Assembly: GCF_004379255.2 (NCBI RefSeq)
Contig: NC_056039.1
Location: 28,223,883-28,287,882, forward strand
Length of the DNA: 64,000 bases
Origin: Salvia splendens
Lineage: Eukaryota > Streptophyta > Magnoliopsida > Lamiales > Lamiaceae
Direction: 5' to 3'
The position numbers were made by a program, and so were the translations under genes. Below, piece by piece: positions 1 to 64,000 of this stretch (the stretch's first letter is position 1; every line of letters starts with the position of its first letter). Under the pieces are notes generated by a model. The model was not told the origin of the DNA. It searched no databases and saw only the letters and a list, made by a program, of their open reading frames with translations.

Positions 1-1734
1 ATTTCTTGATAAAATATACCTGTGCAATTCTGAACACATTGTGTGGAGAGAGGCCCAAATTTGTAGTTAGGAACAGAGTATCTTCATCATTATAAATCAA
101 TCTTGAAATAATCTCAAAGGAATAATGAGGGTTGCAGTCAAAAGTATAAGGTAGATATAATTATTGTTCCGAGCTTCCAATATGACAGGGAGCCCAATCA
201 ACTTCAAATCACAATGAAATTTATGAGATTATTGAAATCGTTTTATACATGGAAATTAAGGGTTTGAGGCGTACAACATAGGCTGTGCAAAAAAAGATTC
301 GGTGCATTATATTATAAGAGTATAGTTTATTGAACATCTTGTAGTCATCTTTTATTAATTAATTTATTTTATTATCGTAGTAACCGATAAATTTTAACCT
401 AATTTTAATAGATATTCCCTCCGCTCCATCCGATAAAAATATGAATATTTGGAATGACACACAATTGGTAAAATAAGAGAGAGATGGAAAGAAAAAATAA
501 TTATAGTATTGTTAATGGAGAATGTGGTTCATCTACTATAGAAAAGGAAGTTACCAAATATAAAAGGAGATAATTTTATGTGACATTCCAAAATGAAAAT
601 GTATTTATTTTTATGGGACGGAGGGAGTAATATCTATCTTATACTTTTAATTATTGATTTTAGTTACCTTCTATTTTAGATTAATAGATACTTCATTCGT
701 CTCACAATAAAAGTCACATTTTGTCATTTCGGCTCGTCCTCCAATAAGAGTCACATTTCACTTTTATCATTAATGGTAAATAGGTCTCACATTCCACTAA
801 CTCACTTCACTCACATTTTATTATAAAAATCAATATAAAAAAGTGGGTCTCATATTCCACTCACTTTTCCTACCCAATATATTCTTTATATTTCTTAAAA
901 CGCGAACAAAAACAATAGCAACTAGAAGATATTTTTGCAATTAATTTTGACCGTTTCAAAATACCGTAGAAGTACATATAAAATAGAGATATTTCACTTA
1001 TAATGTATCTTTATAACTATATATATTAGTATATTTTATTATTTCGTTCGATCCCACGATATTTTATTCCTGGATCCGCCATTGCATGGAAACTGTTGTT
1101 GAACGAATGGACACCACTGATTTTTCATGAAAATCATGTACCACCACTCTCATAATAGTCCAAACCACCAACACTCCATAATTGAGACTAATATTCCACA
1201 AAGTGATTAAGTTTGGCATATTTCAACTCACCATGCTTCTATTTTGCACTCTTCTTTTTTCCATTACTATAATTTTCCAGTTTAGATACATTGATATTTA
1301 ACTAACATTTTCTTGCAATACCCATTTCAAGAATATTCTTTTCTTTGGCCGTATCTCATATAAATGCGAAATGTACATAAACAAAAATAAAACATGTTAA
1401 AAGTATTATTAAAGCTTTTTGTTGTGAGTCTTAATATGGAGGAATTTATTTCTCAGCAATGTGAGGTATATTGCAACTTTAATCACACACGCTTAATTCT
1501 ATTTTGTCTTTTTATTTACTATAGTAAAGGCATTAAGTTTTGAAATTTTGTTTTAACAACCACAGTTAATTCGACAGCATAATACTCCAAGTTTTGCAAC
1601 CATTCCACGTGCATCATATCCTGATATGAAAAAACAAGCGTTTGAGATTCGGTGATCTGTCAAACAACAAAATCAAAATATTAGTTACCGCCTTCTTCAA
1701 CATTAACACTAACTAACAAAAAAGCTTACTTTAC
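1..1734. other. AT-rich intergenic DNA with MITE remnants
   Basis: No gene is supported here. Besides the MITE at 415-630, a second diverged MITE-like stretch starts near 688 (motif CGTCTCACAATAAAAGTCAC) and runs to about 880. On the minus strand, about 1-130 reads open and ends in a possible donor (CAG then GTATAT near position 21), but stops interrupt the frame near 160-180. It could be the edge of a gene lying to the left, or a decayed fragment. Confidence 0.5.
415..630. mobile_element. Stowaway-like MITE
   Basis: About 216 bp flanked by TA on each side. The left end reads TTCCCTCCGCTCCATCC and the right end is its imperfect inverted complement, GGGACGGAGGGAGTAA. The CTCCCTCCGTCC-type inverted terminus with a TA target duplication is typical of Tc1/mariner-derived Stowaway MITEs. 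There is no coding capacity. Confidence 0.7.
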
Positions 1735-1738
1735 TTAC

Positions 1739-2084
1739 CGTTGGACGATGTAGTCCAAGAGTGCATCGTCACCAAAGTAGTGAATGGTGAGGTCGACCAA
1801 TTGTCCCTGGCTATGATCCACTGCACGACGGCACATGACATTGTACTCATCGTTAAAAATCCCCTGCCTAGGGTTGGAGAAATCTATGACTCGCCACAAG
1901 TCGGGATCCTTGGAAACCTTCCACCATGTAGTACACACTTTTTGTGCTCTTTTGAGTACACCCTCCGCCCCAGCCTCTGCAGAATATTGGCAGTCACATC
2001 CCCGGGCAGTTCGATCCACGGGGCTGAGGAGGATGAAGCAACGACCGGAATTTTGGGCTGGTGCAGGAGAACGTTGGCGCGCAT
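1739..2084 (-). pseudogene. F-box protein fragment (F-box/LRR 23 or SKIP19-like), frameshifted and truncated
   Basis: The minus strand encodes a clear plant F-box: PWIELPGDVTANILQRLG in one frame, then EGVLKRAQKVCTTWWKVSKD and DLWRVIDF in another. The shift lies in the G-rich run near 1967-1976, where one base appears to be missing within the F-box. The Met at 2082-2084 is the nearest upstream start in the first frame, giving a leader of about 20 residues before the F-box. After DDALLDYIVQR there is a good donor (CG|GTAAGT, exon end 1739), but I find no second exon encoding the leucine-rich repeats that usually follow in this family down to position 1. F-box proteins of this type act as substrate receptors of SCF ubiquitin ligases. 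With the frameshift and missing repeats this copy is probably dead, unless the shift is an assembly error and the exon lies outside the window. Confidence 0.7.
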
Positions 2085-2834
2085 CCACTGGAGCCACCTT
2101 GAAGCATTGCCTGACCAGCATATACGCAGCAAGCGGGGTTGCTCGTGGAGAGGAGTGGAGTAGAAGTCAAAGAAATCATAGATGCGGTTAAGGCAGCCTG
2201 CAGGGGGGTCGTTGCCGTCGAATTTAGGGAGTGGGGGGCCTTGGAAAGAACCAAAGTGGGGAGGGTAGATGGTGAGGAAGAAGGGACGATGAACAGATGG
2301 AAAGTGAGTGATGGAATGCGGTAGAGGAAGGACATGAGGGTTGTTTTTGAGAGGGGAGTGAAGTGATACAACGAGAATAGCTGGCGTGAAGGGAGATGGC
2401 GGAAATGCTGGAAAACTAGGCTTGCTGGAATATGAGTTGGACGTGATGAGTTGGATACACAATTACTTACAGTTGCAAGATTTGTGTTGAATAGAAGATA
2501 TGCGATCAGAATGATACGGATATGTTTGTTAAAAGATATGAAAATCCAATAATAACTATTCATTTAATCAGTTAAACAAAAACAATATACAAGACAAATA
2601 AATTTAACATTCCAAAATCTTGCAACGTAACTATTTTTAGAAATACAGACAAATTAGAGAGCATAAACATGTGATAGTATCACATATGAGATTAGAGTTG
2701 CAGCAAATTAGCGAACCCGAAATGAGGTGATGCTGAGCGTGAGCTATCTGTCAAACGTATATACACCCGGAGAAGGCGGCTCAGTGGTCCCCGTCTCCTC
2801 ATAAGCGACAGTCAGTTCAATATATGAGATCTAT

Positions 2835-5800
2835 CTATGTCCCCGAAACGTATTCCTTCTCCAGCACACTGAACATGACCTTGAGGCGGTCCTGCAGATT
2901 TGAGACGATGTTTTTGGTGATCCGTTTCTGATGCCTCGTGTATTTCAGCCATGCTATCCCAAAGTATACTTGAATGCTGCACCCTACAGATCTTGAGGGC
3001 AGGTCTTCAACCTGATACCTCAAGTGAAGCTGCAAACGAGTCAAGAGGGAACGAAATGCATCTAGAATCGGAAAAGAGCAGTGAAACGGGTGTAGTGTGC
3101 TTACCGTGAAATAGTCACCAAGTGGAATTCCGTGGAGAGTCATGATCTCCTCTATGAGCCACCCCTGTTTTCCAGAGAGGCGGGACTTTTGTTGCGTGCT
3201 AGTCACTTCTCCTCTATAGCGGGATATTCGTTTATCGAATTTGTAATAAAGCTGTCTCTGATACACGTCCGCCTTTTCAGACTCCCAAGGGGTGTGAGTG
3301 TAGTTCAGGCACCCAGTTCTCTCCATCACCCTTCTGTCGATTTCGCTCCCTCTGAACAACTCCATAAAGAAACTTGTCTGAAGTGATGACGCACAAGTCA
3401 GTTGCGAGTTTAGAGAAAGGAAGAAACGAGTCGGTAAGGTGGTGGATACTCACCGGAAGAGATAGTATGGAAGAATAAACCATAGACATGTTAACATCCT
3501 CGACTCCCAGGAAAGATCCACTCTCCTCGGTTCGCAGGCTTTTGGCTTCAGATTCTTCGTCTACTGCTTGACTCTTGGCCTCAACTTCCTCGTCCGTAGC
3601 TGGGAGGTTTTGGGCTAAGGCTTCCTCTTCGACAGCAGTGTTGGCTTCGGATTCTTCATCTGCAATCTGCACCTTCTGTTCAGGTGTCAAGGCTCTTGCC
3701 TTCCACAGAGCCATAATTGTTCTGACACGGAAAATTAATTTTGGCGATATTATGTATTGAAAGATTGAAAATAGACATCCAGAGAAGAAGAAAAATAACA
3801 TTCCGAGATTAGTAGAATGGGAAGTAATTATAGGAGGATGTACGGTAGCATCACTCTCAATGCTATACGCTTCACAAATAATGTCGAGTGTACAAAAGTA
3901 ACTCGGTTAATACCTGTGGGCAACATTGTAGGACACAAAAGAATGAAAATGAAACTTCAGCCTGCCTTCGTCATCCTGTGTCCTTGCTCCATGCCGCGCA
4001 TCAAACCCTTTTCCAGGCCACAGTGTGATGATTATGATCGGGCTGCCCATTGACGACAGTGTAGGAGGTATGACTTGAATGTCTTCTATATCTTCCCAGA
4101 GAAAGAAAAACTTCGTCTTGTGACCAAATAGATCTGCATGAAACCCAATTATTCTCGCTGACAGAAAGAGACGGCCCTGGCATGAGGATTGGCACAAATC
4201 AGTAACTAGCATACATAAGTCCGGAAAAGGATTAAGGACTTAAGCACCAACTGTCATCAATTCCATCAGGAGGCAATGCAAAAGGCACCAACACGAGAAG
4301 CACATATATACCTGGAGAGGCATTCTCCGTTTCAAATGACAAGAAAAGTCGTTGATAAGAAACTCCTCAGGAGGTAATGCAAAAAGCTTCTGGAAAGCCG
4401 AATTTGTTTGAGGAGAACGCAATCTTATCTGCAAAACCGGAGCATGCTGTTTAACAAGCTCAAAAGGAGGGGGAATGCACAAAAGTGCTACCCCATTTTT
4501 AAAGTGAATCTGTAGCTGCGAAAGAAGTCATTACCTTCTTGCCCACTTCCTTTTCCATCTTCGTTATATAATCTTTAACGACATTGCAACCCTTGTTATT
4601 GTTCAAGAAGATTCTCAAATGTAATTTCGACTGGCATGCCTGAGCCAGCTTCCCTTCTAAAGGAATCCAGATGTCTGACAGATCCGCAATATTAGACTTT
4701 AGGAAATTTATTTCAGCACGCCCAAGTGATGTTGCATCATCAAAAGGGCCATCAAAATCGAAAGCTTCCACTTCCAGAACAGATGGAGGTTCATTCATTG
4801 CATCAAATTCAAATATTTCTGCAAGCAACTAACAATGTCAACGATGGGCCCCATTCCAACACATTCATGTATAAGACGCCAGTCGACTTCTTCAATCTTG
4901 GCAAGAAATATGATAATTTACCAAAACAATAAAAACAAAGGTACACATACCATTCCAATGAGGTTTAGATTTCTGAAACTTGATCGAGCTGGTTCTCGTC
5001 TTCCCATTGCAAGTGAACACCACATAGGGATCAGAGTACCCACTAGAATCAACAGCTGCCAAATTGCTCCCTTCAACTAAGGCAACAGTGAGCAGCCAGC
5101 CATCCCCCTGTGCTTTAATTCCATGATCACTACCTATATCGAACGATAAAACGAATCAAATTTAGTTAATCAGAGAAACAAGTTAGTTGGACCAACTTCG
5201 CGAGCCAAGTCCATGGTATATAAATAAGATGATAAATCAAACTAAATTTGAAGAATTTCTAGATAAGCCATGATGCTTTTGGATTCAGATGCATGATGCT
5301 TACTACGATGGCATTTAACTAAGATTCTTCTAGTACATATGATACACGATTCATGCCTTGTTGGCTGCACAATTCTAAATTAGATTACCTTTTTGCACTC
5401 TGGCCTGCATAAAGCGAGACATAAACTCCAGGACCCGTTTCCCTTGCAGAACCAACACGCTGCACACTATCACCTCACCAATAGAATCGGGCAAGTCTAA
5501 ACCAGCAAATTCAAGACCCTGAATTGTGCTAGGCATAGCCAGCCATATATGTGTGAGCACGTATAAACCCATCAAAAAGGTCGAAGCAACCGTGAAATTA
5601 GCAAAGTACTGAACAGCCAGTTTCCAGTCAGACTGAGGCTCCACCTGAAGAGATGCCAAAAACTGGTCTTTCTCAGAACCTACATCTTGAAGATCAAGCG
5701 GTTTCACATTTTGAGACAGCAGCTTGTCATACTGTTTAAAGCTATCCTTTATACCTTGTCTGGCTCCACCTTCAATCATACTTTTCATCATTGTGCTCTG

Positions 5801-7244
5801 CAAAAAGTTCACTCGCCAAGACACTTCCAATCGAGAAGACTGCTCTCCTGGTGGCTGCTCAGGCCCGGGAGTAATGCAGTAAAGCACTTCTACCTTAAAG
5901 CTTTTCCCATACGGAGCATCTGGAGTGCTCACACTGGATAGAACAGCGAAAGCCTTCGTATCAGCTTTCAAATACGTGTGCTCCTCTATGGCTTTCAAAG
6001 CTTTAATCAATTTACTCGGTGCTTTAGTATAACAAACCACTCTTTTTAGGCTCTCGCCATTATTTTCATATTTCCAGGGCCCTATTTCAAGATCTGTAGA
6101 TCCCTCTAAGTCTGCAAAGGTCTTCAAAAAGTCAGATTCTGGTGAAAAGAGTAACGAGTTCAACTCCCGATGCGGTATTGCATACAACTGGTCTAGAACT
6201 ACCCCACCAGGTAAACTAGTAGGAACTTCACCAGCTGGATCTCGCATCTCTATACTTTTCATCATTTCATCAAAATCAACCGACGAAGTTTGCTCTTCGG
6301 GATTGTTCTGCGGAACTGCGAAATCCATACCTTCCGTTGCATCAGATGCATCGCTAGGATCAACAGAACTCACAGAAGCTGAATCAGCATTCTTATTGAA
6401 GATTTGTGCTATCCGACCAGCTAATGCCGACGCATTCCATTTGTCCTCCTTTTGGGGTGCAACATCTTCCGATCTCATAGGCGAGGGAACCCAAAGAGGG
6501 GAAGATCTTGAAGGTGTATCACTCGGCGTATCAGCATACTTTCTTGGCAGCGTTACAGGATCATTCATAGGCGGCACATCAAGTAGTGTGTTATTTTGTG
6601 AGAAACAAATCGTCAAAAGAATCTCGCCTGTAATCGGACAAAACATTTAACAATCAGGAGAAATACACACCACAGCCACATCAAGACTTCCACAGCACCA
6701 AACAACAATCAGTGCTTGTAGAAAATGCAGGTGGCAACGGTCACAAGCTAAACTATTCATTCCATAAACAACAACAACTGGAACTATTCATTCATAAGAA
6801 AACAAGTAAGCAAGTACATAAAATTGGAAGTCCAACTAAAATCATAGCATACAAAACCAAAGAAAACATAGAAAGAAGTGAAGAAAGAGCAATACCGCAA
6901 TCCTTGTTCTTGGCCTTCTTGGTTTTGGGCTGCAGAGTGTACCAGGCAGTGCCGAGGGACTTGTCTTTAGCATCCAAAACCTCAATGATGGGCACTTTGA
7001 TCTGCCCAACGAAATCGTCATTGAAGTACTTGTCTTCATCCAAAACAGTTAGAAGAAGCTCTTCTTTCAAGTCATCAACTTTGAAAATGAACTCCTCACA
7101 CCACGAAGGATTCAAGCACTTCTTCACAACTTTACTCCTAAACCTCTGCCTCCCCAACTGCAGTTTCACATACGGATCGCTGAATCCATTCGGGTCGAGC
7201 GCGGGTATGTTTTTTGCTTCCATTACTCGCACCAATAGCTTCAT
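2835..7244 (-). CDS. C2 and GRAM domain-containing protein (C2-VASt-C2-GRAM-VASt; At1g03370-like)
   Basis: Nine exons: 7244-6896, 6627-5389, 5133-4951, 4818-4535, 4428-4312, 4176-3914, 3721-3454, 3377-3114, 3029-2835. All junctions are GT-AG and the joined frame is open for 1053 residues, close to the usual family length. The order is: C2A (about 1-110; ALDPNGFSDPYV and LDEDKYFNDD carry the acidic calcium-loop residues), a Ser/Pro-rich linker, a first VASt domain (about 265-425), a hydrophobic stretch (about 455-480, FLMGLYVLTHIWLAMP), C2B (about 540-660; AAVDSSGYSDPYV and FDFDGPFDD), GRAM (about 690-800), a Glu-rich linker encoded by exon 7, and a second VASt (about 890-1045). C2 domains bind membrane phospholipids, often through calcium. 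VASt domains are StART-like lipid-binding folds. A role in membrane lipid contact or transfer is inferred from the family. The start at 7244 opens directly into the C2 fold. Confidence 0.93.
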
Positions 7245-8271
7245 CTCTACCTCAAAATCGGTGCCAATTTGAAAAACGGGGGTTTCTTCAGTTCATCAAC
7301 GAATAAAGGGAAAACAATGCCTCAGTGTTGAAACAATCAATCAATAATTAATCTGATCAACGAAGTGTATACGCAATCACGCATTCATTTCTCGAAAACA
7401 GAAAACCGGTTACCACATTGCGGAATCACGGAAAGTGTTTAATGAGCAAAAAAATGAACTTTGTAGAAACTGAAACCTTTGCAAACAGTACAAATGAAGC
7501 AAAGAGACGAAACGAGTCAATAAAGGGATCACGAAAAACGAATCTTGGAGCAAAAACTTCGGAAAAGAAATGAATAACGAAATGGAAGTGGCAGCTAAAA
7601 AAAGGAGTCTGGAATAAAGCAGAAGTAGCTAATGATTGATGATCGATAAATCTGAAGAAGGAGAAGTGATTGGGTAGATATTAAAGCCCCAGGAAAGCTC
7701 TGTGATCGAATTTGTTGGATCGTGGACTCCACCGCTTCTCTATCAGGAGATGAGAGAGGGAAATTTAGTTGGAAAAAAATGGGAAGGAACGCAGACTTTT
7801 CAATTCATTTTCCTTTATTCAATTGATACTGCGCGTAGACTCTTTGACTTTTTAACCAAAAATAAATTTATATTCCATTTCTCAACTATTTCGTTTTTAG
7901 AAATTCAAGTTATCTCCTTAAGAGCCTCCAGAGAGGCTTTCGCCCAACAATAGCCCAGTCATAGCCCAGCCACAAACTTCTCCTGTCACATCATCAGCAC
8001 AAAAAATCATCATGCCACATCATCAGGACAAGCAAATATCCCAACAATAGCCCAGCAATAGCCTAGCCACATCACTCCTAATTATATAAAACAAATAATT
8101 GACAATCACACAAAATACGGAATTAAATTTACGACACAGATACGCGAAAATTCAATAATATTATTTAAATTAAAAAAATACATTAAAAATACATTAATTT
8201 AATAAAAAGTACATTAAAAAAATACATTAATTAAAAAAAAATACATAATTTAAAAAAAAACGACCTCCGCC

Positions 8272-9448
8272 TCACTCCTCGTCTCCGTCACCCCCGTCGC
8301 CGCCGCCTCTGTCGCCGCCGGTACCCCCCCCCCCCCCCCCGTGCCCCCCGGTCTTCAAATCGTCACGCATGCTCACGAGCAATGCGTGAAGAAAGCTCTT
8401 CTCCTCGGGGTCCTCTGCCGCCTTCCAATCAACTAAGATCTTGACCATCTGAGCACGCGTTTGTTGACGCGGGAAGAATTTGAGATCCTCTGTAGACTGG
8501 CCAAGGGGGATGCCGACTGGACCTCCTGGGACCCCCCGGCGCCCCCCTCGCCTCCCGTTGCGCCCGCCTTTAACCAACCGGGCGAGTTCGGCGAGCGAAC
8601 GATGGAGGGGACGGGAGCTCCTGAGTACCCTCGGGGAGGTCGTGGGAACCACCGCTGTTGCCGCTGTAATCACCGGTATAGTTCAGTCGTTGCTTCTTCG
8701 GTCAGCCAGCGTCGACACCTACCCGAAACTTCTCGGAGTCGTTCAGCACCTCATAGCAGTTCCAGTAGGTGAACTCCTTATACAACCCGGGCTGGGGGAA
8801 GGCTTTCTGCTATTTTGGCCCACATGTTGACGATCCTCTGATTGTTCGAAGTGAGGGGATCATCGCAAACACTCACCCACGCCTTGGACAGCGCGACGTT
8901 CTCCGCATCCGTCCACCTCCTCCGTACCGAGCAGTCGTCCTCAACCGGCTGCTACGACTCGCCGACCCACTTGCCCTTCCCCTTGCCCTTCCCCTTTGGG
9001 GGGCCCCGACCCCGCCCTACTCCCCCGTTTGAACGGGAGTTTTTGGAACACCGAGAAGATCAAACCCCAACTCCTCTAAGGAGAAAGTCTCATATTGCGT
9101 GAACTGCGCCTCCGCTGGGGTCGATGTGTGCGAAGAAGCAGTCGAAAAATCAAAAGTGGGGCGATAGACGTTTTCCCCCCTGCGTCGCCGGTACCCCCCC
9201 CCCCCCCCCGGGCGTCCCCTGCGTCGCCGGTACCCCTCCCGGCATCATCTGCATCTCGGGTGCCCACCCCGGCATCCCCGGCATACTCCCCCCGGCGATC
9301 TCCCCCCCCCCGCTGCCATCCCGGGCATCATCTGCTGCCACGGGTACATGTTGTAGTACCCGGGCATCGGACCCCATACACCTCCCACGGGTACCGGGGG
9401 AGTTTGAGACTCGTTCGTCATTGGAGTACCTTCGTTGTTGTTCTCCAT
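8272..9448 (-). pseudogene. Harbinger ORF1 (SANT/Myb-like DNA-binding protein), decayed
   Basis: Starts at 9448 with MENNNEGTPMTNESQTPPVP, the same opening style as the intact ORF1 at 16618-18099, followed by a Met/Gly/Pro-rich segment. Pieces of the SANT-like domain follow in other frames: TDAENVALSKAWVSVCDDP and NNQRIVNMWAKIAES (about 8815-8920), a SLEELGFDLLGVPKTP segment near 9060, and a C-terminal segment near 8400-8480 (QMVKILVDWKAAEDPEEKSF). Several frameshifts and stops separate these blocks, some at or near long C runs. ORF1 proteins of Harbinger elements bind DNA and help bring the transposase to element ends. This copy cannot make a full protein. Confidence 0.75.
8324..8340. repeat. 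Homopolymer run of 17 C (partner run of 16 C at 9194-9209)
   Basis: Two long C runs lie inside the decayed Harbinger ORF1, each preceded by GCCGGTAC. Read on the coding strand they are G runs that would encode poly-Gly. They probably expanded by slippage, and their true length is uncertain because such runs are error-prone in sequencing. Confidence 0.8.
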
Positions 9449-9889
9449 TTCACGTTGTTGATCTTGTACAGAAATTAAGATAGAGAGAGTACTCGTTAAA
9501 ACAAGTGGTGCGAATGAAAATGACGTGCAAAGCGCGTATATATAGTGTTTCGAAAATTAAAGAAAAAAAAATTCGCTCGCCGATCGCTCGCCGGTCCGGA
9601 GCCTGCAATGGCGGCGAGCAGACCGGTGAGCGCATCGCCCAGCGCTCGCGAATCGGCGTGCGCTCGCCGATTTTTTCGCCGAAATGGCGCTCACCGGTTA
9701 CAATGGTTCGGCGAGCGAACCGATGAGCGTCGGAGATAGGCTTGCCGGTCCACTCGCCGCCATTGTGGATGCTCTAAACAATCAATAAGTATATCCTTTT
9801 AAGTCATATTCTTACTTGACACAAATTTGTATAATTAGTTCATTTTCAGTAATTTAAGTAGTTAGTCACTAGTCAAATAGTAACATTCA

Positions 9890-10467
9890 TGTTGCCAATT
9901 GAAACATAAAAATGAATATAATAATATTCCAAATCGGTGTACATAAGAACTTAATCCACTATATAAGTCTCATGGGCCTCTTCTCTTATCACCTATTGGT
10001 TTTAGAATGGAACACATGGATTTCTATCATGATATCAGAGTGGGCCGCCGACTATGATTAATATTTAACTGACCCAACAGTATATCTGGGTTGAAACCGA
10101 AAAAAAATGACTAATTCAGCAGTATAACTTGGCTGAAAATTTGGGTCAGTGGTCAAACCGATCGAAAAAAAAAAGATTGGGCCGATTGCCCAATCGATCA
10201 TAAAAAAGTCCAACCCCTCCAAGATTCACCTTAAAGGGTTTGAGGGAGAGTGTTGGCAATTGAAACATAAAAATGAATATAATAATATCCCACATCGGTG
10301 TACACAAAGAGCTTAATCCACTATATAATTGGCAATTGAAATATAAAAATGAATATAATAATATCCCAGATCGATATACACAAAGAGCTTAATCCACTAT
10401 ATAAATCTCATGAGTCTCTCCTCTTATCACCAATTGATTTTAGAATGGAACCCATGGATTTCTATCA
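9890..10467 (+). mobile_element. TRIM (miniature LTR retrotransposon)
   Basis: The 5' LTR is 9890-10029 (TGTTGCCAATTGAAACAT ... TTTCTATCA). It is followed directly by TGATATCAGAGTGGG, close to the initiator-tRNA-Met primer site TGGTATCAGAGC. A short internal region without an ORF ends in a purine tract (GGGTTTGAGGGAGAG, 10236-10250). The 3' LTR begins at 10251 with TGTTGGCAATTG and ends at 10467. Its first about 80 bp occur twice in tandem (restart near 10330). The flanks ATTCA (9885-9889) and ATCCA (10468-10472) could be a 5-bp target duplication with one change. Confidence 0.8.
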
Positions 10468-12637
10468 ATCCAATCCTACAAATTTTTAACAAATCCATCA
10501 ATCCAATCCTACAAATTTTTAACATGTGGTTTATTGCAAGTAATTCATGACATAGCGTGATGAAAATTCTTAAGTAGACTTAGGCTGAATGCTTCTGAAA
10601 AGTATTTATGGTAAATAAAGGATTCTATCATAAATATTTGAAAGTGTTAATCGATAATAAATAAGGAGACTATATTAACTTTTGGATAATGAAGAGAAAA
10701 TCTGCCGCCGCAAATTAATAGTAGTTAATTATCTTATCTTTGTTTGGTAATTGTTCCAAAACATTCAAAAATTGTCCCTCGTAATATGGACAAGATAATA
10801 CTCCATGGAGTAATTTGAAATGGCGTTGCAAGACTCCTATTTTCTATTTGAATCATTTCAACAATTTAAAATTTTAGTAACGGTCTACTGTAATTTCTAA
10901 TGAGTAATACTAGCTGAGAACTTCAACCTAAATAGGTCTCAATATTAGTCATATTTTGTTGTGTTAGGGTCTGCCATAAAAACAAAATGGTTGACTGACT
11001 TGTAGATAAAATTCAATGAACATTAAATATATATATTTTTCAAAGTGTATATTTTTGTAAGTAGAAAGCGCGTGCGTGGTGACTGACTGAGTCAAGTAAA
11101 CCTAAGAATAGAAATAAATGTGGTGGCTGCAGAAGCATATGGAAAATGTCAATATAGTACGACTTACAGCCCAGGTACACTGAACATTTATGAATTTTTG
11201 TTTAAGAACGTAAAGTTCAATAGATTTCTTTTAAAATTTAATACTCCATTGATTCTTGATGGTTATATTAGGGTCCAAAACTATTTTGAAGCACAGTAAA
11301 TGAAAATTCTGTGTTTCACATATAATCTGGAAAAATGAAGCAATAATATAAAAAAGGAGGGCTAGTCTCCAGTGTGACACACACGTTATATTTCGAATTT
11401 CGATACTGAAAATATAGTTTGAGATATATATGTGACGATATCTAAACACTAGTCACTAGGTATCACAATATTGTGCTTTAGACGTTCTGGATTATGTCTG
11501 ATACATATCTCCTTTTGTTATTTTCATTTTGTAGAATTATATGAATTAATATAATAGCGAAAGAGATGGGTAATGAGAGCGAAAAAATTAGAATGTAAGT
11601 GATGGAAACTAAATATAATGGTTGTCATTAAAAGCAGCATATCAACGTCAAAAAAATCGGCAATGTCGGTTAAACAGTATTGTCACCATCATAACAGGTA
11701 TTATATTAATAACATTTTTCATTGACGACTAAGTATATGGAATGTAGAATATCTTTATTTTTTCCACACATTCATAACTATTACCAATTATTCGAAATAA
11801 TACAATATTCTTTCGATAAATTTTGTACATATCTTCATTCATAGAATTCCACAATAAAATTTAATGTAGGTGAGATTTTTTTATAGTAAATATCTTTATT
11901 CATAGAACTCCACAATAAAATTTAATGTAGGTGAGATTATCTTTTTTATAGAGCAAAATTTTAAAATAAATCTACTAATATTAGGATTAAAATAAGTTAA
12001 TTAGTGTGGAATGTAAAACAAAAAATTTTATGAATAGTAATAGTTTAAAAACAAAACAAAAAACATAACATTTAGTAAAATAGAAAAAAAAGTAGAAATA
12101 ACTTCAGGAGGTCCTAACTGCGCTATCACCTGGATACATTTATATAAGAATATAAATCTTCCATTTTTTATGGTCGTAAATCTTGTAATTATTCAGAAAT
12201 TTGTATCACGGCTCATGCCATAGCTAGAATACATATCTTTGTCATGTCAATGTGGATCTGTCGCACAACAATTAATAAGGCTTGGACCCCCTCATTAATC
12301 CTGCATTGGTGTAGGTGGTCGCCACCTAATTTTTATGTGTAAAAACAAGATTAATTTGGCAACCTGTGTTAATTAGTATCCTTTTTGTGTTTATTATCTG
12401 TATTCAACACATTTGGAGAACATCTAGGAAAACCATTAAATTTATTATACTACTACAATTCAGAAACATGTTAGTCCCCTTTTTATTGGTCTAAAAAATG
12501 GGCTGAAAATTAATTAAAACCCACAAACAGTTGTACAAACAGAATAGCTACCCAGGTTGAAGAATAAAAACATGAATCAGGATATGAAGTGGGATTCTTT
12601 GATTCTGCTTCATTCTTGTGCTGAGAGCTTTGTCTTC
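10468..12637. other. AT-rich intergenic DNA with short repeats
   Basis: No gene is seen. A motif (ATCCAATCCTACAAATTTTT) is repeated at the start, next to the TRIM. A direct repeat of about 46 bp occurs at 11831-11876 and 11892-11938 (core CCACAATAAAATTTAATG). The segment just before 12638 is the 3' flank of the farnesyl diphosphate synthase gene. Confidence 0.5.
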
Positions 12638-15600
12638 TTATTTCTGTCTCTTGTATATCTTTCCCAAGAAAGACTTGAGCACCGCTTGTACAGATTTGCT
12701 GGGATGAGCTTCAATCGAGCTGTTTAGTTTTTCGTAGCTCTTGCTCTCGAACTCAGCAAACGCACCTTGTAGATTGATCTCGTTGTATAGGACTTTGATT
12801 TTTGCAACATCAGCCGGATCTTCCTTTCCATAGTGCTCCTGGTAACAATTACAAGGCCATGTTCATATACAAAATCTTATAAATATACTGACAACCAGAA
12901 AAGAACGCTAGCTTGTCATCCTTACGAAAAGAGTTTTCTTCTGTTCTTCGTTACAAAGCTCTAGGGCCTTTACAACCAGCCAAGAACATTTGAAATCTTC
13001 AATATCTGTACCAATCTGATGAGGCACACATTGAATTTATAGAACTGTGATTAACTTAGATGTTCTTTTAGTTAATACAGACACAGAGGAAAGGGGTCAC
13101 AGGAGTTACCTTCCCGATCTTTTCAGGCTCACCAAAGCAATCTAAATAATCATCTTGTACTTGAAAGTATATTCCCATATTAATAAGCACATCTTTTACT
13201 GTTGGATGTTTCTCCAGGTCCTCACCCGCCATGAGCAATGCACAAGCAACCTGTTAAAGAGTTTCAGATCAGATACATTTCGATGAAACACTGAATTTTC
13301 TAAACAGGTTGAATTAAGGATTTTCAACTCACTGGAAGGTAAAATGAGTAGTAGGCAGTCTTGTACTGAACAATACGGCGATGACTGCGAAAAATTAAAC
13401 CAGAAAATATTAAGAAACGTAAAAGAGGATGAGAAAAGACGAGGCAGTCCTATATGCTCAATACAGCATATAATAGTTACTAATAAAATAGGAGTGATAA
13501 TCGATGATAAAGTAGAGTTCGTCAAGAAAGCCCAAAACTTGAAAACTGGAGCAATCTAATAAAAATGCTAAGATGAGAACTCGTAGGTTTTGAGAGTATC
13601 GCATGTGATGCTATAACTTGCCCAACATATGATGATAATCAGCACTGGGTAGTTTTGTCCATTAATCAATGTTTTTTTTATTTTTTGTACCATGCCAAAT
13701 TTTTTGAGGTATTTTGTACTCACAGAGGCAATGAGTATTTTGACAAATCTTTTTCTCCTTCAATAGTTGTAATTAAATCTATCATCTGTCCCGAAGCAGT
13801 TTGAAATTCCACCTGACAACGTAAAATGTAGAAATCAGCATTGTACACAAATAAACTAATATCGACCACGGATGGTAAATAGTCACATTACCTCATTGAA
13901 CAAATCCAGCAGATCGACATAGTAAGCCTTTGTTCGGAAGTGCTTCTTAAGAATTCTGGGGATATGGTTCCGGAGAATGATTCCATCATTTATAGCAATC
14001 ATACCAACCTATATTAAAAGTTCATCCAAGTAATCAGAAATAGAAACTTTTAAAAAGTAATGGCAGAAGATTGCAACAATTCACGCTTGGCTCGAACCTT
14101 GGGGATTCTAAACCAGCATGGCTGACCACGTCGTGTGTGAGAATTATCCATAATATCATCAAGGACAAGAAAATATGCCTGGAGCTGCATTTACATGTAT
14201 ATAAGTTATAGTTTATGTTCAGAACAGTGTTTCAGGAGATAGCTATAAACAAGTTAGGAACACTTAATCATCATTTAGAAGCTATAAACTTGGACACACC
14301 CATTCAATACACCAGCCAAGAGCACTAGCTAGGAACACTTCATCATCAGTTAGATCTTTTCCTTCTTTTAGTAACTTGTAGCTATCAATAACTGACAGAC
14401 CTCGGTTCAACTTCCCTACACATCATAATTAGTTCTTCAGCATATAATGCTTCTTTACTAATATCATGTTGTCCAGTGAAAGAATACATTGTATAGTATA
14501 GGGAATAATGACATACCTCCGGGCACATTGTAGTCTAGCATCTGTTACACATAAAAGAAAGAAATATCAGGAACAATAGTTACGTTTTCCAAGAAAACAA
14601 GAAAGTTAATTTTCTATTACCCAATCTACAAATTCATGATACTATTGTGCATGTGAAATCAATCCAACGGACAATAGTGTCATAATTTTCCTGGGCTAAG
14701 CACAGTTATAAAAATTCCAAACCTTTATAAACATCAAAAAGCGTTGCATTTGAACTTTTTTTTATTTTAATACGGAGTAATTAAGAAAGAAAGAAAAAAT
14801 GTCATGATATTTTTCAAGTGTGCTTGTGCATATTCTGCCGATAACCCGATCAACACATCAAAATAAACCATAGCCAAATAATTTTTAATTCAAGGAAAAT
14901 AACACAAGTTGGCCAACAAATCTGTTTGAATTATGGAAAAGTGTATTGTTGAATAAGGGCAATAAACCAGAAACTGATGTCCAAAACAAGCCTGGGGAGA
15001 AATAAACAGTGGAAGCCCCATAGACAAAGGAGTAGTTACAACTAACAAGATGATCAATAGATGCTTATTAATATCTCAATAAGATGCTAAAGTGGAAAAT
15101 AAGATGATAGAAAGTTGGAAACCAAACAAATGTTAGATGCAGTTAGAGACCCAAAATATAAGATCCAAGTGGAAATGCTGCTGGTCTATCCTGTTTGGTG
15201 GAATTTTGAAACAAGTAGGTGGAAATTATGGAATCATTGTTGTTTTACTCAACTATTACAGTATGTTGCGATTTAATTCCCATGGCAGAATCAAGGATTC
15301 AACTTTACAGAAGGGGAAATTTATAGTGTAAGTTATACAATTCAATTCTCTCAAGAAGTAGTTGGTAACTGCAACTTTAAAGATTAGCATTTTAAGCCAA
15401 ATAGTACTATATTATGCTCAATTTTGAGGCACCAACTAAGCGCATTTACGGGAGAAAAAAAAAAGTAATCTTGTATTATGTGATTATTTTATCATCAAAC
15501 AGCCCCACTCCACATTTCGGTTATCCATAAATTAGTAAAGTTAATCGTGACCATATCCGTCGCCCCAATCTACGTGTGAAATCATAATCATAAAAGTGCT

Positions 15601-16004
15601 CTACGCCCAAGTTAAAGCATCTCAAAGGGTTCATGAATCATGAGCTCCTAAATTTTCTTCAGAAATTTAATCAACACAGTGAGGAGTCACGAAGTCAACC
15701 AGTAGTCTGCTAAACAAATCGAATTCTGTTTCTACTCAAAAGAAAGATTGTGCTTAGAAAAATAGGAAAATTCACAACAAAGTATGTAAAATAAAACCGC
15801 ATATTTCGATACTGCATTGAGGCGCAATTCACTATCACAGCAAACAAAGAAGAAAAGAAAAGCAAATAAAAAAAATATAAAAAATCTTACACGGTCGACC
15901 CATTGACGAGAGGCATCAGTCCACTCGAAAGCAGGGTCGCTCAAGAGCTCAGATTTGAGCTTGGAATAAACCTCCAAAAACCTGGCCCTCAGATCCGACG
16001 CCAT
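12638..16004 (-). CDS. FPS: Farnesyl diphosphate synthase
   Basis: Ten exons: 16004-15891, 14541-14517, 14415-14300, 14184-14098, 14008-13892, 13812-13724, 13384-13333, 13250-13110, 13015-12926, 12838-12638. The joined frame is 343 residues, normal for plant FPS. It begins [20 protein letters not shown] and ends GKIYKRQK. Both Asp-rich motifs are intact: the first, DDIMD (94-98), is preceded by Tyr89-Phe90, the aromatic pair that limits eukaryotic enzymes to the C15 product; the second is DDYLD (233-237). The RRGQPCW loop is also present. The enzyme joins isopentenyl diphosphate to dimethylallyl and then geranyl diphosphate to make farnesyl diphosphate for sterols, sesquiterpenes and protein prenylation, usually in the cytosol. 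There is no plastid transit peptide. Exon 2 is only 25 nt and intron 1 is long (about 1.35 kb). Confidence 0.96.
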
Positions 16005-16617
16005 TCCGTTGTGATTGAAAAATTGGATTAGCAAGAGATTCAATTGAGGGCGGAATTGATATGTGTGGAAGTGAAGGTTACTCAAGTTTTGTAGCTACGC
16101 GATGCTGCTCATATTCAATTTGTTAATTTTTGGCCAATAGAAGAAGCAGTCAATTTTGAAGTGCTGCCATTCCCCAAAATGGGTCTACTATTGGCTTCCA
16201 AAAATATAGATAGTGCTTTGGATTTGACGGAGGGTATTTTGGTGAGTAAATAATCCTCGTAACCATCGAGCCAACAGGGAGAAGACATGTGTAAGTGAAG
16301 AGAAGTGTAAGAGCATCTCCAGTGGCGGATGTCCCACTCGGAGATCAACTAGGACATCCCAAAAACACATCCTGCCACGTCACTAGGACTTCTCATCCCA
16401 CTGCCACGTCACTAGGACATCCCATCCACAATCCGCCCTTCTCATCGCCCTTCCCACTAGGACTTCCCGCAATAAAAAAAAATCACAATAATGTAATTAC
16501 GTAAAAACGGAATTATAATTTTGACACGGAATACGGGAAAGCAAAATACGGGCAAAAATACATAGTCATAAAACATAAAAAAAACATAGTTAGAAAAAAA
16601 ATAAAATACATAGTCAT

Positions 16618-18099
16618 TCAAAAAAAGAAAAATACATAGTCCAATATCCCCGGCTCACTCCGCGCTGTCCTCATCGCCCGTGCCGCCCCCGTCGTCCCGG
16701 CGCTAATCTCGGCGCCATCATCTCCAATGGGTGGCATCCCCAAATCGCGCCGACATCCATCGATGACATCTTTCAACATCCTCTTGTACACCGGATCGGT
16801 CGTGCTATGCCACCTATGCATGGTCCGGACCAAGCTAGTCGTTAACTGCGCGCGGGCGAGTCGGTCGATATCTTCTGGGTGAGCAGGGGCCTCCGATTGG
16901 ACCTCGAACGACCCGCTACTGCTTCCCCTAGCCCTCCGCTGCGCAGCCTTTTCCCCAACCGGGCGACGACGGCAGCGAGAGTCTGATTGAGGTAGCGGGG
17001 ACACTTCGTCGGCTTCTGGGAGCTCGTGCGAACCAGCACTGCTGCTGTATTCACCAAAAGCGTTGATCTTCGTCCGCTTCGCCCAGCCCGATTCGACTCT
17101 CCCACAAAACTTTGGGGAATCCTTCACCACGAGAAAGGCCTCCCACTGATCGAATTGTTTGAACTTCAAGGCACTGTCGGGGTACTGAGCAAAGGCACGG
17201 TTCCGGACATCCTCCTCGGATATACCGCTGCTTGCCTGGCGGAGATTGTTTTGGTAGAGGCCCGCAAATCGACTAAGCTTAGGCCTCAACCGCTCCCACT
17301 GTTTCCGGCACTGTTCAGGAACGCGACTCTTCGCCCCAGCCGGTTTGTGTGTGTGGTAGGCTTCAGCGATGCGATACCACAGTCTGTCAATATGTTGGTT
17401 GCCACCGACATAGGGATCCTCGACTACTGAAACCCAAGCCTTCGCAAGCGCGACATTTTCCCACGGGCTCCATACCGTCCTCTTTCCCGTCTCATCCTCC
17501 TCTGCCACCGTTCGCGAGGAAGAGCCCGGTGCTTTCCCCTTGCCCTTGCCACGTCCCTTCCCCCTGCCTGGAGTCTCCCTAACTGGAGATAGCCCCAACT
17601 CCTCTAAAGAGAAAGTTTCCAAGCTGGTGAACTGAGTCTCCGGAACATAAGTGGAGGGGGTATCAGTAGACAGCATATCGATAACTCGCCGATAGACATC
17701 GTCCGCTTGTGGGCCCCTGCCACCCCCTCCCCCCGGCATCATCCCTGCCATCATCCCACCCATCCCCATCATATTTGGGGTCATGCCCCCCATCCCCATC
17801 CCCGGCCCCGGCATCATCATATTTGGGGTCATGCCCCCCATCCCCATCCCCATCCCCATCCCCATCCCCGGCATCATCATATTTGGGGTCATGCCCCCCA
17901 TCCCCGCAGCCCTGGGCATCATACCACCCATCCCACCCATCCAATTGTACATATAAGGGGACATCATCCCACCCATTCCACCCATCCCCGACATTGTCGG
18001 AACTGTTGTCGCATTTCCGCTAACGTTTCCCTCCAGGCCGATGGGAAACGCCGGAGTCTGCGACTCGCTCGTGGCAGGGGAGTTCCTATCGTTCTCCAT
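16618..18099 (-). CDS. Harbinger ORF1 protein with SANT/trihelix-like DNA-binding domain, intact
   Basis: A single open frame of 493 residues. The N-terminus (MENDRNSPATSESQTPAFPI) leads into an unusual Met/Gly-rich repeat region at about 35-130 (units such as GMGGMTPNMMMPGMG). Then come a basic GRGKGRGKGKGK patch and a SANT/trihelix-like domain (WSPWENVALAKAWVSVVEDP, then QCRKQWERLRPKLSRFAGLY). The C-terminal helical part holds YKRMLKDVIDGCRRDLGMPP. Host genes of this type are often annotated as 'glutathione S-transferase T3-like', but no GST fold is visible. In the Harbinger family ORF1 acts with the transposase at element termini. There is no transposase inside this element, so it would have to work with one supplied from elsewhere. 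Confidence 0.85.
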   Translation of the reverse strand: MENDRNSPATSESQTPAFPIGLEGNVSGNATTVPTMSGMGGMGGMMSPYMYNWMGGMGGMMPRAAGMGGMTPNMMMPGMGMGMGMGMGGMTPNMMMPGPGMGMGGMTPNMMGMGGMMAGMMPGGGGGRGPQADDVYRRVIDMLSTDTPSTYVPETQFTSLETFSLEELGLSPVRETPGRGKGRGKGKGKAPGSSSRTVAEEDETGKRTVWSPWENVALAKAWVSVVEDPYVGGNQHIDRLWYRIAEAYHTHKPAGAKSRVPEQCRKQWERLRPKLSRFAGLYQNNLRQASSGISEEDVRNRAFAQYPDSALKFKQFDQWEAFLVVKDSPKFCGRVESGWAKRTKINAFGEYSSSAGSHELPEADEVSPLPQSDSRCRRRPVGEKAAQRRARGSSSGSFEVQSEAPAHPEDIDRLARAQLTTSLVRTMHRWHSTTDPVYKRMLKDVIDGCRRDLGMPPIGDDGAEISAGTTGAARAMRTARSEPGILDYVFFFF

Positions 18100-18412
18100 T
18101 AAGTAGAAATGAAATTTGTAGTAAAAGAAGAGATAAACTTGTTAACACAAGTGGTGCGAATGAAATGAAGTTCAACGAGCCGTATATATAGAGTTTAAAA
18201 AAAATTAATTACCGGACGTCCGACCCACTCCACAATGGCGGACGTCCGCCCACCCGTCGCCCGCACGTCCGAGGACACCCGACGTCCTCACGGGACGTCC
18301 GTACTCATCCTCCGTCTTCGTTCATCTATATTTCCCAAAAAAAAAAAAAAAAAAAAAAAATTCAGCCACAGCACTACCATCACAACCGCATCTAATCCAC
18401 TCCACCGTACTC

Positions 18413-20029
18413 ATGACGTCAACACACCATGGCCAATATACGTCGGAACTGCCGACGAGGGAGGCGACGCCGGCGCTGCAGATCTGCCCGCTGCGACACC
18501 CCAACACCGGCGACTATCGACCGGACCAAAGAGATCAATCCGGGAAGTCTTCTGTCGACCCAATCACTTTAGGGTTTGAAAAGTTGAATGCTCGCTTCGA
18601 CAACTTGGATCGACGCGTGGACAATTTAGCACGACAACCGTTCAACCGGGAGCCAAGGCAGACTCGTCGTCGCGACAACTGGGACCCACCATGGACCCGT
18701 CGGACCACTGCATATCAGCATTCTTCATCCTACGAGCTAGATATGTACTCGCCATCACCGCCCAAGCGCCGACCTACCTGTTGGGACCCACCTGTCTATC
18801 GAGAGACACCAAGGCAACGCCCCTTCAACGAGGTCTCGGTGTATGATCAGCCGTTGGCCCATGTCCCTAACTCACGTCGGAATCAACCTTACACGGCGCG
18901 TGACACAGCGGCGCCGCTGTACACTTTTCCCAGAAGGTATTCCGTTAGAGGGCCCGCGTCTCGGCAGCCTCGTTCAGCAATCATAGCGGAGGAACCGATT
19001 AATGCAGAGTTAGATCACTTGTTGGAGGTATGGGACAGGAAGGAAACTCATGTCGATGCCACAGATGACCGAGTGAGCAAATTCCGATCATTATCGCAGC
19101 CCGATGAGCCAGTTGTTTCTTCGTCGCACCGGACGCTAGAATACCCTCCATCGAGAAATACTATGGCTTCTCGTGGGCAGTCGGGTTTATACCCCAATGT
19201 CTCGTTGGCTCCACCGCGACACAGCACCACCGAGTCTATAAATCTTAGGCCGGATTTCCAACCACCTCAGGGAAACCCATCGATCCAGCGACGGCCGCTC
19301 GTATTTCAGCAATCGGATCAACCTGCGACTCGCCAGCCTTCATGTTTGGAATCACCTCTGACAGCAACCATTTCGGCAAAGCAGCCCAACCAAAATTACC
19401 AACCGTCGCCGCCGCTGCCCCAATCAGATCGCCAGCTGCAGCGGCCGAGTCCTTTACCGCCTTTGGAGCTGCTACCCTACGCCGCTCCGGGACCTTTCCA
19501 GCCCTTGCACTCACTGCCCGTGACAACACCATTTGCGGTGTCTAATCTGCATCCACAAGCTGCTATCCCGAGCTCAATGAAGAAAAAATGGGTAACAAAT
19601 ATACAAGAAGGAGAAGAGATGATGGAGATTGAGAATATTATAGTTGAGTATAAGGCTGCACTTGAGACAACAAAATCGGACCTTATAATAGAAATGGATG
19701 AGCTGAGATTAAAGTCTAAAGAAGTGGGTAAGAAAGGAGATGGTTCTTACACGAGTTTGCCCGTAATGGCTTGTGTCTATATGGATTGGAATGTAGGTGA
19801 GGTTACAAGTATGATTCATCGATCAACCTCGCTCGATACCGATGCAAGGTTGATCCCTCCGCGCAATGACACGCCATGTTTGAGCATTCTGAGAGGCGTG
19901 AACAAGATTTTCATTTTGGCATGGAATTCTGCCGACAACGTTGGGTCTCCTTTGTTGATTTTTGACAAGGGTAAAAAAGGGAGACATTCAGCTGTTCGAT
20001 ATGTGTTTGATCCGGGAGGAGACGCCTAG
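18413..20029 (+). CDS. Unfamiliar retroelement protein (possible gag-like), 538 codons
   Basis: I do not recognise a named domain. Visible features: a segment with LNARFDNLDRRVDNLARQ (likely helical, heptad-like), a long Pro/Arg/Gln-rich disordered middle with the motif PTCWDPP, a short acidic helix (about residues 395-440) and a C-terminal block ending KGRHSAVRYVFDPGGDA. The second copy at 31208-32593 shares the helical motif, CWDPP, HRSTSLD-DAR-IPP-NDTP and the same C-terminus. There is no protease, reverse transcriptase, integrase or zinc knuckle. Its position between leader and purine tract in an LTR element suggests a structural or packaging protein; that is inference. Confidence 0.6.
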   Translation: MTSTHHGQYTSELPTREATPALQICPLRHPNTGDYRPDQRDQSGKSSVDPITLGFEKLNARFDNLDRRVDNLARQPFNREPRQTRRRDNWDPPWTRRTTAYQHSSSYELDMYSPSPPKRRPTCWDPPVYRETPRQRPFNEVSVYDQPLAHVPNSRRNQPYTARDTAAPLYTFPRRYSVRGPASRQPRSAIIAEEPINAELDHLLEVWDRKETHVDATDDRVSKFRSLSQPDEPVVSSSHRTLEYPPSRNTMASRGQSGLYPNVSLAPPRHSTTESINLRPDFQPPQGNPSIQRRPLVFQQSDQPATRQPSCLESPLTATISAKQPNQNYQPSPPLPQSDRQLQRPSPLPPLELLPYAAPGPFQPLHSLPVTTPFAVSNLHPQAAIPSSMKKKWVTNIQEGEEMMEIENIIVEYKAALETTKSDLIIEMDELRLKSKEVGKKGDGSYTSLPVMACVYMDWNVGEVTSMIHRSTSLDTDARLIPPRNDTPCLSILRGVNKIFILAWNSADNVGSPLLIFDKGKKGRHSAVRYVFDPGGDA

Positions 20030-20110
20030 CTAAAGCTTTTGCTTTCAACTCTCGTCAATGGTTCGTGGTTCCCACCTTGAGGACAAGGTGGATTTCAACC
20101 GTGGGGGAGT

Positions 20111-20482
20111 TGATACGATCATCCTCTACATATTATTAGGGAATATCCTTAAGATATTATTCTATTTAGTTATCTTTTATTTCACCATATCTTTTCCATA
20201 TCTTTGTTTTCTTGTTCAATAAGTTAGGTATTAGTATCTAGTATTATAAATAGGAGAGATTATATCATTGTATGAATCAAGCAATCAATCAATGAATGAA
20301 ATATTTTCCCTAAACCTATCTTGTGAAACAAGCAATTATCTTTACGTTTCTTGTTGCTTTGTGGAAAACGTCCACCAAATCAGCAAGGTTTTCGGTCAGT
20401 TTCCGCGAGCTTGTCGTGGAAATTGCTCGTGGTTCCGTCGAGAAGGAAGATCACGGAGCCGTTGCGGAGAACGTCCGTAACA
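20111..20482 (+). repeat. 3' LTR of the nested element
   Basis: Begins TGATACGATCATCCTC straight after the purine tract and ends CCGTAACA. The start TGATACGAT matches the 3' LTR at 32675 and both contain an 'AGTATTATAAATAGGA'-type TATA region (about 20240-20256), but the downstream halves differ strongly, so the two copies belong to different subfamilies. Confidence 0.65.
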
Positions 20483-20566
20483 CCGACCTTCGACGCCATA
20501 ATGGCGGACGTCCCGGTCGCCCGTCGCAGAAGTCCGACCGGGACAGATCTTGCTGCAATGATATTA

Positions 20567-23500
20567 GGCCTCCCCCTTCTATGCATATTTGTATTATTTA
20601 TATATGTAATTTCCATATTTTGGTATAGTTTCCTTATTTAACTATAATGCATCTTTTAAGAAAAATTAACTATGTTTCTATAATTAATATATCTAGTTGG
20701 AAGTGAAATTTTATTTATTTTCACTTGTAAATAATGTTATTGGTAGGTCATACCAAATCACATTTCAACCTTGGTACTGAATATTTTCTCCATTGGAGGG
20801 GCATTTGCCCCACCTCATATTTTCTACTTCATGTATATATTACTAATTGTAAAATTTATTTCTTTTAATTTCTTACTAAATGCCCCTCCTTAAATTCTTA
20901 AATTTTCTTTATAGATAAATTTGCCCCCTTCACTATAAATTTCTGCCTCCACCCCTGATAAAATGTAAACTTCTCTTGATTTATTGTAACAATAAGTTCT
21001 TTTTTTTTAACCAAAACTATCCTAGATGATATATCAATAAACCAACCAATGAATTTAGAAGTAATTGCGCTGTCGCGCAACAATCGGGGTTTTCTTAAAA
21101 TATAATTTCGCTTTGCTTTATTTCGTAGAAACGGTGGTGTCTAATTTACTCCAATTAATCAGGTTGACTTAATTTAGTTACATAAGTAGTAGTAGTAGTG
21201 CTACAATTTAAAATATTATATTACTGATAAGTAGTGGAGTATAAAAATGTAGTGTAATCAAATCTGACCAGATTGAAGAAAGAGAGAGCTCGAAATGTGA
21301 AATTAAGTATACCAGTCAATAGCGATGGCCTATTATCAGTAGCAACTGCTTTGAAATTCAATATTGGTGTTCTTAGCAGTAAACACACCAACCTGCTCTT
21401 AATATACCAACATAATATAAAATACAAAATTTTATCAATATTAAGAATGTATTTGTCAAATTCAAGTGTGATTTGATCATTATCGAATTAACCATTCCAG
21501 GTTTGTGAACTGAATCAAGTCCATTTAAGCATACTCATAAAACTGCCCATAAAAAATACTCGGTCTCATTTATAGTCGGTATGAATTTTAATAAAAAAAA
21601 ATGGTAAAATAAGAGAAAGAAAAAATATGTAAAATAAGAGAAATAGGGGGAAAAATGGATAAAATATGAAAGAAAACCTTTTTATTTTTAAAATAGAATT
21701 ACTTTTTTAAATATTCCAAAATAGCTAAATATGACTGTTTTTTCGTGGAAAATTGTAATACTCCATTATGTTGTTAGGTGGTACTGGACTAATATTAAGA
21801 CCAGCAGCATAGTAGACCGTTTTAGAGTAGGGATATGATTTTAAATGTGTATAACACTGATCAAATTAAACTGTACTCCAATTTTAATTTTAGATGATTT
21901 TTTAATTTTTCGGTTAGGTTCAGAGAAAAAACATTTGAAATGAATAAAATCTAAATTTATTTGAATATAATATATGTGTAGGAAATGAATCAAATCAAAA
22001 TAAAACTAATATGAGTAGGAAATGAATATAATGCACTTAGGGCGTTATATACATTGCACTTGGTTCATTACCTATTACAAGTACTTCATTAAATTACAAA
22101 TTTGAAAACACACCTAAACATGGAGTAAATTATTTTGACATTATATACATTGCACATAGGTCATTATGTACATTGACATAGACCATCATAACAATGCAAT
22201 GAAGAACATTATATTGTAGGATGTTATAGATATACACAGATTACATTTTTTGTGCAAACTTCTTCATCTGAATGTGTACAATCGAGATTTCGTTTGAATC
22301 CTCATAAAAGTACCTTTAATTTGATAAATGGTTTATGAAAAAAAAAAATTAAAGCTAGAGAGCTATATAAAACTTAAGTGTTTTTGGATTTTTTTTTATG
22401 ATTTTGAAGGACAATCAAATGTCTTTGAAAGTAACATGTGCAATTAAAGATCCGTCGATATCATTTTAACAACGCATCTAGTTCATTATCTGAATCGGTA
22501 ACATTGTCGATGAATTCCACACCTACAAAAGGATAAAGTAAATCTTATAAATGTACGACACAAGGTGTAAACTAGGCGGTTGATCACCCTATAATGGAAG
22601 CATGATGATGCATATCACTCATTCATAATAGCAGAGGATAGATGGCACTAGTAGGGTTATTGAAATGAGCGGCAGATATCTGGTTATTCTCGACCCTACC
22701 CGATACCCGCTGCTCGCCAAATCGAGATACGGGTCGAGTACTTGAAATGGTAGATTGTCGAATATTAGGATATGAGTTGGGATTGGGTACTTAAAAATGA
22801 AAGTAATAACTTAGAAATTAGTGATACCTCCAAACGTTTGAATAAATCGAAAATCTACAATAAAGGTAGCAATAAATCTATCATAATCTAAAGTGCAAGT
22901 TTGATGAAAAGTCCTTAATGCCCTTTTTGGAGGGAAAATGGAAAGATGAGGTATCTTCTATTCAAAAATAATTTTTTAAGGCAAAAACAATTGGACAAAT
23001 AATAGCCGAATAAAATGCTAACTTCTTGAAGAAGTTTTAAAACACATTTAAATAGTGCACTACCATTAATTTTTTTTTATAATTAAGTTATTAAATTTAT
23101 ATATTAATTAGACTTATATTTGAGTTAAATTGGAATTGTGCTAGAGAGTTTAGTTTGCCTTCCATTTATTTAGGTTAAAATTGAGATTTAATCATTTATT
23201 GCAATACTTTTTCTCCGAATTAATTCAAAAGCTAAACGACAACACATATATGTAATGCTTACAATTTCCATCTTATATTTACTCAATTAAAGCTTTTAGT
23301 TCTTATATTTTAATTCGCCTCTAATTAAACAATACTACTAAGTTTATAGATTAAACTAAGGAATAAGATGACATTATGTATATTTAAAATTAAATTTAAC
23401 TTATAAAGTTTGTATAACTTCTTAATATAAAGAGTAGTGTAAATTCTCACATTATTCAAAACAAACAAGATGCATAAAATATTATCGTTATTTTAAGTGA

Positions 23501-24471
23501 TAGTAGTAATTTACTTTTTATACGTATATGTGGCGGGAAGTAAGAAATTTATTCTTTCCAATATAAAAAATTCATGGCAATGTATATCAAGTTATGCTAT
23601 GGTCTGAAATTAAAATAAAGAAATAAACAATCAACTAAAATGTGATTATTGGATAATACAAATTTTCTAACTTGACTTCTCAAAAAAGTTTTAAATTTAT
23701 ATGATTTAAATTATTCATATATTTAATGTGGATATGTTTAATATTCCATATATTTTTTTCAAATTAATTTTTTATAAATTAAGCTATTAAATTTATATAT
23801 TAATTTACCTTTTATTTGTATTAATGACTTGCATAGCACTTTCAATAAACATCTTTACTCACACATATTTTCTTTATTTGTATATCTTATTCTAATTAAT
23901 TCATACTCTTAGATCATTAGTCACACATCTTATTTTTGTCATTAATTTTATTATTTTTACTTCTCTTAGATTATAAATTAAAATTGCATAAATGTTTCAT
24001 TCACTGGGGAGTAGTAAATTCTTCATTTTGAGTGAGACAAGATAAGTACATTTCTGTTTTTTTAAATCTCCATATTTCTTTCAATTCTTATGTTCTATAT
24101 ATTTATTATATTTTATATTCATTATTTGAAACTCCTATGTCCCGTGCATAGCTCGTGTGTTAATACTAGTATTCTCACAATTTCTAGTTGATCGTATTCA
24201 TTTTGTAGTTATTAGTATTATATTAAAATTGGGCCATTTTTATTAAAAAATTCAATACATTTAGTGTATCTTATTTTATTTTTTTAAATTACTATTTATT
24301 TATTTTATACGGAGTATTTTATTTTTGTTATTTTTTCTATAATTTATTCTCATTTCGTAGTGTTGTTGGCGGAGTCGACCAATCACTGCAAGCCTGCAAC
24401 TACACTGGCTGTGCTTAACCGAAAGCTTTGCTTCGCCATAACCACCGGCGATTCCCCCTCTCTCTTTCTCG
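20567..24471. other. AT-rich intergenic DNA, no gene seen
   Basis: Long AT-rich stretch with scattered repeat debris: a GGGGCATTTGCCCCACC word near 20800, A/T-rich MITE-like residue around 21545-21720, and short repeated words 'ATTATATACATTGCAC' near 22045-22165. The last about 110 bp, from 24360, are the GC-richer 5' leader of the phosphatase gene. Confidence 0.5.
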
Positions 24472-27218
24472 ATGGCCACACAAATCTCGCAATCGACCCT
24501 CAAGGAAAAGTCTCAGCTCCTTACACCTCTCAACACTCAAAATCTCCTCGATTCCGTTGACGCTTTTCTCTTCGACTGCGATGGTTCGTTTCCACACTCT
24601 CTCACCGTAAACATTCACCATTATCAATTTTTATAATCTCGAGATTTTTTTCTTGGAATGAAAATAATTAGGTGTGATATGGAAAGGAGATTCTCTGATT
24701 GACGGTGTTTCGGATACTCTGGATTTTCTTCGATCCATGGTGAATTCATAATATCTTAACTCTTTCATCAGGTTGATCATCTTAATTTCAGAAATAGACA
24801 GCTGATTTGAATCGTGGTTGAAATCGTATGTCAATTTTGAGCAGGGGAAAAAACTTGTTTTTGTGACGAATAATTCGACTAAGTCTAGAAGGCAATATGC
24901 TAAGAAGTTTCATTCTGTGGGAATTTCTGTGTCTGAGGTTTGTTTCTATTGATTAATTATTTTCAAGTAGATTCGGAGTGTATGTGTTGTTAATAGCTTG
25001 AAGATTACAGGACGAGATATTCAGTTCTTCATTTGCTGCAGCAATGTACTTGAAAGTGAACAAGTTTCCTAAAGAAAAGAAGGTTCGTCTTTGTGTAACG
25101 TCTTATTTTCTCAATGCAGTTATAATCGTGAGGTTTTTCTTGTTGGCAAGGTACTTCATTGAGCTTGTTTGGTTAGTCATACTTGCTTAATGTCCATTGA
25201 CAGTACTATTGCGTAGTATATAAATCTTGAGCTTACTTGCTTTTGTAAATATGAAGTGTTTGAGTGACTAGCTGACTAGTGTTTTATAAAAGTAAAGGTA
25301 GAGTGGCTTTATGTTCTAATAAATGGTTTAAATTTACTGAGATAATTCATGTTACCTGTGTAAATCCATCCAATTGTTTGTAGGTTTCTCTATTAGAAGA
25401 AAATGTATCCCTTTCTAGTAAGTTACACACCCTGAATGAGGAGGCAATGGCTGCAAAGCCTCAAGTGATAAAGTACAAGATAAATTTTTTTAGTAACAGT
25501 TTGATTTAAGCTTTCAGCTGCTTACAGGCACTGTCGTTAAGTGATGGCGATGCTATGATGATGCACACCTCTCATTTCCATGTATTGGTTTTGTAGGTGT
25601 ATGTGATTGGTGAAGAAGGCATCCTGGAGGAACTGGAGCTTGCTGGTTTTACCCCTCTTGGTGGTCCTGTAAGCTTCCTGTAAATTCTGCAGTTCTTTTA
25701 CGACACGATCCAGTTTATCTTAGTGGTAATAATATGCTGGAATCATAGTACCGATTCATCTCACTATTGGGTTTCTTCGTCAACTCCTTGGAAAATAATT
25801 GTGTAAACATAATACCAATTCTCCTCAATATTGGGTTTCTTAGGTAAAGAACAAAGCCCAAATGATTTAATTGGAAAAGATTTTATGTTCTTTATTGAAT
25901 GTTGTAACAGGTCACAAGTGATCTTTATACCCTTCTCATTTTTCATCACAAAACTTCAAATTTTTGATTGAGGGCCAAAACTGAACCTTTTTTCTAGATA
26001 TATTCCATCAGTTGATAGCTCATTTAGCTACGACTGACAATCATCCTGTATCAGGTTCATAGATTTGCAATGTAAATGTATCACTCAGGCTAATACTTTC
26101 ATTTACCAAATTAGGTAGTCTTTTACTTTGAACGATGATTAATCAGCATATTTCTTGCAGGAAGATGGGAAGAAAAGTGCCCATATGAAACGAAACAGCT
26201 TCTTTGAGCATGATAAGAATGTATTTTTGCTTTCCTGCTCCAAGTCTCTATTACAACCTAGCACCTTTTTCTATTCATCCATTGTTTTATGTACAATGCT
26301 AAATCTACTCCAGGTCGGAGCTGTGGTGGTTGGACTAGACCAGTACATAAACTTCTACAAGCTGCAGTAAGGACTTTGTCTCAGTCTAATTTACTTATAA
26401 CTGATATCAGTATCAATCTACATAACAGATTTCAAATGACTCCTAATCTATTTAATTCTGTTGAGCTATCAACATCTATGCGCATTAATCATGTTATCTG
26501 CAAGGTATGGCACTCTTTGTATACGTGAGAATCCTGGATGCCTATTTATTGCCACAAACCGCGATGCTGTAGGAAATCTCACTGATCTACAAGAATGGCC
26601 CGGTAAGTTTACTTTTGCCCCTTGTATGATAACATTGTTCTTATAATCCAAAGTTGAAAAACTTCATATTTTTGTTTCTTGAGTTCAGGCGCAGGATGCA
26701 TGGTTGGTGCAATATGTGGTACAACACAGAAAGATCCAATTGTAGTTGGGAAACCCTCTACCTTTCTGATGGACTTTTTACTAGAAAAGTAAGTTAATTT
26801 GATCAATTCTTATAGTTTGAGATATGATATATATGTATGCAAGGTGGCATTAATTTATGGACTAATATATGTTTCTTGGGTTGGCAGATTCAACATCCCT
26901 ACTTCTAAGATGTGTATGGTTGGGGACAGATTAGACACTGATATTTTGTTTGGACAAAATTCTGGCTGCAGAACACTTCTTGTATTTTCAGGTAAAAACT
27001 CTCAACTTCCTTTTTCAATAATGGTTTCTCTACCAATCAAATTGCTTTTGTTATTTTTCTTCGTATACTACTCCCTATGACATGAGATTTTTTTGTTGAT
27101 GGCACGTGCAGGTGTGACAAAGGAATCCGATCTCCAAGATCCATCAAACCAGATTCATCCAGAGTATATGACAACCACGCTGTCGGATATTCTACATTTA
27201 GCCAATAATAAATTCTAA
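24472..27218 (+). CDS. PGLP2: Phosphoglycolate phosphatase, cytosolic type (HAD superfamily)
   Basis: Eleven exons: 24472-24583, 24672-24739, 24845-24937, 25011-25082, 25597-25668, 26161-26220, 26314-26366, 26505-26602, 26689-26788, 26888-26991, 27112-27218. All are GT-AG and the frame is open for 312 residues, the normal length without a plastid transit peptide. HAD motifs are complete: DCDG with nucleophile Asp35 and acid/base Asp37, VTNNST (67-72), Lys231 in VGKPS, and GDRLDTDI with Asp256 and Asp261. The C2-type cap lies between motifs II and III. The enzyme hydrolyses 2-phosphoglycolate to glycolate; cytosolic relatives also act on other small phosphates. The name rests on family resemblance and the lack of a transit peptide. 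Intron 4 contains a possible in-frame cassette exon (25384-25464). Confidence 0.93.
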
Positions 27219-27542
27219 ATTTTTTCGAGGATTATATTTATTGGACACCTGTCTATTTGGATTTGCATGGTTGATTTTTTTTAAGTTGGATAACATAAAA
27301 TTTCGTGTTTGAATTGTTTCATTGCTCTATTGGTTGGAGTATTTGACGTGAACACGTTGTAAATTAAGTAAGCTATATATGCACTCTTCATCTAATTCCA
27401 ATGGTTAACAAATTTAGACAATTGGATGAAGAAGTGCACACGTGGGTCGTCGGCAAGGAGGGATTTCTTATACACATTAACACCAAAATAAAATTTTTTT
27501 GGTAATTTACGATTTGTTTTGTCCTACACGTTATATTTTAGT

Positions 27543-28102
27543 TAGGGGTGAGTAAAAAAATCGGAAACCGAATATCCAAACCGAACCAAACCGAAATTTT
27601 GAAATTCGGCTCGGTTTTTTCAGTTTTTCGGTTCGGTTTTAAAAATAAAAAAAATTTGATTTTTCGGTTCGGTTCGGTTCGGGCGAAGAAAAAACCGAAA
27701 AACCGAATTATATATATATTCTATTAATTTAATATAATATATTATATAATATATATATATTCTTTTAATATATTCTACTATATAATATATATTATATGTA
27801 TTATTAATTTTATATTATATATAAATATTCTATTAGTATATATAAAATAAAATAAAATACACATATATAAATATATATTTAGATTATATTTATTTTTTTC
27901 AGATTTTTCGTTTTTTTTTCAAGTTTTTCGGTTTTGTTCGGGTTTTTCTATTTTTTAAGTTCGGTTTTCAGTTTTTCGATTTCGGTTTTCGGTTTTCGGT
28001 TTTTCGGGTTCGGTTCGGTTTGGATTTTGAACTATATTCGATTTTTCGGTTTTGGTTCGATTTTGGCAAAAAACCGAATCGAAACCCGAATGCACACCCC
28101 TA
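27543..28102. mobile_element. Non-autonomous hAT-type element
   Basis: 560 bp. Starts TAGGGGTGAGTAAA and ends GCACACCCCTA, so the outer 8 bp are perfect inverted repeats. It is flanked by a perfect 8-bp target duplication ATTTTAGT (27535-27542 and 28103-28110), diagnostic of hAT. The subterminal arms hold many copies of CGGTTCGGTTTT in opposite orientations around an AT-rich (TATA)n core. No ORF of transposase type. Confidence 0.85.
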
Positions 28103-28687
28103 ATTTTAGTCTAATTGTAATGATTAAATTAATGCAATAAATTGTCAATCTAGTGCATTTTTTCATTAGATTGACAACTTAATTGCATTTAAATTAAAAA
28201 TTAAAAGTAGAAGACAGACAGTTCTGTTTAGCATATGTTTTAATAGAATCGTTAAATATAAGTAGAAACAAATTGTTTATGATCAGAAGCTATCATACTT
28301 AAGGTATAGGAACAAATTTTTTTTTTCCAAACAAATATAAATAACCAATTTTGAACTTTCTGTAGTTAATAATTAGGAACGTATGACTTTGAAGACAGCT
28401 AATATATTAGGTTTGTGGGACATTCAAGACAATTGATCATCCTAAATTTTCAGTCTAATAAATCATCTTAACTTTTACTATCTACCTAAATGAATTTGCT
28501 TTGAACAATTGATTTTAGTCCGAGAAGAAAGAGATTATCAATTTATAAAAGCCAATTAATATTGAATTTGACGGTGAAAGTTTCCTTGAAATTCAACTTT
28601 CAGATAAACTTGGTTACGTCCACGTAATTTTCCTTTCCCAGCTTCCTCCATTTTTATAATCGTAAAGTATAATTATTCCTTTGCAGC

Positions 28688-28694
28688 TATAAAA
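28688..28694 (+). promoter_or_regulatory. TATA box of the glycine-rich protein gene
   Basis: TATAAAA lies 57 bp before the ATG at 28751. A start about 30 bp downstream would leave a leader of about 30 nt (ending CAAATCAAGAAA before the ATG). Confidence 0.5.
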
Positions 28695-28750
28695 TTAAAG
28701 GTGCTATAAAAAATCAGATTTGACAAATCAATTGGAATCAAATCAAGAAA

Positions 28751-29002
28751 ATGCATCGTGTCATCAAGTTTCTTTTCGTCCTCACCATCATTAGTCTCAT
28801 CCTCACCTCCGCCGTTGCTCCTCCTAGCGGTGCCAGAGGCGGAGGCGGGGGGAAGGGTGGACGTGCCGGTAAAGGCGGTGCATCAGGCGGCGGAAGTAAC
28901 ATAGCGCGGCCGGGGCGGCCCGGAAGCAGCGGCTCATCTATCGATCTCGGATTGTGGCGCTACTTCGCCGTCGCCTACTTAGCCTACACTTCTTTTCATT
29001 AA
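28751..29002 (+). CDS. Small secreted glycine-rich protein
   Basis: A single exon of 83 residues. Residues 1-22 (MHRVIKFLFVLTIISLILTS) form a strong signal peptide with likely cleavage near Ala-Val-Ala. The mature part is Gly/Ser/Arg-rich (GARGGGGGKGGRAGKGG, GRPGSSGSS) and ends in an aromatic hydrophobic tail, LWRYFAVAYLAYTSFH. There are no cysteines. Local GC is much higher than in the flanks and a TATA box is well placed, which supports a real gene. The hydrophobic tail could be a GPI-attachment signal or a membrane-seeking end; this is speculation. No named family is recognised beyond 'glycine-rich protein'. Confidence 0.65.
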   Translation: MHRVIKFLFVLTIISLILTSAVAPPSGARGGGGGKGGRAGKGGASGGGSNIARPGRPGSSGSSIDLGLWRYFAVAYLAYTSFH

Positions 29003-29448
29003 TTTTTCGTATTCATTTCAATTATTTAATATTTGTACTCCAAGTTTACTTGATGCAAGCTCGAGTAATTATTTCTTATCATTGGTGCTATGTTTTATTT
29101 CAATAAAATAAATTTAATTTTTTTATAGGATAAAGTATCATCAGTATATTTGTTTAGATTATATCGTGCAATTTTAACATTATCTTGTCATGCCAATGGC
29201 CAAACAATGATTCTTCTCAGCCTGAATTCATGTTAATTTTCCAATTCCAAAAACTAAGCAACTCTTGCATCTTAATTCATGTTAGTGGTTAGTTTTCCAA
29301 TTCCAAAACTAAGATTTGCAATTTAAACAAATTAACAGAATTGTTCAATTTTATTTCATGTATATATAATTTCATATATTCTCTTTACCAACAGATATAG
29401 TGATAATGAGACATAACCAAATTATTCCTTCTTTTACATAATATACGG

Positions 29449-29866
29449 CTAATTGCAGCTACACGAGCCCTCCACACACAATGCATCTCCGGTGTCGCAC
29501 GGAGGGCAATCACTGTTAGAGTTGCACGTGGCCTCCGGTCGTGCAACTTTAGCATCGCAATAGCACGAGTCGTTCACACAAAACGAAACGCCTTCATAGC
29601 ACGACGGGCATATCTTCCCTCCACACGTTTTCTCGGACATTCCAACTGAATACAATGTAACATTAATTAGATTCGCCAATATTTCTTCTCATTACTTAAG
29701 GATAAATTTATCAATGAAATCATCATGCTTTGTAAATTGTTTGTAAGTTGTAACTAATTTAATTATAGAGAGAGAGATGCAGAAGAAAGTTGAGAGTGTG
29801 AGACATACCGGTGGCAATAATAAGCATAAGGGTGACCAATAAATACACTTTAGAGGAGGCTGCCAT
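29449..29866 (-). CDS. Secreted cysteine-rich peptide with two matching six-Cys modules
   Basis: Two exons: 29866-29809 and 29645-29449, joined in phase, 84 residues. Exon 1 encodes the signal peptide (MAASSKVYLLVTLMLIIAT), a layout usual for plant defensin-like and other small cysteine-rich peptides. The mature part has 12 cysteines: module 1 C-x4-C-x2-C-x6-C-x4-C-x-C and module 2 C-x5-C-x2-C-x6-C-x4-C-x-C, joined by DAKVARPEAT. The near-identical spacing shows internal duplication. A TATA-like CATATATATG lies near 29951-29960, about 90 bp upstream. I do not recognise the exact family. A defence or signalling role in the apoplast is only suggested by the class. Confidence 0.75.
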
Positions 29867-30567
29867 TCTTCTTCTTCTTTACTTCTTTTAAAAAGTAGTA
29901 ATTACAAATATTTTGAGTTGCTTGATAATTTTCAACCACCCTTGCTCTCATATATATGCATGTTTTGGTAGCACTACGTAATTTAATTACATATGTATAT
30001 GCAGTAGATATTATCCCAGTGATTTACCAACTCTGATTTTCATCATCTCCTTCCTCACAGTATATTTTATGAATATGCATTGCCCCTTAAAATATATCTT
30101 AATCAACTAAACAAGATTTATATGTATTATAGTAAAATTTTAATATGTCAAAAAATATACTACTACTATACAGTTAATATTGTTTTGAGATTTCTTGTTC
30201 CCTTCCTTACGTAAGAAAAATAAAATAATAAATCACAATATTTTCTTAATCAATCAAATATGATTTATAAAATTATTACTACGGTTATAACTTATAGATA
30301 TACATGCATGGTTTATGTTAACAGAAAATATTTAAATATGGACTGTTTTCAAATGGCGAAACATAAATACTATATATGCGAAAAATTGTGAATATACGTC
30401 ATTGGGGTGCGTTTTAGTGACAATTTGTTAAAATGACAACTTGACAACCTAAGCAAACAATCAGCGACACATAAACAAGCCACGCGGCAGACTAAGGTTG
30501 AATCTGCTCATAAATCTAAGGATCCTCATTGGTGGTAAATTGCCATTTTAGTATAACATTATAAATA
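29867..30567. other. Intergenic, promoter side of the cysteine-rich peptide gene
   Basis: Contains the upstream region of the peptide gene (TATA-like motif near 29955) and AT-rich DNA. No ORF or clear repeat unit is seen up to the LTR element. Confidence 0.45.
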
Positions 30568-33021
30568 TTTAGCAAACAATCTTTTGATTCACCGTATCTT
30601 TCCATATATTGTTATCTTGTTTGATAAGTTAGGGTAGTAAATCTAGTATTATAAATAGGATAGATTGTTATCTTTTTATTCATTCAACCAATTAATGTTT
30701 GCCCAACTTGGCTTGAATCACAAAACTCTAATTCTCTATCGCTGCCAACGAGAACCTCTCTCGCGCCCAGCACCCCCTCTGCCGAACGTCTTCGCCGACC
30801 CAAAGCTCTTGAGCGCTCGACGACCACGGTTTCGGTTTCTTGATTGTGTGGAATTCTGACGTTAAGGAAGGCTACTCTTTAACAACTGGTGCTTTAATCG
30901 TGAGCTCACCCTCCACAACACCGATCGAACCATAGCTACGTCGGTGCCCGACTTGAAACCACCGCGCACAACAACTAGCCACATCAATCGAGCCACATCT
31001 ACGCCGCTGCCCGACGGGAATCCACCCGCGCACAGTAACTAGCCACGCCGCTGCCCGACAAAATCATTCTGCACACCCTCCGCATCACCACCATCACCAC
31101 CGCATCTCACCCTCCATATTCTATCAAAAAAAAGAAGCTACCTTCTTCACCAAAAATAAAGTACCACCGATCACTGTCATGCTTCACTGCCACCATTCAA
31201 CGTCATCATGTCACGCAATTACACCGGAGTTGGACGGAGGGTTCAAATCAGCAATCCGCCGTGCAAATTTCCGGGGACGAGCGAGATTTCTTCCGCCGGA
31301 CTGGAGAAGATCATGGCCCGGTTCGACAAATTGGAGATCAGGCTGGATTCGACGGATAGGCGGGTTGACAATCTGGAGGCGCCGCGCATCCCTGATCCAG
31401 AATCACCCTACGTCTCACACCACTTGGATCCACCTGATCGTCGCCCACAGCCGAGATACCAGCCCATCGAGTACCGCGATCGCGTGCAAGACGCTTGGCC
31501 CCGACACCGCGGCGGCTACGTCGAGAGGGGTGGCCACCTATCTGATTGCGGAGATCATCAGACCCAATTAGGGTTTGATCGCCATCCGACACCCGCAACG
31601 CAGCGGGACAGCCCGACGTGCTGGGACCCACCGGCCCAACAGCAGGACCGCGGCTACCTGACCTTTGACCGGCCCCGACGCTCGGAGACGTGCTGGGACC
31701 GACCTCACCCTCAGGAGGAGGTGAGAGCACTGCGAGTCCAGCCCCCCTCCCACCAGCCCCGCTACTACACCGAACAGCCACCGCGGGACCTGTACAGTCA
31801 GCCCGCACGTGTGACCAGTCAAACTCCGGACCAGCCTCCGCGCTCGCCTACCTGTTGGGATTCACCGGTAGTGCTGCACGCGCAACCTATGTATCAGCCA
31901 CCGCAGTGCGATCGATCGTTGGGTCACCGCACAACGACGTTGCCCGTTGTTGCTCCCAGTCTCAAGGTTCGTTCGCCTTGCCCGGCCCAACTAGCTGTCG
32001 TAAGTGATTACAACGAGAAATTGTGTATTTATAGATTGGAGCAAGCTACCCTCCTCGCCCGGTTGAATTGCGTATTTGAGGAGAATATTGATGACGAAAA
32101 TCTAGTTGAGGATGTTCCCAACAATGCCGCTAACAATGGGAGCGCTAATCTTGATGTTCCAAACGATGAGGCCATGGAAGAGATCGTCAAGACTGACAAT
32201 ATGACGCTGCAAGGGCTCGTCGGGGTATATGATGAGGAGATTGGTGAAGAGGATGAGACATTGCTAGAAGATAAAGAGGAGGATGGTTCTATTGGTGAAG
32301 TGGAGAAGATAATCGCATCTTTCAATGTTGCTCAAATGTCATCGAAGGATGTTGCGAATTGTCGATTTAAGAGAGGAAGTGCTTGCACGGGTGTAAGGGT
32401 AACTGCCTATTTCTATGTGGATTTCTTTGATGGCGATGTTCCAAGTATTGTTCATCGTTCGACATCACTCGACGTCGATGCACGATTCATCCCTCCGTGC
32501 AATGACACACCATATTTGAGCATTCTTGGAGGTGATGATAAAGGGAGACATTCAACTGTTCGATATGTGTTTGATCCAGGAGGAGACGCCTAGCTAAAGC
32601 TTTTGCTTTCAACTCTCGTCGTTGGTTTGTGGTTTCCACCTTGAGGACAAGATAGATTTCAACCATGGGGGAGTTGATACGATTCCCATACCCTAGGAAA
32701 TCTCAATTATTTAGTATCTTTTGATTGACCGTATCTTTCCATATATTGTTATCTTGTTTGATAAGTTAGGGTAGTAGTTCTAGTATTATAAATATGATAG
32801 ATTGTTATCTTTTTATTCATTCAACCAATTAATGTTCGCCCAACTTGGCTTGAATCACAAAACTCTAATTCTCTATCGCTGCCGACGAGAACCTCTCTCG
32901 CGCCCAGCACCCCCTCTGTCGGACGTCTTCGCCGACCCAAACCTCTTGGGCGCTCGACGACCACGGTTTCAGTTTCTTGATTGTGTGGAATTCTGACGTT
33001 AAGGAAGGCTACTCTTTAACA
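30568..33021 (+). mobile_element. Non-autonomous LTR element with one long ORF (TR-GAG-like)
   Basis: 5' LTR about 30568-30884 and 3' LTR 32675-33021. Over the shared part (CGTATCTTTCCATATATTG ... GCTACTCTTTAACA) I count about ten mismatches in roughly 290 bp. The first about 45 bp of the 5' LTR are not recognisable. After the 5' LTR comes ACTGGTGCTTTAATC, a likely primer-binding region. A purine tract (CATGGGGGAG, 32665-32674) precedes the 3' LTR, which is TG...CA bounded. The internal region encodes only the ORF at 31208-32593. No pol domains are present, so movement would need proteins from another element. Confidence 0.75.
31208..32593 (+). CDS. Unfamiliar retroelement protein, 461 codons, related to 18413-20029
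   Basis: Opens MSRNYTGVGRRVQISNPPCK, then a helical block (ARFDKLEIRLDSTDRRVDNL) like that of the 18413 copy. The middle is Pro/Arg/Gln-rich with four CWD motifs (SPTCWDPP, SETCWDRP, SPTCWDSP and relatives). An acidic region follows (about residues 275-380, many Glu/Asp) and a conserved C-terminal block with HRSTSLDVDARFIPP, NDTPYLSILGG and GRHSTVRYVFDPGGDA. No catalytic motif and no zinc knuckle. Open over its full length despite LTR divergence, which hints at recent activity or constraint. Function unknown; gag-like packaging is the simplest guess. Confidence 0.6.
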   Translation: MSRNYTGVGRRVQISNPPCKFPGTSEISSAGLEKIMARFDKLEIRLDSTDRRVDNLEAPRIPDPESPYVSHHLDPPDRRPQPRYQPIEYRDRVQDAWPRHRGGYVERGGHLSDCGDHQTQLGFDRHPTPATQRDSPTCWDPPAQQQDRGYLTFDRPRRSETCWDRPHPQEEVRALRVQPPSHQPRYYTEQPPRDLYSQPARVTSQTPDQPPRSPTCWDSPVVLHAQPMYQPPQCDRSLGHRTTTLPVVAPSLKVRSPCPAQLAVVSDYNEKLCIYRLEQATLLARLNCVFEENIDDENLVEDVPNNAANNGSANLDVPNDEAMEEIVKTDNMTLQGLVGVYDEEIGEEDETLLEDKEEDGSIGEVEKIIASFNVAQMSSKDVANCRFKRGSACTGVRVTAYFYVDFFDGDVPSIVHRSTSLDVDARFIPPCNDTPYLSILGGDDKGRHSTVRYVFDPGGDA

Positions 33022-35399
33022 CAATACTAGCTAGGGAAAAAGATCAATACAAAAATATATCTTAATACAAAATCCAGACCAAATCCTGATCATAAGATTT
33101 TTCAATCTGATGGCCAATAATGCACAAAAAACACGGAGAGTCATTATTAAGTAGTTTTGGGTCATATTATAAAATTCGAATTTGAGGTCATATTAAGATC
33201 ATTTTAGGTCATGATGCACTATTTATTAGCACTAAAAATACCTGTAAGTTTATAGGGTAGAACTAGTATAGCTAAAGGTCAGTACCGGGATATCGAACAC
33301 AGGGAATAAGATTGCAGCTGGCTATCATATACTAAGCGTCATATACTATCTAGAGACACGGAGTTTTGGGTTTTGGTTTTATAAACTAGACATAAATATA
33401 AACAAAAATAAAAACAAAATAATACAAAGCAGGCTAAAGAAAGTAGAGTTTTAGGATCCAACTACTACGACCCAGTGATGATTAATCTCACAGAACCTTT
33501 ACCTTTATGTGTCTCCAGGATTATTAGGAAAGTCGCGATTTTCAGATAAGCTCTCTCTCAAGTGCACCTATCCAGTAGATTAAACTCTAACTATCAAAGT
33601 CTCATTCCAATAGATTAGATTCTAACTCCTTAAGTTCTTAAGACTCAAGTCCTCACAAAGGGTCCCCTCTCTCGAGTGCAGATAAACCTATGTGTTGTAC
33701 TCGTTCCTTTTATCACGTAAAACTAGCTATCTCTCGATTAATCTAGTTAAATGGACATAGTTCTAAAGGTTGCCAGACAAAAGAACAATAAAAGCACGAG
33801 AACAAGCAAAATAATCACAAGAGCTAGGAAAAAGTTCAATTCAGTAAATCAAAACATGTTCATAATAGTCTTCACCAAAAAATCTAAAAATGATGTTTAA
33901 CTACTCATAGACAAGTAGTAAAATCAATAATAAAAGTACTAGACATGAAAGAAATTGATAAAACCCAAGGTTGAATCTTCAATCTTCAGTCTTCTCTTGT
34001 CTGGATCTGCAGAGCTCCGCTCCAATAGAAGATGGATGAATTATGTATGGAATATGGAATGGAAGAAAGTGTAGAGAGGGAGTAGGATTGGAGGCTCTGA
34101 GATAGAGATTATGAATTAGGTTTGGGTATTTATAGGCGGAGAAAAGTTTATTTTTAATGATTTTCGTGCCCTACAAGAAATAGGAGAGATTTGGCTTCAC
34201 AATATTATAATTTCTTTTCTTCCGTGAATTTCCGCATAAATTCCCGTCAGCTTTGACTGCACTGCGCAACGTTCGTAGAATTGTCATAACTTTCTCCACA
34301 GAACTCCGATTGAGACATGCAAGATATCCACGCGAAGCTCTTTCGAAGACGAAGAGAATGGCATGTAGTAAGCACTGACTGGACTTCAAAATCGCTGGAA
34401 GAATGGGCTCGAACAGAGGCTGCTGCACTTTGGCCTTTTTTCACCTTTTTCTATCTTTTCTATCATTTATCAACAAACACGTCAAAAATATCAAATGTAT
34501 AACATATTTAATTTAAGAACATAATTTGCATGATTGACATTTAAAACAAGTCAAATCTAGTCCTTAAAAACATGCAAAATCTTCATCCTACTATAATGAC
34601 CTAAAAATAGATTAATATTGACTTAAACCCAGCTAGCTAGATTACCTAACCAAACATGTTGTGACACTATATATTTATGTGATTTTAAATTTTTATTGAT
34701 TTTATTGTGTAATTTGATGATTGAGCTTACCAATAAAATAAAATGATTAATTATCTTTCTCAATCATCGACTACTAATATCATAACATCTCTAATTCGAC
34801 CAAAGAACATTATTACAAAACCAGCACCTAAAGTGTTCACTAATTAAGCACCTAAAAATGGTCGCTAAATGACTATAACGAGCACATGTGATGTAGAGAG
34901 TATGACAGTGCTTGCCAAATCGATTTCGCGGTCACTCGAGAAGTGTTAGCGATACCCCTCTTCTTCTCAGTTCCAAAGTTGCAACAGATTTCACGATCCC
35001 GACTGAACACAACTTTTAATATACATTCAAAAATGGACGAGCATTTCTCCACAAGTGTTTATCTTGTTTGTAAAATGTTTTCATTTGATTTTTATTTAAT
35101 TACTTTTCAACATGTAACTCTAAACTCATGAATCTTACGGTTTAAGGGTAATTTACTCAAATATTTTTCTAATTAATTATCCAACGTTCATACCTTGTTT
35201 TACTTTTAATTATTTTTTCAATAATGTTTTTGATAATTTGGCCTATAAATGAATGGTTTGTTGTGTTTCTACTAAATTTTTGGTTTATTCATTAAATGCT
35301 TGGAAAATTATTGTGTTGATATGTATACTGCTATATTTTGGTCTTTCAAGACTGAACTTGCCCAATGTTTTGATTACAAAGATTTGGCGTCATTTTCAT
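33022..35399. other. Gene-free stretch, probably old retroelement-derived DNA
   Basis: No coding region with domain support. The part at about 33240-34480 has higher complexity than typical intergenic DNA but is full of stops, and resembles non-coding interiors of large non-autonomous LTR elements. I found no LTR pair for it, so the label is tentative. 34500-35400 is AT-rich with nothing recognised. Confidence 0.35.
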
Positions 35400-35582
35400 T
35401 ACAAAACTTCAGATTATTGATTTAGGGCCAATAAAACTGAACCTTTACTCAAGATTGATAAAATCAGTTGATAGCTCTTTTAGCTACTAGTGACAATCAT
35501 CATGGAATTGCAATGTTTCTTTGAGACTAATGATCATATTTCTTGCAGGAAGATGGGAAGAAGCTAAACAGCTTCTTTATGT
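35400..35582 (+). pseudogene. Duplicated fragment of the phosphoglycolate phosphatase gene (intron 5 to exon 6)
   Basis: The stretch beginning ACAAAACTTCAGATTATTGA and running through CAGTTGATAGCTCTTTTAGC to CATATTTCTTGCAGGAAGAT matches the end of intron 5 and the start of exon 6 of the gene at 24472-27218 (about 25944-26200). The acceptor (TTGCAG, ending 35548) and GAAGATGGGAAGAA are kept. About 15 nt of exon 6 are missing before AAACAGCTTCTTT, and similarity ends there. It sits 80 bp from the stop of the oligopeptide transporter gene, on the opposite strand. It has no start, no flanking exons and cannot be functional. Confidence 0.75.
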
Positions 35583-35662
35583 TCAATAGTATTAAGCATC
35601 TCAAGTTGATTGAAAGCAGGATTTTGATATGAAATTGCAAAGTTGAGTGAGTGTTGTGTGTG

Positions 35663-38223
35663 TCAGTGGACAGGGCATTGATCAACTTTGATACCGGGCG
35701 CGGTGGGGCAGTTGGCCAAGGGGCAGTGATCGTCGATGGGCAAGCCCCACCAGCTAGGCCCGGCGATGTCATAATACTGCAAGGTGAAGTAGCAGAGCGT
35801 CCCCATGAAGGCCACCCCGACGTCAAGGCCAGCCGAGAGGATGTAGTTGTGCCGAGCCCACCACCCCTTGAATCTCCGGTACACCACCAAGTTGAAGATG
35901 ATCCCCACTGCAAACCACGACACGCTGTTCACAGCTTTGGCTACCGGCATCCCCATTGTCCCTGACAGAATGAGGGGCATGTTGATGCAGCTGATCCATC
36001 TCTTCTCGGGGTACTTGCGTGCAAAGTACCACACGGGGACGGGCGCCACCAGCCCCAACAGGAAGAAGTAGTTCATCTCCGGGTACAGCCCTAGCTTCCC
36101 GAACATGCGGAGGGGCCCCACCACGCCCCAGATTATGGAAGCGTTGTAGAAGACATCGTCCAACGGGCAGGTCCACGGACTGCCTAAAGGTAGCTTTGTT
36201 TCGTCGCAGATGTATTCTATGGAGGTGAGGAGCCACCAGGCCGTGCCGAAGCTCACTAAGGAAGTGATCACCGTCCCCACGAGCTGAACCACAAACATCG
36301 ATTTTGGAGGGATTTTCATGTAGTGGCCGAGCTTGAAATCCGAGAGGAACGTAATGGCCTGCGACATGCTTATGGTGCTGTAGGTCTTGAAGACAATGTT
36401 GGCTAGAGGCTTTCCCGGGTACATGTAGCCGATGATCATCTCGGAGATCACATTCAGCCCTGCTGTCTGTTCAAAACAATTTGCAATGAGGTTGGTGTTG
36501 GTGTTGGGAGTATTTATCTATACATGAAATGCAACAATATTAATTGTGTAGGAACCTGGTTTGTTGTGGCTGCAATGACACCCACAGGAAGGGTGAAAAC
36601 CAAGGCCAACGCGATAGCCAACGCTACGCCCCAGTAAGGGAGTTGTAGTTGCCTTCCGAAGCCTTCGCAGGCAAGCATGGACACCGCAAGAACCACCATC
36701 AGGAGGCCATGGAACCACCATTGAGGGACAGGTTCATAGTTCTTCCTCATCAACCTAGTGTGTATGTCTCCGAACTTGTCGTGAAATGAGGCCTTGGTCT
36801 GCCGCCAGATTGTTCTGCAACGAGGCCATAGTTAGCTTGAAGACCGTTATAGCTTCAACAGTTTGAATTTATTCTTACCTTCCATGGAAGAGCGCTACAT
36901 GCGATATAGTAGATGCCATGACAGCGAAGCTGAGACCGTAGATCAATACGAAGAAGATGCTGAGGTTAACCTTGCTGTAACTAGCATATCCCTGACTGTT
37001 GAACTCAAAAGTTTTCTCATCCAGGATTGCTGATATGTTGTATGGTGCTCCGGTTGCATCAAAGACATGTGCGGATATGATGGGGAATCGCTTTGCGTTG
37101 TAGAGGTTGTTCCAATAGGCTATTGGCATCACGATATACACAATCAGTACGAAGCCAACCATCAAGTTGATTATAGCAAAGCCAGGGGTTGCCAGAGGGC
37201 TGCCTACAAAAGCTGCAATGGTCGACCAATCAAGGGCGATCGAGCCGAGTCCCAAGCCTTTAATCCCTCCTCCTAACTGATGTGCTGTTACGGAATCTTT
37301 CCATATCCAGCAAACAAAGGAGAGCGCGGTGATGGATGGGAACAAATAGTTGGGGATTATGTAATAACAGAAGCTCGAAACAGAGACCGCGGTGAAGAAT
37401 TGGAGGCGCGTGAGGCCTCCTTTTCGCCTGACTTCAACCTCATGCAATGCTCTGAAGAGAGACACTTGAATGAGGTTGGAAGGCCACCACATGTAGGGGG
37501 AATCCACCAGAAATTTCCGGAAAATTCCAGCCCAGCCATACCCTAGAAGCTGCATCAGCATCAACAAGCATAGTTCAAAGAGTGAAACAACAAACAACAT
37601 AAGGTAAGGTATGACTTGGTATAGGTACCTACCTGTGTGCTGTGTGTGAGTAGCATAGCTGCCACGGGGTCGATTTTGCGATGATAAAACGCCTTCACGA
37701 TAGTGATGAGGTTGACTGCATAGACACTCGTAGCGCCTGTGTTGGCGAATATGGTGATGAGGCAATGCTCCTTTAAGTTGAAGGGCCCTGGATTCATTGT
37801 GAAGGACCATTTTGTCCCGGGAATCTTGAATGCCTTGGTTGGCAGAGTTGCAGCCATGAGCTTCCCGACCGGGAGGACTAAAATCTGAACGGATACAGAC
37901 GTTACAGAGAGCGCGTTCTGGCGATAGACGAAGAACTGGTTCAAGAATGCCAGAGCTGCACATGATATCATCCCCAACACCCATGTCCGAAACGTCAGAC
38001 ATGGCAGCGTAGGATCATCCGTTATCGCTACTGTTAGCCGCACTTCCTCAACCGGAGAGTCGTTCACCTCCTCTGCGCAAAACTTGACACCATCAATATG
38101 CATATGCAGGTGAACACATACTTAGAAAACCAAGAACAATGAAAAGTATGTACCGATTGTATCGACAGGCTTCTTGGGATCATACGACATAGACATAGCG
38201 TTGCTCGCTGCAGCAGACTCCAT
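35663..38223 (-). CDS. Oligopeptide transporter, OPT family (PT clade)
   Basis: Five exons: 38223-38154, 38072-37633, 37549-36879, 36814-36556, 36466-35663. The frame is open for 747 residues, the normal length. The hallmark NPG (about 117-119, in NPGPFNLKEH) and a KIPPR-like motif (KIPPKSM, about 528) are both present. Many hydrophobic segments predict 12 or more membrane spans, e.g. TWVLGMISCAALAFLNQFFV and IIWGVVGPLRMFG. The C-terminus is Cys/Pro-rich (PLANCPTAPGIKVDQCPVH), as in plant OPT1/5/9-type proteins. These are proton-coupled importers of small peptides or peptide-like and metal-chelate substrates at the plasma membrane. The substrate cannot be read from sequence. The start at 38223 gives a short cytosolic N-terminus before EEVRLTVAITDDP. 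Confidence 0.94.
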
Positions 38224-38351
38224 CTACGGAAACAAGAAGCAAGAATTTCCAGAAACAACAAAAGAGGTGCAGTTTTGAGACAAATCTACATTCCAGTCTA
38301 TTGTTTATAACCTTTCTGTTTGGCTGGTTTCCTCTGCTGAGTGAATAAATA

Positions 38352-38360
38352 ATTTTTATA
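38352..38360 (-). promoter_or_regulatory. Probable TATA box of the oligopeptide transporter gene
   Basis: TATAAAAAT on the minus strand, about 130 bp upstream of the ATG at 38223. The spacing fits a leader of about 100 nt. Confidence 0.4.
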
Positions 38361-38681
38361 AAGGTTACGACATGAACAAGATGATACGAAGAAACTGGCG
38401 CTGTCATTTTCTTTAGTATCAAGTCACACCTACACTACCAACTGGACATAGGTTCCTTAAAACACTTTCTTTTGTTCAATACCCAAAAATCACTATGCCA
38501 TTTATTCATGTCTTGATTCCTATATCTTGCTCACTTCAAAAAGGTTTCTTTTGAAAAAGATGACTCATTCTAACATTTGGTTTTATTACATTAAAATAAT
38601 TAAATACTTAGTTTAGTTATATTACATTTATCTGATGGTACTATTTGAATTTCTGCTCATTCATTGTAACCGCAAAATAAT

Positions 38682-38898
38682 TACTCCCTCTGTTTCACTC
38701 AAGATGGTCACATTCTTGAATGCCACGAGATTTTAGGAAGTGTTATTAGGTAGAATAAAGTATAGAGGAAAAAGGTAGTTGAATATTTTAATAACCAGAG
38801 AGGAGAGTATAGGTTATTTCTAAAATTGGAAAGTGACCATCTTGATTGGGACAAATAAAAAAGGAAAAGTGATCATCTTGAATGAGACGGAGGGAGTA
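38682..38898. mobile_element. Stowaway-like MITE
   Basis: About 217 bp. Left end TACTCCCTCTGTTTCACTC, right end its inverted match GAATGAGACGGAGGGAGTA. The match extends inward (AAGATGGTCAC against GTGATCATCTT). TA at both borders. No ORF. Confidence 0.75.
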
Positions 38899-39079
38899 CT
38901 ATTTTCATTTGTTGATGAAAATTGAGAAAATTACATTTAATACTCAAACTATTGATATTGTAACGAAAAATTTTCCGAACTATGCATGATTAAATCGAAA
39001 AAAATACTATCAGAAACTCACAAATACATCACAATCTTCAATATGCGTCACATGTCCGGAATTTTTAGTGGTTCAATAA

Positions 39080-40940
39080 GGTCATCCACAATAGGAATAG
39101 TCCAGCAATAGCCCAGCAATAGCCCAGCCACATACTATCCACATCATTATTAACAAATATATACAAAATGAAATAATTAAAAATCACACAATATACGGAA
39201 TTAAATTTACGACACAAAAACGAGAAAATTCGCTAATATTAATAAAATATAAAAAGTACATTAATTAAAAAAAATTACATAATTAAAAAAAACTAATGGC
39301 GGTCAATCCTCCGTGCCCATAACTCTTCAATTAAATCCTTTTGGAGTCGAATATGAGCCGCCGTTTGGCGCATGTCGGCGTGTGCTTGTAAGAGGCCGGC
39401 TTCATCGTGAGGTACCCCACTCCGTACGTTGAGGGCGGCCACGCCGTGGCTTGGACCGGCTTCATTATCGTCGTTGACCCAATTGGTCAGTTCGCCACCT
39501 TCATCTTCGACAATCATGTTGTGCATGATAATACATGCGTACATGATATCAGCAATGCATTGGACATCCCACAAACGCGTTGGACCCTTAATTGCCGCCC
39601 ATCGAGACTGGAGCACACCAAATGCGCGCTCCACGTCCTTGCGCGCCGACTCCTGCCGTGCCGCAAAGTAGGCCTTCTTCGCATCTCCTGGGCATCAGAT
39701 CGTCTTCACAAAGACGGGCCACCTAGGGTATATCCCATCCGCCAAGTAGTAGCCCATATCATGTTGGTTGCCGTTGGCGACAAAACTGATGGCCGGACCG
39801 ACGCCCTGACACTGCTCGTTGAAAAGTGGCGACGAGTTGAGGACGTTGAGGTCGTTGTTCGAACCAGCTATCCCAAAATACGCGTGCCAAATCCAAAGCC
39901 GGTAATCAGCTACGGCCTCCAGGATCATCGTGGGATTCTTTCCCTTGTAGCCGGACGTGTAGAACCCCTTCCAGGCTGCGGGACAGTTCTTCCAGTCCCA
40001 ATGCATACAATCTATGATGCCTAACATACCCGGGAACCCATGCTGACTCCCGTGCATCCGCAACAGATCTTGGCAGTCTTCGGGGGTAGGCTTTCGCAGA
40101 TACTGATCACCGAATACTTCTATCACTCCCAGACAGAAATTCTTCAGACATTGCAAGGCAGTCGTCTCACCGATGTGGAGATACTCGTCCCACATGTCTG
40201 CCGCGCCTCCGTAGGTCAACTGCCGGATTGCCGCAGTGCACTTTTGAATAGGTGTGTGGCCGGGTCTGCCAGACGCATCGTGTCTGAAGCGGAAATACAG
40301 ATATCGAGACTCCAAAGCGTTGACAATACGCATAAACAGGTTCCTGGTCATCCTAAAACGACGCCTGAAAAGGTTGGCGTTGAACCGAGGCTCCTGTGCG
40401 AAGTAGTCTTCGTATAGGCGCTGATGTGCAGCTACGTGATCCCGATCAATCACACTGCGGCGGTGGACCACTGGGGGAGGTCGAGGTATCGCCGGCTGCA
40501 AGGCCCTTTCCATCCATTGGTTTATCGCGTTGGTCGTATAGGCGTCCAACGCCTCGGCCATTCGACGTTCGTACTCCTCAGCATCCCCTCCGCTACCACC
40601 ACTACTACCACCAGCATTACTCATTTTGCGTTGTTGATCTTGAACAGAAATTAAGATAGAGAGAGTACTCGTTAAAACAAGTGGTGTGAATGAAAATGAC
40701 GAACAAAGCGCGTATATATAGTGTTTCGAAAAAAAAATTTATTTTTTCGCGCTAGGCGGTGCGCTGGGCGATCCGGGCGCTGCAATAGCGCCGAACGGAC
40801 CGCCCAGCGCCACATAACCGCCCAGCGCTGCGCGGTTTCTCTCTCCACTCAGCCGCTGGGCGGCTGCAATAGACCGCCCAGCGAACCGCCCAGCGCCGGC
40901 GCTCGGCTGGGCGGTCGCTGGGCGCCTATTGTGGATGGTC
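39080..40940 (-). mobile_element. PIF/Harbinger element carrying only a transposase
   Basis: 1861 bp with TAA target duplications (39077-39079 and 40941-40943). Inverted termini GGTCATCCACAATAGG and CCTATTGTGGATGGTC match at 14 of 16 positions. It encodes one long transposase frame (39293-40624) and no ORF1. The promoter side (40621-40740, containing ACTCGTTAAAACAAGTGG and a TATATATA box) is nearly identical to the upstream region of ORF1 in the element at 7922-9774, and the AT-rich left arm is shared too. Outer arms are built from 'gcgccgggcggt'-like words that form extended subterminal inverted repeats. Confidence 0.88.
39293..40624 (-). pseudogene. PIF/Harbinger DDE transposase with one in-frame stop
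   Basis: A frame of 444 codons opening MSNAGGSSGGSGGDAEEYER. All three catalytic acidic residues are visible: Asp205 in IIDCMHWDW, Asp258 in GSNNDLNVL and Glu332 in DVERAFGVL. The helix-turn-helix-like N-terminal part (RRRFRMTRNLFMRIVNALE) and the conserved GYKGKNPTMILEAVADY segment are present. The only lesion I see is a TGA at 39695-39697, between VFVKTI and CPGDAKKAYFAARQESARKD. The frame is unchanged on both sides and ends IEELWARRIDRH. The enzyme family cuts and pastes DNA at 3-bp TWA targets. Without readthrough this copy would lose the catalytic Glu. Confidence 0.88.
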
Positions 40941-41433
40941 TAAGTCTAAATTATAGCCCCAATTTCGGAATTGACAAGGTTGCAAGTTGGGATATATGAT
41001 TATCATTGATATAAATATATAGTTCGAAAATAATCAAAAGATAAATAATTAAGGTGCCGAACTGTAATTTTCCCCGAGAATATTTTAACGTCTTGCTCAA
41101 CTTACTTACCTTGGCCGGGAAATTGATACTACTTACTAACCTAGGAAAGTATATATAATTACATCATAAATTTGATTGACGTATTAGTGTCCAGTGTCCT
41201 CTAGCAACTTAGCTTTTGCCTTAATTCTATACAAAGGTATAATCTTTTAATAATATTAAGACAGGACGAGTGGCCATACTCTACTACCTTGAGAGAGATG
41301 GAGTATTAATTTATTAATACAGTAAATATTAACTATTCATAAAATAATTACTCATAAATATATTAATTTAAATTATCATAATATTAATACAAAATTGTAT
41401 GTGTAATTTTTTTTTGCCAACTTCACTAACCAA

Positions 41434-41683
41434 TACTCCCTCCGTCCGCCATTAGGAGTCTCATTTCTTGGCGGCACGAATTTTAAAAAATGTTAAAAAA
41501 AGTGGGTGAAAAAAAGTTTGTGGAATATGGGTCTCACTTGTATATATAGTATTAGTTTTTAAATGAAATATGAGTGAAATGAGTTAGTGGAATGTAGAAC
41601 CCTATTAAAAGTGAACCGGGACTCCTATTTGCGGACAGACTAAAATGGAAAAACGGGACTCCTATTCGCGGACGGAGGGAGTA
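41434..41683. mobile_element. Stowaway-like MITE
   Basis: About 250 bp. Left TACTCCCTCCGTCCGCCATT, right CGCGGACGGAGGGAGTA. The right arm contains a partial duplication (CGGGACTCCTATT occurs at about 41618 and 41654). TA borders, no coding capacity. Confidence 0.75.
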
Positions 41684-43331
41684 TTTTGTATAAACTTTTT
41701 TTTTTCGAAAACTGTTTGATTTAAAATAATTTTATAATTAAAATATGCAAAAAGGAAATGAATACATCCCTATATATATATATATATATATATTTATAAA
41801 TTTAGATTTCGTAACATATATGTTTTTATCATTTCATAAAATAATTCACAATATAAAATAGGTATAAGAAGAAAATTAAGTGGCTTGTGCAGTCCACAAG
41901 ATTGATACTAGTTATATTAAATAGTTAATTTAATGGAAAATGCATAAACTTGGGTTTCTCTGCCCATATATAAATACAAATGTGGTGATTTCATCAAACC
42001 ATACATGCATTAAAAGAGAGAAACGAATCCTTAGTAGAGTTGCACCACTCAATCGAAGAGAGTTCAAGGTAAGTTTTCAATCCTATTATGTTTGTGGTTA
42101 ATTACGTAAAATACATATTATTCAAAGATCCTATATTATTTATATTTAATTATGTTTTCTTGAATACAAAAAAGAAATTAATTTCCTACAGTTAGAACAA
42201 ATACTACCACGAATTAATTTTGTTCGTTTTAGGGGAAATATAATTTATCCCTTTGAAATTCCGTCGCATGAGTGGATGAAGTTCCTACTGCCCACAACTC
42301 CTTTCCCATAACCTTCTTGTTTTATTGCACTTTATTGTTGTGACCACAAAACCATGAGGGCGAACCCAATTTCTGGATTTTTATGTAGCATAAGTTCAGT
42401 TATTTCAATCTATTTTACGCAAATAATTTTAGAATTCGTGGATATATGGAATAATACATAGTAAGGATAATGTCATGAGATCTTTTGCAGATTGATAACT
42501 TTTTTTAGACTATATTGTTTGGTTATTACATCAGCCTCAAGTGTCAAGAACTTGGAGGTTACATTTTTTTAAAAGTTGGAGATAAAAGATATAATGAACT
42601 TGTTAATAATTTAAAGAAGATAGATAAAGAATTACAGAAAAGATGCTACTTAAATACTTAATTTTACAAAACTAATGAATAACACGAGAAAGGTTAAGTC
42701 CTCTAATATATCATTATGTTTTATCACACTAATAAAATTGTGGAAGGAATTAAAATTTGTTTGTTGGGAATGAATCTGCATTTCTTTTTCTATTTCTTTG
42801 GGCTACTGTATTCATGATTGATGCTATATTGTAATATTATGTATTTAAGATGATTAGTCTTTTTTTTTTGGTCTTATAAAAGTTATATGGCCATTCTTGG
42901 TATGATGAAATTGAAAAAATTATAATAGTCATTTTTATTTTTATTTCATTCATTTTGCTTAGATACAATAACATTTACTCGCATATTTCATTCTTACTTG
43001 GATACAGTTGACCTTTACTCGCACTTTTAGGTATTTACATTTCACTTGGATGCATAAGTCATATCGCATCCGATATTAATTAAATTATAATTGTAAATAA
43101 TAAATCTAATTGAGATTTCATAAGTTCCAATTGAAATCCGGTTTGAATTTAGAAATTTACACAATCTAATTAAAACTATTATTAACTCCTAAACAAATAG
43201 TACTAATAATATAAAAACTCCTAAATAATTGCCACCGCCCGCGGCCGGCCGGGATATTCCCCCAATCAGAAATTAGAAGGAATATTTTATGTAATCACGA
43301 AGGTAAAAGATATTTTAAATAACGTAATTAA
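41684..43331. other. AT-rich intergenic DNA with a possible orphan promoter and first exon
   Basis: A (TA)11 microsatellite lies at 41771-41792. TATATAAATA at 41967-41976 is followed about 90 bp later by a textbook donor, AAG|GTAAGT (exon end 42068). This looks like a promoter and 5' untranslated exon, but no downstream coding exon is recognised before the transposon cluster at 43332. The remaining DNA shows nothing I can name. Confidence 0.35.
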
Positions 43332-43907
43332 GGGCATCCGCAACGCGTCTCGTTGCGGTCCCTATCTCGTCTCAGAGAGACGAGACAACAGCAAGACGGC
43401 ATTACGGGAACCGTCTCGTCCCCAGCCCGTCCCCATCCCATCGCGTGTCTCGTCGCGGAGTGGCCGTCCGCGAGACAGCTCACCACGCGCGTTGGCGACG
43501 TGTCGAGCTGTGGTTCATCCGTGACGCCCACTCGCCGGCCCGCGAGTGGGCGTCGTTTATTTCAGTTGAAAATGTATTTTTTTTTAAATTCAGAAAAAAT
43601 TCGAAAAATAAAAAAATCCCAAAATTATACTAGCGGTTTATAGCCATTTTTTGTAAATTTTTATTATTTATTATTTTTTTAAGCCCCCCAATCACTTCTA
43701 TAAATATCAAATCATTCCCACAAATTAATCCACCATAAAATTAATCTATTCTCATTCAAACATTCTACATTCATCATCTCAAAATATTATTCTTCTCCCA
43801 AATTTAATTCATTCATGGATCCATTTGAGCAAATGCGTCGAATAAAAAAATCAAACACCCTGAATTTTCAAGTACCGTTGGAATCCACAGACTAAAAGTA
43901 TTCTTGA
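43332..43907. mobile_element. Left end of a GGGCATCCGCAACGC-type Harbinger-like element, truncated
   Basis: Begins after TAA with GGGCATCCGCAACGCGTCTC, a terminus style related to the element at 45090. A GC-rich arm is followed by an AT-rich 5' leader and a short reading start at 43815 (MDPFEQMRRIKK) that soon stops. No right terminus is found; the MITE at 43908 starts immediately after. Confidence 0.5.
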
Positions 43908-44399
43908 GAGCATCCACAATGGCGGCGAGCGAACCGACTAGCCGATCTCCGGTGCTCGCCGGTTCACTCGCCGAACCATTCTAACCGGCGAGCGCCATTT
44001 CGGCGAAAAAATCGGCGAGCGCACGGCGATCCGCGAGCGTTGGGCGATGCGCTCGCCGGTCCGCTCACAGCCATTGTGGGTTCCGGACCGGCGAGCGATT
44101 TTTTTTTATGTAATTTTTTTTATTATGTAATTTTTTAAATGTACTTTTTTAATTTAAATAAAATTATTGGATTTTCCCGTATATGTGTCGTCAATTTAAT
44201 TCCGTATTTTGTGTGATTTCAATTATTCAGCTTATATAATTTTGAGTGATGTGGCTAGGCTATTGCTAGGCTATTGATGGGCTATTTGCTTGTCCTGATG
44301 ATGTGCCAGAAAGATTTTTAGTGTTAATGATGTGGCAGGAGGAGTTTGTGGTTAGGCTATGGCTGGGCTATTGCTGGGCGAAAGCCACTGTGGATGCTC
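43908..44399. mobile_element. Harbinger-derived MITE
   Basis: 492 bp. Inverted termini GAGCATCCACAATGGC and GCCACTGTGGATGCTC. The arms match the outer parts of the element at 7922-9774: 'gcgagcg' words on one side, and TTCCGTATTTTGTGTGAT plus 'ggctattgctgggc' words on the other. No coding sequence remains. The flanking triplets (TGA and CTA) do not match cleanly. Confidence 0.75.
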
Positions 44400-45089
44400 C
44401 TAATGCCCAACTTTATATCTCAAAATAAGATTAATAGGCCCAGTTTCAGTTGTGTAGTTTAATGGTCAAGGGCCTAGTGCGTTCATGCACGGCTCTTTAA
44501 TAGGGACTTAATTAGTTAATTGTTGCTATTACTAAGAGAATGAAATAAAATATGAATCGGATATATAGCTTTGGGAGAGTGATCCATTGCTAACTCACTT
44601 TCTAGTTGCTAACTATAACTAATTTAAGATCATAGGGTTTTAAAATTTTAGTGGTATAAAATTTGCCACGTATAATTTTTATTTTTATTAATTAAATCGA
44701 AAAAGAAAAAAAAAACTATACCAAGTTAGGGTTTTGGATGAAAATTTCAATACAGTGTTTTGAAAATATCAACACAATGCTTTGAGAATGTCAACAGATT
44801 GCTGATGTCAATATATTGCTTTAAGAATGACATTCTACATGTATTATATTGACATATTTTATATACTATGTTGATATTTGTTGTACTACGGAAAAATTGA
44901 ATTTTTTTTTCAAATTTTGACATCGGAACATATGCAAGTGAGATCTCGTTAGAATCCTTATAAAATTATCTTTAATTTGATATATGTTGTGCGAAAAAAT
45001 AATTTAAATCGAGAAAGTTATATGCATTTTAAAGTTATGTGATATTTTTCAAAAGTTAGTTACAATTAATTTATTGTAAATTGACCTTA

Positions 45090-45899
45090 GAGCATCTGTA
45101 ACGCAAGGGGCCGGGCCGCATCTCGCGAGTCCCGGCCCGTCCCGAGCGTTGCACGGAGGAGAGTCACGGCCCAGGCCCGTCCCGGGGCCGCGTTCCCGGC
45201 CTATCGCGCGTCCCGCATCCCGGCCTGGGACGGCGTTGCACGGTGACGGGCCGCAACTGTAGAGTCCCGGCCCAGCGTTACACGCTCCTCGGGCCGGGCC
45301 GCAACCAATTTTTTTTTTTTAATTCGAAAATTTTTTCTATAAATACTACTCCATTTTCATACACATTCAACTTCATATTCAACTTCAAATCTCTTCCTAA
45401 AATTCGAAAAAATGCCTCCACGTCAAAGAATATTCGAAGATCAAATGTCCCGGTCGTTAGCAGAGGCGCTACCGGCAATCCAAGAAGAAATGTCATGGCC
45501 TTCCTCACGACATCCGCAATGTCATGGCCCGTTCAGCTGCGATGCGCCAAGAGGAACAACACACTCGCCTCCAAGCCGATCTAATTGAAGAAATTTGGAC
45601 TCGCACCAATGTTTTCCAGAATTGACATTATGCTTTTATGTATTTTATTTTCAGTTTTAAAATTTCTATGTTGTAATTTTGCAGTATTCGATGAAATTAA
45701 ATTTTCCTTGTTATAAATTTCCAGCGTTTTTTATTTTACGAGTTAAATAGGTTGGAGTTGTGAATAGTGTCATTTATTAGTTGCGGCCCGGGCCGCAACC
45801 TGCAGGGTTACAGCAGTTGGGGCCTGGGCCGCAACTGTAGAGGAATGATGACGTGGAGGGGACTTGGGGCCGGAAATGGGGACGGGGTTAATGATGCCC
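45090..45899 (+). mobile_element. Harbinger deletion derivative nested in the Mutator-like element
   Basis: 810 bp flanked by TTA (45087-45089 and 45900-45902). Left terminus GAGCATCTGTAACGC, right terminus GGTTAATGATGCCC (inverted GGGCATCATTAACC). GC-rich arms of 'gggccgggccgc' words surround a TATA-containing leader and a remnant transposase reading. Confidence 0.75.
45412..45625 (+). pseudogene. Transposase remnant (start fused to extreme C-terminus)
   Basis: Starts MPPRQRIFEDQMSRSLAEAL; after a frameshift near 45500 it reads HDIRNVMARSAMRQEEQHTR and LQADLIEEIWTRTNVFQN before a stop. The ending closely resembles the C-terminus of the transposase at 39293-40624 (HIRLQKDLIEELWARRIDRH). The catalytic core is deleted. 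Confidence 0.65.
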
Positions 45900-46048
45900 T
45901 TAATACCCTTATTGACGTTTTTTGTTGATCGTATTGACATTTCGTGACTCATGATCTAGGCCATTGATTTAAATATCTAAGGGCTATTATTTAATTATAG
46001 TTAGCAATTAAGTATTGAGTTAGCAATATAACACTCCACATAGCTTCA

Positions 46049-46331
46049 GTGGGTTCGTTATAATGTTAACTTTTCTTAAATTGTTAACTTACTAACTCAT
46101 CAACGTAGTGTATTAAAAATGTCAACACAATCACATTAAAATGTCACATATTTGTATTGACATTTTAATAAACTGTGTTGATATATAAATATTAATGTCA
46201 AAACAATGTATTAAAATATCAGCTTAAGTTTATGTTAACATTTCATTATCATCCATTGTATTTTTAACTCACTACGTTGATAAGTTAGCAAGTTAAGCAA
46301 CTTAAGAAAAATTAGCAACGGATCACACCCT
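46049..46331. mobile_element. Short Mutator-like MITE
   Basis: About 283 bp with long imperfect inverted termini of about 60 bp: left GTTAACTTTTCTTAAATTG ... ACTCATCAACGTAGTG, right CACTACGTTGATAAGTTAGC ... AAATTAGCAACGGATCACAC. The outer sequence is related to the termini of the 44574 element. It starts 3 bp after that element's target duplication. No clear duplication of its own. Confidence 0.55.
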
Positions 46332-46819
46332 TAGCTTAAGTTATCTCATTTTATTATGTCCAATTCGACTTGTTTTAACTTTGACCAAGATAACGAAATA
46401 GCCGACTGAAAAACACACAGGGAGAAAAAAAACAGTTCTTAATTTTTTTAATAAGGATACAATTAGACTCAAATATTACATTAGCTCATCAGATGATTCA
46501 GTTTACAAGCTAGTAGGTTAATGAATTTCTTTCTAAAGGTGTGTTTGGTTACTTTTTATTTGCAAGAAAATGGGCTTTTCTAGTTTTGTGGATAGTTTTT
46601 TCCACTTGTTTATTGTTGGATATAGTTTGTGGCTTACAGAAATTTGTTAACAAAGTATATTTGGTTCAAGTATGTATTTATAAGAAAAACAATGGTGAAA
46701 GACGTTTTTAACCCCCTTTTAAGCTTTTGAGCAATGACATAAAGTGTTACTTATCAAAATATTAAAATGAATAGCAAAATATTATGTTAGTCATGACATG
46801 AAAGTGTTACATAAGTATC

Positions 46820-47489
46820 TGATGGGATACGAACTAAACAACTAAACAATAATTGCGAGCCCAATAGCAGTGACGGCCCATCAGCCCAAAACCCAAGAAA
46901 GAGTATCAGTTCGGCACAACCAAAGAGTTCGGTCACAGCCTATAGCTCGGTAAAAGCCGACCAATCGAGCTCAACTCTCAGATCGGCAAAAGCTGATCGG
47001 CAAAGTCAGTTCGGCACAACCAAAGAGTTCGGTCACAGCCTATAGCTCGGTAAAAGCCGACCAATCGAGCTCAACTCTCAGATCGGCAAAAGCTGATCGG
47101 CAAAGTTCAGCAGTTCGGTCTCAGTATTCGACCGAACAAGGAGATAGTGGACCCATGCAGGATCTCCACGACCTCCATTACACCCACGATCTATTTAGTG
47201 GTATTAAGCAGTTATCAACCCCCCTACCAGGGCTGCAAACCACGATCTTAGTTCGAATGTATAAATAGAACTTAGATCAGATAGACCAAGGTTAAGCTCT
47301 CTAGATCCTGAATCTCATATAGCAAATCAGTATTGTAATCTGTAAAGCTAGATCAAGCAATACAAATTTGCCCTCTGTTCTTCCCGTGGACGTAGATTTA
47401 CCTCAGTAAATCGAACCACGTAATTTTCAGTGTTGTGATCTTCATTTATTACTTGCATTTATTCCCATCAAAAATTCGCTAAATCATCA
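46820..47489 (+). repeat. 5' LTR with internal 100-bp tandem duplication
   Basis: 670 bp against 570 bp for the 3' LTR. The unit starting CAGTTCGGCACAACCAAAG occurs at 46907-47006 and again at 47007-47106 without visible change. The duplicated unit lies upstream of the TATA box TATAAATA (47260-47267), so it falls in the promoter part of the LTR. Confidence 0.9.
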
Positions 47490-47490
47490 C

Positions 47491-47506
47491 TGGCGCCGTC
47501 GGTGGG
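47491..47506 (+). other. Primer-binding site of the gypsy element
   Basis: TGGCGCCGTCGGTGGG, one base after the 5' LTR. It begins with TGG (the complement of a tRNA CCA end) and is the usual motif in Tat-type plant elements. Confidence 0.8.
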
Positions 47507-47562
47507 AAACAGAGAACCAAAACTGTGATAAAAGCGAGTTTTTGATCCTCTTCCACCAAAAA

Positions 47563-48930
47563 ATGTGTACCAGATCACATAATACCCATACTTCCGTCCG
47601 TGATGAACGTGAGGAAGCTAGTCCAGCCCGTAGGTCTGGAAAACAGCCTCGGGAGAAATCTGCCTCCAGTTCTCACGGTGAAAGAACAAACCACTCAAAA
47701 AGTCATCGCACCGAGCCTCCCCAGCAGCTCGCTTTGAATGAGGCTGTCAAGTTGTTCTTGGCTGAGAAGCAGGATGAGTTCTTAACATTCCTGCAAAAGA
47801 GCCAGAAGCCGGAGAAGAAAACGGCGGATTCTCCCTCCCCCTCCAGACATGAAAGTCACTACCGCAGTAGTGTCGTATCTTTCAGGAGAAAGAATCATCA
47901 CCACCGATATGTTCCTTCTCCTCCTTGTTACCGAAATCACAGGAGAACTCCATCTCCACCATACCGCAAAGATGTCGGATTCGCTATGTATGGAGCGCTG
48001 AAGACTCCATTTTCGGATGATATCACCAGAACTCCGTTGCCACAGAATTACCGAACTCCGTCAGTGACTTATGACGGGTTAGTGGATCCTCATGATTTCC
48101 TGGGACGCTATCAGTATAATATGGCGAACCAAGGTCTCAATGAGGTTCATATGTGTAAGCTGTTTCCCGAGCTGCTCATCGGGAACGCAAGAAGGTGGTT
48201 TGATAGCCTCCCTCAAGGCAGCATTAGATCTTACAGAGATCTAATGGATGCTTTTCATAGGAGGTTCTTCCAGAAAGCTGAAACCCGAATCACTTCGGCT
48301 CAGCTGCTTTCTATACGTCAAGGTCGCGATGAAAAGATTAGCGACTTCATGACAAGATTCCACAAGGAATGCCTACAAGTAGATGATCTCAATGATCTAC
48401 TTGTCATTTCGGCATTCCAAAATGGAATTCTGCCAGGAGCTCTCTACAGAAAGCTCGTTGAATGCAGTCCGCAAACAGCTCAAGAGATGTGGGACATTGC
48501 GGACCAGTTTTCTAGTGCTGATGAGGCAGACCGTCGAAAACGGTCTTTAGACAGCTCTTCCAGAGGAGACAAGAGGAAGCCCGATCATAGCGATCAGGGA
48601 CATCCTCGCCGAACTCCTTTTGAAAGAATTCAAAGGGCACCGGTACAAGACAGATTGGGACCACGTCTCAATCCTGAGAAACCACCCGCTCAGTTCGTAC
48701 CATTGAACAAGTCGAGAGCGGAAATTTTCGAACTGCATTCTGATATGTTCGAAAAACCAAAGCCGATGACGAAATCGGCCACGCGCCGAAGTCAGGATAA
48801 ATATTGCTCCTTCCATCAAGACCACGGTCACGATACCGAGGAGTGCCGAAATTTGGCAGCAGATATTGATGTTCTTGTGAAAGCAGGGACGTTAAAAAAA
48901 ATACCAAAGCAAGCCGCCGAAAAAGAATAA
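47563..48930 (+). CDS. Gag polyprotein of the gypsy element
   Basis: Starts MCTRSHNTHTSVRDE (the upstream in-frame Met at 47542 is less likely). A basic, Ser/Arg-rich N-terminus precedes the retrotransposon gag domain (about residues 165-310; motifs LFPELLIGNARRWFDSLP and FMTRFHKECLQVDDLNDLLV). A zinc-binding motif C-x2-H-x4-H-x4-C (CSFHQDHGHDTEEC, near 48804-48845) lies at the end. The protein packages element RNA into particles. The frame ends at 48930 just after a run of eight A (48894-48901), where the pol frame starts one base later, so the gag stop may be caused by one extra A in the run. Confidence 0.88.
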   Translation: MCTRSHNTHTSVRDEREEASPARRSGKQPREKSASSSHGERTNHSKSHRTEPPQQLALNEAVKLFLAEKQDEFLTFLQKSQKPEKKTADSPSPSRHESHYRSSVVSFRRKNHHHRYVPSPPCYRNHRRTPSPPYRKDVGFAMYGALKTPFSDDITRTPLPQNYRTPSVTYDGLVDPHDFLGRYQYNMANQGLNEVHMCKLFPELLIGNARRWFDSLPQGSIRSYRDLMDAFHRRFFQKAETRITSAQLLSIRQGRDEKISDFMTRFHKECLQVDDLNDLLVISAFQNGILPGALYRKLVECSPQTAQEMWDIADQFSSADEADRRKRSLDSSSRGDKRKPDHSDQGHPRRTPFERIQRAPVQDRLGPRLNPEKPPAQFVPLNKSRAEIFELHSDMFEKPKPMTKSATRRSQDKYCSFHQDHGHDTEECRNLAADIDVLVKAGTLKKIPKQAAEKE

Positions 48931-51900
48931 GAAACAGAGAAGTGCGAACTGCGCTCCTCAGGATCCTAAAAGGCAACAGGATCCCGAAGACGATGACGAG
49001 CCGCAATATGATGGAGTGATCCAGACTATTGACGCTCTCCCAGCCGGGAAGACTAAATCGTCTCTAAAATCAGAACGCAGAGGCTTCAATCGAGAGGAGC
49101 CAACGCATAAAAGGCTGAAGAAGGAGGAAGTAATTACATTTTCAGATGCAGATCCCGTCCCGGCCATTTCTCCTCATCAAGACGCTATTGTCATTCAAGC
49201 TGGAGTGGCAAACAAACTGATCCACAGAGTGTTTGTGGATACAGGAGCGTCGGTTAGCATTCTTTTTAAAGAATGTTTTGATAAACTGGAAGTGGATCCA
49301 GCTCGGCTCAGTCCGGCCCCAATTCCTCTGAAAAGTTTCGCCCGGGAGGACACCCGCCCTGAAGGTATTATCAGCCTTCCGATTACGGTAGGAAGAGCGC
49401 CTACTAGCTCCAGTACGGTGATCGAGTTTTTTGTGGTAAAAGCTCGATCCCCGTATAACATTATACTGGGAAGAGACTGGCTCAACACAGTTCGGGCCAT
49501 TTGCTCTACTTATCACCTCACAATCAAGATCCCCACTAAAGGAGGGATAGCAGTCATCCGAGATGATCAAAAGAGAGCAAAAGAATGTTTGCAGATTGCG
49601 CTTAAAAGTGCCGAACAATCAGATCGGCACCATCAAGCATAGCAATCACAGCAGCCGGAGTCAGAGGCAGGCGAAATGAACGAAGTCACACCGGAGCCGA
49701 ACTCGATGAAAGTTCAGTTATACGAAGATGATCCATCCAGAACGGTCAAGATCGGTTTCGCGGGAACACCTCTACTCCGGGAAAAGACCATCCAGCTCCT
49801 CAAAGAGTACAAAGATGTCTTTGCGTGGTCTCCGTTGGACATGACTGGAGTGTCTCCCGAGGTAATTACACATCGGTTAAATATTGATCCTTCAGTCCGG
49901 CCTATAAAACAGAAGCAAAGACTCTTTGCGGCAGAAAGAAACCAAGTCATCCATGACGAAGTCCGCCAATTACTGAAAGCGGATGTATTATTTGAAGTAA
50001 AATATCCTTCTTGGGTGGCCAATCCTGTGATGATCAAGAAAAAAGAAGGAGGATGGCGGATGTGCATAGATTTTACGGATCTAAATAAGCACTGTCCTAA
50101 AGATTGCTACCCCCTTCCCAACATAGATAAAAAAGTAGAAGCTCTGATAGGCTTCGAAATTTTCTGTTTTCTTGATTTGTATAAAGGATACCACCAAGTT
50201 TTAATGGATGAGAATGATGCTTGAAAAACGGCTTTCATTACTGACTTCGGTATTTTTGCTTATAAAAAGATGCCATTTGGTTTAAAGAATACCGGAGCCA
50301 CATATCAAAGGATGGTAGATAAGCTATTTCGGCACCTGATTGGAAAAGAGGTTGAAGTATATGTTGACGACATAGTTGTTAAAAGCAGAAGCACTTCGGA
50401 GTACGAAAACAATCTCAAATCCACTCTCGACGTGCTCAAAAAAGCCAACCTCAAACTCAATCCCCAAAAATGTACCTTTTTGGTAGATTCGGGAAAATTT
50501 CTGGGTTGTTGGGTTTCAAAGGAAGGACTCAAGGCAAATCCCCTAAAGGTTCAAGTTGTTCAGAACATGGCAATGCCGAAGTCCATACATGATGTGCAAA
50601 GGCTAACTGGATGTCTAGCCGCACTGAATAGATTCCTTTCCCAAGCAGCCGAAAAGCAAATGCCGTTCTTCAATGTTTTGAAAAAGGCACCAAGGTTTGA
50701 GTGGGGAGCCGAACAGAAAAAGGCTTTTGACGAACTCAAAAGTTATTTAACCGAACTTCCTACTCTCTCTGCTCCAACAGATGCCGAAGTGATATTCTTA
50801 TATTTAGCAGCATCAGATCAAACCATTAGCGCGGTGCTTGTACGAGAAGAAGGCCTAAAACAGCGTCCTATCTACTTTACAAGCCGAGCATTAAGAGGTC
50901 CCGAAACAAGGTATCAACCTCTGGAAAAAATTGCTCTGGCATTAGTAAATGCAGCAAGGAGACTACGGCCATATTTCTATGCTCACAAAGTATGCGTCTT
51001 AACCGATCTTCCACTTCGGCAAGTTTTGACTAAGCCAGAAGCATCAGGCAGAATTGCCAAGTGGGCCATAGAGTTGGGAGAACATTCAATAGAATATCTA
51101 CCTCGGAAAGCCATCAAGGGACAAGCCTTGGCAGATTTTCTTGTAGAGGCAAAGTTCGATCAGGCAATCCCTATTATTGCCGAACAGAAAAATCCTACCA
51201 ATGATGAACTAACACAGCCCCAGAAACCCGAAGTAGAGCCGCCGGACTGTTGGATTGGATTCGTAGATGGAGCTTCGAATAAGACAGGAAGTGGAGCTGG
51301 TATTCTACTTATCGCTCCCGACGGACACGAAGTAACTTATTCACTTCGGTTCTTATTCCCAACCACTAATAACGAAGCCGAATACGAAGCCCTTCTTGCC
51401 GGACTACAGTTAGCGCAACATCTACTTGTCAAATCTCTCAAAATTCATTGTAATTCACAAGTCATAGTGAATCACATGCTGGGTACAAGTGAAGCCCGTG
51501 GTGAAAGGATGAAAAAATACTTGGACAAAGCGCAAAGTATTAGCCGAAATTTCTCTTATTTTCGGATAATCCACATTCCCAGAACGGGAAATAGCCGAGC
51601 AGATACTTTAAGTAAGTTGGCCTCATATCCGAGCTCAAAGGTGGAGGAATTACCGCACAGAAGCATTGATGAAGCTGAAGTACACTCAGTAACCAGTTCA
51701 CCAAACTGGATGACGCCAATATTAAAGTATCTAAATCAAGGACAACTGCCCGAGGATAAGAGAGAAGCAAGGAAAATCACATGCCGAGCACGTCGGTATG
51801 AACTTCATGAAGGAGTCCTATATAGAAAGTCCTACCTTCAACCGTTATTGCGATGTGTAGGACCAGAAGAGACGGATTACATCCTTAGAGAAGTTCATGA

Positions 51901-52939
51901 AGGATCTTGCGGTAGCCACATCGGAGCTAGAGCATTAGCTAAAAAAGTTCTGAGATGGGGATATTATTGGCCAACTTTGGTACAAGAAGCAGTACAGCTA
52001 GTTAAGAAATGTACGAAATGCCAAATCCATGCAAATATCCCAAGGACGCCACAGACTGATCTATGTGCTATGCAAAGCCCTTGGCCTTTTATGCAATGGG
52101 GCATAGACATAGTAGGACCACTACCCCAAGCTCCCCGGCAAATGAAATTCTTGATCGTTGCCGTGGATTACTTCACAAAGTGGGTAGAGGCTGAACCATT
52201 AGCTACGATAACAAGCTCAAAGGCATTAGATTTTGTCTGGAAGAACATAGTTTGCCGATTTGGCATACCCCATATCCTCATTTCAGATAATGGGACTCAG
52301 TTTACTGACAAAACATTCAAGAATTGGTGCCAAGAGTTGAATATTCAACAGCGGTTCACTTCAGTCTCTCACCCACAAGCAAACGGATAAACGGAAGTAA
52401 CAAACCGTACTTTGGTGAAAGGATTAAAAGCTCGGTTAGAACAAGCCAAAGGACAATGGGTAGAAAATCTTCCTCAAGTCCTATGGTCTTACCGAACTAC
52501 ACCAAAAACCTCCAACGGTGAAACTCCGTACAGTCTAGTGTACGGCACTGAAGCCGTAATTCCGGTTGAGATCGGCATACCCAGCCCCCGAACCCTTAAT
52601 TTCTCAACAGAACTGAATGACGACGGGCTGAGAGCCGAACTAGATCTTGCCGAAGAAAGAAGAGAATTGGCCTTCATAAAAGAAGCCAAGTACAAGGAGC
52701 AAGTAACCCGGTATTATAACCAAAGGGTGAAAAAGCTGCAGTTTCAAGTGGGAGATCTCGTATTGAGAAACAATGAAGTAAGCCGAGCAGAAAAGCTGGG
52801 CAAACTTGAACCCACATGGGAAGGTCCGTATCGGGTGTCAGAAGTCCTGGGAAAAGGGTCTTATAAATTAACCCACATGTCAGGAGAACAAGTACCCCGA
52901 ACATGGCATATTTCCAACCTCAAGAAGTTCTATTTGTAA
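48896..52939 (+). pseudogene. Pol polyprotein (protease, RT, two RNase H, integrase) with three in-frame stops
   Basis: One continuous frame broken only by stops at 49640-49642 (TAG), 50222-50224 (TGA) and 52388-52390 (TAA). Domains: aspartic protease (FVDTGASVSILF, about 49228), reverse transcriptase (WRMCIDFTDLNKHCPKD; catalytic YVDDIV near 50360), the normal RNase H, an archaeal-type second RNase H (CWIGFVDGASNKTGSGAG near 51250; NNEAEYEALLAGL), and integrase with the zinc-binding H-H-C-C part (near 51897-52022) and core Asp residues in WGIDIVGPLP and ISDNGTQF. The C-terminal tail reads to KKFYL at 52939. All three stops are explained by C-to-T or G-to-A changes (CAG, TGG, CAA). This copy cannot make a full Pol. 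Confidence 0.88.
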
Positions 52940-53516
52940 GAGACAAGGTCCGGTCAGTCTTGTGTCTAGTTCGGTCCTAGGGTTATGTGCTTTCATATTT
53001 TTATTGTGTCTAGTTCGGTCCTAGGGTTGTTGTTCGTTTTTTAAAAGGTTAAAATCTTTTTCGTCCTTTTTATTTGTCTCTCTATGTGCGTTTTGTCTCT
53101 TATAAATGTTACTGAGGTATATTGCTCCTTAAAGGCTGATCCCCTTTTTTTAGAGCATGTATTAAAGACAATTGTGAGTCCAAGCTTCTAAGGAAGATAC
53201 AAGACTCCACAATTCAGCTTAAGAAACAAGCAATTCGTCTGAAACGAACTGCAATAAGCCGAGAACCACTCCGGTTAACTAGGGAAAGTCCAATCCAAGC
53301 GATAAAACTCGCCAAATAAGGACACTAACTAAGTCCGGTCAAAGAAGAGTTTACTTCATAAGATCGAGGACGAGTACAATAAATGAAATAAAAAATCGCT
53401 GAACTGTAAATACGCAGTGATAGAAGCGAAATGAAAAAATTTCATTTACTAAGTCTTGTTGGGCATACAATTCCGCTGCCCTACGAGAATGCGTTACACC
53501 ATTACAAAGGACTATT
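52940..53516. other. Spacer between pol and the antisense gene
   Basis: A direct repeat of TCTAGTTCGGTCCTAGGGTT lies just after the pol stop (about 52966 and 53011). It may hold the end of both sense and antisense transcripts. No ORF is supported. Confidence 0.4.
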
Positions 53517-56430
53517 CTACTGTCTACGATTGCTAAAGTTGAGCCACCTATCCGAAAAATCCTCATGATGCTGAGTTCGGGCGTCCCGAGCAGTTGAAGA
53601 ATAAGTAGGTGGACGAGATGCTCTGATCGACCTACCGCCTCTTCCCTGAGTCCGGGAAGTTCTAGCACCTCGGCGGCGAAGAGTCTCTTCACGAAGCATT
53701 TGCTGATCTTGCTCACTCATATTCACAACTCCTCTACGAACTTCAGGGCGTTCTTGTCTTGACGTTTCCGGTTGCTCCTGAGTCCGTTGCTGATTTGGAG
53801 TAGAATTTTGAGTAAGTGGATTAGAGGTTTGAGTTGGAGTGTGAGCATCTGTTAGCGGGAAACGGCTAAGGAATCTCTCGATTGAGGGACGCCGGGAAAG
53901 AATGATGTCGTACAGAGAAGCCAAGCGCCGCAATGATTTCACAACTTGTTGGCAAGCCGAGCTCTCCAGCACATTGTTCTTCCGGAGTACATGAAGCTCC
54001 TCCCACAGTTCATCAACTTGATTCTGAACTTCAGATATAGTCATTCCCCCGCGCCCGCCGATGAAATCTTCATATGCAGTCCTCTCAGCGATGACAGTAT
54101 TCAGCTCGGCCTCCAGATCTTTCTTTATGGACTCTAAGTCCTTATTGTTGGACTCCAGCTCCACTAAACGAGCCAAGAGTTCATCATACTTCATCTGGTC
54201 ATCTATAGCTTTTTTCTCAGCTTCATTTAAAGCCAAAGAGTATAGCCGCTTCCAGTGAAGTACCTCCAGCTCCTTAGAGTTAAGAATACGAAGCAGCTAT
54301 GTCAGTTCGGCATTTCAGTTTACCGAGCAGGCAGTAAACCACAATAGGAGTAAAAGAGATTAAGAAGAGCTATAAGGAAGACACGAGTGTAGAAAGAAGA
54401 ATTTTTTTCATTCACAAGAAAAAATTTACACAAGGAAAGCTTCAAGGCCATTTTACAAATAGAAAGAAAGAAACTAAACTAAGAGAAGGGAGACGAAATC
54501 ATACTTCGCCAGTTTCGTCTCTGGCTTCCCTGTGGGTTTCAGCTTCTTTCTCCTTGTCGACCTCGGTCTCAGCCTCGGCCTCCCTCCTCCCTCCCTCCTG
54601 CTCGGCGCCCCCATCGCCGATCTGCTGCACCTCTTGCTCGGCGTGCCCGTCCCCGGTCTGCTGATCCCTCTGCTCGGTCTCCTTGCCGGCCTCATTTTCC
54701 TGCTCACCCTCTTCTTTGAAAATTGAAGCGGGTGAAACAGGCCCCAAGGAGGCAAAGATGGCCTCCATGTTCTCGTCACGGTCAGCACGGCAATTACGGA
54801 CTCGTTCAGCAGAAAGCAGGACCGATGAAGACGCAAGCTCCTCAAGGAGCGGCAGACTCTGGAGACGCGCTGCAATCTCTCGGCCATACAGCGGCAAGAC
54901 GACTTCGGGTTCCTGCTCAGCATTATCGGTCATCAATTTCAGCAGATCACCGATAAGGGCCGAAAATTGATTGCTCAAAAAGAGTTTCTCCGTGTAAACA
55001 CGGAGAGCCTCCCCCTGAGCCACCACGGCAGCCGCCTCCCCTGTTTCGACCGCTCTCTCTGGATGATGAGCTGGTCTTTGGCACGTTGGGCTTCATCCTG
55101 AGCCGAGATCATAGCGGCCCTTGCCCCCTCAAAGTCTGCCCGAGCCTGTTCGGCCTGGTGACGAGCAGCATTCAAATTCCTCTGCATCTCATCATAATCG
55201 CTGGACGCTTTAGAGAGTTCAACTGTGACGAGTTTGCAGAGCATATTGTTCCTCTGAAAATGGAAAAAGGAAAAAGTCAACAGAGGGGCCACAAAAAAAA
55301 AATATAGGAAAGAAGCAAAGCCAGAAAATCAAGAAGAAAATTCACCTCTACGAAGTCCTTTGGCCATAAAAAGGGCTCAGAGATATGTTCCGAAGTGGCC
55401 GTAACCACTCCGGATCCATAACCCCCCTGGACAATGTCTCTCTCTGGCGCTTTTGGGGGTTTCTGAGTCTTCGCCGTCCCCCTTGCCGAGGTCGATCCCG
55501 GCTTTTTTGGATCCGAAGACTGACTCGAAGAGGTCTTCTGCCTCTTCGGATTCTTCTCGGCATCAGACGCCGAGCTGGTGGTTTTCTGTTTCTCCGGCTC
55601 CTTTGATTCGGAGGATTTGCGACCAAGCCTGTTTAGCATGTTCACTGCCAAAAAGCAAGAAAACAAAGTTAGTTTTCGCCGCTAAAGCAGTAAAGCATAA
55701 AAAAGAAATCCTCACCCTCAGTCTCTTCGTCCGAAGACGAGGAGTCGAACACGAAGTCACCCTTGACGAGCTCAGATTCCAAATACTGTTTCCTAATCAT
55801 GGGAATCTTATTGAGCCCGCCCTCGAGCTCGTCCAACGGTTCTACCCGAGGATGAGGAATTACGGACTTCGGCCCTCTCCAGGAAAAGTCCGGAGCCGCT
55901 GTCCTATTGTAAAAAAAGAAGCGATTTTTCCACTTCGGCCATTTGGTTTTACAGAAGGCTCTAAAGGGCTGTAAAGGGATCAAGTAAAACCAGGATCCCT
56001 TTCTCTTAAACTGAAAGAAATTAAGGATTGCCCTCAGAGACAGATCCTTTTCTAGTCTACGCAGCTCGGCAGCAAAGGCCGATAAGTGCCTCCAAGAATT
56101 TGGAGTCACCTGACCTAAAGGAAGTTGGAAAAAATCAAGAAGCTCTACAAAGGCGGGGGGAAGAGGGAAACGAAGCCCGCATTCTAAGCAGGCTTCGTAA
56201 ACGGTGGCATAACCCTCCGGCGGCGAGTTAGCCCTATGAGTGTCGTCGGGAATCACCACTAACCCCCCAGGAAGAAAATATTTTCCGTGTAAGGATATCA
56301 CAGTATCCTTACTCAAAATGCTGTGAAAATATTCTACCGTCTTCTCCCCGGACTTTTTCCGGCCAGAAGATCCCTTACCCCCCTTCCTACCACTACCTGA
56401 TTCAGAAACAGTTTCAGAAGAAGAAGACAT
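53517..56430 (-). pseudogene. Antisense multi-exon gene inside the gypsy element ('putative gypsy type transposon' domain), one frameshift
   Basis: Exons read 56430-55716, 55644-55346, 55251-54504 and 54272-53517 with GT-AG borders and matching phases. The first exon encodes a Ser-rich start (MSSSSETVSES), then ECGLRFPLPPAFVELLDFF and QLPLGQVTPNSWRHLSAF, typical of the plant family called 'putative gypsy type transposon' (Transposase_28). Exon 2 is Lys/Ser-rich with a nuclear-signal-like patch. Exons 3 and 4 contain long coiled coils (RHQAEQARADFEGARAAMIS; KDLESIKKDLEAELNTVIAE), a Glu-rich part and an Arg-rich tail. A 1-nt shift occurs in the CT run at 55052-55060. Such extra antisense ORFs are known in Tat-lineage elements. 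Their function is not established. Confidence 0.7.
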
Positions 56431-56704
56431 GATTCTTACTCTTTGATGGTCGAAAGTCTCTGAAGAAATTCTTGAAGAAGCGGAAGAAAATTTTACGAAA
56501 AAGAGAGAGAATGCAGAAGAAATAATCGCAAAAGTGCTCCAATGATGAAGAAAGGAAATATTTTTCAAATTCGTCGCACCGTTTCAAATCCCACTTTTTC
56601 TGGATTCTCTGGCCGGATTTGCTGTCACATTTAATGCAGACACGTGCGGAGCACGTCCCCTGACGTCAGCCTCCCCCTTACACTTATCCGAAATGCCGAA
56701 TTGG

Positions 56705-57274
56705 TGATGGGATACGAACTAAACAACTAAACAATAATTGCGAGCCCAATAGCAGTGACGGCCCATCAGCCCAAAACCCAAGAAAGAGTATCAGTTCGGC
56801 ACAACCAAAGAGTTCGGTCACAGCCTATAGCTCGGTAAAAGCCGACCAATCGAGCTCAACTCTCAGATCGGCAAAAGCTGATCGGCAAAGTTCAGCAGTT
56901 CGGTCTCAGTATTCGACCGAACAAGGAGATAGTGGACCCATGCAGGATCTCCACGACCTCCATTACACCCACGATCTATTTAGTGGTATTAAGCAGTTAT
57001 CAACCCCCCTACCAGGGCTGCAAACCACGATCTTAGTTCGAATGTATAAATAGAACTTAGATCAGATAGACCAAGGTTAAGCTCTCTAGATCCTGAATCT
57101 CATATAGCAAATCAGTATTGTAATCTGTAAAGCTAGATCAAGCAATACAAATTTGCCCTCTGTTCTTCCCGTGGACGTAGATTTACCTCAGTAAATCGAA
57201 CCACGTAATTTTCAGTGTTGTGATCTTCATTTATTACTTGCATTTATTCCCATCAAAAATTCGCTAAATCATCA
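56705..57274 (+). repeat. 3' LTR of the gypsy element
   Basis: 570 bp, single copy of the unit that is doubled in the 5' LTR. TATA box at 57045-57052. Otherwise I see no difference from the 5' LTR. Confidence 0.9.
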
Positions 57275-57417
57275 ATATCAAATGAAAATTTTCAAAGCTT
57301 TGTAACTAAGTGCTACAAGAGTTAAGAAAAAAATAGGAACACCTCAAAAGAAAGAGAGATAACTTGATGTGCCTAAAGTAAATAAAAGCGGCATACAATA
57401 ATGACAAAGAGTTTTAA

Positions 57418-58424
57418 GAGCATCTCCAATGGCGGACGTCCGGTCAGACATCCGGTCAGATGTCGCGACGGGCGACCGGGACGTCCGCCATTGTGGCGTT
57501 TAGGGTCGGATACGGACGTCCCGTGAGGACGTCGGGTGTCCTCGGACGTCCCTGCGACGGGCGGCGGACGTCCGCCACTGTGGCAAGGGTCGGACGTCCC
57601 GCTCGAATGTCCGAAATTTCTTTTTTTTTTAACTCTATATATACGGCTCGTTGAACTTCATTTCATTTGCACCACTTGTTGTTAACAAGTTTCTCTCTTC
57701 TTTTACTACAAATTTCATTTCTACTTTTAATGGAGAACGATAGGAACTCCCCGACCACGAGCGAGTCGCAGACTCCGGCGTTTCCCATCGACCTGGAGGG
57801 AAACGTCAGCGGAAATGCGACAACGGTTCCGGCAATGGGACAGATGGGTGGAATGGGTGGGATGATGTCCCCTTATATGTCCGGACCATGCAGAGGTGGC
57901 ATAACACGACCGATCCGCTGTACAAGAGGATGCTGAAGGATGTCATCGATGGATATCGGCGCGATTTGGGGATGCCCCCCATTGGAGATGATGGCGCCGA
58001 GATTAGCGGAGGGGACGACGGGGGCGGCACAGGCGACGGTGACGGCACGGGCGACGGGGGCGGCACGGGCGACGAGGACAGCGCGGAGTGAGCCGAGGAT
58101 GTTGGATTATGTATTTTTCTTTTTTTGAATGACTATGTATTTTGCTTTTTTTTTCTAACTATGTTTTTTTATGTTTTATGAATATGTATTCTTGCCCGTA
58201 TTTTACTTTCCCGTATTCCGTGTCAAAATTATATTTCCGTTTTTACGTAATTAAATTATTGTGATTTTTTTTATTGCGGGATGTCCTAGTGGAAAGGGCG
58301 GATTGTGCAGGGGATGTCCTAGTGACGTGGCAGTGGGATGAGAAGTCCTAGTGACGTGGCAGGAGGTGTTTTTGGGATGTCCTAGTGGATGTCCTAGTGG
58401 GATGTCCGCTCACTGGAGATGCTC
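57418..58424 (+). mobile_element. Harbinger deletion derivative of the 16311 family
   Basis: 1007 bp with TAA duplications (57415-57417 and 58425-58427). Inverted termini GAGCATCTCCAATGGCGG and CCGCTCACTGGAGATGCTC. The left arm is built of GGACGTCC words in both orientations. The promoter (ACTCTATATATACGGCTCGT) and leader match the region upstream of ORF1 at 18100-18200. It lies only 144 bp from the gypsy 3' LTR. Confidence 0.85.
57730..58091 (+). pseudogene. ORF1 remnant: N-terminus joined to C-terminus by internal deletion
   Basis: The start (MENDRNSPTTSESQTPAFPI, then GGMGGMMSPYM) is nearly the same as the intact ORF1 at 16618-18099. At about 57880 it jumps to the C-terminal part, which continues in another frame (RWHNTTDPLYKRMLKDVIDG, then RRDLGMPPIGDDGAEIS). 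The whole SANT-like domain is missing. In the first frame translation stops at 57936. Confidence 0.78.
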
Positions 58425-58690
58425 TAAGTGATGTACTCCTTGAAGTTGATAGGAGTGTTCAAGATATTGAATATCAAATTTACAAGATTCAACCAACAAA
58501 AACTAAGGAAACAACATACTCACAATTTATAAAAGAGAGGTGAAGCACAGCTAGTTAATAAGACATGAGAATAAATGAGATCAGATTCTCTTAAAACGCA
58601 GAAAAAAATTGCTCCTACAATTTATACTAACGTTAAGAATTCTAAAATACTAATCCCAAATCAAAATTTTCCATATAACTAAACATTTTA

Positions 58691-58941
58691 TACTCCCTCC
58701 GTCCTATAAAATTAAGAACATTTAGAACAGCACGAAATTAATATATAATTGGTAAAGTAAGAGAATATAAGTAATTGATAGTTAAAATGATATTAGTGGA
58801 TAGTGCGACCTACATTATTATTAGTGTTTAATGGTGTGTTCTAGTGGTATAAGCTGTAAATAAATTGATGTATATGAGTAATGAGTTGTAGAGAACCATC
58901 CACAAATGGAAATGAGTTGTTTTTATAGGACGGACGGAAAG
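58691..58941. mobile_element. Stowaway-like MITE
   Basis: About 250 bp. Left TACTCCCTCCGTCCTATAAA, right TTTTATAGGACGGACGGAAA as inverted match. The right terminus carries a GGAC repeat change. No ORF. Confidence 0.7.
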
Positions 58942-59419
58942 TGAAAGTGTTCAATTAAAAATATTGATTCTCATCTCTTATTGTTATAGTATTTTACTAG
59001 TACTATATTTTTATCTCTTTCTATATACAAAAATGTATTTTCACCCGTCCAAATTTTTTCTTATAAACACAGAAATGTAATAACATTTTTTCCATTTATC
59101 GAATTCTAGCATGGCATTTACTTTAAAATTCGTTCAATAGATTTTAGAATGGGTTTCGTATATACATAATATATTTTGATTTTGCACACAGATCTAAAAT
59201 TTGTGAGTGAACTAAATTACTATTGTAATTCTTTCATAAATTTAATATCGGTCAAACTAGAATATGGTACTATAGTTTGTAATCAAAGTTTTACTATATC
59301 ATCAAAATGGATTTAGAATGTAAATTTAAATATAATTCCACCAGAAAAATTGGTAATAAAATAAATGCGAGATATTTAAAAAAAGGAAAGAAAAGGCGCT
59401 TGAATCTGATATCAGGCGG

Positions 59420-59428
59420 TTTCCCGCC
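59420..59428 (+). promoter_or_regulatory. E2F-type site in the ORC1 promoter
   Basis: TTTCCCGCC, matching the plant E2F consensus TTTSSCGC, 84 bp before the ATG and embedded in the near-palindrome GGCGGTTTCCCGCC (59415-59428). ORC1 genes are known E2F targets expressed at the G1/S transition, so the position makes functional sense. Confidence 0.7.
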
Positions 59429-59511
59429 AGTTTTCTCCCCCAATTTAGGCTTCCGCCGTCTTCTCTCCCCCACCGTGAAAACGAAATCCGCCGCAGTCGA
59501 AAGCATTTCCG

Positions 59512-62500
59512 ATGGCTGAGACTCAGCAAATGAAGAAATTCAAGACTCCATCTAAAGGAACCCCAAAAGCAAAGCATCCAATTTCTATAGACCACCACAT
59601 TGCGCCGCAAACCCCACAATCCGCCACACCCAGTGCAATCAATCTCCGCCGCTCCCACCGCCTCACCGCCGCCTTTCCGGAGCATCGCCCCGCGATATCT
59701 AGCTTTAATACTCACCAATCCGCTGCAAAAACTAGGAAAATATTTGAGAATCCACCCTTAGTTTTACCGACCGAGATCTCAATCACCCCTGCGTCTCCGC
59801 CGCCAGTTGAATCTCGGAAAAAGAGGAAATTTCACGAAAAATCGGCGGAGAAGAGTAAGGATTCGAGGAATGTGAAATATAAACATGCTGCTGATAGAAA
59901 AGTCAAGAAGAAGGTTTATTACAAGAAAGTGGTGTATGACGGCGGCGAGTTTTCGGCAGGGCACGACGTGTACGTGAAGAGGAGGTCGGATGCTAGCTCG
60001 GACGATGAAGATCCGGAGGTGGAGGAGTGCAGAGTGTGCTTTAAGCCGGCGGGGAGGCGGGTTTTGATCGAGTGTGATGATTGCTTGAATGGGTTTCATT
60101 TGAAGTGCCTGAAACCCCCACTCAAGGCAGTTCCTGATGGGGATTGGGTTTGTTGTTATTGTGTGGCAAGGAAAAACGGAGAAGTGATGGAATTTCCTGA
60201 GCCACAGGCGGGGAAGAAGAGGGCCAGGACTGCCAGGGAGAAGTTGCTTTCAAGTGATTTATGGGCTGCTCGTATAGAGAGGTATGCCTGTCAAAATTTT
60301 GGGGATTCTTACTTTTTCTGCCTAGTTTTCAATTGTGTTACTATGTGATTTAGTTTGTATCTCTGAAGTTTATGGAAGGAAGTTGATGGTACTTATTGGT
60401 TTCGAGCTCGGTGGTACATTATTCCGGAGGAGACTGCTGTTGGGAGACAGCCTCATAATTTGAGGAGGGAGCTCTACAGGACCAATGATTTTGCTGATGT
60501 TGAGGTGAGTTTTATAATCTCTTCTCTATAACAGGATTAGGATTAGGTTGCCTGTAATTCTATTCAGTTGCAATGATTGATAAATGTTCCAAGTCGTTAT
60601 TCAACTTGATATATGTTCGTTGAGTTTACTTAATTCATAAGAGTGGTTTTGTCCTCTTAGAAGGGAGTTAGCTTTGATGAACTGTAATGCTTTATTGTAG
60701 GTGGTGAACTCCGTTCTTGAAATAGGATTATCCTGAAACACAAAGGTTTATGTTTTCCTGTGGCATAAATCACCAATTTACTCTTCTAATAAGGTATTTT
60801 TATTTTCTTGTTAGATGGAGTCAATCATTAGGCACTGCTTTGTAATGAGCCCAAGGGAGTTTGCTAATGCTGCCGATGGAGGAGATGATGTGTTTCTCTG
60901 TGAATATGAATATGAAGTGCAGTGGCATAGCTTCAAGCGCATTGCAGAGATTGACAATAATGAAAATGTAAGTTTGGTGCGGACTCCATCCAAGTGGATT
61001 CTGTATTCTCTTAGAATTTATACGTTCTTATTTTACTCGCAGGATGGTGAAAGAGTTGTTGATAATGATGCTGATTGGAATTCTTGTGATGAGTTTGACT
61101 CTGGCTCTGACTTTGACTCAGAGGAAGAAGCAGCGTACGAGGATAAAAAGAGAAACAGACTGTCTCAATTATCTTCACTCCGCCCAGTAGCAGCGGTATG
61201 CTGACTTCAACTTCACTGTCCCAGATATCTCCATGCTTATGTATTACGTAACCGACCATTGGATCTGGTTTCCCTATACAGAACTCACGCAAGGGACAAA
61301 TTTTTGGGCTGCAAAAGATTGGGGCAAAGAAAATACCAGAAAATTTAAGAAGTCGTAAGCAGACTGATTTGGAAAAGGCTAAGTCTACGCTTCTGCTTGC
61401 AACACTGCCCAAGTCTCTACCTTGTCGCGATAGGTATGTATTGGTAAGGTATTTGAGCATTGATGATTGCCATACTTTTGGTATAATCATACATACTTCA
61501 TGCAGGGAAATGATTGAGATAACCACATTTATCAAAGGTGCTATATGCGATGAGCAATGCCTGGGAAGATGCTTGTATGTTCATGGTGTCCCTGGAACCG
61601 GAAAGGTAAAACATTTTTGCATTATATTATAAGACAAACAATTCTTAAAACCAACTAGCATCTAAACTTTTTTAAATGGGTCTGTGTAACTTGCTTGTTT
61701 TCTGCACCACACTGCAGACAATGAGTGTGCTTGCTGTGATGAGGAATCTGAAGTCCGAGGTTGATGCGGGAAGCATTAGGCCTTACTGCTTTGTAGAGAT
61801 TAATGGTCTTAAACTGGCTTCACCAGAAAATATATACAGTGTAGGATGCATTAAAACTTCTTTACTTTGCACTTTCTGTTGGTGTTCCCACTTTTTGTTA
61901 ACTTATAGAGGTAATTGTTTCCAGGTAATCTATGAGGGACTAACCGGGCATAGAGTTGGTTGGAAAAAGGCACTCAATTTGCTGAATGCTCGATTTTCTG
62001 ATGAAAATAAGTGCAGGAAGGATACGAGGCCTTGCATTCTTCTCATCGACGAACTTGATCTTCTAGTAACCCGGAATCAAGCTGTACGTTGTGCATATAC
62101 GTGATAAAAATCCATCTGCTCTTAGATTCAACGTTTTTTAATAGTTATCTGCAGGTTCTATACAATATTCTTGATTGGCCTACCAGGCCAAATTCAAAAC
62201 TGATAGTGATAGGTAAGAAATGTTTCTGCCATCAATAAGTTTTGCAAAGTTGCTAACATGTTGACCTGATTTTGTTGCTTTTTTTTTGTTAAAAAATAAA
62301 AAATTTAGGGATAGCAAACACTATGGATCTTCCAGAGAAGTTGCTGCCTCGCATTTCTAGTCGTATGGGAATACAGAGGCTTTGCTTTGGTCCATATAAC
62401 TTTCAGCAACTTCAAGAAATAATTTCCAGTCGCTTAAAAGGAATTGATGCTTTTGAAAAAGTTGCAATTGAATTTGCGTCTAGGAAGGTTTGTAGTTTGC

Positions 62501-63947
62501 TGTATCTGACATTTATGCATAAAACCAGGAATGTTTTTTGTGTGTGTGTGTGTTCGGAATTCATACTGTACTTGACCTTAGGTGGCTGCTGTATCTGGAG
62601 ATGCTCGTCGTGCACTAGAGATATGTAGGCGAGCTGCAGAGGTAGCAGATTATCGCGCTAAAAAAACTGCACTTTCTAGCTCAGACGCTCCAGGCAAGAC
62701 TTTTCTCTGACATTTATTTCTCTGTTTGTTAGTTTCTGCAGAATAGTAAATTCTTTACTGAAACTAATTTTTTAATTTCCATGCCTTTAAAAAAGTAACC
62801 GGCATATAAAAAAGGGAATCAGGAGTTTAGGTAGTGTAAGATGCCAATAGACTAGGACAGCTTGTATCACCCACCAACACTGCAGAAGGTTAAACTCAAA
62901 ATGGTTAGGGTCTGTAACTTTGACATGATGTTTAAGATTTAACTGGTTCCTCCTTCACTCATTCAACCAAATTTCATTTCGCAAATACCACAGTTGACTG
63001 TACACGCTCTAGCACGGATTTTCATTTGACACTATTAATGACCACAAGACTAAAGTACCCTTGTGGTTTGAAAAGGATTTATTTATGTTTTTGGTGAAAG
63101 AAGTGAGTACATCTTAACAGTCTACTTGCTTCCCATGCTATCTCTGCACTGCCCTAGCACAGCCGTGTTATAGATCTTTTGTTGGTGGCTAGATAGGATG
63201 CATTCAGCCGTTTTAAGAAGGTGACTTAAGACTTCAACATATCTGGTTTGTAGGGAAAGTTATGGCTGGTATGGCGGATGTTGAAGCAGCTATTAAGGAG
63301 ATGTTCCAGGCTCCTCATATTCAGGTGAGTAGAATAACATTTTCTCTCTTATGATTACATCAATGAAATATAAATATGCAATAAAAAAAAGTTAATAATT
63401 TTCTATTTCTTGTTTCATTTTTCCACCACCAGGTGATAAGAAGTTGTTCTAAACTAAGCAAAATCTTCTTGGCTGCTATGGTATACGAAATTTATAAAAC
63501 AGGAATGGGAGAAACAACCTTTGAAAAGGTATGTCAACTCTGCTTAAAACCTTCGATTTGGCACATAAGTCTTGATAATGACATCTGCACACTGTTGTCC
63601 GATATGCTTAATGCTTTGCGAGTCAAAATGCTAGCAGATACATAAAGACACCAGATCAATTTGCCTTTACAAGTCTAGTGTTTTGGGTCCTCTAGTATTT
63701 ATAAATGGCCATGTAGGCAAGTAACCAAGATCATCTTCCCATATATTTTGCATATTAACTAACTGAAAGAAAACTACAAATATTGCCAGTTTATTAAATT
63801 AAAAATGCAATGTTAATTCTCAATCTTTTTTGCACCAATGAGTAATAGCATGTTCCTTCAATCTCTACAGTTAGCAATGGCGGTCTCTAGCTTCTGTGCT
63901 AACAATGGAGAAACCTTTCCAGGATATGATACACTCTTGAAAGTTGG
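59512..63947 (+). CDS. ORC1: Origin recognition complex subunit 1 (PHD-BAH-AAA+), 3' end beyond window
   Basis: Fourteen exons seen: 59512-60281, 60369-60504, 60815-60967, 61043-61195, 61282-61433, 61506-61605, 61718-61840, 61925-62083, 62155-62212, 62309-62487, 62582-62693, 63254-63324, 63433-63528, 63871-63947. They give 779 codons, open throughout; the last part of the C-terminal winged helix is outside. The basic N-terminus is followed by a C4HC3 PHD finger (about 171-218, ECRVCFKPAGRR to WVCCYC), a BAH domain (about 235-355), an acidic linker and the AAA+ ATPase: Walker A GVPGTGKT (482-489), Walker B CILLIDELD (about 566-574), sensor 1 GIANT (602-606). ORC1 binds replication origins with ORC2-6 and loads MCM with CDC6 and CDT1. 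The PHD finger inside ORC1 is a plant feature for reading histone H3. The intron 62694-63253 has a GC donor (CCAG|GCAAGA). Confidence 0.96.
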
Positions 63948-64000
63948 GTATGCAATTATATACTCTTTTAGTATTGCAGCTAACAGTTTAGGAAGTTGGC

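Follow-up and report, generated by a model that had tools for sequence, protein, structure and literature searches.

Can the two genes that a PIF/Harbinger transposon needs be carried by separate elements that remain a working pair? PIF/Harbinger elements depend on two proteins, and both genes normally lie within one unit. The window analysed here, a 64,000-nucleotide stretch of Salvia splendens DNA, contains an element with only ORF1 and another with only the transposase, which the initial annotation read as a split two-component Harbinger system. According to the available text of PMC9710019, all known PIF/Harbinger elements of plants and animals carry two genes; in the available part of PMC4482050, the survey criterion for a potentially active family is two intact ORFs. 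If a split system is real, families with one gene that have been dismissed as dead could in fact be active pairs. Such a system would also offer a naturally occurring set of end types, each with its matching proteins, in which to study how transposon recognition changes, and it raises the question of how two unlinked selfish elements remain matched. We found no description of a split Harbinger in the titles and abstract openings of the literature searched, a body of text that mostly lacks subscription journals.

The borders of both elements are as originally claimed. E1, an ORF1-only Harbinger element of subfamily alpha, occupies positions 7922 to 9774 (1853 bp), and E2, a transposase-only element of subfamily beta, occupies 39080 to 40940 (1861 bp); both lie on the minus strand, as do their parts described below, and each is bounded by inverted ends and flanked by a TAA/TTA target duplication. 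In a blastn comparison, 345 bp of the 5' sides could be aligned, from the terminal inverted repeat (TIR) to the ATG, with 72% identity overall (E 8e-49). The last ~110 bp before the ATG are nearly identical; this promoter and 5' UTR block ends at the ORF1 ATG in E1 (9449 to 9560) and at the transposase ATG in E2 (40621 to 40735), bearing out the claim of near-identical sequence upstream of different genes. The AT-rich arm said to be common to the two was also recovered on the 3' side (8035 to 8208 in E1 and 39107 to 39289 in E2), as a 183-bp alignment at 78% (E 2e-36); a 36-bp AT-rich match in these arms starts about 13 bases past the ORF1 stop and immediately past the transposase stop. All other blastn matches between E1 and E2 were short and confined to the arms, and the coding parts gave no match: the similarity ends at the start codon, a boundary that the initial annotation had not pointed out.

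The product of E2 is a Plant_tran transposase whose gene is interrupted by one in-frame stop. The frame up to that stop (309 amino acids; 39695 to 40624, minus strand) matches PF04827 at E 1.6e-57, and the remainder of the gene runs to about position 39293. DDE_Tnp_4 fell below its cut-off in the shortened frame; P0001, a longer relative (79% identity), is above the cut-offs of both domains. E2 thus has the Plant_tran / DDE_Tnp_4 type of DDE transposase that marks PIF/Harbinger elements. The ORF1 frame of E1 is broken at several places; that of E3, a related ORF1-only element of type delta (16311 to 18310, minus strand, with an approximate right border and no 5' end found in the window), is uninterrupted and encodes 493 amino acids. 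The Myb_DNA-bind_4 domain matched the ORF1 proteins of E3 (E 0.0033) and of genome copy L041 (E 0.00046), both below the curated cut-off. Our first ORF1 protein search returned one match, probably because the Gly/Met-rich start swamped it; a query made of the E3 ORF1 and a short transposase piece matched an ORF1-transposase protein, P0122, at 35% over 81% of the query length. A transposase search of viral contigs gave no match. That E1 and E2 are themselves both broken counts against reading them as a bipartite system.

We then turned to the Salvia splendens genome. Each search there scored only the top matches among a far larger number of candidates, so that rare two-gene parents could be missed. 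All 40 scored matches to the E1 promoter block (the best 40 of 706 candidates, hence a sample selected by promoter identity) were at 99-100%. Each of these loci was read: 26 promoter copies precede ORF1 (one being E1 itself), 13 precede a transposase and 1 precedes neither, and at none of these best 40 of 706 do both genes lie within one element. Near two of the loci, further coding sequence lies close by but outside the element borders: an ORF1 relic at L049, and at L050 a transposase from another family. Copies of E2 were equally uniform: all 40 scored, E2 included, were single-gene and ran near end-to-end in a single piece, from position 6 or less to at least 1812 of 1864, at 97-100%. Among the best 40 copies of L064, an ORF1 element with E2-type ends, 35 were single-gene and spanned position 35 or less to at least 1899 of 1929, at 88-100%.

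Searches with the genes themselves gave the same picture, and copy number is high. We scored the best 128 of 15,648 transposase candidates, 96 of these 128 being free of stops over the matched part, and the best 150 of 12,658 ORF1 candidates, dozens of the 150 having open frames of more than 400 amino acids. By their coordinates, every one of the 150 scored ORF1 matches is more than 5 kb away from each of the 128 scored transposase matches, and the closest pair, 5.2 kb apart, proved to be two elements with separate ends. Three ORF1/transposase pairs, known from match coordinates alone, are 5.9-8.7 kb apart, versus 0.29 pairs expected within 10 kb; they lie on C5 near 8.98 Mb, C4 near 38.09 Mb and C7 near 7.45 Mb. 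One degenerate joined locus, C11:22198944, matches parts of both ORF1 and the transposase along a single stretch (42%, with two stops; 1 of 78). The test proposed in the initial annotation, to collect copies of both elements, thus yielded numerous single-gene copies, ORF1 and transposase alike, and not one with two genes, both among the best-scored copies read and in the coordinate comparison, and the abundant two-gene elements of the E1 and E2 families that it had named as the contrary outcome were not seen among the best-scored copies examined. These results support the interpretation of a split two-component Harbinger. The arrangement of canonical Harbingers, with both genes in one element, was absent from the copies examined, and neither mark of an internal-deletion derivative was seen: the coding parts of E1 and E2 showed no match that could be a remnant of a lost gene, and the genome parts examined held no same-ended two-gene parent.

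The ends of these elements are those of PIF/Harbinger transposons, with short TIRs and a 3-bp TWA target duplication. Paired ends and an equal 3-bp flank were found in 18 of the 22 elements comprising E1, E2 and 20 genome copies (17 TTA/TAA, one TGA), and thus in 16 of the 20 genome stretches (8.5-9.5 kb each); additional copies gave 3 of 5 (one TGA) and then 5 of 10.

By their 5' ends, the elements fall into three subfamilies, alpha, beta and gamma, and each contains both ORF1 and transposase elements. Because these labels come from visual inspection of the 5' end (or, for L059, of the 5' UTR), the test of 5'-arm identity is partly circular, and the independent evidence comes from the coding trees and the 3' ends. 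In the 5'-arm tree (29 rows, omitting L005, L014 and L010, which is E1 itself), the starred branches require at least three gene-label changes, and alpha, beta and gamma each mix gene types. The coding trees, built separately for ORF1 and transposase without L026, L035, L036 and the later loci L056-L065, both split into the end-defined subfamilies with one weak node; gamma transposases, with two rows, form a weakly supported clade (65/57), and beta ORF1 is a single row. We compared the 3' arm in two parts, omitting L035, L036, L058 and copies in which no 3' end was found. Within subfamilies, transposase and ORF1 elements scored 0.771 against each other over the outer 130 bp, close to the 0.794 of same-gene copies; over the inner arm the likeness differed, with 0.667 versus 0.819. 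The outer tree, which has no starred branch, follows subfamily (3 label changes versus 9 for gene); the inner tree follows both, with 2 changes for subfamily and 3 for gene, and in it the gamma transposase units adjoin alpha. An earlier tree of 300-bp 3' ends, which still lacked the beta ORF1 and gamma transposase partners, grouped by gene type, contrary to the paired reading. The beta ORF1 units L026, L029 and L064 have their own distinct 5' UTR. From these results, we conclude that ends and promoter travel with the pair, not with the gene, a pattern of paired subfamilies that exceeds what the initial annotation proposed.

The window also contains relatives of E1 and E2. As had been noted, E3 has a related promoter block, 84% identical to that of E1 over 67 bp and 81% to that of E2 over 78 bp. 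All 10 of the E3-promoter copies that were read precede ORF1 sequence, and no transposase partner was found among them; the predicted partner would have the E3 promoter together with subterminal repeats of the GGACGTCC type. M1 (43908 to 44406, plus strand, approximate borders) is a short deletion derivative with E1 ends, in which the matches to E1 segments 19-218 and 1579-1883, as numbered in the blastn comparison, lie next to each other. M2 (57418 to 58428, plus strand, approximate borders) is an E3-type derivative with TAA on both sides, in which matches to E3 118-472 and 1591-2111 adjoin. Its deletion lies within ORF1, and M2 points to an ORF1-only parent, and hence to ORF1-only units themselves yielding derivatives.

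Taken together, these data make it probable that E1 and E2 are two halves of a bipartite PIF/Harbinger transposon, with ends that stay matched between partners; the two would be co-expressed and mobilise each other. One element would supply a Myb-like ORF1 protein and the other a DDE transposase, with a promoter and 5' UTR common to both elements and the same family-specific subterminal repeats at their ends. Through these repeats, the two proteins may recognise either partner, as well as the short derivatives, and mobilise them, such that E1- and E2-type partners complement each other. Exchange of ends between partners could keep those ends matched: the identical ATG junction in three subfamilies suggests a single origin of the split, followed by such exchange. 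We give even weight for and against the further proposal that this is an obligately bipartite DNA transposon, with ORF1 and transposase on separate, mutually dependent elements, partner promoters and ends evolving in concert, and new end specificities (alpha, beta and gamma) arising as matched pairs; it would amount to a two-segment mobile genome in a plant.

Could the single-gene elements instead descend from two-gene parents? Simple internal deletion from abundant two-gene elements was rejected, as the copies examined include no such parent. In a subtler version, each subfamily has or had two-gene Harbingers with the same promoter before each gene, and single-gene elements arose by independent deletions, for example by promoter-promoter recombination. 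This would explain the shared ATG junction and the matched ends of each subfamily without any exchange, and joined ORF1-like and transposase gene models do occur in Apium, Beta and Glycine, as does the degenerate joined locus on C11; the three pairs at 5.9-8.7 kb, known from coordinates alone, fit as well. However, neither the best 40 promoter loci, the 40 E2 copies nor the 40 ORF1-element copies include a two-gene element, no scored ORF1 match lies within 5 kb of a scored transposase match (150 versus 128), and M2 points to an ORF1-only parent. We therefore consider this history unlikely.

Slightly less likely still is that E1 and E2 are both non-autonomous passengers with dispensable proteins, served by an unrelated two-gene or joined Harbinger of the same plant. 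The available part of PMC10288884 reports that Ping and Pong proteins move rice mPing, and the C11 locus shows a joined form to be present; against this stand the 96 of 128 scored transposase copies without a stop in the matched part, the long open frames in dozens of ORF1 copies, and coding clades that follow end types, which is what proteins acting on those ends should produce. The broken frames of E1 and E2 might even suggest chance likeness, or mere degenerate remnants without a system. Chance similarity is excluded by the blastn E-values of the shared blocks (8e-49 and 2e-36), and the 40 near-identical, nearly full-length E2 copies, E2 included, likewise leave this account very improbable.

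Against this background, the bipartite pair resembles several known systems in part. Rice Pong and Ping share with it a DDE transposase, a Myb-like ORF1 (a weak match, and so only a candidate, in Salvia), the 3-bp TWA duplication, short TIRs and associated MITEs, and for Pong both proteins are required and can act in trans, according to the available text of PMC11254759 and PMC2836001; however, Pong and Ping hold the two genes in one element, whereas in Salvia the two genes sit on separate mobile units behind the same promoter. Transposase-containing elements without orf1 are on record for Medicago MtPH in the available part of PMC2213677, which interprets two orf1-less lineage-M elements as internal deletions, reports a family E without orf1, and in that part describes no matched ORF1-only elements with a common promoter. 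One-gene Harbingers also exist outside vertebrates, but there, as the accessible portion of PMC9179366 has it, a single protein combines a helix-turn-helix motif, thought to substitute for the Myb-like protein, with the DDE domain; the Salvia pair appears to have kept the Myb-like gene, on the partner element. Finally, M1, M2 and a short element in L036 bear the ends of coding elements, as in the mPing/Ping system, although mPing is a coding-free passenger and both Salvia partners are coding elements.

The ORF1-only Harbinger element E1 (7922-9774) and the transposase-only element E2 (39080-40940) each carry their gene on the minus strand and have TAA/TTA flanks at both ends, and the borders we recovered are those of the initial annotation. 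Read in the direction of the gene, the 5' parts of the two elements can be aligned over the terminal repeat, a GC-rich subterminal segment, a T-rich stretch, the TATATATA promoter and the 5' UTR, and the match stops at the ATG. Pairwise alignment found no match between the coding parts of E1 and E2; just 3' of the stop codon the alignment resumes and runs towards the 3' end, in two matches of 36 bp (AT-rich) and 183 bp. The transposase gene of E2, of the Plant_tran type, contains one in-frame stop (best named relative: P0002 of Salvia splendens, 89% over 71%), and the ORF1 frame of E1 is broken at several places. E3, a related ORF1-only element (16311-18310, minus strand), contains a 493-aa frame without interruption. 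The window also holds two short derivatives: M1, which has E1 ends, and M2 (57418-58428), an E3-type unit that retains the promoter and the start and end of ORF1, with the middle deleted. Because the 3' arm directly follows ORF1, the M2 sequence indicates that its parent already had ORF1 as its only gene. Elsewhere in the window are long ORFs (47563-52390), apparently gag and pol from a Ty3-type retroelement, and ORFs (35663-38103) presumably resembling a host oligopeptide transporter gene.

A 93-bp piece of the E1 promoter served as query against the 806-Mb assembly (1162 contigs; the window is C8:28223883-28287882); we scored and inspected the best 40 of 706 candidates, all 99-100% identical. 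Downstream we found ORF1 in 26 (E1 included; several partial), transposase in 13 (incomplete or deleted in L005, L028 and L058) and neither in one (L006). The promoter-block search for two-gene copies that the initial annotation had suggested thus returned single-gene copies of both kinds, and none of these 40 best copies held both genes within one element. At 16 of 20 promoter loci inspected over 8.5 to 9.5 kb, the element has paired ends and an identical 3-bp flank on either side; these 16 elements measure 0.65 to 2.04 kb. At L049, the degraded ORF1 relative is outside the transposase element: the two are less than 3 kb apart, and ends of other elements separate them. The E3 promoter (best 40 of 1118 candidates, 98-100%) was followed by ORF1 sequence in all 10 copies inspected, of which one lacks the start codon and another has a premature stop; no transposase partner of E3 was among these 10.

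Whole-element queries gave the same organisation at nearly full length. The best 40 of 7232 candidates for E2, itself included, were 97-100% identical, and all aligned in one piece, starting at or before position 6 and ending at or beyond 1812 of 1864. With L064, a whole ORF1 element with E2-type ends, 35 of the best 40 of 5461 candidates (itself included) aligned as a single piece that starts no later than position 35 and ends no earlier than 1899 of 1929, at 88-100% identity, the first 30-70 bases forming a separate adjoining piece in many; in the remaining five the main alignment was shorter. The matched part was free of stops in 96 of the best 128 of 15,648 transposase protein candidates, and among the best 150 of 12,658 ORF1 candidates, obtained with a beta-type query piece, dozens had open frames of more than 400 aa. 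Every one of these 150 ORF1 matches was more than 5 kb from each of the 128 transposase matches; such lists take in the highest-ranking members of large families and describe the best-scored copies, beyond which rare two-gene parents could lie. The members of the closest pair are separated by 5.2 kb (chance predicts 0.25 pairs at such a distance) and are two separate elements: the transposase unit closes with its own terminal repeat, and the ORF1 unit opens with one of its own.

Copies fell into three subfamilies, assigned by their 5' ends: alpha (GAGCATCCACAATGGCGGCGAGCGG), beta (GACCATCCACAATGCCGCCCAGCCG, with slight variation in E2 itself) and gamma (subterminal GCGCCTAGCGCACC and close variants). 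Each contains units of both kinds. ORF1 units include E1 in alpha, L026, L029 and L064 in beta, and L004, L009, L017, L019 and L057 in gamma; transposase units are L003, L016, L020 and L028 in alpha, E2, L025, L060 and L061 in beta, and L022, L023, L062 and L063 in gamma. For the most part, gamma ORF1 units have GGCCATCC at the outermost positions and gamma transposase units have GGTCATCC, GAGCATCC or GAGCTTCC. Subterminal repeats are unlike between subfamilies and agree between partners, the ORF1 and transposase units of one subfamily. By the ATG, ATCAACACC is common to gamma units of both kinds, and AGAGCAACAACGCGAAATG to the beta transposase units L025, L060 and L061 and the ORF1 unit L059, whose 5' end was not found; the corresponding bases of the three beta ORF1 units differ from those of the beta transposase units. 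ATG-adjacent bases go with the pair in part.

A tree of 29 5' arms (ORF1/transposase: alpha 14/4 plus the element with neither, beta 2/2, gamma 4/2) contained two starred branches, one separating alpha from beta plus gamma and one around beta; gamma had support of 87/77. Given the starred branches, the gene label must change at least three times, and labels clustered no more than in shuffles (6 changes versus a shuffled mean of 7.1). Coding trees, computed separately for each gene, track the end-defined groups: alpha 100/100, gamma 100/99 and a single beta row for ORF1 (17 rows), and alpha and beta 100/100, with gamma 65/57, for the transposase (7 rows). Identity was higher between same-subfamily partners than between copies of the same gene in different subfamilies for the outer 5' arm (0.78 versus 0.55; 0 of 5000 permutations as high, a partly circular comparison as labels derive from the 5' end), the outermost 80 bp at the 3' end (0.72 versus 0.64, p 0.006) and the promoter (0.978 versus 0.963, p 0.0004). 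Over the outer 3' 130 bp, partners were almost as similar as same-gene copies, and the inner 3' arm has a separate version for each gene type.

Our inference is that the units of each subfamily together form a single two-part transposon. For Pong, both proteins are reported to be required, with supply in trans possible (PMC11254759), and the zebrafish Myb-like protein is described as binding a 9-bp subterminal motif (PMC9710019). ORF1 and transposase would be expressed from two elements that share a promoter and would act on ends common to both; a partner with drifted ends would no longer be mobilised, and gene conversion between near-identical arms could permit the exchange of ends. The ATG junction, common to the subfamilies, argues that the split arose once. 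Alternatively, two-gene ancestors with a duplicated promoter may have been repeatedly reduced to single-gene units. Some findings, the lack of a transposase partner among the inspected E3 promoter copies included, count against the two-part reading. With P0122, an Apium protein in which ORF1-like and transposase parts are joined, as query, C11:22198944-22200536 matched both parts in one stretch (42% identity, two stops, degenerate), and shows that a joined form exists in the S. splendens genome. This locus appears to belong to another family, and the other 77 of the 78 scored P0122 matches (best of 25,892 candidates) were to the transposase part alone. Comparing the best 150 ORF1 matches with the transposase matches of this search gave three pairs 5.9, 7.2 and 8.7 kb apart, versus 0.29 expected within 10 kb (C5 near 8.98 Mb, C4 near 38.09 Mb and C7 near 7.45 Mb; two divergent). 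The gene models P0122 (Apium), P0128 and P0123, from Apium, Beta and Glycine, join a NAM-associated/ORF1-like part to a Plant_tran transposase.

In the literature searched, whose coverage leaves many journals outside, we found no description of a split Harbinger system. Medicago elements with and without orf1 are reported, but the available text mentions no matched ORF1-only partners (PMC2213677), unlike the matched ORF1-only units here. One study found no single-ORF Harbinger in teleosts and gives such forms as known only outside vertebrates (PMC9179366); another describes every known PIF element as two-gene (PMC9710019), and a survey took two intact ORFs as its criterion of activity (PMC4482050).

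At L050, the ORF1 element has a transposase of another family about 0.6 kb away; as this transposase unit is flanked by TAA and bounded by ends of its own, single-gene organisation may extend past alpha, beta and gamma. L045 carries a second transposase, of another family. These units (L050, about 5690-7210; L045, 1-1900) are transposase-only Harbingers of two other families, with GGGGCGG and GACGCCG subterminal repeats.
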